DNA from: Trichostrongylus colubriformis
Taxonomy: Eukaryota; Nematoda; Chromadorea; Rhabditida; Trichostrongylidae
DNA length: 64,000 nt
Direction of reading: 5' to 3'
Assembly (NCBI GenBank): GCA_963978905.1
Contig: OZ022256.1
Coordinates: 45,308,001-45,372,000 of the forward strand
Shown piece after piece: positions 1 through 64,000 of this stretch. Positions within the stretch are counted from its first letter, which is position 1, and the number at the start of each line of letters is the position of its first letter. A program made the translations under genes and the position numbers. Under the pieces are notes generated by a model. That model was not told where the DNA came from, did not search any database, and saw only the letters and a list, made by a program, of their open reading frames with translations.

Positions 1-66
1 CGAGTGGTTTCGATCCACCGACCTCTGGGTTATGGGCCCACCACGCTTACACTGCGCCACGCTGCT
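1..66 (-). tRNA. Initiator tRNA-Met copy, cut by the window edge, G19U allele
   Basis: The first bases lie inside the 3' acceptor strand, so the last few bases of this tRNA are outside the window. It carries the G19U change (plus strand cttacactgc) and ccacgc in place of cagcacgc-type sequence next to the anticodon stem. Both weaken the fold, so it is probably a damaged copy. Confidence 0.85.
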
Positions 67-183
67 TTGGAAACAGTATTTTTTGTAGAGGAACACATTT
101 CATTTACGGTTTCAACTTCATAGTACAACATCGGCAACTAGAAGAAATCCCAAGGTTGCTCACTGAAGATGACTCCAAAACAT

Positions 184-255
184 TAGCAGCGAGTGGTTTC
201 GATCCACCGACCTCTGGGTTATGGGCCCAGCACGCTTCCACTGCGCCACGCTGCT
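184..255 (-). tRNA. tRNA-iMet(CAT): Initiator tRNA-Met (CAU), canonical copy used as reference
   Basis: First complete copy. On the minus strand, the acceptor stem AGCAGCG pairs fully with CGCTGCT and the discriminator is A. The D stem is GCGC/GCGT with loop AGTGGAA. The anticodon stem is CTGGG/CCCAG around loop CCCATAA (anticodon CAT, C33), the variable loop is AGGTC, and the T stem GGTGG/CCACT closes the loop ATCGAAA. A1:U72, the three G:C pairs 29-31:39-41, and A54/A60 are the known hallmarks of eukaryotic cytoplasmic initiators. Internal promoters are visible: an A box at TGGCGCAGTGG and a B box at GGATCGAAACC. The product would carry methionine to the 40S subunit with eIF2. There is no intron and no encoded CCA. 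Which copies are expressed cannot be told from sequence. Confidence 0.96.
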
Positions 256-370
256 GTGGCAACAGTTTTTCGTAGAGGAACACATTTCATTATCGGTTTC
301 AACTTCATAGTACAACATCGGCAACTAGAAGAAATCCCAAGGTTGCTCACTGAAAATGACTCCAAAACAA

Positions 371-442
371 TAGCAGCGAGTGGTTTCGATCCACCGATCT
401 CTGGGTTATGGGCCCAGCACTCTTCCACTGCGCCACGCTGCT
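371..442 (-). tRNA. Initiator tRNA-Met copy, C23A+G46A allele
   Basis: Representative of a frequent allele (plus strand accgatctctggg together with agcactcttcc). C23 becomes A, breaking the 12:23 pair of the D stem, and variable-loop G46 becomes A. The 3' flank is also distinctive (aaaacaatagc instead of aaaacattagc), so the three changes travel as one haplotype. The anticodon is still CAT and both promoter boxes are kept. About 25-30 copies of this type are scattered over the array (estimate by eye). Confidence 0.85.
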
Positions 443-557
443 GTGGCAACAGTTTTTTGTAGAGGAACACATTTCATTTACGGTTTCAACTTCATAGTAC
501 AACATCGGCAATAAGACAAGATCACAAGCCTACTCATTCTAAAGGACTCCAAAACAT

Positions 558-629
558 TAGCAGCGAGTGGTTTCGATCCACCGACCTCAGGGTTATGGGC
601 CCAGCACGCTTCCACTGCGCCACGCTGCT
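558..629 (-). tRNA. Initiator tRNA-Met copy, A42U allele
   Basis: Representative of a very common allele (plus strand cctcagggttatggg). Position 42 changes from A to U, giving a U:U mismatch with position 28 in the anticodon stem. The three initiator G:C pairs and the CAT anticodon are intact. A sub-allele (ccggcctcaggg) adds a U-to-C change in the variable loop. Confidence 0.85.
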
Positions 630-746
630 GTGGCAACAGTATTTTTTGTAGAGGAACACATTTCATTTACGGTTTCAACTTCATAGTACAACATCGGCAA
701 TAGGACAAGATCACAAGCCTATTCACTCTAAAGGACTCCAAAACAT

Positions 747-818
747 TAGCAGCGAGTGGTTTCGATCCACCGACCTCTGGGTTATGGGCCCAGCACGCTT
801 CCACTGCGCCACGCTGCT
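747..818 (-). tRNA. tRNA-iMet(CAT): Initiator tRNA-Met (CAU), canonical copy
   Basis: Identical to the reference copy over the tRNA but set in the second spacer family on its 3' side (ataggacaagatcacaagcc). This shows that the same tRNA sequence sits beside both spacer types. Confidence 0.93.
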
Positions 819-1120
819 GTGGCAACAGTTTTTTGTAGAGGAACACATTTCATTTACGGTTTCAACTTCATAGTACAACATCGGCAACTAGAAGAAATCC
901 CAAGGTTGCTCACTGAAGATGACTCCAAAACAATAGCAGCGAGTGGTTTCGATCCACCGATCTCTGGGTTATGGGCCCAGCACTCTTCCACTGCGCCACG
1001 CTGCTGTGGCAACAGTTTTTTGTAGAGGAACACATTTCATTTACGGTTTCAACTTCATAGTACAACATCGGCAATAAGACAAGATCACAAGCCTACTCAC
1101 TCTAAAGGACTCCAAAACAT

Positions 1121-1192
1121 TAGCAGCGAGTGGTTTCGATCCACCGACCTCTGGGTTATGGGCCCAGCACGCTTACACTGCGCCACGCTGCT
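1121..1192 (-). tRNA. Initiator tRNA-Met copy, G19U allele
   Basis: Representative of about 20 copies with plus-strand cttacactgc. The D-loop reads AGTGTAA instead of AGTGGAA, removing G19, which normally pairs with C56 of the T loop, and altering the A box. The leader also differs (ctgctttggaaacag instead of ctgctgtggcaacag). Probably a weakened or dead gene. Confidence 0.85.
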
Positions 1193-1309
1193 TTGGAAAC
1201 AGTATTTTTTGTAGAGGAACACATTTCATTTACGGTTTCAACTTCATAGTACAACATCGGCAACTAGAAGAAATCCCAAGGTTGCTCACTGAAGATGACT
1301 CCAAAACAT

Positions 1310-1381
1310 TAGCAGCGAGTGGTTTCGATCCACCGACCTCTGGGTTATGGGCCCAGCACGCTTCCACTGCGCCACGCTGCT
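1310..1381 (-). tRNA. tRNA-iMet(CAT): Initiator tRNA-Met (CAU), canonical copy
   Basis: Matches the reference tRNA at every base. It opens the first of two 1,685-bp higher-order repeat copies; its counterpart is at 2,995-3,066. Confidence 0.93.
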
Positions 1382-2057
1382 GTGGCAACAGTTTTTCGTA
1401 GAGGAACACATTTCATTATCGGTTTCAACTTCATAGTACAACATCGGCAACTAGAAGAAATCCCAAGGTTGCTCACTGAAAATGACTCCAAAACAATAGC
1501 AGCGAGTGGTTTCGATCCACCGATCTCTGGGTTATGGGCCCAGCACTCTTCCACTGCGCCACGCTGCTGTGGCAACAGTTTTTCGTAGAGGAACACATTT
1601 CATTATCGGTTTCAACTTCATAGTACAACATCGGCAACTAGAAGAAATCCCAAGGTTGCTCACTGAAAATGACTCCAAAACAATAGCAGCGAGTGGTTTC
1701 GATCCACCGATCTCTGGGTTATGGGCCCAGCACTCTTCCACTGCGCCACGCTGCTGTGGCAACAGTTTTTTGTAGAGGAACACATTTCATTTACGGTTTC
1801 AACTTCATAGTACAACATCGGCAATAAGACAAGATCACAAGCCTACTCACTCTAAAGGACTCCAAAACATTAGCAGCGAGTGGTTTCGATCCACCGACCT
1901 CTGGGTTATGGGCCCAGCACGCTTCCACTGCGCCACGCTGCTGTGGCAACAGTTTTTCGTAGAGGAACACATTTCATTATCGGTTTCAACTTCATAGTAC
2001 AACATCGGCAATAAGACAAGATCACAGGCCTACTCACTCTAAAGGACTCCAAAACAT

Positions 2058-2129
2058 TAGCAGCGAGTGGTTTCGATCCACCGACCTCTGGGTTATGGGC
2101 CCAGCACGCTTCCACTGCGCCACGCTGCT
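2058..2129 (-). tRNA. tRNA-iMet(CAT): Initiator tRNA-Met (CAU) on the spacer haplotype that elsewhere carries the CGU anticodon
   Basis: The tRNA is canonical (gggttatgggccc), but its flanks carry both spacer markers found with most CGU copies: cacaggcc on the 3' side and tatcgatttc in the leader side. The leader also has tgtgacaac instead of tgtggcaac. A twin lies at 3,743-3,814. It looks like the ancestral state of the CGU lineage. Confidence 0.9.
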
Positions 2130-2994
2130 GTGACAACAGTTTTTCGTAGAGGAACACATTTCATTATCGATTTCAACTTCATAGTACAACATCGGCAACT
2201 AGAAGAAATCCCAAGGTTGCTCACTGAAGATGACTCCAAAACATTAGCAGCGAGTGGTTTCGATCCACCGACCTCTGGGTTATGGGCCCAGCACGCTTCC
2301 ACTGCGCCACGCTGCTGTGGCAACAGTTTTTCGTAGAGGAACACATTTCATTATCGGTTTCAACTTCATAGTACAACATCGGCAACTAGAAGAAATCCCA
2401 AGGTTGCTCACTGAAAATGACTCCAAAACAATAGCAGCGAGTGGTTTCGATCCACCGATCTCTGGGTTATGGGCCAGGCACTCTTCCACTGCGCCACGCT
2501 GCTGTGGCAACAGTTTTTCGTAGAGGAACACATTTCATTATCGGTTTCAACTTCATAGTACAACATCGGCAACTAGAAGAAATCCCAAGGTTGCTCACTG
2601 AAGATGACTCCAAAACAATAGCAGCGAGTGGTTTCGATCCACCGATCTCTGGGTTATGGGCCCAGCACTCTTCCACTGCGCCACGCTGCTGTGGCAACAG
2701 TTTTTTGTAGAGGAACACATTTCATTTACGGTTTCAACTTCATAGTACAACATCGGCAATAAGACAAGATCACAAGCCTACTCACTCTAAAGGACTCCAA
2801 AACATTAGCAGCGAGTGGTTTCGATCCACCGACCTCTGGGTTATGGGCCCAGCACGCTTACACTGCGCCACGCTGCTTTGGAAACAGTATTTTTTGTAGA
2901 GGAACACATTTCATTTACGGTTTCAACTTCATAGTACAACATCGGCAACTAGAAGAAATCCCAAGGTTGCTCACTGAAGATGACTCCAAAACAT

Positions 2995-3066
2995 TAGCAG
3001 CGAGTGGTTTCGATCCACCGACCTCTGGGTTATGGGCCCAGCACGCTTCCACTGCGCCACGCTGCT
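2995..3066 (-). tRNA. tRNA-iMet(CAT): Initiator tRNA-Met (CAU), canonical copy
   Basis: Counterpart of the copy at 1,310-1,381, exactly 1,685 bp further on; no change inside the tRNA. Confidence 0.93.
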
Positions 3067-3742
3067 GTGGCAACAGTTTTTCGTAGAGGAACACATTTCA
3101 TTATCGGTTTCAACTTCATAGTACAACATCGGCAACTAGAAGAAATCCCAAGGTTGCTCACTGAAAATGACTCCAAAACAATAGCAGCGAGTGGTTTCGA
3201 TCCACCGATCTCTGGGTTATGGGCCCAGCACTCTTCCACTGCGCCACGCTGCTGTGGCAACAGTTTTTCGTAGAGGAACACATTTCATTATCGGTTTCAA
3301 CTTCATAGTACAACATCGGCAACTAGAAGAAATCCCAAGGTTGCTCACTGAAAATGACTCCAAAACAATAGCAGCGAGTGGTTTCGATCCACCGATCTCT
3401 GGGTTATGGGCCCAGCACTCTTCCACTGCGCCACGCTGCTGTGGCAACAGTTTTTTGTAGAGGAACACATTTCATTTACGGTTTCAACTTCATAGTACAA
3501 CATCGGCAATAAGACAAGATCACAAGCCTACTCACTCTAAAGGACTCCAAAACATTAGCAGCGAGTGGTTTCGATCCACCGACCTCTGGGTTATGGGCCC
3601 AGCACGCTTCCACTGCGCCACGCTGCTGTGGCAACAGTTTTTCGTAGAGGAACACATTTCATTATCGGTTTCAACTTCATAGTACAACATCGGCAATAAG
3701 ACAAGATCACAGGCCTACTCACTCTAAAGGACTCCAAAACAT

Positions 3743-3814
3743 TAGCAGCGAGTGGTTTCGATCCACCGACCTCTGGGTTATGGGCCCAGCACGCTTCCAC
3801 TGCGCCACGCTGCT
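3743..3814 (-). tRNA. tRNA-iMet(CAT): Initiator tRNA-Met (CAU), twin of the copy at 2,058
   Basis: Same CAT anticodon and same cacaggcc / tatcgatttc flanks as 2,058-2,129, offset by 1,685 bp. Confidence 0.9.
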
Positions 3815-5055
3815 GTGACAACAGTTTTTCGTAGAGGAACACATTTCATTATCGATTTCAACTTCATAGTACAACATCGGCAACTAGAAGAAATCCCAAG
3901 GTTGCTCACTGAAGATGACTCCAAAACATTAGCAGCGAGTGGTTTCGATCCACCGACCTCTGGGTTATGGGCCCAGCACGCTTCCACTGCGCCACGCTGC
4001 TGTGGCAACAGTTTTTCGTAGAGGAACACATTTCATTATCGGTTCCAACTTCATAGTACAACATCGGCAACTAGAAGAAATCCCAAGGTTGCTCACTGAA
4101 GATGACTCCAAAACATTAGCAGTGAGTGGTTTCGATCCACCGACCTCAGGGTTATGGGCCCAGCACGCTTCCACTGCGCCACGCTGCTGTGGCAACAGTA
4201 TTTTTTGTAGAGGAACACATTTCATTTACGGTTTCAACTTCATAGTACAACATCGGCAATAAGACAAGATCACAAGCCTATTCACTCTAAAGGACTCCAA
4301 AACATTAGCAGCGAGTGGTTTCGATCCACCGACCTCTGGGTTATGGGCCCAGCACGCTTCCACTGCGCCACGCTGCTGTGGCAACAGTTTTTTGTAGAGG
4401 AACACATTTCATTTACGGTTTCAACTTCATAGTACAACATCGGCAATAAGACAAGATCACAAGCCTACTCACTCTAAAGGACTCCAAAACATTAGCAGCG
4501 AGTGGTTTCGATCCACCGACCTCTGGGTTATGGGCCCAGCACGCTTACACTGCGCCACGCTGCTTTGGAAACAGTATTTTTTGTAGAGGAACACATTTCA
4601 TTTACGGTTTCAACTTCATAGTACAACATCGGCAACTAGAAGAAATCCCAAGGTTGCTCACTGAAGATGACTCCAAAACATTAGCAGCGAGTGGTTTCGA
4701 TCCACCGACCTCTGGGTTATGGGCCCAGCACGCTTCCACTGCGCCACGCTGCTGTGGCAACAGTTTTTCGTAGAGGAACACATTTCATTATCGGTTTCAA
4801 CTTCATAGTACAACATCGGCAACTAGAAGAAATCCCAAGGTTGCTCACTGAAAATGACTCCAAAACAATAGCAGCGAGTGGTTTCGATCCACCGATCTCT
4901 GGGTTATGGGCCCAGCACTCTTCCACTGCGCCACGCTGCTGTGGCAACAGTTTTTCGTAGAGGAACACATTTCATTATCGGTTTCAACTTCATAGTACAA
5001 CATCGGCAACTAGAAGAAATCCCAAGGTTGCTCACTGAAGATGACTCCAAAACAT

Positions 5056-5123
5056 TAGCAGCGAGTGGTTTCGATCCACCTCTGAGTTATGGGACCAGCA
5101 CGCTTCCACTGCGCCACGCTGCT
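5056..5123 (-). pseudogene. Deleted initiator tRNA-Met copy (68 nt)
   Basis: First of 35 copies with plus-strand gatccacctctgagttatgg and gggaccagc. Four nucleotides are missing at the variable-loop/T-stem junction. The anticodon stem reads CTGGT/CTCAG, giving a U:C mismatch at 31:39 and a G:U at 30:40, so two of the three initiator G:C pairs are lost. The CAT anticodon, A box and B box survive. It could still bind Pol III factors, but a functional initiator fold is unlikely. Confidence 0.85.
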
Positions 5124-5429
5124 GTGGAAACAGCATTTTTTGTAGAGGAACCCATTTCATTTACGGTTTCAACTTCATAGTACAACATCGGCAACTAGAA
5201 GAAATCCCAAGGTTGCTCACTGAAGATGACTCCAAAACATTAGCAGCGAGTGGTTTCGATCCACCGACCTCAGGGTTATGGGCCCAGCACGCTTCCACTG
5301 CGCCACGCTGCTGTGGCAACAGTATTTTTTGTAGAGGAACACATTTCGTTTACGGTTTCAACTTCATAGTACAACATCGGCAATAAGACAAGATCACAAG
5401 CCTACTCACTCTAAAGGACTCCAAAACAT

Positions 5430-8400
5430 TAGCAGCGAGTGGTTTCGATCCACCGACCTCTGGGTTATGGGCCCAGCACTCTTCCACTGCGCCACGCTGC
5501 TGTGGCAACAGTTTTTCGTAGAGGAACACATTTCATTATCGGTTTCAACTTCATAGTACAACATCGGCAACTAGAAGAAATCCCAAGGTTGCTCACTGAA
5601 GATGACTCCAAAACATTAGCAGCGAGTGGTTTCGATCCACCGACCTCAGGGTTATGGGCCCAGCACGCTTCCACTGCGCCACGCTGCTGTGGCAACAGTA
5701 TTTTTTGTAGAGGAACACACTTCGTTTACGGTTTCAACTTCATAGTACAACATCGGCAATAAGACAAGATCACAAGCCTACTCACTCTAAAGGACTCCAA
5801 AACATTAGCAGCGAGTGGTTTCGATCCACCGACCTCTGGGTTATGGGCCCAGCACGCTTCCACTGCGCCACGCTGCTGTGGCAACAGTATTTTTTGTAGA
5901 GGAACACATTTCATTTACGGTTTCAACTTCATAGTACAACATCGGCAATAAGACAAGATCACAAGCCTACTCATTCTAAAGGACTCCAAAACATTAGCAG
6001 CGAGTGGTTTCGATCCACCGACCTCTGGGTTATGGGCCCAGCACGCTTCCACTGCGCCACGCTGCTTTGGTAACAGAATTTTTCGTAGAGGAACACATTT
6101 CATTTACGGTTTCAACTTCATAGTACAACATCGGCAATAAGACAAGATCACAAGCCTACTCATTCTAAAGGACTCCAAAACATTAGCAGCGAGTGGTTTC
6201 GATCCACCGACCTCAGGGTTATGGGCCCAGCACGCTTCCACTGCGCCACGCTGCTGTGGCAACAGTATTTTTTGTAGAGGAACACATTTCATTTACGGTT
6301 TCAACTTCATAGTACAACATCGGCAATAGGACAAGATCACAAGCCTATTCACTCTAAAGGACTCCAAAACATTAGCAGCGAGTGGTTTCGATCCACCGAC
6401 CTCTGGGTTATGGGCCCAGCACGCTTCCACTGCGCCACGCTGCTGTGGCAACAGTTTTTTGTAGAGGAACACATTTCATTTACGGTTTCAACTTCATAGT
6501 ACAACATCGGCAATAAGACAAGATCACAAGCCTACTCACTCTAAAGGACTCCAAAACATTAGCAGCGAGTGGTTTCGATCCACCGACCTCTGGGTTATGG
6601 GCCCAGCACGCTTACACTGCGCCACGCTGCTTTGGAAACAGTATTTTTTGTAGAGGAACACATTTCATTATCGGTTTCAACTTCATAGTACAACATCGGC
6701 AACTAGAAGAAATCCCAAGGTTGCTCACTGAAGATGACTCCAAAACAATAGCAGCGAGTGGTTTCGATCCACCGATCTCTGGGTTATGGGCCCAGCACTC
6801 TTCCACTGCGCCACGCTGCTGTGGCAACAGTTTTTCGTAGAGGAACACATTTCATTATCGGTTTCAACTTCATAGTACAACATCGGCAACTAGAAGAAAT
6901 CCCAAGGTTGCTCACTGAAGATGACTCCAAAACATTAGCAGCGAGTGGTTTCGATCCACCGACCTCAGGGTTATGGGCCCAGCACGCTTCCACTGCGCCA
7001 CGCTGCTGTGGCAACAGTATTTTTTGTAGAGGAACACATTTCGTTTACGGTTTCAACTTCATAGTACAACATCGGCAATAAGACAAGATCACAAGCCTAC
7101 TCACTCTAAAGGACTCCAAAACATTAGCAGCGAGTGGTTTCGATCCACCGACCTCTGGGTTATGGGCCCAGCACGCTTCCACTGCGCCACGCTGCTGTGG
7201 TAACAGAATTTTTCGTAGAGGAACACATTTCATTTACGGTTTCAACTTCATAGTACAACATCGGCAATAAGACAAGATCACAGGCCTACTCACTCTAAAG
7301 GACTCCAAAACATTAGCAGCGAGTGGTTTCGATCCACCGACCTCTGGGTTACGGTCCCAGCACGCTTCCACTGCGCCACGCTGCTGTGGCAACAGTTTTT
7401 CGTAGAGGAACACATTTCATTATCGATTTCAACTTCATAGTACAACATCGGCAACTAGAAGAGATCCCAAGGTTGCTCACTGAAGATGACTCCAAAACAT
7501 TAGCAGCGAGTGGTTTCGATCCACCGACCTCTGGGTTATGGGCCCAGCACGCTTCCACTGCGCCACGCTGCTGTGGCAACAGTTTTTCGTAGAGGAACAC
7601 ATTTCATTATCGGTTTCAACTTCATAGTACAACATCGGCAACTAGAAGAAATCCCAAGGTTGCTCACTGAAGATGACTCCAAAACATTAGCAGCGAGTGG
7701 TTTCGATCCACCGACCTCAGGGTTATGGGCCCAGCACGCTTCCACTGCGCCACGCTGCTGTGGTAACAGAATTTTTCGTAGAGGAACACATTTCATTTAC
7801 GGTTTCAACTTCATAGTACAACATCGGCAACTAGAAGAAATCCCAAGGTTGCTCACTAAAGATGACTCCAAAACATTAGCAGCGAGTGGTTTCGATCCAC
7901 CTCTGAGTTATGGGACCAGCACGCTTCCACTGCGCCACGCTGCTGTGGAAACAGCATTTTTTGTAGAGGAACCCATTTCATTTACGGTTTCAACTTCATA
8001 GTACAACATCGGCAACTAGAAGAAATCCCAAGGTTGCTCACTGAAGGTGACTCCAAAACATTAGCAGCGAGTGGTTTCGATCCACCGATCTCTGGGCTAT
8101 GGGCCCAGCACTCTTCCACTGCGCCACGCTGCTGTGGTAACAGAATTTTTCGTAGAGGAACACATTTCATTTACGGTTTCAACTTCATAGTACAACATCG
8201 GCAACTAGAAGAAATCCCAAGGTTGCTCACTGAAGATGACTCCAAAACATTAGCAGCGAGTGGTTTCGATCCACCGACCTCAGGGTTATGGGCCCAGCAC
8301 GCTTCCACTGCGCCACGCTGCTGTGGCAACAGTATTTTTTGTAGAGGAACACATTTCGTTTACGGTTTCAACTTCATAGTACAACATCGGCAATAAGACA

Positions 8401-9567
8401 AGATCACAAGCCTACTCACTCTAAAGGACTCCAAAACATTAGCAGCGAGTGGTTTCGATCCACCGACCTCTGGGTTATGGGCCCAGCACGCTTCCACTGC
8501 GCCACGCTGCTGTGGCAACAGTTTTTTGTAGAGGAACACATTTCATTTACGGTTTCAACTTCATAGTACAACATCGGCAATAAGACAAGATCACAAGCCT
8601 ACTCACTCTAAAGGACTCCAAAACATTAGCAGCGAGTGGTTTCGATCCACCGACCTCTGGGTTATGGGCCCAGCACGCTTACACTGCGCCACGCTGCTTT
8701 GGAAACAGTATTTTTTGTAGAGGAACACATTTCATTTACGGTTTCAACTTCATAGTACAACATCGGCAACTAGAAGAAATCCCAAGGTTGCTCACTGAAG
8801 ATGACTCCAAAACATTAGCAGCGAGTGGTTTCGATCCACCGACCTCAGGGTTATGGGCCCAGCACGCTTCCACTGCGCCACGCTGCTGTGGCAACAGTAT
8901 TTTTTGTAGAGGAACACATTTCGTTTACGATTTCAACTTCATAGTACAACATCGGCAATAAGACAAGATCACAAGCCTACTCACTCTAAAGGACTCCAAA
9001 ACATTAGCAGCGAGTGGTTTCGATCCACCGACCTCTGGGTTATGGGCCCAGCACGCTTCCACTGCGCCACGCTGCTGTGGCAACAGTTTTTTGTAGAGGA
9101 ACACATTTCATTTACGGTTTCAACTTCATAGTACAACATCGGCAATAAGACAAGATCACAAGCCTACTCACTCTAAAGGACTCCAAAACATTAGCAGCGA
9201 GTGGTTTCGATCCACCGACCTCTGGGTTATGGGCCCAGCACGCTTACACTGCGCCACGCTGCTTTGGAAACAGTATTTTTTGTAGAGGAACACATTTCAT
9301 TTACGGTTTCAACTTCATAGTACAACATCGGCAACTAGAAGAAATCCCAAGGTTGCTCACTGAAGATGACTCCAAAACATTAGCAGCGAGTGGTTTCGAT
9401 CCACCGACCTCTGGGTTATGGGCCCAGCACGCTTCCACTGCGCTACGCTGCTGTGGCAACAGTTTTTCGTAGAGGAACACATTTCATTATCGGTTTCAAC
9501 TTCATAGTACAACATCGGCAACTAGAAGAAATCCCAAGGTTGCTCACTGAAGATGACTCCAAAACAA
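5430..9567 (-). repeat. Higher-order repeat copy, about 4,138 bp (22 monomers)
   Basis: The allele series starting here recurs from 9,568 at an offset of 4,138 bp (for example units at 5,726, 5,915, 6,104, 6,612 and 6,758 match 9,864, 10,053, 10,242, 10,750 and 10,896). The match weakens after about 7 kb, so later exchange has rearranged the inside. Confidence 0.7.
7314..7385 (-). tRNA. Initiator-type tRNA with CGU anticodon, copy 1 of 14
   Basis: On the minus strand the anticodon loop reads ACCGTAA instead of CCCATAA: C32 becomes A and A35 becomes G, so the anticodon is CGU, complementary to ACG. Every other base equals the canonical initiator: full acceptor stem, GGG/CCC in the anticodon stem, AUCGAAA loop, A and B boxes, TTTT terminator. 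A tRNA of this kind could in principle read ACG. Because methionyl-tRNA synthetase depends on the CAU anticodon, charging with Met is doubtful, and Thr charging is possible. Flanks are cacaggcc (3') and tatcgatttc (5'). Its right neighbour is a canonical CAU copy. Confidence 0.9.
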
Positions 9568-11823
9568 TAGCAGCGAGTGGTTTCGATCCACCGATCTCTG
9601 GGTTATGGGCCCAGCACTCTTCCACTGCGCCACGCTGCTGTGGCAACAGTTTTTCGTAGAGGAACACATTTCATTATCGGTTTCAACTTCATAGTACAAC
9701 ATCGGCAACTAGAAGAAATCCCAAGGTTGCTCACTGAAGATGACTCCAAAACATTAGCAGCGAGTGGTTTCGATCCACCGACCTCAGGGTTATGGGCCCA
9801 GCACGCTTCCACTGCGCCACGCTGCTGTGGCAACAGTATTTTTTGTAGAGGAACACACTTCGTTTACGGTTTCAACTTCATAGTACAACATCGGCAATAA
9901 GACAAGATCACAAGCCTACTCACTCTAAAGGACTCCAAAACATTAGCAGCGAGTGGTTTCGATCCACCGACCTCTGGGTTATGGGCCCAGCACGCTTCCA
10001 CTGCGCCACGCTGCTGTGGCAACAGTATTTTTTGTAGAGGAACACATTTCATTTACGGTTTCAACTTCATAGTACAACATCGGCAATAAGACAAGATCAC
10101 AAGCCTACTCATTCTAAAGGACTCCAAAACATTAGCAGCGAGTGGTTTCGATCCACCGACCTCTGGGTTATGGGCCCAGCACGCTTCCACTGCGCCACGC
10201 TGCTGTGGTAACAGAATTTTTCGTAGAGGAACACATTTCATTTACGGTTTCAACTTCATAGTACAACATCGGCAATAAGACAAGATCACAAGCCTACTCA
10301 TTCTAAAGGACTCCAAAACATTAGCAGCGAGTGGTTTCGATCCACCGACCTCAGGGTTATGGGCCCAGCACGCTTCCACTGCGCCACGCTGCTGTGGCAA
10401 CAGTATTTTTTGTAGAGGAACACATTTCATTTACGGTTTCAACTTCATAGTACAACATCGGCAATAGGACAAGATCACAAGCCTATTCACTCTAAAGGAC
10501 TCCAAAACATTAGCAGCGAGTGGTTTCGATCCACCGACCTCTGGGTTATGGGCCCAGCACGCTTCCACTGCGCCACGCTGCTGTGGCAACAGTTTTTTGT
10601 AGAGGAACACATTTCATTTACGGTTTCAACTTCATAGTACAACATCGGCAATAAGACAAGATCACAAGCCTACTCACTCTAAAGGACTCCAAAACATTAG
10701 CAGCGAGTGGTTTCGATCCACCGACCTCTGGGTTATGGGCCCAGCACGCTTACACTGCGCCACGCTGCTTTGGAAACAGTATTTTTTGTAGAGGAACACA
10801 TTTCATTATCGGTTTCAACTTCATAGTACAACATCGGCAACTAGAAGAAATCCCAAGGTTGCTCACTGAAGATGACTCCAAAACAATAGCAGCGAGTGGT
10901 TTCGATCCACCGATCTCTGGGTTATGGGCCCAGCACTCTTCCACTGCGCCACGCTGCTGTGGCAACAGTTTTTCGTAGAGGAACACATTTCATTATCGGT
11001 TTCAACTTCATAGTACAACATCGGCAACTAGAAGAAATCCCAAGGTTGCTCACTGAAGATGACTCCAAAACATTAACAGCGAGTGGTTTCGATCCACCGA
11101 CCTCAGGGTTATGGGCCCAGCACGCTTCCACTGCGCCACGCTGCTGTGGTAACAGAATTTTTCGTAGAGGAACACATTTCATTTACGGTTTCAACTTCAT
11201 AGTACAACATCGGCAACAAGAAGAAATCCCAAGGTTGCTCACTAAAGATGACTCCAAAACATTAGCAGCGAGTGGTTTCGATCCACCTCTGAGTTATGGG
11301 ACCAGCACGCTTCCACTGCGCCACGCTGCTGTGGCAACAGTTCTTCGTAGAGGAACACATTTCATTATCGGTTTCAACTTCATAGTACAACATCGGCAAC
11401 TAGAAGAAATCCCAAGGTTGCTCACTGAAGATGACTCCAAAACATTAGCAGCGAGTGGTTTCGATCCACCGGCCTCAGGGTTATGGGCCCAGCACGCTTC
11501 CACTGCGCCACGCTGCTGTGGCAACAGTATTTTTTGTAGAGGAACACATTTCGTTTACGGTTTCAACTTCATAGTACAACATCGGCAATAAGACAAGATC
11601 ACAAGCCTACTCACTCTAAAGGACTCCAAAACATTAGCAGCGAGTGGTTTCGATCCACCGACCTCTGGGTTATGGGCCCAGCACGCTTCCACTGCGCCAC
11701 GCTGCTGTGGTAACAGAATTTTTCGTAGAGGAACACATTTCATTTACGGTTTCAACTTCATAGTACAACATCGGCAATAAGACAAGATCACAGGCCTACT
11801 CACTCTAAAGGACTCCAAAACAT

Positions 11824-11895
11824 TAGCAGCGAGTGGTTTCGATCCACCGACCTCTGGGTTACGGTCCCAGCACGCTTCCACTGCGCCACGCTGCT
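11824..11895 (-). tRNA. CGU-anticodon initiator-type tRNA, copy 2 of 14
   Basis: Same two loop changes as the copy at 7,314. 3' flank cacaggcc; right neighbour is an A42U copy, the arrangement seen in most later copies. Confidence 0.9.
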
Positions 11896-12386
11896 GTGGC
11901 AACAGTTTTTCGTAGAGGAACACATTTCATTATCGATTTCAACTTCATAGTACAACATCGGCAACTAGAAGAAATCCCAAGGTTGCTCACTGAAGATGAC
12001 TCCAAAACATTAGCAGCGAGTGGTTTCGATCCACCGACCTCAGGGTTATGGGCCCAGCACGCTTCCACTGCGCCACGCTGCTGTGGTAACAGAATTTTTC
12101 GTAGAGGAACACATTTCATTTACGGTTTCAACTTCATAGTACAACATCGGCAACTAGAAGAAATCCCAAGGTTGCTCACTAAAGATGACTCCAAAACATT
12201 AGCAGCGAGTGGTTTCGATCCACCTCTGAGTTATGGGACCAGCACGCTTCCACTGCGCCACGCTGCTGTGGAAACAGTATTTTTTGTAGAGGAACACATT
12301 TCATTATCGGTTTCAACTTCATAGTACAACATCGGCAACTAGAAGAAATCCCGATGAAATGCTCACTGAAGGTGACTCCAAAACAT

Positions 12387-12458
12387 TAGCAGCGAGTGGT
12401 TTCGAACCACCGACCTCTGGGTTATGGGCCCAGCACGCTTCCACTGCGCCACGCTGCT
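12387..12458 (-). tRNA. Initiator tRNA-Met (CAU) with A54U, copy 1 of 16
   Basis: Plus-strand ttcgaacc replaces ttcgatcc, so the T loop reads UUCGAAA: the initiator-specific A54 is changed to the elongator base, while A60 stays. The B box becomes GGTTCGAAACC, closer to the general tRNA B-box consensus. All else is canonical. All 16 copies share one 3' spacer, marked by cccgatgaaatgctcactg and gaaggtgactcc. Confidence 0.9.
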
Positions 12459-15400
12459 GTGGCAACAGTTCTTCGTAGAGGAACACATTTCATTATCGGT
12501 TTCAACTTCATAGTACAACATCGGCAACAAGAAGAAATCCCAAGGTTGCTCACTAAAGATGACTCCAAAACATTAGCAGCGAGTGGTTTCGATCCACCTC
12601 TGAGTTATGGGACCAGCACGCTTCCACTGCGCCACGCTGCTGTGGCAACAGTTCTTCGTAGAGGAACACATTTCATTATCGGTTTCAACTTCATAGTACA
12701 ACATCGGCAACTAGAAGAAATCCCAAGGTTGCTCACTGAAGATGACTCCAAAACATTAGCAGCGAGTGGTTTCGATCCACCGGCCTCAGGGTTATGGGCC
12801 CAGCACGCTTCCACTGCGCCACGCTGCTGTGGCAACAGTATTTTTTGTAGAGGAACACATTTCGTTTACGGTTTCAACTTCATAGTACAACATCGGCAAT
12901 AAGACAAGATCACAAGCCTACTCACTCTAAAGGACTCCAAAACATTAGCAGCGAGTGGTTTCGATCCACCGACCTCTGGGTTATGGGCCCAGCACGCTTC
13001 CACTGCGCCACGCTGCTGTGGCAACAGTTTTTTGTAGAGGAACACATTTCATTTACGGTTTCAACTTCATAGTACAACATCGGCAATAAGACAAGATCAC
13101 AAGCCTACTCACTCTAAAGGACTCCAAAACATTAGCAGCGAGTGGTTTCGATCCACCGACCTCTGGGTTATGGGCCCAGCACGCTTACACTGCGCCACGC
13201 TGCTTTGGAAACAGTATTTTTTGTAGAGGAACACATTTCATTTACGGTTTCAACTTCATAGTACAACATCGGCAACTAGAAGAAATCCCAAGGTTGCTCA
13301 CTGAAGATGACTCCAAAACATTAGCAGCGAGTGGTTTCGATCCACCGACCTCTGGGTTATGGGCCCAGCACGCTTCCACTGCGCTACGCTGCTGTGGCAA
13401 CAGTTTTTCGTAGAGGAACACATTTCATTATCGGTTTCAACTTCATAGTACAACATCGGCAACTAGAAGAAATCCCAAGGTTGCTCACTGAAGATGACTC
13501 CAAAACAATAGCAGCGAGTGGTTTCGATCCACCGATCTCTGGGTTATGGGCCCAGCACTCTTCCACTGCGCCACGCTGCTGTGGCAACAGTTTTTCGTAG
13601 AGGAACACATTTCATTATCGGTTTCAACTTCATAGTACAACATCGGCAACTAGAAGAAATCCCAAGGTTGCTCACTGAAGATGACTCCAAAACATTAGCA
13701 GCGAGTGGTTTCGATCCACCGACCTCAGGGTTATGGGCCCAGCACGCTTCCACTGCGCCACGCTGCTGTGGCAACAGTATTTTTTGTAGAGGAACACACT
13801 TCGTTTACGGTTTCAACTTCATAGTACAACATCGGCAATAAGACAAGATCACAAGCCTACTCACTCTAAAGGACTCCAAAACATTAGCAGCGAGTGGTTT
13901 CGATCCACCGACCTCTGGGTTATGGGCCCAGCACGCTTCCACTGCGCCACGCTGCTGTGGCAACAGTATTTTTTGTAGAGGAACACATTTCATTTACGGT
14001 TTCAACTTCATAGTACAACATCGGCAATAAGACAAGATCACAAGCCTACTCATTCTAAAGGACTCCAAAACATTAGCAGCGAGTGGTTTCGATCCACCGA
14101 CCTCTGGGTTATGGGCCCAGCACGCTTCCACTGCGCCACGCTGCTGTGGTAACAGAATTTTTCGTAGAGGAACACATTTCATTTACGGTTTCAACTTCAT
14201 AGTACAACATCGGCAATAAGACAAGATCACAAGCCTACTCATTCTAAAGGACTCCAAAACATTAGCAGCGAGTGGTTTCGATCCACCGACCTCAGGGTTA
14301 TGGGCCCAGCACGCTTCCACTGCGCCACGCTGCTGTGGCAACAGTATTTTTTGTAGAGGAACACATTTCATTTACGGTTTCAACTTCATAGTACAACATC
14401 GGCAATAGGACAAGATCACAAGCCTATTCACTCTAAAGGACTCCAAAACATTAGCAGCGAGTGGTTTCGATCCACCGACCTCTGGGTTATGGGCCCAGCA
14501 CGCTTCCACTGCGCCACGCTGCTGTGGCAACAGTTTTTTGTAGAGGAACACATTTCATTTACGGTTTCAACTTCATAGTACAACATCGGCAATAAGACAA
14601 GATCACAAGCCTACTCACTCTAAAGGACTCCAAAACATTAGCAGCGAGTGGTTTCGATCCACCGACCTCTGGGTTATGGGCCCAGCACGCTTACACTGCG
14701 CCACGCTGCTTTGGAAACAGTATTTTTTGTAGAGGAACACATTTCATTATCGGTTTCAACTTCATAGTACAACATCGGCAACTAGAAGAAATCCCAAGGT
14801 TGCTCACTGAAGATGACTCCAAAACAATAGCAGCGAGTGGTTTCGATCCACCGATCTCTGGGTTATGGGCCCAGCACTCTTCCACTGCGCCACGCTGCTG
14901 TGGCAACAGTTTTTCGTAGAGGAACACATTTCATTATCGGTTTCAACTTCATAGTACAACATCGGCAACTAGAAGAAATCCCAAGGTTGCTCACTGAAGA
15001 TGACTCCAAAACATTAACAGCGAGTGGTTTCGATCCACCTCTGAGTTATGGGACCAGCACGCTTCCACTGCGCCACGCTGCTGTGGCAACAGTTCTTCGT
15101 AGAGGAACACATTTCATTATCGGTTTCAACTTCATAGTACAACATCGGCAACTAGAAGAAATCCCAAGGTTGCTCACTGAAGATGACTCCAAAACATTAG
15201 CAGCGAGTGGTTTCGATCCACCGGCCTCAGGGTTATGGGCCCAGCACGCTTCCACTGCGCCACGCTGCTGTGGCAACAGTATTTTTTGTAGAGGAACACA
15301 TTTCGTTTACGGTTTCAACTTCATAGTACAACATCGGCAATAAGACAAGATCACAAGCCTACTCATTCTAAAGGACTCCAAAACATTAGCAGCGAGTGGT

Positions 15401-17077
15401 TTCGATCCACCGACCTCTGGGTTATGGGCCCAGCACGCTTCCACTGCGCCACGCTGCTGTGGTAACAGAATTTTTCGTAGAGGAACACATTTCATTTACG
15501 GTTTCAACTTCATAGTACAACATCGGCAATAAGACAAGATCACAAGCCTACTCATTCTAAAGGACTCCAAAACATTAGCAGCGAGTGGTTTCGATCCACC
15601 GACCTCAGGGTTATGGGCCCAGCACGCTTCCACTGCGCCACGCTGCTGTGGCAACAGTATTTTTTGTAGAGGAACACATTTCATTTACGGTTTCAACTTC
15701 ATAGTACAACATCGGCAATAGGACAAGATCACAAGCCTATTCACTCTAAAGGACTCCAAAACATTAGCAGCGAGTGGTTTCGATCCACCGACCTCTGGGT
15801 TATGGGCCCAGCACGCTTCCACTGCGCCACGCTGCTGTGGCAACAGTTTTTTGTAGAGGAACACATTTCATTTACGGTTTCAACTTCATAGTACAACATC
15901 GGCAATAAGGCAAGATCACAAGCCTACTCACTCTAAAGGACTCCAAAACATTAGCAGCGAGTGGTTTCGATCCACCGACCTCTGGGTTATGGGCCCAGCA
16001 CGCTTACACTGCGCCACGCTGCTTTGGAAACAGTATTTTTTGTAGAGGAACACATTTCATTATCGGTTTCAACTTCATAGTACAACATCGGCAACTAGAA
16101 GAAATCCCAAGGTTGCTCACTGAAGATGACTCCAAAACAATAGCAGCGAGTGGTTTCGATCCACCGATCTCTGGGTTATGGGCCCAGCACTCTTCCACTG
16201 CGCCACGCTGCTGTGGCAACAGTTTTTCGTAGAGGAACACATTTCATTATCGGTTTCAACTTCATAGTACAACATCGGCAACTAGAAGAAATCCCAAGGT
16301 TGCTCACTGAAGATGACTCCAAAACATTAACAGCGAGTGGTTTCGATCCACCGACCTCAGGGTTATGGGCCCAGCACGCTTCCACTGCGCCACGCTGCTG
16401 TGGTAACAGAATTTTTCGTAGAGGAACACATTTCATTTACGGTTTCAACTTCATAGTACAACATCGGCAACAAGAAGAAATCCCAAGGTTGCTCACTAAA
16501 GATGACTCCAAAACATTAGCAGCGAGTGGTTTCGATCCACCTCTGAGTTATGGGACCAGCACGCTTCCACTGCGCCACGCTGCTGTGGCAACAGTTCTTC
16601 GTAGAGGAACACATTTCATTATCGGTTTCAACTTCATAGTACAACATCGGCAACTAGAAGAAATCCCAAGGTTGCTCACTGAAGATGACTCCAAAACATT
16701 AGCAGCGAGTGGTTTCGATCCACCGGCCTCAGGGTTATGGGCCCAGCACGCTTCCACTGCGCCACGCTGCTGTGGCAACAGTATTTTTTGTAGAGGAACA
16801 CATTTCGTTTACGGTTTCAACTTCATAGTACAACATCGGCAATAAGACAAGATCACAAGCCTACTCACTCTAAAGGACTCCAAAACATTAGCAGCGAGTG
16901 GTTTCGATCCACCGACCTCTGGGTTATGGGCCCAGCACGCTTCCACTGCGCCACGCTGCTGTGGTAACAGAATTTTTCGTAGAGGAACACATTTCATTTA
17001 CGGTTTCAACTTCATAGTACAACATCGGCAATAAGACAAGATCACAGGCCTACTCACTCTAAAGGACTCCAAAACAT

Positions 17078-17149
17078 TAGCAGCGAGTGGTTTCGATCCA
17101 CCGACCTCTGGGTTACGGTCCCAGCACGCTTCCACTGCGCCACGCTGCT
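17078..17149 (-). tRNA. CGU-anticodon initiator-type tRNA, copy 3 of 14
   Basis: Loop ACCGTAA, 3' flank cacaggcc. Here the right neighbour is a hybrid copy combining A42U with G19U, so a recombination breakpoint lies just beyond. Confidence 0.9.
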
Positions 17150-20100
17150 GTGGCAACAGTTTTTCGTAGAGGAACACATTTCATTATCGATTTCAACTTC
17201 ATAGTACAACATCGGCAACTAGAAGAAATCCCAAGGTTGCTCACTGAAGATGACTCCAAAACATTAGCAGCGAGTGGTTTCGATCCACCGACCTCAGGGT
17301 TATGGGCCCAGCACGCTTACACTGCGCCACGCTGCTTTGGAAACAGTATTTTTTGTAGAGGAACACATTTCATTTACGGTTTCAACTTCATAGTACAACA
17401 TCGGCAACTAGAAGAAATCCCAAGGTTGCTCACTGAAGATGACTCCAAAACATTAGCAGCGAGTGGTTTCGATCCACCGACCTCTGGGTTATGGGCCCAG
17501 CACGCTTCCACTGCGCTACGCTGCTGTGGCAACAGTTTTTCGTAGAGGAACACATTTCATTATCGGTTTCAACTTCATAGTACAACATCGGCAACTAGAA
17601 GAAATCCCAAGGTTGCTCACTGAAGATGACTCCAAAACAATAGCAGCGAGTGGTTTCGATCCACCGATCTCTGGGTTATGGGCCCAGCACTCTTCCACTG
17701 CGCCACGCTGCTGTGGCAACAGTTTTTCGTAGAGGAACACATTTCATTATCGGTTTCAACTTCATAGTACAACATCGGCAACTAGAAGAAATCCCAAGGT
17801 TGCTCACTGAAGATGACTCCAAAACATTAGCAGCGAGTGGTTTCGATCCACCGACCTCAGGGTTATGGGCCCAGCACGCTTCCACTGCGCCACGCTGCTG
17901 TGGCAACAGTATTTTTTGTAGAGGAACACACTTCGTTTACGGTTTCAACTTCATAGTACAACATCGGCAATAAGACAAGATCACAAGCCTACTCACTCTA
18001 AAGGACTCCAAAACATTAGCAGCGAGTGGTTTCGATCCACCGACCTCTGGGTTATGGGCCCAGCACGCTTCCACTGCGCCACGCTGCTGTGGCAACAGTA
18101 TTTTTTGTAGAGGAACACATTTCATTTACGGTTTCAACTTCATAGTACAACATCGGCAATAAGACAAGATCACAAGCCTACTCATTCTAAAGGACTCCAA
18201 AACATTAGCAGCGAGTGGTTTCGATCCACCGACCTCTGGGTTATGGGCCCAGCACGCTTCCACTGCGCCACGCTGCTGTGGTAACAGAATTTTTCGTAGA
18301 GGAACACATTTCATTTACGGTTTCAACTTCATAGTACAACATCGGCAATAAGACAAGATCACAAGCCTACTCATTCTAAAGGACTCCAAAACATTAGCAG
18401 CGAGTGGTTTCGATCCACCGACCTCAGGGTTATGGGCCCAGCACGCTTCCACTGCGCCACGCTGCTGTGGCAACAGTATTTTTTGTAGAGGAACACATTT
18501 CATTTACGGTTTCAACTTCATAGTACAACATCGGCAATAGGACAAGATCACAAGCCTATTCACTCTAAAGGACTCCAAAACATTAGCAGCGAGTGGTTTC
18601 GATCCACCGACCTCTGGGTTATGGGCCCAGCACGCTTCCACTGCGCCACGCTGCTGTGGCAACAGTTTTTTGTAGAGGAACACATTTCATTTACGGTTTC
18701 AACTTCATAGTACAACATCGGCAATAAGACAAGATCACAAGCCTACTCACTCTAAAGGACTCCAAAACATTAGCAGCGAGTGGTTTCGATCCACCGACCT
18801 CTGGGTTATGGGCCCAGCACGCTTACACTGCGCCACGCTGCTTTGGAAACAGTATTTTTTGTAGAGGAACACATTTCATTATCGGTTTCAACTTCATAGT
18901 ACAACATCGGCAACTAGAAGAAATCCCAAGGTTGCTCACTGAAGATGACTCCAAAACAATAGCAGCGAGTGGTTTCGATCCACCGATCTCTGGGTTATGG
19001 GCCCAGCACTCTTCCACTGCGCCACGCTGCTGTGGCAACAGTTTTTCGTAGAGGAACACATTTCATTATCGGTTTCAACTTCATAGTACAACATCGGCAA
19101 CTAGAAGAAATCCCAAGGTTGCTCACTGAAGATGACTCCAAAACATTAACAGCGAGTGGTTTCGATCCACCTCTGAGTTATGGGACCAGCACGCTTCCAC
19201 TGCGCCACGCTGCTGTGGCAACAGTTCTTCGTAGAGGAACACATTTCATTATCGGTTTCAACTTCATAGTACAACATCGGCAACTAGAAGAAATCCCAAG
19301 GTTGCTCACTGAAGATGACTCCAAAACATTAGCAGCGAGTGGTTTCGATCCACCGGCCTCAGGGTTATGGGCCCAGCACGCTTCCACTGCGCCACGCTGC
19401 TGTGGCAACAGTATTTTTTGTAGAGGAACACATTTCGTTTACGGTTTCAACTTCATAGTACAACATCGGCAATAAGACAAGATCACAAGCCTACTCATTC
19501 TAAAGGACTCCAAAACATTAGCAGCGAGTGGTTTCGATCCACCGACCTCTGGGTTATGGGCCCAGCACGCTTCCACTGCGCCACGCTGCTGTGGTAACAG
19601 AATTTTTCGTAGAGGAACACATTTCATTTACGGTTTCAACTTCATAGTACAACATCGGCAATAAGACAAGATCACAAGCCTACTCATTCTAAAGGACTCC
19701 AAAACATTAGCAGCGAGTGGTTTCGATCCACCGACCTCAGGGTTATGGGCCCAGCACGCTTCCACTGCGCCACGCTGCTGTGGCAACAGTATTTTTTGTA
19801 GAGGAACACATTTCATTTACGGTTTCAACTTCATAGTACAACATCGGCAATAGGACAAGATCACAAGCCTATTCACTCTAAAGGACTCCAAAACATTAGC
19901 AGCGAGTGGTTTCGATCCACCGACCTCTGGGTTATGGGCCCAGCACGCTTCCACTGCGCCACGCTGCTGTGGCAACAGTTTTTTGTAGAGGAACACATTT
20001 CATTTACGGTTTCAACTTCATAGTACAACATCGGCAATAAGGCAAGATCACAAGCCTACTCACTCTAAAGGACTCCAAAACATTAGCAGCGAGTGGTTTC

Positions 20101-21209
20101 GATCCACCGACCTCTGGGTTATGGGCCCAGCACGCTTACACTGCGCCACGCTGCTTTGGAAACAGTATTTTTTGTAGAGGAACACATTTCATTATCGGTT
20201 TCAACTTCATAGTACAACATCGGCAACTAGAAGAAATCCCAAGGTTGCTCACTGAAGATGACTCCAAAACAATAGCAGCGAGTGGTTTCGATCCACCGAT
20301 CTCTGGGTTATGGGCCCAGCACTCTTCCACTGCGCCACGCTGCTGTGGCAACAGTTTTTCGTAGAGGAACACATTTCATTATCGGTTTCAACTTCATAGT
20401 ACAACATCGGCAACTAGAAGAAATCCCAAGGTTGCTCACTGAAGATGACTCCAAAACATTAACAGCGAGTGGTTTCGATCCACCGACCTCAGGGTTATGG
20501 GCCCAGCACGCTTCCACTGCGCCACGCTGCTGTGGTAACAGAATTTTTCGTAGAGGAACACATTTCATTTACGGTTTCAACTTCATAGTACAACATCGGC
20601 AACAAGAAGAAATCCCAAGGTTGCTCACTAAAGATGACTCCAAAACATTAGCAGCGAGTGGTTTCGATCCACCTCTGAGTTATGGGACCAGCACGCTTCC
20701 ACTGCGCCACGCTGCTGTGGCAACAGTTCTTCGTAGAGGAACACATTTCATTATCGGTTTCAACTTCATAGTACAACATCGGCAACTAGAAGAAATCCCA
20801 AGGTTGCTCACTGAAGATGACTCCAAAACATTAGCAGCGAGTGGTTTCGATCCACCGGCCTCAGGGTTATGGGCCCAGCACGCTTCCACTGCGCCACGCT
20901 GCTGTGGCAACAGTATTTTTTGTAGAGGAACACATTTCGTTTACGGTTTCAACTTCATAGTACAACATCGGCAATAAGACAAGATCACAAGCCTACTCAC
21001 TCTAAAGGACTCCAAAACATTAGCAGCGAGTGGTTTCGATCCACCGACCTCTGGGTTATGGGCCCAGCACGCTTCCACTGCGCCACGCTGCTGTGGTAAC
21101 AGAATTTTTCGTAGAGGAACACATTTCATTTACGGTTTCAACTTCATAGTACAACATCGGCAATAAGACAAGATCACAGGCCTACTCACTCTAAAGGACT
21201 CCAAAACAT

Positions 21210-21281
21210 TAGCAGCGAGTGGTTTCGATCCACCGACCTCTGGGTTACGGTCCCAGCACGCTTCCACTGCGCCACGCTGCT
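21210..21281 (-). tRNA. CGU-anticodon initiator-type tRNA, copy 4 of 14
   Basis: Loop ACCGTAA, 3' flank cacaggcc, A42U right neighbour, then a 68-nt deleted copy and an A54U copy at 21,773. Confidence 0.9.
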
Positions 21282-21772
21282 GTGGCAACAGTTTTTCGTA
21301 GAGGAACACATTTCATTATCGATTTCAACTTCATAGTACAACATCGGCAACTAGAAGAAATCCCAAGGTTGCTCACTGAAGATGACTCCAAAACATTAGC
21401 AGCGAGTGGTTTCGATCCACCGACCTCAGGGTTATGGGCCCAGCACGCTTCCACTGCGCCACGCTGCTGTGGTAACAGAATTTTTCGTAGAGGAACACAT
21501 TTCATTTACGGTTTCAACTTCATAGTACAACATCGGCAACTAGAAGAAATCCCAAGGTTGCTCACTAAAGATGACTCCAAAACATTAGCAGCGAGTGGTT
21601 TCGATCCACCTCTGAGTTATGGGACCAGCACGCTTCCACTGCGCCACGCTGCTGTGGAAACAGTATTTTTTGTAGAGGAACACATTTCATTATCGGTTTC
21701 AACTTCATAGTACAACATCGGCAACTAGAAGAAATCCCGATGAAATGCTCACTGAAGGTGACTCCAAAACAT

Positions 21773-21844
21773 TAGCAGCGAGTGGTTTCGAACCACCGAC
21801 CTCTGGGTTATGGGCCCAGCACGCTTCCACTGCGCCACGCTGCT
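21773..21844 (-). tRNA. A54U initiator tRNA-Met, copy 2 of 16
   Basis: Leader gttcttcg with ttatcgg; preceded on the left by a 68-nt deleted copy. Confidence 0.9.
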
Positions 21845-23650
21845 GTGGCAACAGTTCTTCGTAGAGGAACACATTTCATTATCGGTTTCAACTTCATAGT
21901 ACAACATCGGCAACAAGAAGAAATCCCAAGGTTGCTCACTAAAGATGACTCCAAAACATTAGCAGCGAGTGGTTTCGATCCACCTCTGAGTTATGGGACC
22001 AGCACGCTTCCACTGCGCCACGCTGCTGTGGCAACAGTTCTTCGTAGAGGAACACATTTCATTATCGGTTTCAACTTCATAGTACAACATCGGCAACTAG
22101 AAGAAATCCCAAGGTTGCTCACTGAAGATGACTCCAAAACATTAGCAGCGAGTGGTTTCGATCCACCGGCCTCAGGGTTATGGGCCCAGCACGCTTCCAC
22201 TGCGCCACGCTGCTGTGGCAACAGTATTTTTTGTAGAGGAACACATTTCGTTTACGGTTTCAACTTCATAGTACAACATCGGCAATAAGACAAGATCACA
22301 AGCCTACTCATTCTAAAGGACTCCAAAACATTAGCAGCGAGTGGTTTCGATCCACCGACCTCTGGGTTATGGGCCCAGCACGCTTCCACTGCGCCACGCT
22401 GCTGTGGTAACAGAATTTTTCGTAGAGGAACACATTTCATTTACGGTTTCAACTTCATAGTACAACATCGGCAATAAGACAAGATCACAAGCCTACTCAT
22501 TCTAAAGGACTCCAAAACATTAGCAGCGAGTGGTTTCGATCCACCGACCTCAGGGTTATGGGCCCAGCACGCTTCCACTGCGCCACGCTGCTGTGGCAAC
22601 AGTATTTTTTGTAGAGGAACACATTTCATTTACGGTTTCAACTTCATAGTACAACATCGGCAATAGGACAAGATCACAAGCCTATTCACTCTAAAGGACT
22701 CCAAAACATTAGCAGCGAGTGGTTTCGATCCACCGACCTCTGGGTTATGGGCCCAGCACGCTTCCACTGCGCCACGCTGCTGTGGCAACAGTTTTTTGTA
22801 GAGGAACACATTTCATTTACGGTTTCAACTTCATAGTACAACATCGGCAATAAGACAAGATCACAAGCCTACTCACTCTAAAGGACTCCAAAACATTAGC
22901 AGCGAGTGGTTTCGATCCACCGACCTCTGGGTTATGGGCCCAGCACGCTTACACTGCGCCACGCTGCTTTGGAAACAGTATTTTTTGTAGAGGAACACAT
23001 TTCATTATCGGTTTCAACTTCATAGTACAACATCGGCAACTAGAAGAAATCCCAAGGTTGCTCACTGAAGATGACTCCAAAACAATAGCAGCGAGTGGTT
23101 TCGATCCACCGATCTCTGGGTTATGGGCCCAGCACTCTTCCACTGCGCCACGCTGCTGTGGCAACAGTTTTTCGTAGAGGAACACATTTCATTATCGGTT
23201 TCAACTTCATAGTACAACATCGGCAACTAGAAGAAATCCCAAGGTTGCTCACTGAAGATGACTCCAAAACATTAACAGCGAGTGGTTTCGATCCACCGAC
23301 CTCAGGGTTATGGGCCCAGCACGCTTCCACTGCGCCACGCTGCTGTGGTAACAGAATTTTTCGTAGAGGAACACATTTCATTTACGGTTTCAACTTCATA
23401 GTACAACATCGGCAATAAGACAAGATCACAAGCCTACTCACTCTAAAGGACTCCAAAACATTAGCAGCGAGTGGTTTCGATCCACCGACCTCTGGGTTAT
23501 GGGCCCAGCACGCTTCCACTGCGCCACGCTGCTGTGGTAACAGAATTTTTCGTAGAGGAACACATTTCATTTACGGTTTCAACTTCATAGTACAACATCG
23601 GCAATAAGACAAGATCACAGGCCTACTCACTCTAAAGGACTCCAAAACAT

Positions 23651-23722
23651 TAGCAGCGAGTGGTTTCGATCCACCGACCTCTGGGTTACGGTCCCAGCAC
23701 GCTTCCACTGCGCCACGCTGCT
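23651..23722 (-). tRNA. CGU-anticodon initiator-type tRNA, copy 5 of 14
   Basis: Loop ACCGTAA, 3' flank cacaggcc; followed by the same neighbours as copy 4, at an offset of 2,441 bp. Confidence 0.9.
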
Positions 23723-24213
23723 GTGGCAACAGTTTTTCGTAGAGGAACACATTTCATTATCGATTTCAACTTCATAGTACAACATCGGCAACTAGAAGAA
23801 ATCCCAAGGTTGCTCACTGAAGATGACTCCAAAACATTAGCAGCGAGTGGTTTCGATCCACCGACCTCAGGGTTATGGGCCCAGCACGCTTCCACTGCGC
23901 CACGCTGCTGTGGTAACAGAATTTTTCGTAGAGGAACACATTTCATTTACGGTTTCAACTTCATAGTACAACATCGGCAACTAGAAGAAATCCCAAGGTT
24001 GCTCACTAAAGATGACTCCAAAACATTAGCAGCGAGTGGTTTCGATCCACCTCTGAGTTATGGGACCAGCACGCTTCCACTGCGCCACGCTGCTGTGGAA
24101 ACAGTATTTTTTGTAGAGGAACACATTTCATTATCGGTTTCAACTTCATAGTACAACATCGGCAACTAGAAGAAATCCCGATGAAATGCTCACTGAAGGT
24201 GACTCCAAAACAT

Positions 24214-24285
24214 TAGCAGCGAGTGGTTTCGAACCACCGACCTCTGGGTTATGGGCCCAGCACGCTTCCACTGCGCCACGCTGCT
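24214..24285 (-). tRNA. A54U initiator tRNA-Met, copy 3 of 16
   Basis: Same arrangement as copy 2, offset 2,441 bp. Confidence 0.9.
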
Positions 24286-26463
24286 GTGGCAACAGTTCTT
24301 CGTAGAGGAACACATTTCATTATCGGTTTCAACTTCATAGTACAACATCGGCAACAAGAAGAAATCCCAAGGTTGCTCACTAAAGATGACTCCAAAACAT
24401 TAGCAGCGAGTGGTTTCGATCCACCTCTGAGTTATGGGACCAGCACGCTTCCACTGCGCCACGCTGCTGTGGCAACAGTTCTTCGTAGAGGAACACATTT
24501 CATTATCGGTTTCAACTTCATAGTACAACATCGGCAACTAGAAGAAATCCCAAGGTTGCTCACTGAAGATGACTCCAAAACATTAGCAGCGAGTGGTTTC
24601 GATCCACCGGCCTCAGGGTTATGGGCCCAGCACGCTTCCACTGCGCCACGCTGCTGTGGCAACAGTATTTTTTGTAGAGGAACACATTTCGTTTACGGTT
24701 TCAACTTCATAGTACAACATCGGCAATAAGACAAGATCACAAGCCTACTCATTCTAAAGGACTCCAAAACATTAGCAGCGAGTGGTTTCGATCCACCGAC
24801 CTCTGGGTTATGGGCCCAGCACGCTTCCACTGCGCCACGCTGCTGTGGTAACAGAATTTTTCGTAGAGGAACACATTTCATTTACGGTTTCAACTTCATA
24901 GTACAACATCGGCAATAAGACAAGATCACAAGCCTACTCATTCTAAAGGACTCCAAAACATTAGCAGCGAGTGGTTTCGATCCACCGACCTCAGGGTTAT
25001 GGGCCCAGCACGCTTCCACTGCGCCACGCTGCTGTGGCAACAGTATTTTTTGTAGAGGAACACATTTCATTTACGGTTTCAACTTCATAGTACAACATCG
25101 GCAATAGGACAAGATCACAAGCCTATTCACTCTAAAGGACTCCAAAACATTAGCAGCGAGTGGTTTCGATCCACCGACCTCTGGGTTATGGGCCCAGCAC
25201 GCTTCCACTGCGCCACGCTGCTGTGGCAACAGTTTTTTGTAGAGGAACACATTTCATTTACGGTTTCAACTTCATAGTACAACATCGGCAATAAGACAAG
25301 ATCACAAGCCTACTCACTCTAAAGGACTCCAAAACATTAGCAGCGAGTGGTTTCGATCCACCGACCTCTGGGTTATGGGCCCAGCACGCTTACACTGCGC
25401 CACGCTGCTTTGGAAACAGTATTTTTTGTAGAGGAACACATTTCATTATCGGTTTCAACTTCATAGTACAACATCGGCAACTAGAAGAAATCCCAAGGTT
25501 GCTCACTGAAGATGACTCCAAAACAATAGCAGCGAGTGGTTTCGATCCACCGATCTCTGGGTTATGGGCCCAGCACTCTTCCACTGCGCCACGCTGCTGT
25601 GGCAACAGTTTTTCGTAGAGGAACACATTTCATTATCGGTTTCAACTTCATAGTACAACATCGGCAACTAGAAGAAATCCCAAGGTTGCTCACTGAAGAT
25701 GACTCCAAAACATTAACAGCGAGTGGTTTCGATCCACCGACCTCAGGGTTATGGGCCCAGCACGCTTCCACTGCGCCACGCTGCTGTGGTAACAGAATTT
25801 TTCGTAGAGGAACACATTTCATTTACGGTTTCAACTTCATAGTACAACATCGGCAACAAGAAGAAATCCCAAGGTTGCTCACTAAAGATGACTCCAAAAC
25901 ATTAGCAGCGAGTGGTTTCGATCCACCTCTGAGTTATGGGACCAGCACGCTTCCACTGCGCCACGCTGCTGTGGCAACAGTTCTTCGTAGAGGAACACAT
26001 TTCATTATCGGTTTCAACTTCATAGTACAACATCGGCAACTAGAAGAAATCCCAAGGTTGCTCACTGAAGATGACTCCAAAACATTAGCAGCGAGTGGTT
26101 TCGATCCACCGGCCTCAGGGTTATGGGCCCAGCACGCTTCCACTGCGCCACGCTGCTGTGGCAACAGTATTTTTTGTAGAGGAACACATTTCGTTTACGG
26201 TTTCAACTTCATAGTACAACATCGGCAATAAGACAAGATCACAAGCCTACTCACTCTAAAGGACTCCAAAACATTAGCAGCGAGTGGTTTCGATCCACCG
26301 ACCTCTGGGTTATGGGCCCAGCACGCTTCCACTGCGCCACGCTGCTGTGGTAACAGAATTTTTCGTAGAGGAACACATTTCATTTACGGTTTCAACTTCA
26401 TAGTACAACATCGGCAATAAGACAAGATCACAGGCCTACTCACTCTAAAGGACTCCAAAACAT

Positions 26464-26535
26464 TAGCAGCGAGTGGTTTCGATCCACCGACCTCTGGGTT
26501 ACGGTCCCAGCACGCTTCCACTGCGCCACGCTGCT
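26464..26535 (-). tRNA. CGU-anticodon initiator-type tRNA, copy 6 of 14
   Basis: Loop ACCGTAA, 3' flank cacaggcc; offset 2,813 bp from copy 5. Confidence 0.9.
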
Positions 26536-27026
26536 GTGGCAACAGTTTTTCGTAGAGGAACACATTTCATTATCGATTTCAACTTCATAGTACAACATCG
26601 GCAACTAGAAGAAATCCCAAGGTTGCTCACTGAAGATGACTCCAAAACATTAGCAGCGAGTGGTTTCGATCCACCGACCTCAGGGTTATGGGCCCAGCAC
26701 GCTTCCACTGCGCCACGCTGCTGTGGTAACAGAATTTTTCGTAGAGGAACACATTTCATTTACGGTTTCAACTTCATAGTACAACATCGGCAACTAGAAG
26801 AAATCCCAAGGTTGCTCACTAAAGATGACTCCAAAACATTAGCAGCGAGTGGTTTCGATCCACCTCTGAGTTATGGGACCAGCACGCTTCCACTGCGCCA
26901 CGCTGCTGTGGAAACAGTATTTTTTGTAGAGGAACACATTTCATTATCGGTTTCAACTTCATAGTACAACATCGGCAACTAGAAGAAATCCCGATGAAAT
27001 GCTCACTGAAGGTGACTCCAAAACAT

Positions 27027-27098
27027 TAGCAGCGAGTGGTTTCGAACCACCGACCTCTGGGTTATGGGCCCAGCACGCTTCCACTGCGCCACGCTGCT
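27027..27098 (-). tRNA. A54U initiator tRNA-Met, copy 4 of 16
   Basis: Followed to the right by a spacer of the ataagacaag family instead of the usual aacaagaag form, so its right flank is recombined. Confidence 0.9.
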
Positions 27099-28528
27099 GT
27101 GGCAACAGTTCTTCGTAGAGGAACACATTTCATTATCGGTTTCAACTTCATAGTACAACATCGGCAATAAGACAAGATCACAAGCCTACTCACTCTAAAG
27201 GACTCCAAAACATTAGCAGCGAGTGGTTTCGATCCACCGACCTCTGGGTTATGGGCCCAGCACGCTTCCACTGCGCCACGCTGCTGTGGTAACAGAATTT
27301 TTCGTAGAGGAACACATTTCATTTACGGTTTCAACTTCATAGTACAACATCGGCAATAAGACAAGATCACAAGCCTACTCACTCTAAAGGACTCCAAAAC
27401 ATTAGCAGCGAGTGGTTTCGATCCACCGACCTCTGGGTTATGGGCCCAGCACGCTTACACTGCGCCACGCTGCTTTGGAAACAGTATTTTTTGTAGAGGA
27501 ACACATTTCATTATCGGTTTCAACTTCATAGTACAACATCGGCAACTAGAAGAAATCCCAAGGTTGCTCACTGAAGATGACTCCAAAACAATAGCAGCGA
27601 GTGGTTTCGATCCACCGATCTCTGGGTTATGGGCCCAGCACTCTTCCACTGCGCCACGCTGCTGTGGCAACAGTTTTTCGTAGAGGAACACATTTCATTA
27701 TCGGTTTCAACTTCATAGTACAACATCGGCAACTAGAAGAAATCCCAAGGTTGCTCACTGAAGATGACTCCAAAACATTAACAGCGAGTGGTTTCGATCC
27801 ACCGACCTCAGGGTTATGGGCCCAGCACGCTTCCACTGCGCCACGCTGCTGTGGTAACAGAATTTTTCGTAGAGGAACACATTTCATTTACGGTTTCAAC
27901 TTCATAGTACAACATCGGCAACAAGAAGAAATCCCAAGGTTGCTCACTAAAGATGACTCCAAAACATTAGCAGCGAGTGGTTTCGATCCACCTCTGAGTT
28001 ATGGGACCAGCACGCTTCCACTGCGCCACGCTGCTGTGGCAACAGTTCTTCGTAGAGGAACACATTTCATTATCGGTTTCAACTTCATAGTACAACATCG
28101 GCAACTAGAAGAAATCCCAAGGTTGCTCACTGAAGATGACTCCAAAACATTAGCAGCGAGTGGTTTCGATCCACCGGCCTCAGGGTTATGGGCCCAGCAC
28201 GCTTCCACTGCGCCACGCTGCTGTGGCAACAGTATTTTTTGTAGAGGAACACATTTCGTTTACGGTTTCAACTTCATAGTACAACATCGGCAATAAGACA
28301 AGATCACAAGCCTACTCACTCTAAAGGACTCCAAAACATTAGCAGCGAGTGGTTTCGATCCACCGACCTCTGGGTTATGGGCCCAGCACGCTTCCACTGC
28401 GCCACGCTGCTGTGGTAACAGAATTTTTCGTAGAGGAACACATTTCATTTACGGTTTCAACTTCATAGTACAACATCGGCAATAAGACAAGATCACAGGC
28501 CTACTCACTCTAAAGGACTCCAAAACAT

Positions 28529-28600
28529 TAGCAGCGAGTGGTTTCGATCCACCGACCTCTGGGTTACGGTCCCAGCACGCTTCCACTGCGCCACGCTGCT
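28529..28600 (-). tRNA. CGU-anticodon initiator-type tRNA, copy 7 of 14
   Basis: Loop ACCGTAA, 3' flank cacaggcc; offset 2,065 bp from copy 6. Confidence 0.9.
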
Positions 28601-29091
28601 GTGGCAACAGTTTTTCGTAGAGGAACACATTTCATTATCGATTTCAACTTCATAGTACAACATCGGCAACTAGAAGAAATCCCAAGGTTGCTCACTGAAG
28701 ATGACTCCAAAACATTAGCAGCGAGTGGTTTCGATCCACCGACCTCAGGGTTATGGGCCCAGCACGCTTCCACTGCGCCACGCTGCTGTGGTAACAGAAT
28801 TTTTCGTAGAGGAACACATTTCATTTACGGTTTCAACTTCATAGTACAACATCGGCAACTAGAAGAAATCCCAAGGTTGCTCACTAAAGATGACTCCAAA
28901 ACATTAGCAGCGAGTGGTTTCGATCCACCTCTGAGTTATGGGACCAGCACGCTTCCACTGCGCCACGCTGCTGTGGAAACAGTATTTTTTGTAGAGGAAC
29001 ACATTTCATTATCGGTTTCAACTTCATAGTACAACATCGGCAACTAGAAGAAATCCCGATGAAATGCTCACTGAAGGTGACTCCAAAACAT

Positions 29092-29163
29092 TAGCAGCGA
29101 GTGGTTTCGAACCACCGACCTCTGGGTTATGGGCCCAGCACGCTTCCACTGCGCCACGCTGCT
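29092..29163 (-). tRNA. A54U initiator tRNA-Met, copy 5 of 16
   Basis: The only A54U copy whose leader reads gtggaaacagtattttttg; it is immediately followed by another A54U copy. Confidence 0.9.
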
Positions 29164-29282
29164 GTGGAAACAGTATTTTTTGTAGAGGAACACATTTCAT
29201 TATCGGTTTCAACTTCATAGTACAACATCGGCAACTAGAAGAAATCCCGATGAAATGCTCACTGAAGGTGACTCCAAAACAT

Positions 29283-29354
29283 TAGCAGCGAGTGGTTTCG
29301 AACCACCGACCTCTGGGTTATGGGCCCAGCACGCTTCCACTGCGCCACGCTGCT
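29283..29354 (-). tRNA. A54U initiator tRNA-Met, copy 6 of 16
   Basis: Second member of the only adjacent A54U pair, evidence of a one-monomer duplication. Confidence 0.9.
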
Positions 29355-31160
29355 GTGGCAACAGTTCTTCGTAGAGGAACACATTTCATTATCGGTTTCA
29401 ACTTCATAGTACAACATCGGCAACTAGAAGAAATCCCAAGGTTGCTCACTGAAGATGACTCCAAAACATTAGCAGCGAGTGGTTTCGATCCACCGACCTC
29501 TGGGTTATGGGCCCAGCACGCTTCCACTGCGCCACGCTGCTGTGGCAACAGTATTTTTTGTAGAGGAACACATTTCATTTACGGTTTCAACTTCATAGTA
29601 CAACATCGGCAATAAGACAAGATCACAAGCCTACTCATTCTAAAGGACTCCAAAACATTAGCAGCGAGTGGTTTCGATCCACCGACCTCTGGGTTATGGG
29701 CCCAGCACGCTTCCACTGCGCCACGCTGCTGTGGTAACAGAATTTTTCGTAGAGGAACACATTTCATTTACGGTTTCAACTTCATAGTACAACATCGGCA
29801 ATAAGACAAGATCACAAGCCTACTCATTCTAAAGGACTCCAAAACATTAGCAGCGAGTGGTTTCGATCCACCGACCTCAGGGTTATGGGCCCAGCACGCT
29901 TCCACTGCGCCACGCTGCTGTGGCAACAGTATTTTTTGTAGAGGAACACATTTCATTTACGGTTTCAACTTCATAGTACAACATCGGCAATAGGACAAGA
30001 TCACAAGCCTATTCACTCTAAAGGACTCCAAAACATTAGCAGCGAGTGGTTTCGATCCACCGACCTCTGGGTTATGGGCCCAGCACGCTTCCACTGCGCC
30101 ACGCTGCTGTGGCAACAGTTTTTTGTAGAGGAACACATTTCATTTACGGTTTCAACTTCATAGTACAACATCGGCAATAAGACAAGATCACAAGCCTACT
30201 CACTCTAAAGGACTCCAAAACATTAGCAGCGAGTGGTTTCGATCCACCGACCTCTGGGTTATGGGCCCAGCACGCTTACACTGCGCCACGCTGCTTTGGA
30301 AACAGTATTTTTTGTAGAGGAACACATTTCATTATCGGTTTCAACTTCATAGTACAACATCGGCAACTAGAAGAAATCCCAAGGTTGCTCACTGAAGATG
30401 ACTCCAAAACAATAGCAGCGAGTGGTTTCGATCCACCGATCTCTGGGTTATGGGCCCAGCACTCTTCCACTGCGCCACGCTGCTGTGGCAACAGTTTTTC
30501 GTAGAGGAACACATTTCATTATCGATTTCAACTTCATAGTACAACATCGGCAACTAGAAGAAATCCCAAGGTTGCTCACTGAGGATGACTCCAAAACATT
30601 AGCAGCGAGTGGTTTCGATCCACCTCTGAGTTATGGGACCAGCACGCTTCCACTGCGCCACGCTGCTGTGGAAACAGTATTTTTTGTAGAGGAACACATT
30701 TCATTATCGGTTTCAACTTCATAGTACAACATCGGCAACTAGAAGAAATCCCAAGGTTGCTCACTGAGGATGACTCCAAAACATTAGCAGCGAGTGGTTT
30801 CGATCCACCGACCTCAGGGTTATGGGCCCAGCACGCTTCCACTGCGCCACGCTGCTGTGGTAACAGAATTTTTCGTAGAGGAACACATTTCATTTACGGT
30901 TTCAACTTCATAGTACAACATCGGCAACTAGAAGAAATCCCAAGGTTGCTCACTAAAGATGACTCCAAAACATTAGCAGCGAGTGGTTTCGATCCACCTC
31001 TGAGTTATGGGACCAGCACGCTTCCACTGCGCCACGCTGCTGTGGAAACAGTATTTTTTGTAGAGGAACACATTTCATTATCGGTTTCAACTTCATAGTA
31101 CAACATCGGCAACTAGAAGAAATCCCGATGAAATGCTCACTGAAGGTGACTCCAAAACAT

Positions 31161-31232
31161 TAGCAGCGAGTGGTTTCGAACCACCGACCTCTGGGTTATG
31201 GGCCCAGCACGCTTCCACTGCGCCACGCTGCT
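31161..31232 (-). tRNA. A54U initiator tRNA-Met, copy 7 of 16
   Basis: Marks the start of the first 2,626-bp repeat copy; leader ttatcgg. Confidence 0.9.
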
Positions 31233-31910
31233 GTGGCAACAGTTCTTCGTAGAGGAACACATTTCATTATCGGTTTCAACTTCATAGTACAACATCGGCA
31301 ACAAGAAGAAATCCCAAGGTTGCTCACTAAAGATGACTCCAAAACATTAGCAGCGAGTGGTTTCGATCCACCTCTGAGTTATGGGACCAGCACGCTTCCA
31401 CTGCGCCACGCTGCTGTGGCAACAGTTCTTCGTAGAGGAACACATTTCATTATCGGTTTCAACTTCATAGTACAACATCGGCAACTAGAAGAAATCCCAA
31501 GGTTGCTCACTGAAGATGACTCCAAAACATTAGCAGCGAGTGGTTTCGATCCACCGGCCTCAGGGTTATGGGCCCAGCACGCTTCCACTGCGCCACGCTG
31601 CTGTGGCAACAGTATTTTTTGTAGAGGAACACATTTCGTTTACGGTTTCAACTTCATAGTACAACATCGGCAATAAGACAAGATCACAAGCCTACTCACT
31701 CTAAAGGACTCCAAAACATTAGCAGCGAGTGGTTTCGATCCACCGACCTCTGGGTTATGGGCCCAGCACGCTTCCACTGCGCCACGCTGCTGTGGCAACA
31801 GTATTTTTTGTAGAGGAACACATTTCATTATCGGTTTCAACTTCATAGTACAACATCGGCAACTAGAAGAAATCCCGATGAAATGCTCACTGAAGGTGAC
31901 TCCAAAACAT

Positions 31911-31982
31911 TAGCAGCGAGTGGTTTCGAACCACCGACCTCTGGGTTATGGGCCCAGCACGCTTCCACTGCGCCACGCTGCT
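31911..31982 (-). tRNA. A54U initiator tRNA-Met, copy 8 of 16
   Basis: Leader carries tttacgg instead of ttatcgg, a sub-allele shared only with copies 10, 12, 13 and 15. Confidence 0.9.
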
Positions 31983-32469
31983 GTGGCAACAGTTCTTCGT
32001 AGAGGAACACATTTCATTTACGGTTTCAACTTCATAGTACAACATCGGCAACAAGAAGAAATCCCAAGGTTGCTCACTAAAGATGACTCCAAAACATTAG
32101 CAGCGAGTGGTTTCGATCCACCTCTGAGTTATGGGACCAGCACGCTTCCACTGCGCCACGCTGCTGTGGCAACAGTTCTTCGTAGAGGAACACATTTCAT
32201 TATCGGTTTCAACTTCATAGTACAACATCGGCAACTAGAAGAAATCCCAAGGTTGCTCACTGAAGATGACTCCAAAACATTAGCAGCGAGTGGTTTCGAT
32301 CCACCGGCCTCAGGGTTATGGGCCCAGCACGCTTCCACTGCGCCACGCTGCTGTGGCAACAGTATTTTTTGTAGAGGAACACATTTCGTTTACGGTTTCA
32401 ACTTCATAGTACAACATCGGCAATAAGACAAGATCACAAGCCTACTCACTCTAAAGGACTCCAAAACAT

Positions 32470-32541
32470 TAGCAGCGAGTGGTTTCGATCCACCGACCTC
32501 TTGGTTATGGGCCCAGCACGCTTCCACTGCGCCACGCTGCT
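32470..32541 (-). tRNA. Initiator tRNA-Met copy, C41A allele, 1 of 3
   Basis: Plus-strand cctcttggttatggg. C41 becomes A, breaking the G29:C41 pair, one of the three G:C pairs that define initiators. CAT anticodon kept. Confidence 0.85.
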
Positions 32542-32658
32542 GTGGTAACAGAATTTTTCGTAGAGGAACACATTTCATTTACGGTTTCAACTTCATAGTA
32601 CAACATCGGCAATAAGACAAGATCACAGGCCTACTCACTCTAAAGGACTCCAAAACAT

Positions 32659-32730
32659 TAGCAGCGAGTGGTTTCGATCCACCGACCTCTGGGTTACGGT
32701 CCCAGCACGCTTCCACTGCGCCACGCTGCT
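32659..32730 (-). tRNA. CGU-anticodon initiator-type tRNA, copy 8 of 14
   Basis: Loop ACCGTAA, 3' flank cacaggcc. Lies just right of the C41A copy at 32,470, inside the 2,626-bp higher-order repeat. Confidence 0.9.
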
Positions 32731-33223
32731 GTGGCAACAGTTTTTCGTAGAGGAACACATTTCATTATCGATTTCAACTTCATAGTACAACATCGGCAAC
32801 TAGAAGAAATCCCAAGGTTGCTCACTGAAGATGACTCCAAAACATTAGCAGCGAGTGGTTTCGATCCACCGACCTCAGGGTTATGGGCCCAGCACGCTTC
32901 CACTGCGCCACGCTGCTGTGGTAACAGAATTTTTCGTAGAGGAACACATTTCATTTACGGTTTCAACTTCATAGTACAACATCGGCAATAAGACAAGATC
33001 ACAAGCCTACTCATTCTAAAGGACTCCAAAACATTAGCAGCGAGTGGTTTCGATCCACCGACCTCAGGGTTATGGGCCCAGCACGCTTCCACTGCGCCAC
33101 GCTGCTGTGGCAACAGTATTTTTTGTAGAGGAACACATTTCATTTACGGTTTCAACTTCATAGTACAACATCGGCAATAGGACAAGATCACAAGCCTATT
33201 CACTCTAAAGGACTCCAAAACAT

Positions 33224-33295
33224 TAGCAGCGAGTGGTTTCGATCCACCGACCTCTGGGTTACGGTCCCAGCACGCTTCCACTGCGCCACGCTGCT
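33224..33295 (-). tRNA. CGU-anticodon initiator-type tRNA, copy 9 of 14
   Basis: Loop ACCGTAA, but the 3' flank is the cctattcactctaaagg type with ataggacaag. The CGU gene has therefore been joined to a different spacer by recombination. Confidence 0.9.
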
Positions 33296-33786
33296 GTGGC
33301 AACAGTTTTTCGTAGAGGAACACATTTCATTATCGATTTCAACTTCATAGTACAACATCGGCAACTAGAAGAAATCCCAAGGTTGCTCACTGAAGATGAC
33401 TCCAAAACATTAGCAGCGAGTGGTTTCGATCCACCGACCTCAGGGTTATGGGCCCAGCACGCTTCCACTGCGCCACGCTGCTGTGGTAACAGAATTTTTC
33501 GTAGAGGAACACATTTCATTTACGGTTTCAACTTCATAGTACAACATCGGCAACTAGAAGAAATCCCAAGGTTGCTCACTAAAGATGACTCCAAAACATT
33601 AGCAGCGAGTGGTTTCGATCCACCTCTGAGTTATGGGACCAGCACGCTTCCACTGCGCCACGCTGCTGTGGAAACAGTATTTTTTGTAGAGGAACACATT
33701 TCATTATCGGTTTCAACTTCATAGTACAACATCGGCAACTAGAAGAAATCCCGATGAAATGCTCACTGAAGGTGACTCCAAAACAT

Positions 33787-33858
33787 TAGCAGCGAGTGGT
33801 TTCGAACCACCGACCTCTGGGTTATGGGCCCAGCACGCTTCCACTGCGCCACGCTGCT
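33787..33858 (-). tRNA. A54U initiator tRNA-Met, copy 9 of 16
   Basis: Start of the second 2,626-bp repeat copy. Confidence 0.9.
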
Positions 33859-34536
33859 GTGGCAACAGTTCTTCGTAGAGGAACACATTTCATTATCGGT
33901 TTCAACTTCATAGTACAACATCGGCAACAAGAAGAAATCCCAAGGTTGCTCACTAAAGATGACTCCAAAACATTAGCAGCGAGTGGTTTCGATCCACCTC
34001 TGAGTTATGGGACCAGCACGCTTCCACTGCGCCACGCTGCTGTGGCAACAGTTCTTCGTAGAGGAACACATTTCATTATCGGTTTCAACTTCATAGTACA
34101 ACATCGGCAACTAGAAGAAATCCCAAGGTTGCTCACTGAAGATGACTCCAAAACATTAGCAGCGAGTGGTTTCGATCCACCGGCCTCAGGGTTATGGGCC
34201 CAGCACGCTTCCACTGCGCCACGCTGCTGTGGCAACAGTATTTTTTGTAGAGGAACACATTTCGTTTACGGTTTCAACTTCATAGTACAACATCGGCAAT
34301 AAGACAAGATCACAAGCCTACTCACTCTAAAGGACTCCAAAACATTAGCAGCGAGTGGTTTCGATCCACCGACCTCTGGGTTATGGGCCCAGCACGCTTC
34401 CACTGCGCCACGCTGCTGTGGCAACAGTATTTTTTGTAGAGGAACACATTTCATTATCGGTTTCAACTTCATAGTACAACATCGGCAACTAGAAGAAATC
34501 CCGATGAAATGCTCACTGAAGGTGACTCCAAAACAT

Positions 34537-34608
34537 TAGCAGCGAGTGGTTTCGAACCACCGACCTCTGGGTTATGGGCCCAGCACGCTTCCACTGCGCC
34601 ACGCTGCT
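34537..34608 (-). tRNA. A54U initiator tRNA-Met, copy 10 of 16
   Basis: tttacgg sub-allele, 750 bp right of copy 9 as copy 8 is to copy 7. Confidence 0.9.
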
Positions 34609-35095
34609 GTGGCAACAGTTCTTCGTAGAGGAACACATTTCATTTACGGTTTCAACTTCATAGTACAACATCGGCAACAAGAAGAAATCCCAAGGTTGCT
34701 CACTAAAGATGACTCCAAAACATTAGCAGCGAGTGGTTTCGATCCACCTCTGAGTTATGGGACCAGCACGCTTCCACTGCGCCACGCTGCTGTGGCAACA
34801 GTTCTTCGTAGAGGAACACATTTCATTATCGGTTTCAACTTCATAGTACAACATCGGCAACTAGAAGAAATCCCAAGGTTGCTCACTGAAGATGACTCCA
34901 AAACATTAGCAGCGAGTGGTTTCGATCCACCGGCCTCAGGGTTATGGGCCCAGCACGCTTCCACTGCGCCACGCTGCTGTGGCAACAGTATTTTTTGTAG
35001 AGGAACACATTTCGTTTACGGTTTCAACTTCATAGTACAACATCGGCAATAAGACAAGATCACAAGCCTACTCACTCTAAAGGACTCCAAAACAT

Positions 35096-35167
35096 TAGCA
35101 GCGAGTGGTTTCGATCCACCGACCTCTTGGTTATGGGCCCAGCACGCTTCCACTGCGCCACGCTGCT
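35096..35167 (-). tRNA. Initiator tRNA-Met copy, C41A allele, 2 of 3
   Basis: Counterpart of 32,470 at exactly 2,626 bp; confirms that the period carries a private mutation. Confidence 0.85.
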
Positions 35168-35284
35168 GTGGTAACAGAATTTTTCGTAGAGGAACACATT
35201 TCATTTACGGTTTCAACTTCATAGTACAACATCGGCAATAAGACAAGATCACAGGCCTACTCACTCTAAAGGACTCCAAAACAT

Positions 35285-35356
35285 TAGCAGCGAGTGGTTT
35301 CGATCCACCGACCTCTGGGTTACGGTCCCAGCACGCTTCCACTGCGCCACGCTGCT
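35285..35356 (-). tRNA. CGU-anticodon initiator-type tRNA, copy 10 of 14
   Basis: Counterpart of copy 8, 2,626 bp on; cacaggcc flank. Confidence 0.9.
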
Positions 35357-35849
35357 GTGGCAACAGTTTTTCGTAGAGGAACACATTTCATTATCGATTT
35401 CAACTTCATAGTACAACATCGGCAACTAGAAGAAATCCCAAGGTTGCTCACTGAAGATGACTCCAAAACATTAGCAGCGAGTGGTTTCGATCCACCGACC
35501 TCAGGGTTATGGGCCCAGCACGCTTCCACTGCGCCACGCTGCTGTGGTAACAGAATTTTTCGTAGAGGAACACATTTCATTTACGGTTTCAACTTCATAG
35601 TACAACATCGGCAATAAGACAAGATCACAAGCCTACTCATTCTAAAGGACTCCAAAACATTAGCAGCGAGTGGTTTCGATCCACCGACCTCAGGGTTATG
35701 GGCCCAGCACGCTTCCACTGCGCCACGCTGCTGTGGCAACAGTATTTTTTGTAGAGGAACACATTTCATTTACGGTTTCAACTTCATAGTACAACATCGG
35801 CAATAGGACAAGATCACAAGCCTATTCACTCTAAAGGACTCCAAAACAT

Positions 35850-35921
35850 TAGCAGCGAGTGGTTTCGATCCACCGACCTCTGGGTTACGGTCCCAGCACG
35901 CTTCCACTGCGCCACGCTGCT
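35850..35921 (-). tRNA. CGU-anticodon initiator-type tRNA, copy 11 of 14
   Basis: Counterpart of copy 9 with the recombined cctattc flank, 2,626 bp on. Confidence 0.9.
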
Positions 35922-36412
35922 GTGGCAACAGTTTTTCGTAGAGGAACACATTTCATTATCGATTTCAACTTCATAGTACAACATCGGCAACTAGAAGAAA
36001 TCCCAAGGTTGCTCACTGAAGATGACTCCAAAACATTAGCAGCGAGTGGTTTCGATCCACCGACCTCAGGGTTATGGGCCCAGCACGCTTCCACTGCGCC
36101 ACGCTGCTGTGGTAACAGAATTTTTCGTAGAGGAACACATTTCATTTACGGTTTCAACTTCATAGTACAACATCGGCAACTAGAAGAAATCCCAAGGTTG
36201 CTCACTAAAGATGACTCCAAAACATTAGCAGCGAGTGGTTTCGATCCACCTCTGAGTTATGGGACCAGCACGCTTCCACTGCGCCACGCTGCTGTGGAAA
36301 CAGTATTTTTTGTAGAGGAACACATTTCATTATCGGTTTCAACTTCATAGTACAACATCGGCAACTAGAAGAAATCCCGATGAAATGCTCACTGAAGGTG
36401 ACTCCAAAACAT

Positions 36413-36484
36413 TAGCAGCGAGTGGTTTCGAACCACCGACCTCTGGGTTATGGGCCCAGCACGCTTCCACTGCGCCACGCTGCT
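36413..36484 (-). tRNA. A54U initiator tRNA-Met, copy 11 of 16
   Basis: Start of the third, enlarged repeat copy. Confidence 0.9.
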
Positions 36485-37162
36485 GTGGCAACAGTTCTTC
36501 GTAGAGGAACACATTTCATTATCGGTTTCAACTTCATAGTACAACATCGGCAACAAGAAGAAATCCCAAGGTTGCTCACTAAAGATGACTCCAAAACATT
36601 AGCAGCGAGTGGTTTCGATCCACCTCTGAGTTATGGGACCAGCACGCTTCCACTGCGCCACGCTGCTGTGGCAACAGTTCTTCGTAGAGGAACACATTTC
36701 ATTATCGGTTTCAACTTCATAGTACAACATCGGCAACTAGAAGAAATCCCAAGGTTGCTCACTGAAGATGACTCCAAAACATTAGCAGCGAGTGGTTTCG
36801 ATCCACCGGCCTCAGGGTTATGGGCCCAGCACGCTTCCACTGCGCCACGCTGCTGTGGCAACAGTATTTTTTGTAGAGGAACACATTTCGTTTACGGTTT
36901 CAACTTCATAGTACAACATCGGCAATAAGACAAGATCACAAGCCTACTCACTCTAAAGGACTCCAAAACATTAGCAGCGAGTGGTTTCGATCCACCGACC
37001 TCTGGGTTATGGGCCCAGCACGCTTCCACTGCGCCACGCTGCTGTGGCAACAGTATTTTTTGTAGAGGAACACATTTCATTATCGGTTTCAACTTCATAG
37101 TACAACATCGGCAACTAGAAGAAATCCCGATGAAATGCTCACTGAAGGTGACTCCAAAACAT

Positions 37163-37234
37163 TAGCAGCGAGTGGTTTCGAACCACCGACCTCTGGGTTA
37201 TGGGCCCAGCACGCTTCCACTGCGCCACGCTGCT
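37163..37234 (-). tRNA. A54U initiator tRNA-Met, copy 12 of 16
   Basis: tttacgg sub-allele; duplicated 937 bp further on. Confidence 0.9.
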
Positions 37235-38099
37235 GTGGCAACAGTTCTTCGTAGAGGAACACATTTCATTTACGGTTTCAACTTCATAGTACAACATCGG
37301 CAACAAGAAGAAATCCCAAGGTTGCTCACTAAAGATGACTCCAAAACATTAGCAGCGAGTGGTTTCGATCCACCTCTGAGTTATGGGACCAGCACGCTTC
37401 CACTGCGCCACGCTGCTGTGGCAACAGTTCTTCGTAGAGGAACACATTTCATTATCGGTTTCAACTTCATAGTACAACATCGGCAACTAGAAGAAATCCC
37501 AAGGTTGCTCACTGAAGATGACTCCAAAACATTAGCAGCGAGTGGTTTCGATCCACCGGCCTCAGGGTTATGGGCCCAGCACGCTTCCACTGCGCCACGC
37601 TGCTGTGGCAACAGTTCTTCGTAGAGGAACACATTTCATTATCGGTTTCAACTTCATAGTACAACATCGGCAACTAGAAGAAATCCCAAGGTTGCTCACT
37701 GAAGATGACTCCAAAACATTAGCAGCGAGTGGTTTCGATCCACCGGCCTCAGGGTTATGGGCCCAGCACGCTTCCACTGCGCCACGCTGCTGTGGCAACA
37801 GTATTTTTTGTAGAGGAACACATTTCGTTTACGGTTTCAACTTCATAGTACAACATCGGCAATAAGACAAGATCACAAGCCTACTCACTCTAAAGGACTC
37901 CAAAACATTAGCAGCGAGTGGTTTCGATCCACCGACCTCTGGGTTATGGGCCCAGCACGCTTCCACTGCGCCACGCTGCTGTGGCAACAGTATTTTTTGT
38001 AGAGGAACACATTTCATTATCGGTTTCAACTTCATAGTACAACATCGGCAACTAGAAGAAATCCCGATGAAATGCTCACTGAAGGTGACTCCAAAACAT

Positions 38100-38171
38100 T
38101 AGCAGCGAGTGGTTTCGAACCACCGACCTCTGGGTTATGGGCCCAGCACGCTTCCACTGCGCCACGCTGCT
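38100..38171 (-). tRNA. A54U initiator tRNA-Met, copy 13 of 16
   Basis: The 937-bp (5-monomer) duplicate of copy 12. Confidence 0.9.
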
Positions 38172-38658
38172 GTGGCAACAGTTCTTCGTAGAGGAACACA
38201 TTTCATTTACGGTTTCAACTTCATAGTACAACATCGGCAACAAGAAGAAATCCCAAGGTTGCTCACTAAAGATGACTCCAAAACATTAGCAGCGAGTGGT
38301 TTCGATCCACCTCTGAGTTATGGGACCAGCACGCTTCCACTGCGCCACGCTGCTGTGGCAACAGTTCTTCGTAGAGGAACACATTTCATTATCGGTTTCA
38401 ACTTCATAGTACAACATCGGCAACTAGAAGAAATCCCAAGGTTGCTCACTGAAGATGACTCCAAAACATTAGCAGCGAGTGGTTTCGATCCACCGGCCTC
38501 AGGGTTATGGGCCCAGCACGCTTCCACTGCGCCACGCTGCTGTGGCAACAGTATTTTTTGTAGAGGAACACATTTCGTTTACGGTTTCAACTTCATAGTA
38601 CAACATCGGCAATAAGACAAGATCACAAGCCTACTCACTCTAAAGGACTCCAAAACAT

Positions 38659-38730
38659 TAGCAGCGAGTGGTTTCGATCCACCGACCTCTTGGTTATGGG
38701 CCCAGCACGCTTCCACTGCGCCACGCTGCT
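38659..38730 (-). tRNA. Initiator tRNA-Met copy, C41A allele, 3 of 3
   Basis: Third counterpart, displaced by the 937-bp internal duplication. The fourth repeat copy has the normal base at this place. Confidence 0.85.
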
Positions 38731-38847
38731 GTGGTAACAGAATTTTTCGTAGAGGAACACATTTCATTTACGGTTTCAACTTCATAGTACAACATCGGCA
38801 ATAAGACAAGATCACAGGCCTACTCACTCTAAAGGACTCCAAAACAT

Positions 38848-38919
38848 TAGCAGCGAGTGGTTTCGATCCACCGACCTCTGGGTTACGGTCCCAGCACGCT
38901 TCCACTGCGCCACGCTGCT
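38848..38919 (-). tRNA. CGU-anticodon initiator-type tRNA, copy 12 of 14
   Basis: Third counterpart of copy 8; offset 3,563 bp because five extra monomers are inserted in this repeat copy. Confidence 0.9.
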
Positions 38920-39412
38920 GTGGCAACAGTTTTTCGTAGAGGAACACATTTCATTATCGATTTCAACTTCATAGTACAACATCGGCAACTAGAAGAAATC
39001 CCAAGGTTGCTCACTGAAGATGACTCCAAAACATTAGCAGCGAGTGGTTTCGATCCACCGACCTCAGGGTTATGGGCCCAGCACGCTTCCACTGCGCCAC
39101 GCTGCTGTGGTAACAGAATTTTTCGTAGAGGAACACATTTCATTTACGGTTTCAACTTCATAGTACAACATCGGCAATAAGACAAGATCACAAGCCTACT
39201 CATTCTAAAGGACTCCAAAACATTAGCAGCGAGTGGTTTCGATCCACCGACCTCAGGGTTATGGGCCCAGCACGCTTCCACTGCGCCACGCTGCTGTGGC
39301 AACAGTATTTTTTGTAGAGGAACACATTTCATTTACGGTTTCAACTTCATAGTACAACATCGGCAATAGGACAAGATCACAAGCCTATTCACTCTAAAGG
39401 ACTCCAAAACAT

Positions 39413-39484
39413 TAGCAGCGAGTGGTTTCGATCCACCGACCTCTGGGTTACGGTCCCAGCACGCTTCCACTGCGCCACGCTGCT
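39413..39484 (-). tRNA. CGU-anticodon initiator-type tRNA, copy 13 of 14
   Basis: Third copy with the recombined cctattc flank. Confidence 0.9.
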
Positions 39485-39975
39485 GTGGCAACAGTTTTTC
39501 GTAGAGGAACACATTTCATTATCGATTTCAACTTCATAGTACAACATCGGCAACTAGAAGAAATCCCAAGGTTGCTCACTGAAGATGACTCCAAAACATT
39601 AGCAGCGAGTGGTTTCGATCCACCGACCTCAGGGTTATGGGCCCAGCACGCTTCCACTGCGCCACGCTGCTGTGGTAACAGAATTTTTCGTAGAGGAACA
39701 CATTTCATTTACGGTTTCAACTTCATAGTACAACATCGGCAACTAGAAGAAATCCCAAGGTTGCTCACTAAAGATGACTCCAAAACATTAGCAGCGAGTG
39801 GTTTCGATCCACCTCTGAGTTATGGGACCAGCACGCTTCCACTGCGCCACGCTGCTGTGGAAACAGTATTTTTTGTAGAGGAACACATTTCATTATCGGT
39901 TTCAACTTCATAGTACAACATCGGCAACTAGAAGAAATCCCGATGAAATGCTCACTGAAGGTGACTCCAAAACAT

Positions 39976-40047
39976 TAGCAGCGAGTGGTTTCGAACCACC
40001 GACCTCTGGGTTATGGGCCCAGCACGCTTCCACTGCGCCACGCTGCT
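39976..40047 (-). tRNA. A54U initiator tRNA-Met, copy 14 of 16
   Basis: Start of the fourth, incomplete repeat copy. Confidence 0.9.
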
Positions 40048-40725
40048 GTGGCAACAGTTCTTCGTAGAGGAACACATTTCATTATCGGTTTCAACTTCAT
40101 AGTACAACATCGGCAACAAGAAGAAATCCCAAGGTTGCTCACTAAAGATGACTCCAAAACATTAGCAGCGAGTGGTTTCGATCCACCTCTGAGTTATGGG
40201 ACCAGCACGCTTCCACTGCGCCACGCTGCTGTGGCAACAGTTCTTCGTAGAGGAACACATTTCATTATCGGTTTCAACTTCATAGTACAACATCGGCAAC
40301 TAGAAGAAATCCCAAGGTTGCTCACTGAAGATGACTCCAAAACATTAGCAGCGAGTGGTTTCGATCCACCGGCCTCAGGGTTATGGGCCCAGCACGCTTC
40401 CACTGCGCCACGCTGCTGTGGCAACAGTATTTTTTGTAGAGGAACACATTTCGTTTACGGTTTCAACTTCATAGTACAACATCGGCAATAAGACAAGATC
40501 ACAAGCCTACTCACTCTAAAGGACTCCAAAACATTAGCAGCGAGTGGTTTCGATCCACCGACCTCTGGGTTATGGGCCCAGCACGCTTCCACTGCGCCAC
40601 GCTGCTGTGGCAACAGTATTTTTTGTAGAGGAACACATTTCATTATCGGTTTCAACTTCATAGTACAACATCGGCAACTAGAAGAAATCCCGATGAAATG
40701 CTCACTGAAGGTGACTCCAAAACAT

Positions 40726-40797
40726 TAGCAGCGAGTGGTTTCGAACCACCGACCTCTGGGTTATGGGCCCAGCACGCTTCCACTGCGCCACGCTGCT
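40726..40797 (-). tRNA. A54U initiator tRNA-Met, copy 15 of 16
   Basis: Last copy with the tttacgg leader sub-allele. Confidence 0.9.
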
Positions 40798-41473
40798 GTG
40801 GCAACAGTTCTTCGTAGAGGAACACATTTCATTTACGGTTTCAACTTCATAGTACAACATCGGCAACAAGAAGAAATCCCAAGGTTGCTCACTAAAGATG
40901 ACTCCAAAACATTAGCAGCGAGTGGTTTCGATCCACCTCTGAGTTATGGGACCAGCACGCTTCCACTGCGCCACGCTGCTGTGGCAACAGTTCTTCGTAG
41001 AGGAACACATTTCATTATCGGTTTCAACTTCATAGTACAACATCGGCAACTAGAAGAAATCCCAAGGTTGCTCACTGAAGATGACTCCAAAACATTAGCA
41101 GCGAGTGGTTTCGATCCACCGGCCTCAGGGTTATGGGCCCAGCACGCTTCCACTGCGCCACGCTGCTGTGGCAACAGTATTTTTTGTAGAGGAACACATT
41201 TCGTTTACGGTTTCAACTTCATAGTACAACATCGGCAATAAGACAAGATCACAAGCCTACTCACTCTAAAGGACTCCAAAACATTAGCAGCGAGTGGTTT
41301 CGATCCACCGACCTCTGGGTTATGGGCCCAGCACGCTTCCACTGCGCCACGCTGCTGTGGTAACAGAATTTTTCGTAGAGGAACACATTTCATTTACGGT
41401 TTCAACTTCATAGTACAACATCGGCAATAAGACAAGATCACAGGCCTACTCACTCTAAAGGACTCCAAAACAT

Positions 41474-41545
41474 TAGCAGCGAGTGGTTTCGATCCACCGA
41501 CCTCTGGGTTACGGTCCCAGCACGCTTCCACTGCGCCACGCTGCT
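41474..41545 (-). tRNA. CGU-anticodon initiator-type tRNA, copy 14 of 14
   Basis: Last CGU copy in the window; cacaggcc flank. I saw none to the right of it. Confidence 0.9.
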
Positions 41546-42036
41546 GTGGCAACAGTTTTTCGTAGAGGAACACATTTCATTATCGATTTCAACTTCATAG
41601 TACAACATCGGCAACTAGAAGAAATCCCAAGGTTGCTCACTGAAGATGACTCCAAAACATTAGCAGCGAGTGGTTTCGATCCACCGACCTCAGGGTTATG
41701 GGCCCAGCACGCTTCCACTGCGCCACGCTGCTGTGGTAACAGAATTTTTCGTAGAGGAACACATTTCATTTACGGTTTCAACTTCATAGTACAACATCGG
41801 CAACTAGAAGAAATCCCAAGGTTGCTCACTAAAGATGACTCCAAAACATTAGCAGCGAGTGGTTTCGATCCACCTCTGAGTTATGGGACCAGCACGCTTC
41901 CACTGCGCCACGCTGCTGTGGAAACAGTATTTTTTGTAGAGGAACACATTTCATTATCGGTTTCAACTTCATAGTACAACATCGGCAACTAGAAGAAATC
42001 CCGATGAAATGCTCACTGAAGGTGACTCCAAAACAT

Positions 42037-42108
42037 TAGCAGCGAGTGGTTTCGAACCACCGACCTCTGGGTTATGGGCCCAGCACGCTTCCACTGCGCC
42101 ACGCTGCT
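42037..42108 (-). tRNA. A54U initiator tRNA-Met, copy 16 of 16
   Basis: Last A54U copy; its right spacer switches to the ataagacaag/cacaggcc form. Confidence 0.9.
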
Positions 42109-44105
42109 GTGGCAACAGTTCTTCGTAGAGGAACACATTTCATTATCGGTTTCAACTTCATAGTACAACATCGGCAATAAGACAAGATCACAGGCCTACT
42201 CACTCTAAAGGACTCCAAAACATTAGCAGCGAGTGGTTTCGATCCACCGACCTCTGGGTTATGGGCCCAGCACGCTTCCACTGCGCCACGCTGCTGTGGC
42301 AACAGTTTTTTGTAGAGGAACACATTTCATTTACGGTTTCAACTTCATAGTACAACATCGGCAATAAGACAAGATCACAAGCCTACTCACTCTAAAGGAC
42401 TCCAAAACATTAGCAGCGAGTGGTTTCGATCCACCGACCTCTGGGTTATGGGCCCAGCACGCTTACACTGCGCCACGCTGCTTTGGAAACAGTATTTTTT
42501 GTAGAGGAACACATTTCATTTACGGTTTCAACTTCATAGTACAACATCGGCAACTAGAAGAAATCCCAAGGTTGCTCACTGAAGATGACTCCAAAACATT
42601 AGCAGCGAGTGGTTTCGATCCACCGACCTCTGGGTTATGGGCCCAGCACGCTTCCACTGCGCCACGCTGCTGTGGCAACAGTTTTTCGTAGAGGAACACA
42701 CTTCATTATCGGTTTCAACTTCATAGTACAACATCGGCAACTAGAAGAAATCCCAAGGTTGCTCACTGAAGATGACTCCAAAACAATAGCAGCGAGTGGT
42801 TTCGATCCACCGATCTCTGGGTTATGGGCCCAGCACTCTTCCACTGCGCCACGCTGCTGTGGCAACAGTTTTTCGTAGAGGAACACATTTCATTATCGGT
42901 TTCAACTTCATAGTACAACATCGGCAACTAGAAGAAATCCCAAGGTTGCTCACTGAAGATGACTCCAAAACATTAGCAGCGAGTGGTTTCGATCCACCGA
43001 CCTCAGGGTTATGGGCCCAGCACGCTTCCACTGCGCCACGCTGCTGTGGCAACAGTATTTTTTGTAGAGGAACACACTTCGTTTACGGCTTCAACTTCAT
43101 AGTACAACATCGGCAATAAGACAAGATCACAAGCCTACTCACTCTAAAGGACTCCAAAACATTAGCAGCGAGTGGTTTCGATCCACCGACCTCTGGGTTA
43201 TGGGCCCAGCACGCTTCCACTGCGCCACGCTGCTGTGGCAACAGTATTTTTTGTAGAGGAACACATTTCATTTACGGTTTCAACTTCATAGTACAACATC
43301 GGCAATAAGACAAGATCACAAGCCTACTCATTCTAAAGGACTCCAAAACATTAGCAGCGAGTGGTTTCGATCCACCGACCTCTGGGTTATGGGCCCAGCA
43401 CGCTTCCACTGCGCCACGCTGCTGTGGTAACAGAATTTTTCGTAGAGGAACACATTTCATTTACGGTTTCAACTTCATAGTACAACATCGGCAACTAGAA
43501 GAAATCCCAAGGTTGCTCACTGAAGATGACTCCAAAACATTAGCAGCGAGTGGTTTCGATCCACCGACCTCAGGGTTATGGGCCCAGCACGCTTCCACTG
43601 CGCCACGCTGCTTTGGCAACAGTATTTTTTGTAGAGGAACACATTTCGTTTACGGTTTCAACTTCATAGTACAACATCGGCAATAAGACAAGATCACAAG
43701 CCTACTCACTCTAAAGGACTCCAAAACATTAGCAGCGAGTGGTTTCGATCCACCGACCTCTGGGTTATGGGCCCAGCACGCTTCCACTGCGCCACGCTGC
43801 TGTGGCAACAGTTTTTTGTAGAGGAACACATTTCATTTACGGTTTCAACTTCATAGTACAACATCGGCAATAAGACAAGATCACAAGCCTACTCACTCTA
43901 AAGGACTCCAAAACATTAGCAGCGAGTGGTTTCGATCCACCGACCTCTGGGTTATGGGCCCAGCACGCTTACACTGCGCCACGCTGCTTTGGAAACAGTA
44001 TTTTTTGTAGAGGAACACATTTCATTTACGGTTTCAACTTCATAGTACAACATCGGCAACTAGAAGAAATCCCAAGGTTGCTCACTGAAGATGACTCCAA
44101 AACAT

Positions 44106-47100
44106 TAGCAGCGAGTGGTTTCGATCCACCGACCTCTGGGTTATGGGCCCAGCACGCTTCCACTGCGCCACGCTGCTGTGGCAACAGTTTTTCGTAGAGG
44201 AACACATTTCATTATCGGTTTCAACTTCATAGTACAACATCGGCAACTAGAAGAAATCCCAAGGTTGCTCACTGAAGATGACTCCAAAACAATAGCAGCG
44301 AGTGGTTTCGATCCACCGATCTCTGGGTTATGGGCCCAGCACTCTTCCACTGCGCCACGCTGCTGTGGCAACAGTTTTTCGTAGAGGAACACATTTCATT
44401 ATCGGTTTCAACTTCATAGTACAACATCGGCAACTAGAAGAAATCCCAAGGTTGCTCACTGAAGATGACTCCAAAACATTAGCAGCGAGTGGTTTCGATC
44501 CACCGACCTCAGGGTTATGGGCCCAGCACGCTTCCACTGCGCCACGCTGCTGTGGCAACAGTATTTTTTGTAGAGGAACACACTTCGTTTACGGTTTCAA
44601 CTTCATAGTACAACATCGGCAATAAGACAAGATCACAAGCCTACTCACTCTAAAGGACTCCAAAACATTAGCAGCGAGTGGTTTCGATCCACCGACCTCT
44701 GGGTTATGGGCCCAGCACGCTTCCACTGCGCCACGCTGCTGTGGCAACAGTATTTTTTGTAGAGGAACACATTTCATTTACGGTTTCAACTTCATAGTAC
44801 AACATCGGCAATAAGACAAGATCACAAGCCTACTCATTCTAAAGGACTCCAAAACATTAGCAGCGAGTGGTTTCGATCCACCGACCTCTGGGTTATGGGC
44901 CCAGCACGCTTCCACTGCGCCACGCTGCTGTGGTAACAGAATTTTTCGTAGAGGAACACATTTCATTTACGGTTTCAACTTCATAGTACAACATCGGCAA
45001 TAGGACAAGATCACAAGCCTATTCACTCTAAAGGACTCCAAAACATTAGCAGCGAGTGGTTTCGATCCACCGACCTCTGGGTTATGGGCCCAGCACGCTT
45101 CCACTGCGCCACGCTGCTGTGGCAACAGTTTTTTGTAGAGGAACACATTTCATTTACGGTTTCAACTTCATAGTACAACATCGGCAATAAGACAAGATCA
45201 CAAGCCTACTCAATCTAAAGGACTCCAAAACATTAGCAGCGAGTGGTTTCGATCCACCGACCTCTGGGTTATGGGCCCAGCACGCTTCCACTGCGCCACG
45301 CTGCTGTGGTAACAGAATTTTTCGTAGAGGAACACATTTCATTTACGGTTTCAACTTCATAGTACAACATCGGCAATAGGACAAGATCACAAGCCTATTC
45401 ACTCTAAAGGACTCCAAAACATTAGCAGCGAGTGGTTTCGATCCACCGACCTCTGGGTTATGGGCCCAGCACGCTTCCACTGCGCCACGCTGCTGTGGCA
45501 ACAGTTTTTCGTAGAGGAACACATTTCATTTACGGTTTCAACTTCATAGTACAACATCGGCAACTAGAAGAAATCCCAAGGTTGCTCACTAAAGATGACT
45601 CCAAAACATTAGCAGCGAGTGGTTTCGATCCACCTCTGAGTTATGGGACCAGCACGCTTCCACTGCGCCACGCTGCTGTGGAAACAGCATTTTTTGTAGA
45701 GGAACACATTTCATTTACGGTTTCAACTTCATAGTACAACATCGGCAACTAGAAGAAATCCCAAGGTTGCTCACTGAAGATGACTCCAAAACATTAGCAG
45801 CGAGTGGTTTCGATCCACCGACCTCAGGGTTATGGGCCCAGCACGCTTCCACTGCGCCACGCTGCTGTGGTAACAGAATTTTTCGTAGAGGAACACATTT
45901 CATTTACGGTTTCAACTTCATAGTACAACATCGGCAACTAGAAGAAATCCCAAGGTTGCTCACTAAAGATGACTCCAAAACATTAGCAGCGAGTGGTTTC
46001 GATCCACCTCTGAGTTATGGGACCAGCACGCTTCCACTGCGCCACGCTGCTGTGGAAACAGCATTTTTTGTAGAGGAACACATTTCATTTACGGTTTCAA
46101 CTTCATAGTACAACATCGGCAACTAGAAGAAATCCCAAGGTTGCTCACTGAAGGTGACTCCAAAACATTAGCAGCGAGTGGTTTCGATCCACCGACCTCT
46201 GGGTTATGGGCCCAGCACGCTTCCACTGCGCCACGCTGCTGTGGCAACAGTATTTTTTGTAGAGGAACACATTTCATTTACGGTTTCAACTTCATAGTAC
46301 AACATCGGCAATAAGACAAGATCACAAGCCTACTCACTCTAAAGGACTCCAAAACATTAGCAGCGAGTGGTTTCGATCCACCGACCTCTGGGTTATGGGC
46401 CCAGCACGCTTCCACTGCGCCACGCTGCTGTGGCAACAGTTCTTCGTAGAGGAACACATTTCATTATCGGTTTCAACTTCATAGTACAACATCGGCAATA
46501 AGACAAGATCCCAAGCCTACTCACTCAAAATGACTCTAAAACATTAGCAGCGAGTGGTTTCGATCCACCGACCTCTGGGTTATGGGCCCAGCACGCTTCC
46601 ACTGCGCCACGCTGCTGTGGTAACAGAATTTTTCGTAGAGGAACACATTTCATTTACGGTTTCAACTTCATAGTACAACATCGGCAACTAGAAGAAATCC
46701 CAAGGTTGCTCACTGAAGATGACTCCAAAACATTAGCAGCGAGTGGTTTCGATCCACCGACCTCAGGGTTATGGGCCCAGCACGCTTCCACTGCGCCACG
46801 CTGCTTTGGCAACAGTATTTTTTGTAGAGGAACACATTTCGTTTACGGTTTCAACTTCATAGTACAACATCGGCAATAAGACAAGATCACAAGCCTACTC
46901 ACTCTAAAGGACTCCAAAACATTAGCAGCGAGTGGTTTCGATCCACCGACCTCTGGGTTATGGGCCCAGCACGCTTCCACTGCGCCACGCTGCTGTGGCA
47001 ACAGTTTTTTGTAGAGGAACACATTTCATTTACGGTTTCAACTTCATAGTACAACATCGGCAATAAGACAAGATCACAAGCCTACTCACTCTAAAGGACT

Positions 47101-49554
47101 CCAAAACATTAGCAGCGAGTGGTTTCGATCCACCGACCTCTGGGTTATGGGCCCAGCACGCTTCCACTGCGCCACGCTGCTGTGGCAACAGTTTTTCGTA
47201 GAGGAACACATTTCATTATCGGTTTCAACTTCATAGTACAACATCGGCAACTAGAAGAAATCCCAAGGTTGCTCACTGAAGATGACTCCAAAACAATAGC
47301 AGCGAGTGGTTTCGATCCACCGATCTCTGGGTTATGGGCCCAGCACTCTTCCACTGCGCCACGCTGCTGTGGCAACAGTTTTTCGTAGAGGAACACATTT
47401 CATTATCGGTTTCAACTTCATAGTACAACATCGGCAACTAGAAGAAATCCCAAGGTTGCTCACTGAAGATGACTCCAAAACATTAGCAGCGAGTGGTTTC
47501 GATCCACCGACCTCAGGGTTATGGGCCCAGCACGCTTCCACTGCGCCACGCTGCTGTGGCAACAGTATTTTTTGTAGAGGAACACACTTCGTTTACGGTT
47601 TCAACTTCATAGTACAACATCGGCAATAAGACAAGATCACAAGCCTACTCACTCTAAAGGACTCCAAAACATTAGCAGCGAGTGGTTTCGATCCACCGAC
47701 CTCTGGGTTATGGGCCCAGCACGCTTCCACTGCGCCACGCTGCTGTGGCAACAGTATTTTTTGTAGAGGAACACATTTCATTTACGGTTTCAACTTCATA
47801 GTACAACATCGGCAATAAGACAAGATCACAAGCCTACTCATTCTAAAGGACTCCAAAACATTAGCAGCGAGTGGTTTCGATCCACCGACCTCTGGGTTAT
47901 GGGCCCAGCACGCTTCCACTGCGCCACGCTGCTGTGGTAACAGAATTTTTCGTAGAGGAACACATTTCATTTACGGTTTCAACTTCATAGTACAACATCG
48001 GCAATAGGACAAGATCACAAGCCTATTCACTCTAAAGGACTCCAAAACATTAGCAGCGAGTGGTTTCGATCCACCGACCTCTGGGTTATGGGCCCAGCAC
48101 GCTTCCACTGCGCCACGCTGCTGTGGCAACAGTTTTTTGTAGAGGAACACATTTCATTTACGGTTTCAACTTCATAGTACAACATCGGCAATAAGACAAG
48201 ATCACAAGCCTACTCAATCTAAAGGACTCCAAAACATTAGCAGCGAGTGGTTTCGATCCACCGACCTCTGGGTTATGGGCCCAGCACGCTTCCACTGCGC
48301 CACGCTGCTGTGGTAACAGAATTTTTCGTAGAGGAACACATTTCATTTACGGTTTCAACTTCATAGTACAACATCGGCAATAGGACAAGATCACAAGCCT
48401 ATTCACTCTAAAGGACTCCAAAACATTAGCAGCGAGTGGTTTCGATCCACCGACCTCTGGGTTATGGGCCCAGCACGCTTCCACTGCGCCACGCTGCTGT
48501 GGCAACAGTTTTTCGTAGAGGAACACATTTCATTTACGGTTTCAACTTCATAGTACAACATCGGCAACTAGAAGAAATCCCAAGGTTGCTCACTAAAGAT
48601 GACTCCAAAACATTAGCAGCGAGTGGTTTCGATCCACCTCTGAGTTATGGGACCAGCACGCTTCCACTGCGCCACGCTGCTGTGGAAACAGCATTTTTTG
48701 TAGAGGAACACATTTCATTTACGGTTTCAACTTCATAGTACAACATCGGCAACTAGAAGAAATCCCAAGGTTGCTCACTGAAGATGACTCCAAAACATTA
48801 GCAGCGAGTGGTTTCGATCCACCGACCTCAGGGTTATGGGCCCAGCACGCTTCCACTGCGCCACGCTGCTGTGGTAACAGAATTTTTCGTAGAGGAACAC
48901 ATTTCATTTACGGTTTCAACTTCATAGTACAACATCGGCAACTAGAAGAAATCCCAAGGTTGCTCACTAAAGATGACTCCAAAACATTAGCAGCGAGTGG
49001 TTTCGATCCACCTCTGAGTTATGGGACCAGCACGCTTCCACTGCGCCACGCTGCTGTGGAAACAGCATTTTTTGTAGAGGAACACATTTCATTTACGGTT
49101 TCAACTTCATAGTACAACATCGGCAACTAGAAGAAATCCCAAGGTTGCTCACTGAAGGTGACTCCAAAACATTAGCAGCGAGTGGTTTCGATCCACCGAC
49201 CTCTGGGTTATGGGCCCAGCACGCTTCCACTGCGCCACGCTGCTGTGGCAACAGTATTTTTTGTAGAGGAACACATTTCATTTACGGTTTCAACTTCATA
49301 GTACAACATCGGCAATAAGACAAGATCACAAGCCTACTCACTCTAAAGGACTCCAAAACATTAGCAGCGAGTGGTTTCGATCCACCGACCTCTGGGTTAT
49401 GGGCCCAGCACGCTTCCACTGCGCCACGCTGCTGTGGCAACAGTTCTTCGTAGAGGAACACATTTCATTATCGGTTTCAACTTCATAGTACAACATCGGC
49501 AATAAGACAAGATCCCAAGCCTACTCACTCAAAATGACTCTAAAACATTAGCAG
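44106..49554 (-). repeat. Higher-order repeat at 3,004-bp offset (16 monomers)
   Basis: Block 44,106-46,550 recurs at 47,110-49,554: units at 44,115, 45,432, 45,767 and 46,089 match 47,119, 48,436, 48,771 and 49,093. A private spacer with gatcccaagcctactcactc and aaaatgactctaaaac occurs once in each copy. Beyond 49,554 the second copy meets the decaying array edge. Confidence 0.85.
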
Positions 49555-49620
49555 CGAGTGGTTTCGATCCACAGACCTCTGGGTTATGGGCCCAGCACGC
49601 TTCCACTGCGCCACGCTGCT
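49549..49620 (-). tRNA. Penultimate initiator tRNA-Met copy, mildly decayed
   Basis: Base changes appear that are absent from internal copies: plus-strand ccacagacc removes the 49:65 T-stem pair, and the leader reads ctatggcaacagattttcg. CAT anticodon intact. Confidence 0.8.
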
Positions 49621-49735
49621 ATGGCAACAGATTTTCGTAGAGGAACACATTTCATTTACGGTTTCAACTTCATAGTACAACATCGGCAATAAGACAAGGT
49701 CCGAAGCCTACTCACTCTAAAGGACTGCAAAACAT

Positions 49736-49807
49736 TAGCAGCGAGGGGTGTCGATCCACCGACCTCTGGGTTATGGCCCCAGCACGCTTCCACTCCGCCA
49801 CGCTGCT
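49736..49807 (-). pseudogene. Terminal initiator tRNA-Met copy, decayed
   Basis: Last recognisable copy. It keeps the acceptor stem and CAT anticodon. Private changes hit the T arm (plus-strand gaggggtgtcgatcc), the anticodon loop (tatggcccc, so C32 is G) and the D stem (cactccgcc). The T-arm change also damages the B box. Confidence 0.8.
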
Positions 49808-49927
49808 GTGGGAACAGTCTTCCATAGGTATACATTTCTTTCACGGTTTCATCATAGTTAGTTCAAGATCGGCAGTAAGACGAGGCCCCCGGGCCCACTC
49901 ACTCAAAATGACTCAAAAAGCATTAGC
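49808..49927. repeat. Degenerate last spacer and end of the array
   Basis: The spacer is still recognisable (acatttc, cacggtttc, gatcggca, actcactcaaaatgact) but heavily substituted, with small insertions and deletions. It ends in gcattagc, that is at the first bases of where the next tRNA would start. From 49,928 there is no array sequence. Confidence 0.8.
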
Positions 49928-50535
49928 CTAATGAACCATAAATCAAACTGTTGAGGGCGCGTGTTTCTCACAGGTTGTCATTTAGGTGTGCCCGGTATAA
50001 GCATTAAAGATATCAGTGAATTTGGCTGAGGATGGCCTCGAAACCTATTATGCTGTAACATTATTATCGAGATTAAGGATAGAGAAAGGTGGAAGAATGG
50101 GGTAATAGGGAAGAAAAAGAGAAGAAAAGGAGGAACGGAGAGAAAGGGGTAGAAAGGGGAGAGGTAGAAGGAGATGTCAACAGCAGAGGCATAAAAACTG
50201 TAAGAATAGATCACACCAGAGGATGGTTTCACTTGCATAAGTGTGAATTCAATGAATGTACGTGCTGTCGTTGCTAAACCACATCGCTTAGTTAGTTCTG
50301 TTCAGGTTATCTTATATGTAGTCCGCAGCTCACCAGTGCTACATATGTGACGCGGGAATTACGTCGCGTAGCTGAAACTGGTTTGATAATGATCGTCTGT
50401 AAACGGTCGCTCCTAAGTAACCCATTCTGAAGTCTGTGCGTTTCTGTTCAACCATATTATAAGATTTTGGTGCAATATCCACTTCCTTCCAGCTGAAAAC
50501 CGATGATGTGGTGCCGCATTCGATTTTAAATGAGT
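49928..50535. other. Gene-free flank with a polypurine tract
   Basis: No coding exon recognised. From about 50,079 to 50,177 the plus strand is almost pure purine (aaggagg, gaaagggg and similar), a low-complexity tract. ORFs across it are composition artefacts. Confidence 0.6.
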
Positions 50536-51026
50536 TTAAAGGCATATTCCAGGATTATTGGGATCACATCTCCTGCCGTGGATGGATAGTTCGACCCAAG
50601 CCACGCAGGCTGTACCTTTACCGAGGCGTGAGTGTCAGTTCCTGGAGCATGTTGAGCCAAAGAATCTAGCGCAACAGCTCGGCCCCGCCCACCCCAACCG
50701 GAGGTCTGTCTTTACTCTTCGACTCTTATCTTTGACATAGGAAGACCAGCTACGTAGCCAAGGTCTTGAAATTGGCAGTAAACCAATCGTCTCGTGAAAT
50801 AAACCCACTACTGAGTGACCTGACCCCAGACTAGGCACCGGAACACTTGCAGCACACCCCCGGCTGGAGTGGGCGGGGCCGAGCTGTTGCGCTAGATTTC
50901 TGACTCTGCACGCTCCAGGAACTGACACTCACGCCTCGGTAAAGGTACAGCCTACGTGGCCTGAATCGAACTATCCATCCACGGCAGGAAACGTGATATC
51001 CTAATAATCCTGGAATGTGCCTTTAA
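50536..51026. mobile_element. TTAA-flanked element with long terminal inverted repeats (MITE-like)
   Basis: The left arm (from 50,540) begins AGGCATATTCCAGGATTATT; the right arm, read inward from 51,022, begins AGGCACATTCCAGGATTATT. Homology of the arms runs about 160 bp (about 50,540-50,702 against 50,859-51,022) through a GC-rich inner part with ggccccgcccac. Both ends abut TTAA (50,536-50,539 and 51,023-51,026), the target duplication typical of piggyBac-type transposons. The centre (about 155 bp) has no transposase, so it would be non-autonomous. The arms differ at a modest number of sites, so it is not brand new. Family assignment rests on the TTAA only. Confidence 0.8.
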
Positions 51027-51062
51027 GTAAAAGGGACACAGCTCACAACCACTCAATGTTTC

Positions 51063-51068
51063 TTTATT
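51063..51068 (-). promoter_or_regulatory. Polyadenylation signal AATAAA
   Basis: AATAAA on the minus strand, about 157 nt after the sHSP stop codon, in an AT-rich setting; the likely 3' end signal of that gene. Confidence 0.6.
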
Positions 51069-51224
51069 AAACTATGAGGCCGAGAAAGAAGAGGAAAACC
51101 GCGAAAATTGCTTCAATCAAAAGTAGACATTCATTGAGATGGATGGAAATCGAAACGGATATTATGACTTCATCGTAACCGTAAAGTCATTTGCGAACGA
51201 TCCAACAATATGCGACAATGTCTT

Positions 51225-52920
51225 TCAGGGTTTCGACTGAATCGCAATTGGGATCACCTTTGGCTGATGTTCTGGCTGTCGATAATACTTCACAGTCAGA
51301 ACTCCTTCCTTGCTCAATTCACTTTTCACCTCATCAGCTTTCACGGTGCTCGGTAAATCGTACTTGCGTAGAAAGTGTCTCTCGACCTACAATAGTGTTT
51401 ACCATTTCACAGTAACCTATACATTTCGGAAGACGAGTAGCTCCTGCAGACCTTTCCGAATTTGTCGGTTTTCTCGTCGTGTTTTCCTTCGATTGTTAGG
51501 ACATTGTCAACAATATTGACCTGAATGTGACCTCATTGAATAATCGAAAAACAGGATAAAGCTATAATCGGATATTCTGTCATGATTGTGCGTGGTATGC
51601 CGCAGATCTTTCACAAAACTACATGGTACAGGCCTATACATTCTCAGGTACCGTGACCATGGTCATAAAATGCATTGTGATGGAATCCAAAAGGCGATAG
51701 CCTGCGGAGCCCACCCCCCCCCCCCCCAAAAGCAAAAACAACTGCAGTGCACGGACAAATTACGGCTCTTGTCTAACAAAACTAAGCTCGGTATAGAGTA
51801 CTACGCCATTTACAGCAACCATGGACTTGAGATGGATATTGGTGGTTGTAGTGCACACATCGTGCTCTGCCACGCGTGCAACCCTCTATCATTCGCCTAG
51901 GGCAGAGTCTGGTAAAATCCAGCTGTCCACGTTTCTCTGCACAATCTTCTGAGATCACTCTCTATCGCAAGATTGGTGAACGCCACTCTAGCTCTTCCCA
52001 TAAAACAACACCCCGGAAAGATGGCTCTCAAGTACGCCATCGTCGTGTGTCATGTTATGGTTGGCACAGACGGTGTATAGAAATGTGATGGCAAGAGCTA
52101 CTTTAAGTGCGTTGCGGACGCAACTGCCACAGCTGACTTCTCCCAGAGACCAGAAAATATGGGAAAATTTGTCTCAGTGATACCTACTCAACTTTTTCTA
52201 CCTCTATCCTTTCTACTACTATTCCTGACTCTTAATGTGGGAATGCTGCTCTTACTATCGCGAGATGAAAGGAGGGTCTATTCCAACGTGGGGGTGTGTA
52301 CCCTTATGTCAGGATTTCGCACGACCACGAGCGGCGTGCGATGCAGTGTGTGCGAGCTATGCGCGTTGCCATAGTTGGGTCTTAGAACGATTACGCGACA
52401 ATGCTAGAGGCGCAATACGCAGTTGACCTGTGATCGCTTCGGGACCCCACAACATGGCGCCATGAGCTCGTCCGCATTGCTTCGCTTCGACATGCCGCGA
52501 TCCTTACATAGGGCTACACACCCTCAACGTGATGCCTAGAAGGCGCTGACATGGACTGATTCAAGAAATCCACTCATGTTGTTACGAACACGGCGACAGT
52601 GATTGTATCGGCAACTAGTGGCTATGTGAACGTACCGTGAGCTCCTCAGGTTCGAATTGTGACACATCTACAGAGACGGAGTACTCCCTATCGTTGTCGA
52701 CAACCTGAAAAGATGGTGCCATGGAAGTTGTTCGTTGGAGCCTCTTTCAAAGCATTCAAGACATTACATCAATGCCTTCTCCGATTCGATGGCCGGAGAG
52801 CATTGTCTGATCCATCCAATAAGGTCGATGAAGCGGTCTGTCGAAGTCAGAAAAGTCATCGAAAAAACGGGTGGGAAACCCAATAGGTGAGAATGGAGGC
52901 ACTCGGAAACGGCGATCCAT
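51225..52920 (-). CDS. Small heat-shock protein (HSP20/alpha-crystallin family), four exons, 150 residues
   Basis: Exons on the minus strand: 52,920-52,768 (51 codons from ATG), 52,704-52,636 (23), 51,520-51,452 (23), 51,386-51,225 (53 plus stop TGA). All three introns are GT-AG and phase 0: 63, 1,115 and 65 nt, the first ending in TTTTCAG. The N-terminal arm is rich in Phe, Arg and Asp (PTRFFDDFSDF, HRPYW). The alpha-crystallin domain covers about residues 52-140: VDVSQFEPEEL, DNVLTIEGKH, the RHFLRKYDLP strand, then SKEGVLTVKY. The C-terminal tail has the IPI form of the IXI motif that docks sHSP dimers. The family are ATP-independent holdase chaperones that bind unfolding proteins, usually as oligomers, in the cytosol. 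No frameshift is needed once the introns are removed, so the gene looks intact. Exon joins were inferred by eye. Confidence 0.88.
51714..51727 (+). repeat. C14 homopolymer inside sHSP intron 2
   Basis: Run of 14 C on the plus strand. It lies in the long intron, so length errors here would not affect the protein. Confidence 0.9.
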
Positions 52921-52933
52921 TTTTGAGGAGCTT

Positions 52934-52941
52934 CTGAAATA
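52934..52941 (-). promoter_or_regulatory. Possible trans-splice acceptor upstream of the sHSP gene
   Basis: TATTTCAG on the minus strand lies 13 nt before the ATG, leaving a very short 5' leader. In nematodes this is the usual position of a spliced-leader acceptor; it could also be the acceptor of a 5' UTR intron. Confidence 0.5.
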
Positions 52942-55121
52942 GATGTTTGGAGTATATCTGTGTGGCAATGCAAGGGGGAGTAATATGGGCTGTGACACAT
53001 TCAGACAATCATTGAAATTAGAAGGGATGAACAGATTCTTCAGAGGTAGCCAAGACCTGGAGTAACTTGGATGGTGCTGTAACAGTGAATGTGAGTGAAA
53101 GCCGTTTCCCGGTAACTAAATATCAGCAGAGAGGAGGGTCTGAGAGAGTACGGCGAACATAAGCCGTTCGACAAGCATCTGCGGAGGAGTAGGGGGAGGA
53201 GGTCTACCATCGAGCAGTGATCGTCTGACTCAACAGGTGATGACGGCGCTGCTCATTCGACTGTAGCAAAGCCGATTAATCGCTGTCGAAGTTATCACAG
53301 GTGGCGAAGTACACAGGCACCTATTCTGCTTAGGCTACAGTATTGTATGGCAGAGAAAAAAGGAATGAAATCACAGAAAATTGAACAGAAGTAATGCATT
53401 AGGCTCTTAAATGAAATGAGACTCTTAAGTGCTATTATCATTAATGCTTCTGTGACATTCGTGAATGCTTATAAGCACCATGGTAAAGGAGGAAGGGAAA
53501 GCTCATTCAAAAAAACTGCACTACGTAAATGAAAATTTGAGCTCGAAGTGGTAATAGGTAGCGAAACTCGCGTAGAAAAAGGCGCTTTCGGGACGCTGCT
53601 CATAATCTGGCGCTCTTCACCTAGAGCTTAATTGAGGGTAGAAGGGATCAATCGGGAAAACTGATGATTGTCACAAAGCACATATACTCATTTCCGGTCA
53701 TGTAGTATCTTGTTATCATCTAGTGATTTGGGTGAAACAGTTTGACACGGTGAAATAGAGGGCTTCCTAGACATCGATACCTTTCGGGTCGCCTGCTTTC
53801 TGTTTTTTTCAATTTTGTGAGAAAGAGCACGTTAGTTCCCAACAATGCTTTGTTTCAGCTCAACCAGTGAAAGGCAATATAAGCATTCCACAGTTCAAAA
53901 AAAAACCCAATCAAAAATACGGCGCATATCACAGAGATCAGCGAAACGGATTATCTTTGCGTAGTTTTTTTTTCTTCAAGTGGGGTTCTTGCGATTAAGC
54001 CCAGATAAAATGAAGAAGAAAGGAGCTGAGAAGTAATTTTCGAATGGCTTTTCACTGGTCGCGGACCGCAAAGCAAACGGTGGGCAGTGGTGGTACGCAC
54101 TGCGTACAAAATGCAAATCACTTCTAAGCCGCACACAGAGATTTGACGCTAAATCGGTCGATAGCAAGGGCAATCGAATAGAGGAGAATCCAAAATTCCT
54201 GACTGTAGTATTTGAAACTCTATGCTCCCATAGGAAAATGAGGGAAAGAAGCAACTGCTAATTGTTAGTATATTTGGACGGAACAGACTCGCTAGACTCT
54301 GAATTGTTCCTAGAGAGGGTACAGTGTGGATGTAAACGACACATCTTGCTTCAAGCGAAACACAGGCTTAGAGGGGTTCAAGGCTTCTCAGTTCAGCGCC
54401 GATATCGATATGCTAGTGAACGTAAGGTTCAATCTTTCTTCAAGACAGAAGAGGTCACTATAAGGACGGTATCTTTTCAAAAGTAGATTTCAGCATTTTC
54501 AAATACCTGTGGCTCTACTAAAACGCAATCTTTCAGAACATTGTGAACTGTTTTCTTTATAACCACCTCAGACCAATCTATTACCTGCTTGGTTGCCCTA
54601 ATGGTTGCGCAGTTCCCTATATGGAAATCCAGTTGAGGAAAATTTTGAGAAATTTCGAAGTGTTCCACTTCAACTGGTCGTAACGTCCTTTAAGCCTGAC
54701 CTTATAACTGTACTTCTGTTGCCCGGGGTCTGCGAGGATGCCGTTTCTCAAAGACTACTTGATATTTGTATACCATATTTCCAAAATGAAAGAAGTTGTT
54801 CTGAAAGAAGCCAGTCGAAGAAAATTTTTTTCAGTCAAAGTAGCAAGATCTTCCCATGAATCTTTGCGGAGATGATCCATTGTGTCCGAAGTGCCTCCAG
54901 TACACATCCTTTGCTCTCAAAAGTCCAACGGGATGGCGACTAGCGTTAAACGGGCTCGCTGCGGGATGCGCCATGTATAGTTCAAGTCCAAGACTACTAC
55001 TTCTGCTAAAGGCATGTGCGAAAATATGATTAACGAAAAAAAAAACAGAAATGAGAGACGTAAAAGTCGATACTGCACGTCAACAAGAAAGTACAAAACA
55101 GTATAAACAACTAAGCGTCAG
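52942..55121. other. No gene recognised; includes sHSP upstream region and retrotransposon 3' flank
   Basis: I found no exon with family similarity and no RNA gene. Short ORFs (for example at 53,976-54,254 minus and 54,262-54,486 plus) lack recognisable motifs or splice context. The part just above 52,942 should hold the sHSP promoter, but I see no convincing heat-shock element. The stretch next to 55,121 is likely the 3' untranslated tail of the retrotransposon. Confidence 0.5.
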
Positions 55122-56640
55122 TCATCTGAAGAAATAGGACATCTTGTTTTTCAGTAGCTTATTGACTTCATATCGTTTGAATTGAGCATGTGAAAGGGAG
55201 AGTGGTATACTTCTGGTCAGCTTGAAATATTCTCTACCCGCTCTAAAGGTGGAACTTCGGGCCAGGAGCCTACATCTACGACGAATCAATGAGATTTCCA
55301 TAGATCCTCCTCTAGATTTAGAAAGTGACATTTCGAATACGCTAGAAGAACCAGGTCCTCCCGTGCCCCTTATCAATTTTTGAGCTAAACATAAACCGAA
55401 AACTTTGCACGCACCCATCTGGTAAAGATTGCAGTCCAATGTATTTATTACGTATAGCAGTTCGGTATTTTGGAGTACAAGAAGCCACCAATACGAAAGA
55501 GCAGTGGGTAAAATTGTTTGAACCCTCTCTATTGCATATATGTATGCCTTTTACTCAAAGGACAAAAAGCCGTGATGCTGGATTCAACCAGTTGCCGTAC
55601 ATAAGCTTTATATGCTTGAGGTAATGCTCTCCCATTAGCCATGGGTTAACCTTCGAATATCGGAAAGTTTGAAGCTGGGCCATATTCACCTTCCTCTGAA
55701 TGTGCTCCGAAAAGCCCAATTGATTAGTGAAAACCGAGGTCTCCAACACATTGAACTGAGGTAATGTGCTACTATTGAATATATACGAACTTGCACGGGA
55801 TGGAAGTCCTGAATTTAGTTGCATGTCAACGGTCTTCTGTGGGGCTATCGTCGACTGCCACTCTTTTGACAACTTAACTATCAAGTTGATGCCTTCCTGC
55901 AACTTGAGTGAGTTTCTTAACCGTAGATTATTTATAGATTCATGCATAGACCTTCACCTTAACGCCTGGTTTGCCAAGCATGTCGTAATTTCGGACGTGT
56001 AAACGTTGAACAGCACAGGGGATAGCTCACCTTTTTGAGGGACCCCACTCGTTTCTCTTCTAACAACCGAGAATTATTGTTCAATCTTAACTTAGAAGGC
56101 TCTGTCTCTGAGGTAGTTTGAAATCCATAAGTTTTTTTTTGTGGGAGACTCTGTCAAATGTTTTTGCAAAGTCAAAATCAATAACGGCAGTACCCTTATT
56201 ATCCAAAACTTGTGGGTCCATTGTTTCGACTAAGCGATCTGGCAACAGCCATGCTGATTCCTAGAAACAATATTTTTGGCAAATGCTTATTAATATGATG
56301 TTTGAGGATTTTCTCAAATAGCCTGTAGAAGCCTATAGAACAGAGATGTGATGCTCACCGGGCGAATAGTTCTCAGGCTTAGATAACGGATATTTTTTGG
56401 TACGGGAGTAACGAAAGAATGTTTCCAGCGCAGGGGAACCTTAACAGACATCAGCGACTGATTCGGAATGTACGCCAGTGGTCCGCAGATGACATGAGCC
56501 GTTTTTGCACAAACAAGAACGGTACGAAATCGGGAGTCGAGAATGGGCTACTCGGCCATTTGTCGATAAGGGCGAATAGCACAGAGGCGGTGAACCAAGG
56601 AAAATCTTTCTGGGCTCCTTACTGGAACGAAAGGACTTCG
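55122..56640 (-). pseudogene. Reverse transcriptase and C-terminal region of the LINE, broken
   Basis: Blocks in order: SPDFVPFLF, VPLRWKHSFVTPVPKK near 56.42 kb, IDFDFAKTFDRVSH near 56.16 kb (first catalytic Asp region), GVPQKGELSPVLFN near 56.02 kb, then VKVYA near 55.95 kb, where the two Asp of the YADD motif are missing and a stop follows. The thumb region continues to about 55.56 kb. A C-terminal stretch with SRGGSMEISL and TFRAGREYFKL ends at the stop at 55,122. Several frame changes separate the blocks. Confidence 0.8.
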
Positions 56641-57189
56641 GATTACTTCCATCGTCGTCCTAGGAAACAACTACAAATTGTTCCGCTAACATATTGCGTT
56701 GTCGACTGAAGAAATTGCTACAGAATTCCATTTTCTTCAGCAATTGATGCTCCCGAAATCCTGTATTCTTTCCTCAAACTTCTATGGAAATATCACACAC
56801 AGCCCGAATCAATAAATTTTTTCCGATTAACAATTACACTTTTTAATTGTATCGAAAATATCCGAGTGCACGTTTGGAATTCATCCTATCTGTTGTATCG
56901 CCTAGCCTCGTAAACAGACATTCACGATGCTCCCCCATTTTTCGTAAGTGCTTCGGAAGATGATGAAACTTGACACAAGGAACTACAACCCATGGCGCGT
57001 GAAATTCAAGTGCATCAAGCGAAACTGTTAAAAACAGCTGATGTGTCTCATTTACACTATTTTCAACTTTTACAATGGCACCCAATGCACTTGGGCCAGT
57101 CTACGCCATAGTTCATTAAAATATACGAAGAATCACTTCGCTTGTACCTGCATTCGGAAGGAGAGATGCTTGCAATTAAGTTCAAAAAT

Positions 57190-57856
57190 GATGCTACTTA
57201 ACCACTGTAACCCACCGAAGGTACAATCATGAGTACATTAACCAATTGCGAATCACTGGAAAACACCAAATCAAGAACTTTATCACCTCTGATAGGTTCT
57301 CTCACATGTTGTACAAGGTTATGAACTGAATGAAATCGATGAAAAGAGCTAACGTTGAAGATGGATATACCAATGGATGTACCACCTCTTTTCAGAAGGA
57401 ATAATCGAGTGAATTGAATTTCCTACGATAAAGCATTGTCTATCACATGAAAATAGATAGTTGAGAGACTTTAGCCTATCAGCACAGATTTTTTTCATGG
57501 ACGAGGGTGCTTGATAATCAACAATATCCTCAAGTTGCAGTCATCACACAATGAGTCAGCACAAAGTATCCAAAGGAATCATCAACCGACTCAACAACCG
57601 ATTCGGCAAATACACTCGATAGTGAAAGGCTACGTAAACCAAGTGGAAGAACTCCTCCCCCAGCTTTTTAAGAAAGATCGCATCCAAGAATATTGTAGTT
57701 ATCTATAGAGTCGCCCAATGGTGAGGATAGCTTGTGGCTTGACTTCATCCTGGTCTCGGAGAAGGAATAAACATCATGATGATGACTCAATCCAACTTTC
57801 ACGAAATCTAAATTTCTAGAGATCGAACGTACGATGGAATTGAAAAGCTTTAACAA
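57190..57856 (-). pseudogene. Endonuclease domain of the LINE, broken
   Basis: Recognisable pieces are SETRMKSSH (for the usual SETWL block), a GGGV block, CFIVGN where the active enzyme has GDFN, and REPIRGDKVLDLVFSSD (for the PTR...LDLV block). The D and F of GDFN are lost, and the final SDH box is not visible. In the family this domain nicks target DNA to prime reverse transcription. Confidence 0.75.
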
Positions 57857-57904
57857 AAGAAAATACCTAGGGAATTCTCTCGATTTCCCGCAACATGATT
57901 AGAG

Positions 57905-58694
57905 TTGTTACCTGCATTGCTGGTGTCCAGGACAACGGTTGGGGACCCAGGAGTGTTAGCATCGGGAGGCCGGTTGACCTCACTCCCAGCTCTGCGGATG
58001 CTTTCCTCCTGTCTACGCTGCCTCTGTTCTGCGGTTAAGGACTCTTCTGAGCTGGACCTCTTTCCTCGAAAGGTAGCGACGAGAAGCTCGCTTCAAGGCA
58101 ATGCGTTGAAAAACACGAGCAGCATTTTTTTAGCAGCCTATCCTTCCCTTCTCGAAGCCTACCTGGACGTTAAACCGTGAGCGGATTACATTCCACGCCA
58201 AACAAATCAAGAATATTGCACACGGAAGAGTAATCGTATGGCAGACGTTTGTACAATTACTAGACTTCAATGTCCGGACACCATTAACAATTGAAGATCT
58301 GAGCCTCTCATTTCCTGATATGGCATTTCAGAGTTGGCAAAAGATGGGCTTCGACTACCTACCGAGAGGTTCCCACTAATTCAAGGGCAATCCACGATGT
58401 CACGTCTCGCATTAGTCTCACGAACATTATCGTGTCCTTTTTCTAAGACTCACACTCTCTGGGTGCAATTCGTGTGGACTCCGTTATGGCTGAGACTTGC
58501 TCTTGTAGTTCTTTTGGCAGCAACACATACTGCGTCTCCATATCGTTCAATCCCAATCCTCTGGTTGCTGGTGCAGTCTCAATTCTTCTTTGCATTGCCT
58601 CAGATAGTTGATGCAGATAGTGAAAAGTCGAATAATCGGAATTATCAGCTTTTGTTATTGGACTGAGCTCATGATTGGTGATCTTTGAGAGCAA
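57905..58694 (-). pseudogene. Possible ORF1 or 5' part of the same LINE
   Basis: Directly upstream of the endonuclease on the minus strand are two Ser/Glu/Arg-rich stretches: one around 57.92-58.09 kb (EESLTAEQRQRRQEES) and one at 58,443-58,694 containing LHQLSEAMQRRIETAPATRG. They are interrupted by stops. Position and composition suit a decayed LINE ORF1, but I recognise no domain. They could also be unrelated. Confidence 0.35.
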
Positions 58695-59194
58695 CCCGGG
58701 ATCTGCTACGCATCAGTTACTTCTCACGGGTTACTTCTATTCCATGCATTTTTTGAGGCAATCGCCCCTTTGTCACCGGTTGTGACTTTTCAAGAACGGT
58801 GGTCCTTATGAGCGTCGATTGACCTTTTTTCATCTCCTATCTGAGACATATGAAAATCAATATGTCTTCTGTCTCAATTTTATTTAATAACGGTCAGCAA
58901 AGATAACCACATATCTCACTTAACTATGACTTCTCAAATTTTTTCTTTCAGTCCTTGATACCCATACCGCTGCGGCCTTTTTGTCAGAACTTTTGATGGT
59001 AAGCTTTCATTCGATGCACCCTCGCGTTTCCGATTGTATCGCGCTTTCTGGAAAGTAAGTGCGATTTGTTATTCTAAATATCTATTACCAGTTGGCTGGC
59101 GCACACTACTGTGCTCGAAACACCATGTGCGTCAGTAGGTCTATCGAAATTGCTCTCTTTCTTGAGGACAGATTTTTTCATTGCGCGGTCCGCT
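58695..59194. other. No gene established
   Basis: One exon-like signal only: plus-strand ttttctttcag ending at about 58,951, then about 47 nt free of stops in one frame and a gatggtaagc donor near 58,996-59,000. Without neighbouring exons it cannot be called a gene. Confidence 0.35.
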
Positions 59195-59568
59195 CACCTT
59201 GGGAGGAGATCAACTTGCTCTGTGTGTGGTCTTCACTTCCTATTCCATGCTCTGGCCATTCTGAACTTCTTCCTATCCCCACAGGTCGTTTTTCATGTAG
59301 TAACCAAGCTCCACCCACCGCTGCATGCTCTGACCATGTGCCCACGCCTGTTTCATCAGTTTCACAGACTCATCCCTAACAATCTTCCCCCCACGTTTGG
59401 TGCACAATCAAACCCAATTAACAATGTTCGGTCTGAAAGCGAAACATTCCAGGACATGCTACTAGCACCGTGGGCGGAGGTTAACATGGTCAATTTGTGC
59501 TCTCTACTTCCTGTCCCATGTTCTACCCATATCACACTTGAACCCATCTCCACAGATCGTTTTTATAT
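59195..59568. repeat. Diverged pair of about 100-bp direct repeats
   Basis: 59,195-59,298 and 59,466-59,568 align over their whole length: cacc.tggg.ggag at the start, ctctact/cttcacttcctgtccc-like middle, and ccacagatcgttttt/ccacaggtcgttttt at the end. They are separated by about 170 bp. They are probably parts of a transposable element or old local duplication. The 157-residue ORF across them (59,111-59,584) matches nothing I know. Confidence 0.6.
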
Positions 59569-59582
59569 ATTCCTGATTTCGT

Positions 59583-59660
59583 GACAGACGGACTGACAAA
59601 AGGACGGACGGACAAAGGAACGGACGAACAAAAGGACGGACGGACGGACGTACAGACAGT
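59583..59660 (+). repeat. GACG/GGAC-rich microsatellite
   Basis: Imperfect tandem gac, ggac and acgg units (gacagacggactgacaaaag and gacggacggacg) directly follow the diverged repeat pair. It resembles the tandem tail of a mobile element whose body would lie to the left. Confidence 0.75.
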
Positions 59661-61128
59661 CGAAGTGTTTTATATATGGTGAGGCTCTTACATTCACCAT
59701 ACGACGAGAAATAAGATTACTCCATTTGGATGAGCGATTCCACCAAAATGAAACCCCGTTCGAACTTGCCATCCTGCATGTTAAACTTATCCTGCTATAG
59801 GCTCAATCTAATTCCTTTCGAGAAGTCACTTCATGCTCCTCCGTTCGAGGTCCGTTCTTCGTGGTCCGTTAATAGCTCCTTTATTAGGAGCCCACACCAA
59901 TCCGAGTATTCCCAACCTGGATTAACGGCCAAAATAGTAGTTTTAATTTTTTGAAGGGTCATTTTGATGGCACGTCGGTTATTCTTCTTGCTGATCTCTT
60001 CGTCTTATAAAGGTCAACCATATGAAGAATTACATATAAAATCTTACAACTGGCTCGGACATATGGATACTTTTGATGGACCAATAACCGTTCTTCACAG
60101 CTATCTCAGGACTGGCTAACGGATTTTCTAGATTGGATTGACGAATTTTCTCTCTCATATACAAGCTCTGATGCACTTCCTTTATCACACACACTTGTAC
60201 TTCTTATAGTTGCTTTGAAGTTTCCACATCCCCCACTTGAATAGGGTGGTCGTGCAATAGTTTCACATTTGCATCTCGCTTCCAATTCTACTCCATGAAA
60301 TTACGTTTACCTTTTTCAAGATGACGATCCCTAAATAACAATTCATTTCCGCCTGCAATATTAGTTCCTTTTTAATTCATCAACACTTGATAGAATTCTG
60401 ACACATGAAAACATGTTGTATCGCCGCTGCCTCCAGTTGGCTTCACCCACCCTAGTGGACATTCTATGACGAATTCTCGTAACTGAGACTATTTTGCTTG
60501 ATTTGTGTGTACCCACACAGTATCTACACTCACCGTACAACATTCATAAGGAATCGTCTGACAACACCCCTCAGTGATCCTGTCAGGGTTTGGCATGAAG
60601 AGAATCCGGACATTTATTCCGGTTTACTTGTTCCTGTTGCTTATCCCTCCTCTTCTTCTGATCGGTAGCGACATCATCAGAACCAATATGGATATTTATG
60701 AAACTAAATCTGACAATGCACTTACAACGGACATATGGAGAGCGTATAAGATATAAGATATAGCGGATAGTAATGTCTACTATTAGGAGCAACAACTTTT
60801 TTATACCCTCAGGTTATATCAACACTTAGGCACACATTATGATCTTTATTGCGCACCACTTCGTATACTAAGTAACTAGGTACATAGCCTTCACATCACT
60901 CAATAATTGGCGCCCTCGTTCTTTCTTTTTTTTGCTTTCCTTTGGGGTCAGAATAAGTAAAAGCAAAAAGTAAAGAAATCAGTCTGATTGTTTAGCCTTT
61001 TTTCATACGAACCACTGTGCTTTCCATTCATCCCAAAGCCCATCGGTGAGTAGGGGTGAATATAAAACCTGAAGATGAATTGAAAGGTGTAAAAGCATAC
61101 TACAAAAACTGTCGATATGTAAAAATTT
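59661..61128. other. No gene recognised
   Basis: AT-rich sequence with short ORFs only. The ORF at 60,574-60,756 (plus) has a hydrophobic stretch resembling a signal peptide but stops at 60 codons and has no visible splice partner, so I do not call it. Confidence 0.5.
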
Positions 61129-61144
61129 TATATATATATATATA
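61129..61144 (+). repeat. (TA)8 microsatellite
   Basis: Pure alternating TA tract in an AT-rich region. Confidence 0.9.
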
Positions 61145-63185
61145 CAGGATTATATTATTCAGAGCAATTAAATAAATAAAGGTCAAAAATAACATCAAAA
61201 AAGGCTAGTCATACTGATGAATAATTGACTAGTGGCTGAGAAGACTGGGATAAATTAGATGAAAGAAAAAGAGCTAAGAAAGCCTTGCAGGGAAGCATCA
61301 AGGATAAAGGGGTTTAGGAAAAGTTTAATAACTATACTAGGTGAGGATATGGTAATTCTATCGAAAATAGAAAAAAAATAGAAGGGTGAGTAGGAAAAAG
61401 GGTAATTATAACTATATGAGTTAATAGAAGAATACATGAGGAGCAGTGATGAAAAAGTGTTAGCCATACATAGTAAGGATCAATAAGAATACGATGGTGA
61501 AAGGGATGGAGACAAGTGTGTGAAAGAAAAATAAGAGAAACAAACTAAAAAGGGGAGATCTTGACAAAAGCATAGTAATCCGTGCGCAGTAGATGTAGAT
61601 GTAGATGAGATTATGTAGGGAAAAATCACGTTTGATACTCAGATACGCAGCCACTATGTCCTCTTGTGTGTCTGAGGGGCGTTGCATGCTGTTTGCAATG
61701 AGCAACATGAATTACGCAAATATTATGTGTCAAGTTATATTATATATAGGGACTTAAAATAGAGGGAAAGGAAGTTAAGTAGCAAAAATTATGTATTGCA
61801 AGTAAGGGTAGTGTAGCATAATAGAATTAAGGGTGAACGAAAGGTTAAATTCTGTTTAACAAAACGCTTCTTCTATCCAACAAACCAGCAACAAATTGAA
61901 AATACTTTTATAATTAAATTAAATTAATTAATTGAATCAATCTATAAACAACAAATTCATCCTTGTAAAAATTCATTCAAGAACGTTAGCAATTATATCC
62001 ATATGTACTAGTGTGTTAATCATTTCCGTTAGCTTAGCTGCAAATGTATTGTACAAGGAGCAAGTGTATGCTATCCTAAGGGTTTCGCGAGCGCGAATAG
62101 CTCAAAAAAATTGTTCAAGGGCCACAACGCGGGAAATTAGCCGCCCTTTGCGGGCTTCAAATTTGAACGGCGTTTGAAGCCACGGTGAAGCGTTGGTGAA
62201 GTCTTCGAGTGAGGGTAAATTTTTTTTACTTGCTTATTTGATGAGGGACAGATGTGGTGCATACCGTCGACGTGAGCATAATAAGCAGGCTGTTCATTTT
62301 GGCGCTGCCGCATCAGTATCGATTAGCGAATGGGGTAGCACAATTTTTGTGAAAGGTCCTCCTTTTGAATAGATAAGTGTTGGAAGTTGAGATTTCGTAC
62401 CGACAGCATACTTGCAAACACACACAATGATGAAAATATGATGGGAGGAGATTCTTCAATAGGATGCTTGTTCCTGACTGGAATCCCTTGGCCAGTTTTG
62501 CCCCCATTCCCGCCCGAATACCGCCCATGGTACGCTGCACAGTTTGAACCAAGCCGCGTCTTGGCGCCACGTATCGCATCCATCAAAAATGTTGAATCAG
62601 TTTGTTGTCCCGTTTCCTAATGCTGTACTGGTGAGAGGAGGGGGACAAGTTATTGTACATTGAACGAAAGTGGTATGTTATATATTGATCGCGTACCGTA
62701 CATTTTCATATATACACGTGGTCCTGTAAAGCCAATGTTACTGTTGAATATTTTGCAATCTGCCTCCACCCCCCCTCCTCCTCCCCGCTCACTACTGTGG
62801 CTTACTTATGTCCATTTCTTTGAAGTATTGAAATGTTATTGAAATTGCGGGTGCTTTTCAATAAAATCGATCGTGAGTGGCATTTCTGAGCTAAATCGCG
62901 TGTGTTTTGACTTGCAATTTTCTTCATTTTTTATTCCTGCACATCCCATTGGAACTTGATTACTTCGAAAATTTCAATTAGCATGAAAGCATGACCTTGA
63001 AGGAGTGAACTAATTCTCATCAGCGGAGAATTTCCGAAAAATAATGGAATGTGTCATATCATTGAGGTAGTGTGCCTTATTGTGTAGTGCCATGTTATTG
63101 AATTTGGCCTTGTTTGTTTACTGTATGTGTTGTTGTTTGTTACTAAAGACTGATCGTTACTGTTGCTGCTGACTCATAGCCATGA
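61145..63185. other. AT-rich region, no gene recognised
   Basis: From 61.2 to 61.9 kb the plus strand is purine-rich, low-complexity sequence. A short hairpin (ggcttcaaa at 62,153 against tttgaagcc at 62,173) is visible. Overlapping ORFs on both strands at 62.3-62.6 kb look like a possible transposon remnant but match nothing I can name. Confidence 0.45.
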
Positions 63186-63193
63186 TGACGTCA
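63186..63193. promoter_or_regulatory. TGACGTCA palindrome (CRE/ATF-type), first of two
   Basis: Perfect TGACGTCA in the context gatgacgtcac. This is the consensus for CREB/ATF bZIP dimers. Confidence 0.45.
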
Positions 63194-63254
63194 CGTTGAG
63201 ATATGGATGAACAGAACTAATCGTGATCGATACCGAGCGACCAAGGGGGGCTGA

Positions 63255-63262
63255 TGACGTCA
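63255..63262. promoter_or_regulatory. TGACGTCA palindrome (CRE/ATF-type), second of two
   Basis: Same palindrome, again as gatgacgtcac, 69 bp after the first. The pair lies about 370-450 bp upstream of the plus-strand ORF at 63,633 and may belong to its promoter or to an LTR. Confidence 0.45.
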
Positions 63263-63632
63263 CCGGCTGGCATGGAGACCAATAATGGCAGAAGATTCGC
63301 CGGCCACTTTCGGTACAGCGGTTTTCGTTTTCTTTGTGTTCGCATAGAGTTCGGTGGCTTCTCTCGACAACGGTAACTACCGAACGGTAGTCTATCGTTA
63401 CTTGGGGCCGAGCTAAAAGCTTATCCGTCCTAGAGTCGGATATCGATCTTTCCGGCTAGTTGGCCGTTCGAAGCGGCTGAGGTGCGAATCCTGCCTGAGA
63501 GGCAGAGCACTCTTTCGACTAAGAGCAGCAGCCTGTCACGTGCACTTCCGTGACGGCGTGTCGCTCATTCTAGTCAGGGTGATCTCGCTGTGAGTGTAGA
63601 ATTGAGCAGTGTACTTGCTTGCAGATAAAGAT

Positions 63633-63821
63633 ATGTCTACAAGCCCAGAGATGAACGCGGCGGAGCTGAAGCAATTACTGCTGAAGGAGCCCACAACGGC
63701 CGTACAGCTTGCGTCCATGAAAGCTACGCCGGAGCGTCTCGTGCAAAAAGTGGGTAAGATCCGTAAACAGAAGTTCAGCAGGTGCATGCTTCCGCGGAGT
63801 CCATTGCGGGGAGAATCTTGA
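63633..63821 (+). CDS. Unidentified ORF, possibly the start of a retroelement Gag or a first exon
   Basis: ATG preceded by cttgcttgcag, an acceptor-like sequence 6 nt earlier. The first 50 residues are coding-like (MSTSPEMNAAELKQLLLKEP, then a Lys/Arg-rich part). After about residue 46 the frame becomes poor, and a different frame continues with a coding-like VHASAESIAGRILILRG. Either a frameshift or a splice donor (gtgggtaag near 63,750) lies there. I do not recognise the family. The upstream GC-rich region with two TGACGTCA sites would suit a promoter or LTR. Confidence 0.3.
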   Translation: MSTSPEMNAAELKQLLLKEPTTAVQLASMKATPERLVQKVGKIRKQKFSRCMLPRSPLRGES

Positions 63822-64000
63822 TTCTGCGAGGGATACGCGCACAGTTAGCACACGGAGTTTCTACGAGGTCCACTCAGTAGCTGGTAGTGACGGCAAGTTC
63901 AAGGATACGTGAGGATACATGAGGAATGCATTCTCATTGGGAACGAACATGAGGAGCTGAAAGAGTGGAAAGTGTAACGTGCGATGAAAAGCGTGGTTTG

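Follow-up and report, generated by a model that had tools for sequence, protein, structure and literature searches.

The 3.18-kb tDNA repeat of Xenopus is a long unit that carries several isotypes, the initiator tRNA-Met (iMet) included. In Entamoeba, according to the accessible part of the source, much of the tRNA set lies in tandem arrays, each with a unit of its own whose copies are mostly uniform and which can hold up to five tRNA genes, in some cases together with 5S; short tandem repeats lie between the genes of the units in E. histolytica and E. dispar, and the arrays of E. histolytica exceed 10% of the genome (PMC2652664). The accessible text of other sources describes a human tRNA VNTR at 1q23.3 with a CTCF-bound, 7.3-kb unit of five tRNA genes and 9–43 units per allele (PMC4041453), an Arabidopsis SYY (Ser-Tyr-Tyr) cluster with 54 clustered Tyr genes that is silent in most tissues (PMC12308677), tDNA clusters of fifty and more genes in Nematostella and teleosts, reported by Bermudez-Santana et al. 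(PMC2888827), and plant clusters that reach 26 when the tRNA genes are identical and 110 when they are similar (PMC12652284).

Single-tRNA blocks of the kind treated here have rarely been reported in animals. The main text of a review of nematode chromosomes does not mention 'tRNA' (PMC9071541), and the full-text literature that was covered, as far as its text was accessible, held no initiator-tRNA array of this size and no nematode tRNA arrays; given that most subscription papers lay outside this scope, the evidence for novelty is weak. The present analysis concerns a stretch of 64,000 nucleotides, hereafter the window (C1:45308001-45372000), in the 331-Mb, 52-contig genome assembly of the nematode Trichostrongylus colubriformis. 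For the whole-array analysis, 80 kb was added on the left side of the window and 20 kb on its right side (164 kb in all).

Extent, architecture and neighbours of the initiator tRNA array

The iMet array in the window is confirmed (Table 1). An earlier note on this DNA had described about 265 initiator tRNA-Met genes in one uninterrupted tandem on one strand, and blast located 265 whole copies there, while TRF returned a single array at positions 1-49817 with a period of 189, 265.4 copies, and 92% matches. ARAGORN predicted 229 tRNAs in the window between positions 184 and 49807, all on the minus strand (214 Met(CAT), 14 'Thr'(CGT), and 1 unresolved), and the Rfam tRNA model scored above its gathering score at 230 places in positions 1-50000, compared with the 265 blast copies. 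The count stands for the window, which covers only the right half of the locus: by blast of the 72-nt gene, the whole array comprises 533 iMet tRNA genes over 99.7 kb (C1:45258157-45357807), with one copy straddling the first base of the window and 267 lying further left. Across the 164 kb, ARAGORN called 495 tRNAs, 476 of them Met(CAT) and none outside the array; the 38 of 533 copies that it missed are 36 with a 4-nt deletion and two at the left edge of the array, outside the window.

All 532 intervals among the 533 copies fall between 179 and 191 bp, most commonly at 187 bp (234) or 189 bp (211), with nothing inserted, and the monomer with its one gene per unit is nucleosome-sized, as had been described. 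The description of Pol III signals as intact in most copies likewise holds. A TTTT terminator lies 3 nt past the gene in 532 of the 533 copies and is replaced by a run of seven T in the remaining edge copy. Diverged remnants lie on both sides, with three gene pieces 16 kb to the left of the array (C1:45241017-45241890) and one piece 20 kb to the right (C1:45378199).

Table 1. Features of the initiator tRNA array in the window (positions counted from the first base of the window)
Feature	Position	Strand	Evidence
iMet array, right half, 265 head-to-tail monomers	1..49927	-	ARAGORN, TRF, blast
Array monomer: a 72-bp gene and a spacer of ~115 bp, in most cases 187 or 189 bp together			
Example of a canonical iMet gene, identical to L002 and L003 (the window has 76 such copies and the whole array 195)	184..255	-	
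Example of a copy with the 4-nt variable/T-arm deletion (1 of 36)	5056..5123	-	
Example of a CGT anticodon on an initiator body (1 of 14)	7314..7385	-	
Monomer at the right edge, last copy in the window; its gene has 4 mismatches against the consensus	49736..49927	-	

To the left of the array lies a gene for the alpha subunit of mitochondrial processing peptidase (MPP-alpha), recovered in tblastn pieces from C1:45242755 to 45253341. The exon-joined protein had its highest identity with T. colubriformis (95% over the full query), followed by Cooperia oncophora (89%, with a partial protein covering 65% of the query), Haemonchus contortus (88%), Nippostrongylus (83%), and Necator (81%), while by E-value Haemonchus placei (81%) came first and T. 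colubriformis second. Taken piece by piece, identity to the T. colubriformis protein was 84-100% in 8 of the 11 pieces and 52-78% in the three that cross introns. By this gene, the genome falls among the trichostrongylid nematodes, with Trichostrongylus as the nearest genus. A bacterial origin of the DNA was rejected on account of this split gene beside the array, which is 76-95% identical to strongylid proteins among the top matches, and exact-pattern scans for the iMet core gave 0 matches in viral and prokaryote contigs. A weak M16 peptidase match below the Pfam cut-off had pointed to MPP-alpha; Pfam returned nothing above the cut-off for ten flanking ORFs in the window and ten in neighbouring stretches, and a 241-aa ORF was without matches in a protein search.

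Condition of the copies and evolution within the array

The hallmarks of an initiator tRNA, which we take to be an A1:U72 pair, three G-C pairs closing the anticodon stem, and A54/A60 in the T loop, can be set beside the consensus of the 533 copies, which has A1:U72, the three closing G-C pairs, and the T-loop AUCGAAA; by their sequence, the arrayed genes are cytoplasmic initiator tRNA-Met. The canonical 72-nt gene accounts for 195 of the 533 copies and is letter-identical to two dispersed, intact iMet genes (L002 and L003, on C5 and C3). Another 98 copies are variants without a stem mispair, 185 carry stem mispairs (one in 149, two in 35, three in 1), 36 have the 4-nt deletion in the variable/T arm, every one of them inside the window, 18 have a changed anticodon (4 TGT and 14 CGT, with all 14 CGT copies inside the window), and a single diverged copy at the left edge is misregistered by a gap. 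A mixed-isotype cluster was rejected, the CGT and TGT copies being point variants on an iMet body. The half of the array within the window is the more decayed, with 76 of 265 copies canonical vs 119 of 268 in the rest, and no minor gene allele exceeds 75 of the 533 copies. The very high initiator dose that the earlier note had suggested as one possibility is without direct support.

Five truncated or diverged iMet copies (L006-L010) end in a 3' CCA or CA and look like retro-copies of mature tRNA. In a first-look DNA search of the same genome that skipped very common words, eight matches were found away from the array, each covering the gene and at most ~16 flanking bases; on that first look, a tRNA-derived SINE, with dispersed copies that carry a tRNA-unrelated body and tail, is unlikely.

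There are 141 distinct monomers among the 533. The spacers fall into two main types (305 and 220 of the 533 copies) that differ at 16 sites, none of them in the gene. Blocks as long as 29 monomers (5.4 kb) recur in identical form at lags such as 14, 22, 31, 50, and 81. Taken together, the blocks, the two spacer types, and the number of distinct monomers are the signature of repeated unequal exchange, which is well supported for this array. The earlier note had offered either a high initiator dose or a tRNA-derived satellite that had spread by unequal exchange; the exchange holds, with identical blocks and local higher-order patterns to show for it, and the two readings are compatible, not exclusive. 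A long, homogenised tandem array shaped by unequal exchange is in itself a satellite-like trait.

Within the array, segregating sites occupy 41 of 72 gene positions vs 61 of 99 spacer positions once the 16 type-fixed sites are excluded (p=0.64). Mean diversity is 0.028 in the gene vs 0.090 in the spacer with the 16 sites included, and 0.028 vs 0.026 with them excluded, so the lower diversity of the gene is due to the existence of two spacer types. When seven slices of 60 copies were compared with the 16 sites included, the gene was the less diverse in all seven and significantly so in one (p=0.019; 0.11-0.39 in the others). Pair-breaking alleles number 23 of 53, about as frequent as the 42% predicted by a neutral spectrum. 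Gene and spacer are thus equally variable within the array, and single copies look expendable.

Comparisons with the remnants took the array consensus, with spacer type A, as reference. Against the left remnant, 16 kb away, 130 of 137 gene positions are identical to the consensus vs 118 of 150 spacer positions (p=5e-5), so the gene has been conserved better than the spacer and the consensus looks constrained; against the right remnant, the counts are 66 of 71 vs 101 of 123 (p=0.051). In raw counts, a third, far-left piece gave 50 of 59 in the gene vs 9 of 13 in the spacer, the right edge of the array 92 of 96 vs 199 of 225, and its left-edge stretch 68 of 78 vs 149 of 174, where there is no difference. 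From these sequence comparisons, we read the gene as constrained over a longer time and its single copies as expendable now, as expected of a large homogenised gene family. Alternatively, the consensus may have been kept young through recent re-expansion from a canonical copy.

Sister tRNA arrays elsewhere in the genome

The iMet array, which the earlier note had presented as a single oddity, is one of at least five giant single-isotype arrays in this genome, the others being Lys(TTT), Arg(TCG), Thr(CGT), and Ile(AAT). In a whole-genome Rfam tRNA search, scored for the best 63 of 25,793 candidates, 53 of the 63 form a run within C1:29424695-29436656, another 7 follow further along at C1:29444427-29473950, 2 lie on C6, and 1 is a solo tRNA-Lys at C1:7450072. 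Stretches and samples of sequence place the start of the Lys(TTT) array, which has a period of 201/202 bp, at C1:29424.7k; all eight samples taken between 29437k and 29476k contained the array, as did a further one at 29475k, whereas those at 29477k and 29478k were without it, giving an estimated size of ~52 kb and ~257 copies. The Arg(TCG) array has a 194-bp monomer and an estimated ~83 copies at C6:16254.1k-16270.2k, and is absent at 16253k and 16271k.

B-box pairs spaced 178-208 bp apart yielded 1,644 matches vs 25 in a reversed control, and a chance origin was rejected on this count. Among the matches listed for this pattern, all but the first belong to a Thr(CGT) array with a monomer of ~197 bp. 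Samples across C1:3868.9k-3903.4k contained this array and one at 3912k did not; it reaches at least as far left as 3868.9k. A second B-box pattern gave 786 matches vs 3 in the control, and among the matches listed was an Ile(AAT) array of 179-180 bp that runs from C1:5874.6k to at least 5894.0k and is absent at 5900k. The second pattern also has 570 reverse-strand matches, and the common B boxes of the five arrays cannot account for them: the position that the pattern restricts is G in Lys and Arg and T in Thr, the Ile array lies on the forward strand, and iMet is without the GTTC box, so further tRNA arrays are very probably present in the genome.

For iMet, Lys, and Arg, the stretches covered contain one gene per unit, and so do the samples of Thr and Ile; common monomer lengths are 187/189 bp (iMet), 201/202 bp (Lys), 194 bp (Arg), ~197 bp (Thr), and 179-180 bp (Ile). 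Compared through one representative each, the spacers of the five arrays had no significant similarity to one another (best E=0.17). Segregating sites in the left part of the Lys array (31 units) number 2 of 72 in the gene vs 21 of 130 in the spacer (p=0.0045), those in its right part (49 units) 12 of 72 vs 28 of 130 (p=0.46), and those of the two parts combined 14 of 72 vs 32 of 130 (p=0.48), while the Arg array (41 units) has 6 of 72 vs 26 of 122 (p=0.026); constraint therefore shows in some of the blocks but is not seen in the rest. Alongside the arrays there are dispersed genes for iMet and Lys, and the five arrays sum to ~0.22 Mb of the 331 Mb. The presence of at least five such arrays weakens explanations that rest on initiation alone. 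A short upstream motif, AAAATTCTG, was noticed by eye in Lys, Thr, and one iMet variant; it is absent from the two iMet solos, the Lys solo, and the Ile array, and nothing is claimed for it.

Interpretation and comparison with known systems

We lean towards regarding the array as a functioning multicopy locus for tRNA that is arranged in the manner of 5S rDNA and has grown by unequal exchange. Each 187/189-bp monomer would be a complete Pol III unit with internal A and B boxes, a mature tRNA, and a TTTT stop, and unequal exchange between sister chromatids or homologues would expand, contract, and homogenise blocks. Selection on pooled output would keep the consensus canonical and leave individual copies free to decay, and the same process acting on other isotypes would give rise to the giant single-isotype arrays in the genome. 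Copy number would be set by exchange and not by demand; copies would be transcribed, with only a part of them active at once and their number above need. Stage specificity and nucleosome phasing would also be anticipated, and a role in supplying the oocyte or embryo is a guess made by analogy with the tRNA repeats of Xenopus. What has been observed is the structure, the copy number in the assembly, the block duplications, the stronger conservation of gene than of spacer against a remnant, and the four sister arrays, and our preference follows from the constancy of the gene against the left remnant and from the canonical sequence that the array has in common with dispersed genes. Against a working array, the function could be covered by the dispersed iMet genes, of which there are at least two, and the arrayed isotypes are in our judgement unlike a simple codon-demand list.

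The equal variability of gene and spacer within the array fits the main rival, a mostly silent satellite derived from an iMet gene, equally well. On this reading, which we hold possible but less likely, tandem exchange would have taken up an iMet gene, and the resulting block would now be drifting as largely silent, nucleosome-phased repeat DNA while the few dispersed iMet genes, two of them canonical, serve the cell. Such a repeat would be consistent with the lack of excess avoidance of pair-breaking alleles, with the amplification of 36 deletion copies and 18 changed-anticodon copies alongside the others, and with monomers near nucleosome length in all five arrays; it also has a parallel in the tandem tRNA cluster of Arabidopsis, which its source, in the accessible text, describes as silent in most tissues (PMC12308677). 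However, over a time in which the spacer came to differ by ~20% from the left remnant, the commonest gene form has stayed letter-identical to the dispersed genes. Every copy has a T run behind its gene, and the gene is more strongly constrained in the Arg array and in one part of the Lys array.

Short reads would cope badly with identical blocks as long as 29 monomers (5.4 kb), and an assembly could inflate or scramble a smaller array, but we consider this improbable given 141 distinct monomers among 533 in a patterned higher-order structure, edge copies that are more diverged, old remnants on both sides, and four other arrays of the same style on C1 and C6. Selection for a very high initiator dose (e.g. 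egg production) as the force that drove and keeps 500 copies is more improbable still, for although there are 195 canonical copies and tandem tRNA genes of Xenopus are switched on at zygotic genome activation in the accessible account (PMC11500080), Arg-TCG, Thr-CGT, and other arrays exist alongside and many defective copies are tolerated.

Beyond the single locus, and more tentatively than for the working array itself, much of the nuclear tRNA gene set of this nematode may have been reorganised into giant arrays, each of one isotype and with one gene per unit, whose monomers are near one nucleosome repeat in length. If so, each tRNA gene would sit at the same place relative to a phased nucleosome, whole isotypes would be switchable as one chromatin block, perhaps in the germline or embryo, and an Entamoeba-like organisation would have evolved independently in an animal. 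The array itself shows tRNA genes of an animal evolving like rDNA, as hundreds of single-isotype copies under concerted evolution. The variant copies could serve as natural barcodes for which copies are transcribed and when, and for the limits on array size, and the arrays of several isotypes would allow a test of whether the dose of tRNA genes follows codon demand or arises as a side effect of exchange. A repeat size near that of the nucleosome in five of five arrays with dissimilar spacers amounts to a testable chromatin hypothesis, and the arrays could be markers for livestock worms, should their size vary among relatives.

Set beside the systems described above, as far as the accessible text of their sources goes, the genome resembles Entamoeba in having several distinct tandem tRNA arrays, here five, and differs from its multi-gene units in having one gene per ~180-202 bp, in an animal (PMC2652664). 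In the Arabidopsis SYY cluster, too, one major form stands next to minor copies that have decayed, and other genes are dispersed, but unlike the iMet array the cluster joins Ser and Tyr genes (PMC12308677). The human 1q23.3 VNTR is also a tandem tRNA repeat that changes in size, with the difference of its 7.3-kb, five-gene, CTCF-bound unit (PMC4041453). The accessible text of the Nematostella and teleost survey names no single-isotype block of hundreds, and neighbouring genes in Nematostella and zebrafish mostly form heterogeneous pairs, vs the single isotype here (PMC2888827). The likeness to Xenopus is that of an animal with tandem Pol III tRNA genes, which in Xenopus are oocyte-specific (PMC11500080, in its accessible part). 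Against the long multi-isotype units of that animal, those of the present arrays are single-gene and nucleosome-sized.

Sister single-isotype tRNA arrays

The same assembly (G000) carries tandem arrays of tRNA-Lys(TTT), estimated at about 257 copies, and of tRNA-Arg(TCG), estimated at about 83, together with arrays of tRNA-Thr(CGT) and tRNA-Ile(AAT); the Ile(AAT) repeat was not found in the sample of contig C1 taken at 5900k.

Coordinates of the sister arrays and of the inverted repeat beside the initiator array (C1, C6, contigs of G000; L, sequence stretches taken from it)
Feature	Position	Strand	Monomer	Stretches
tRNA-Lys(TTT) array	C1:29424.7k-29476.4k		201/202 bp	L052, L053, L055, L074-L081
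tRNA-Arg(TCG) array	C6:16254.1k-16270.2k		194 bp	L054, L062, L068, L083-L086
tRNA-Thr(CGT) array	C1:3868.9k-3903.4k (minimum on left side; left end not located)	plus	~197 bp	L087-L090
tRNA-Ile(AAT) array	C1:5874.6k-5894.0k	plus	179-180 bp	L094
Inverted repeat	window 50536-51026

Surroundings of the initiator array and outlying copies

Just beyond the right end of the initiator array lies a large, near-perfect inverted repeat (arms of 29, 97, and 46 nt; complementarity 90-93%), possibly a transposon remnant. Elsewhere, five truncated or diverged initiator copies (L006-L010) have a terminal CCA or CA, after which comes GT, and the 20 bases downstream contain no T run; these copies look like reverse-transcribed mature tRNA. 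A solo initiator-like gene, L005 (C6:49169323), has an altered anticodon loop and a T run downstream.

Initiator copies with a CGT anticodon

Fourteen copies in the window (e.g., 7314-7385) bear the anticodon CGT on an initiator body; if charged with Met and used, these copies would favour ACG starts.
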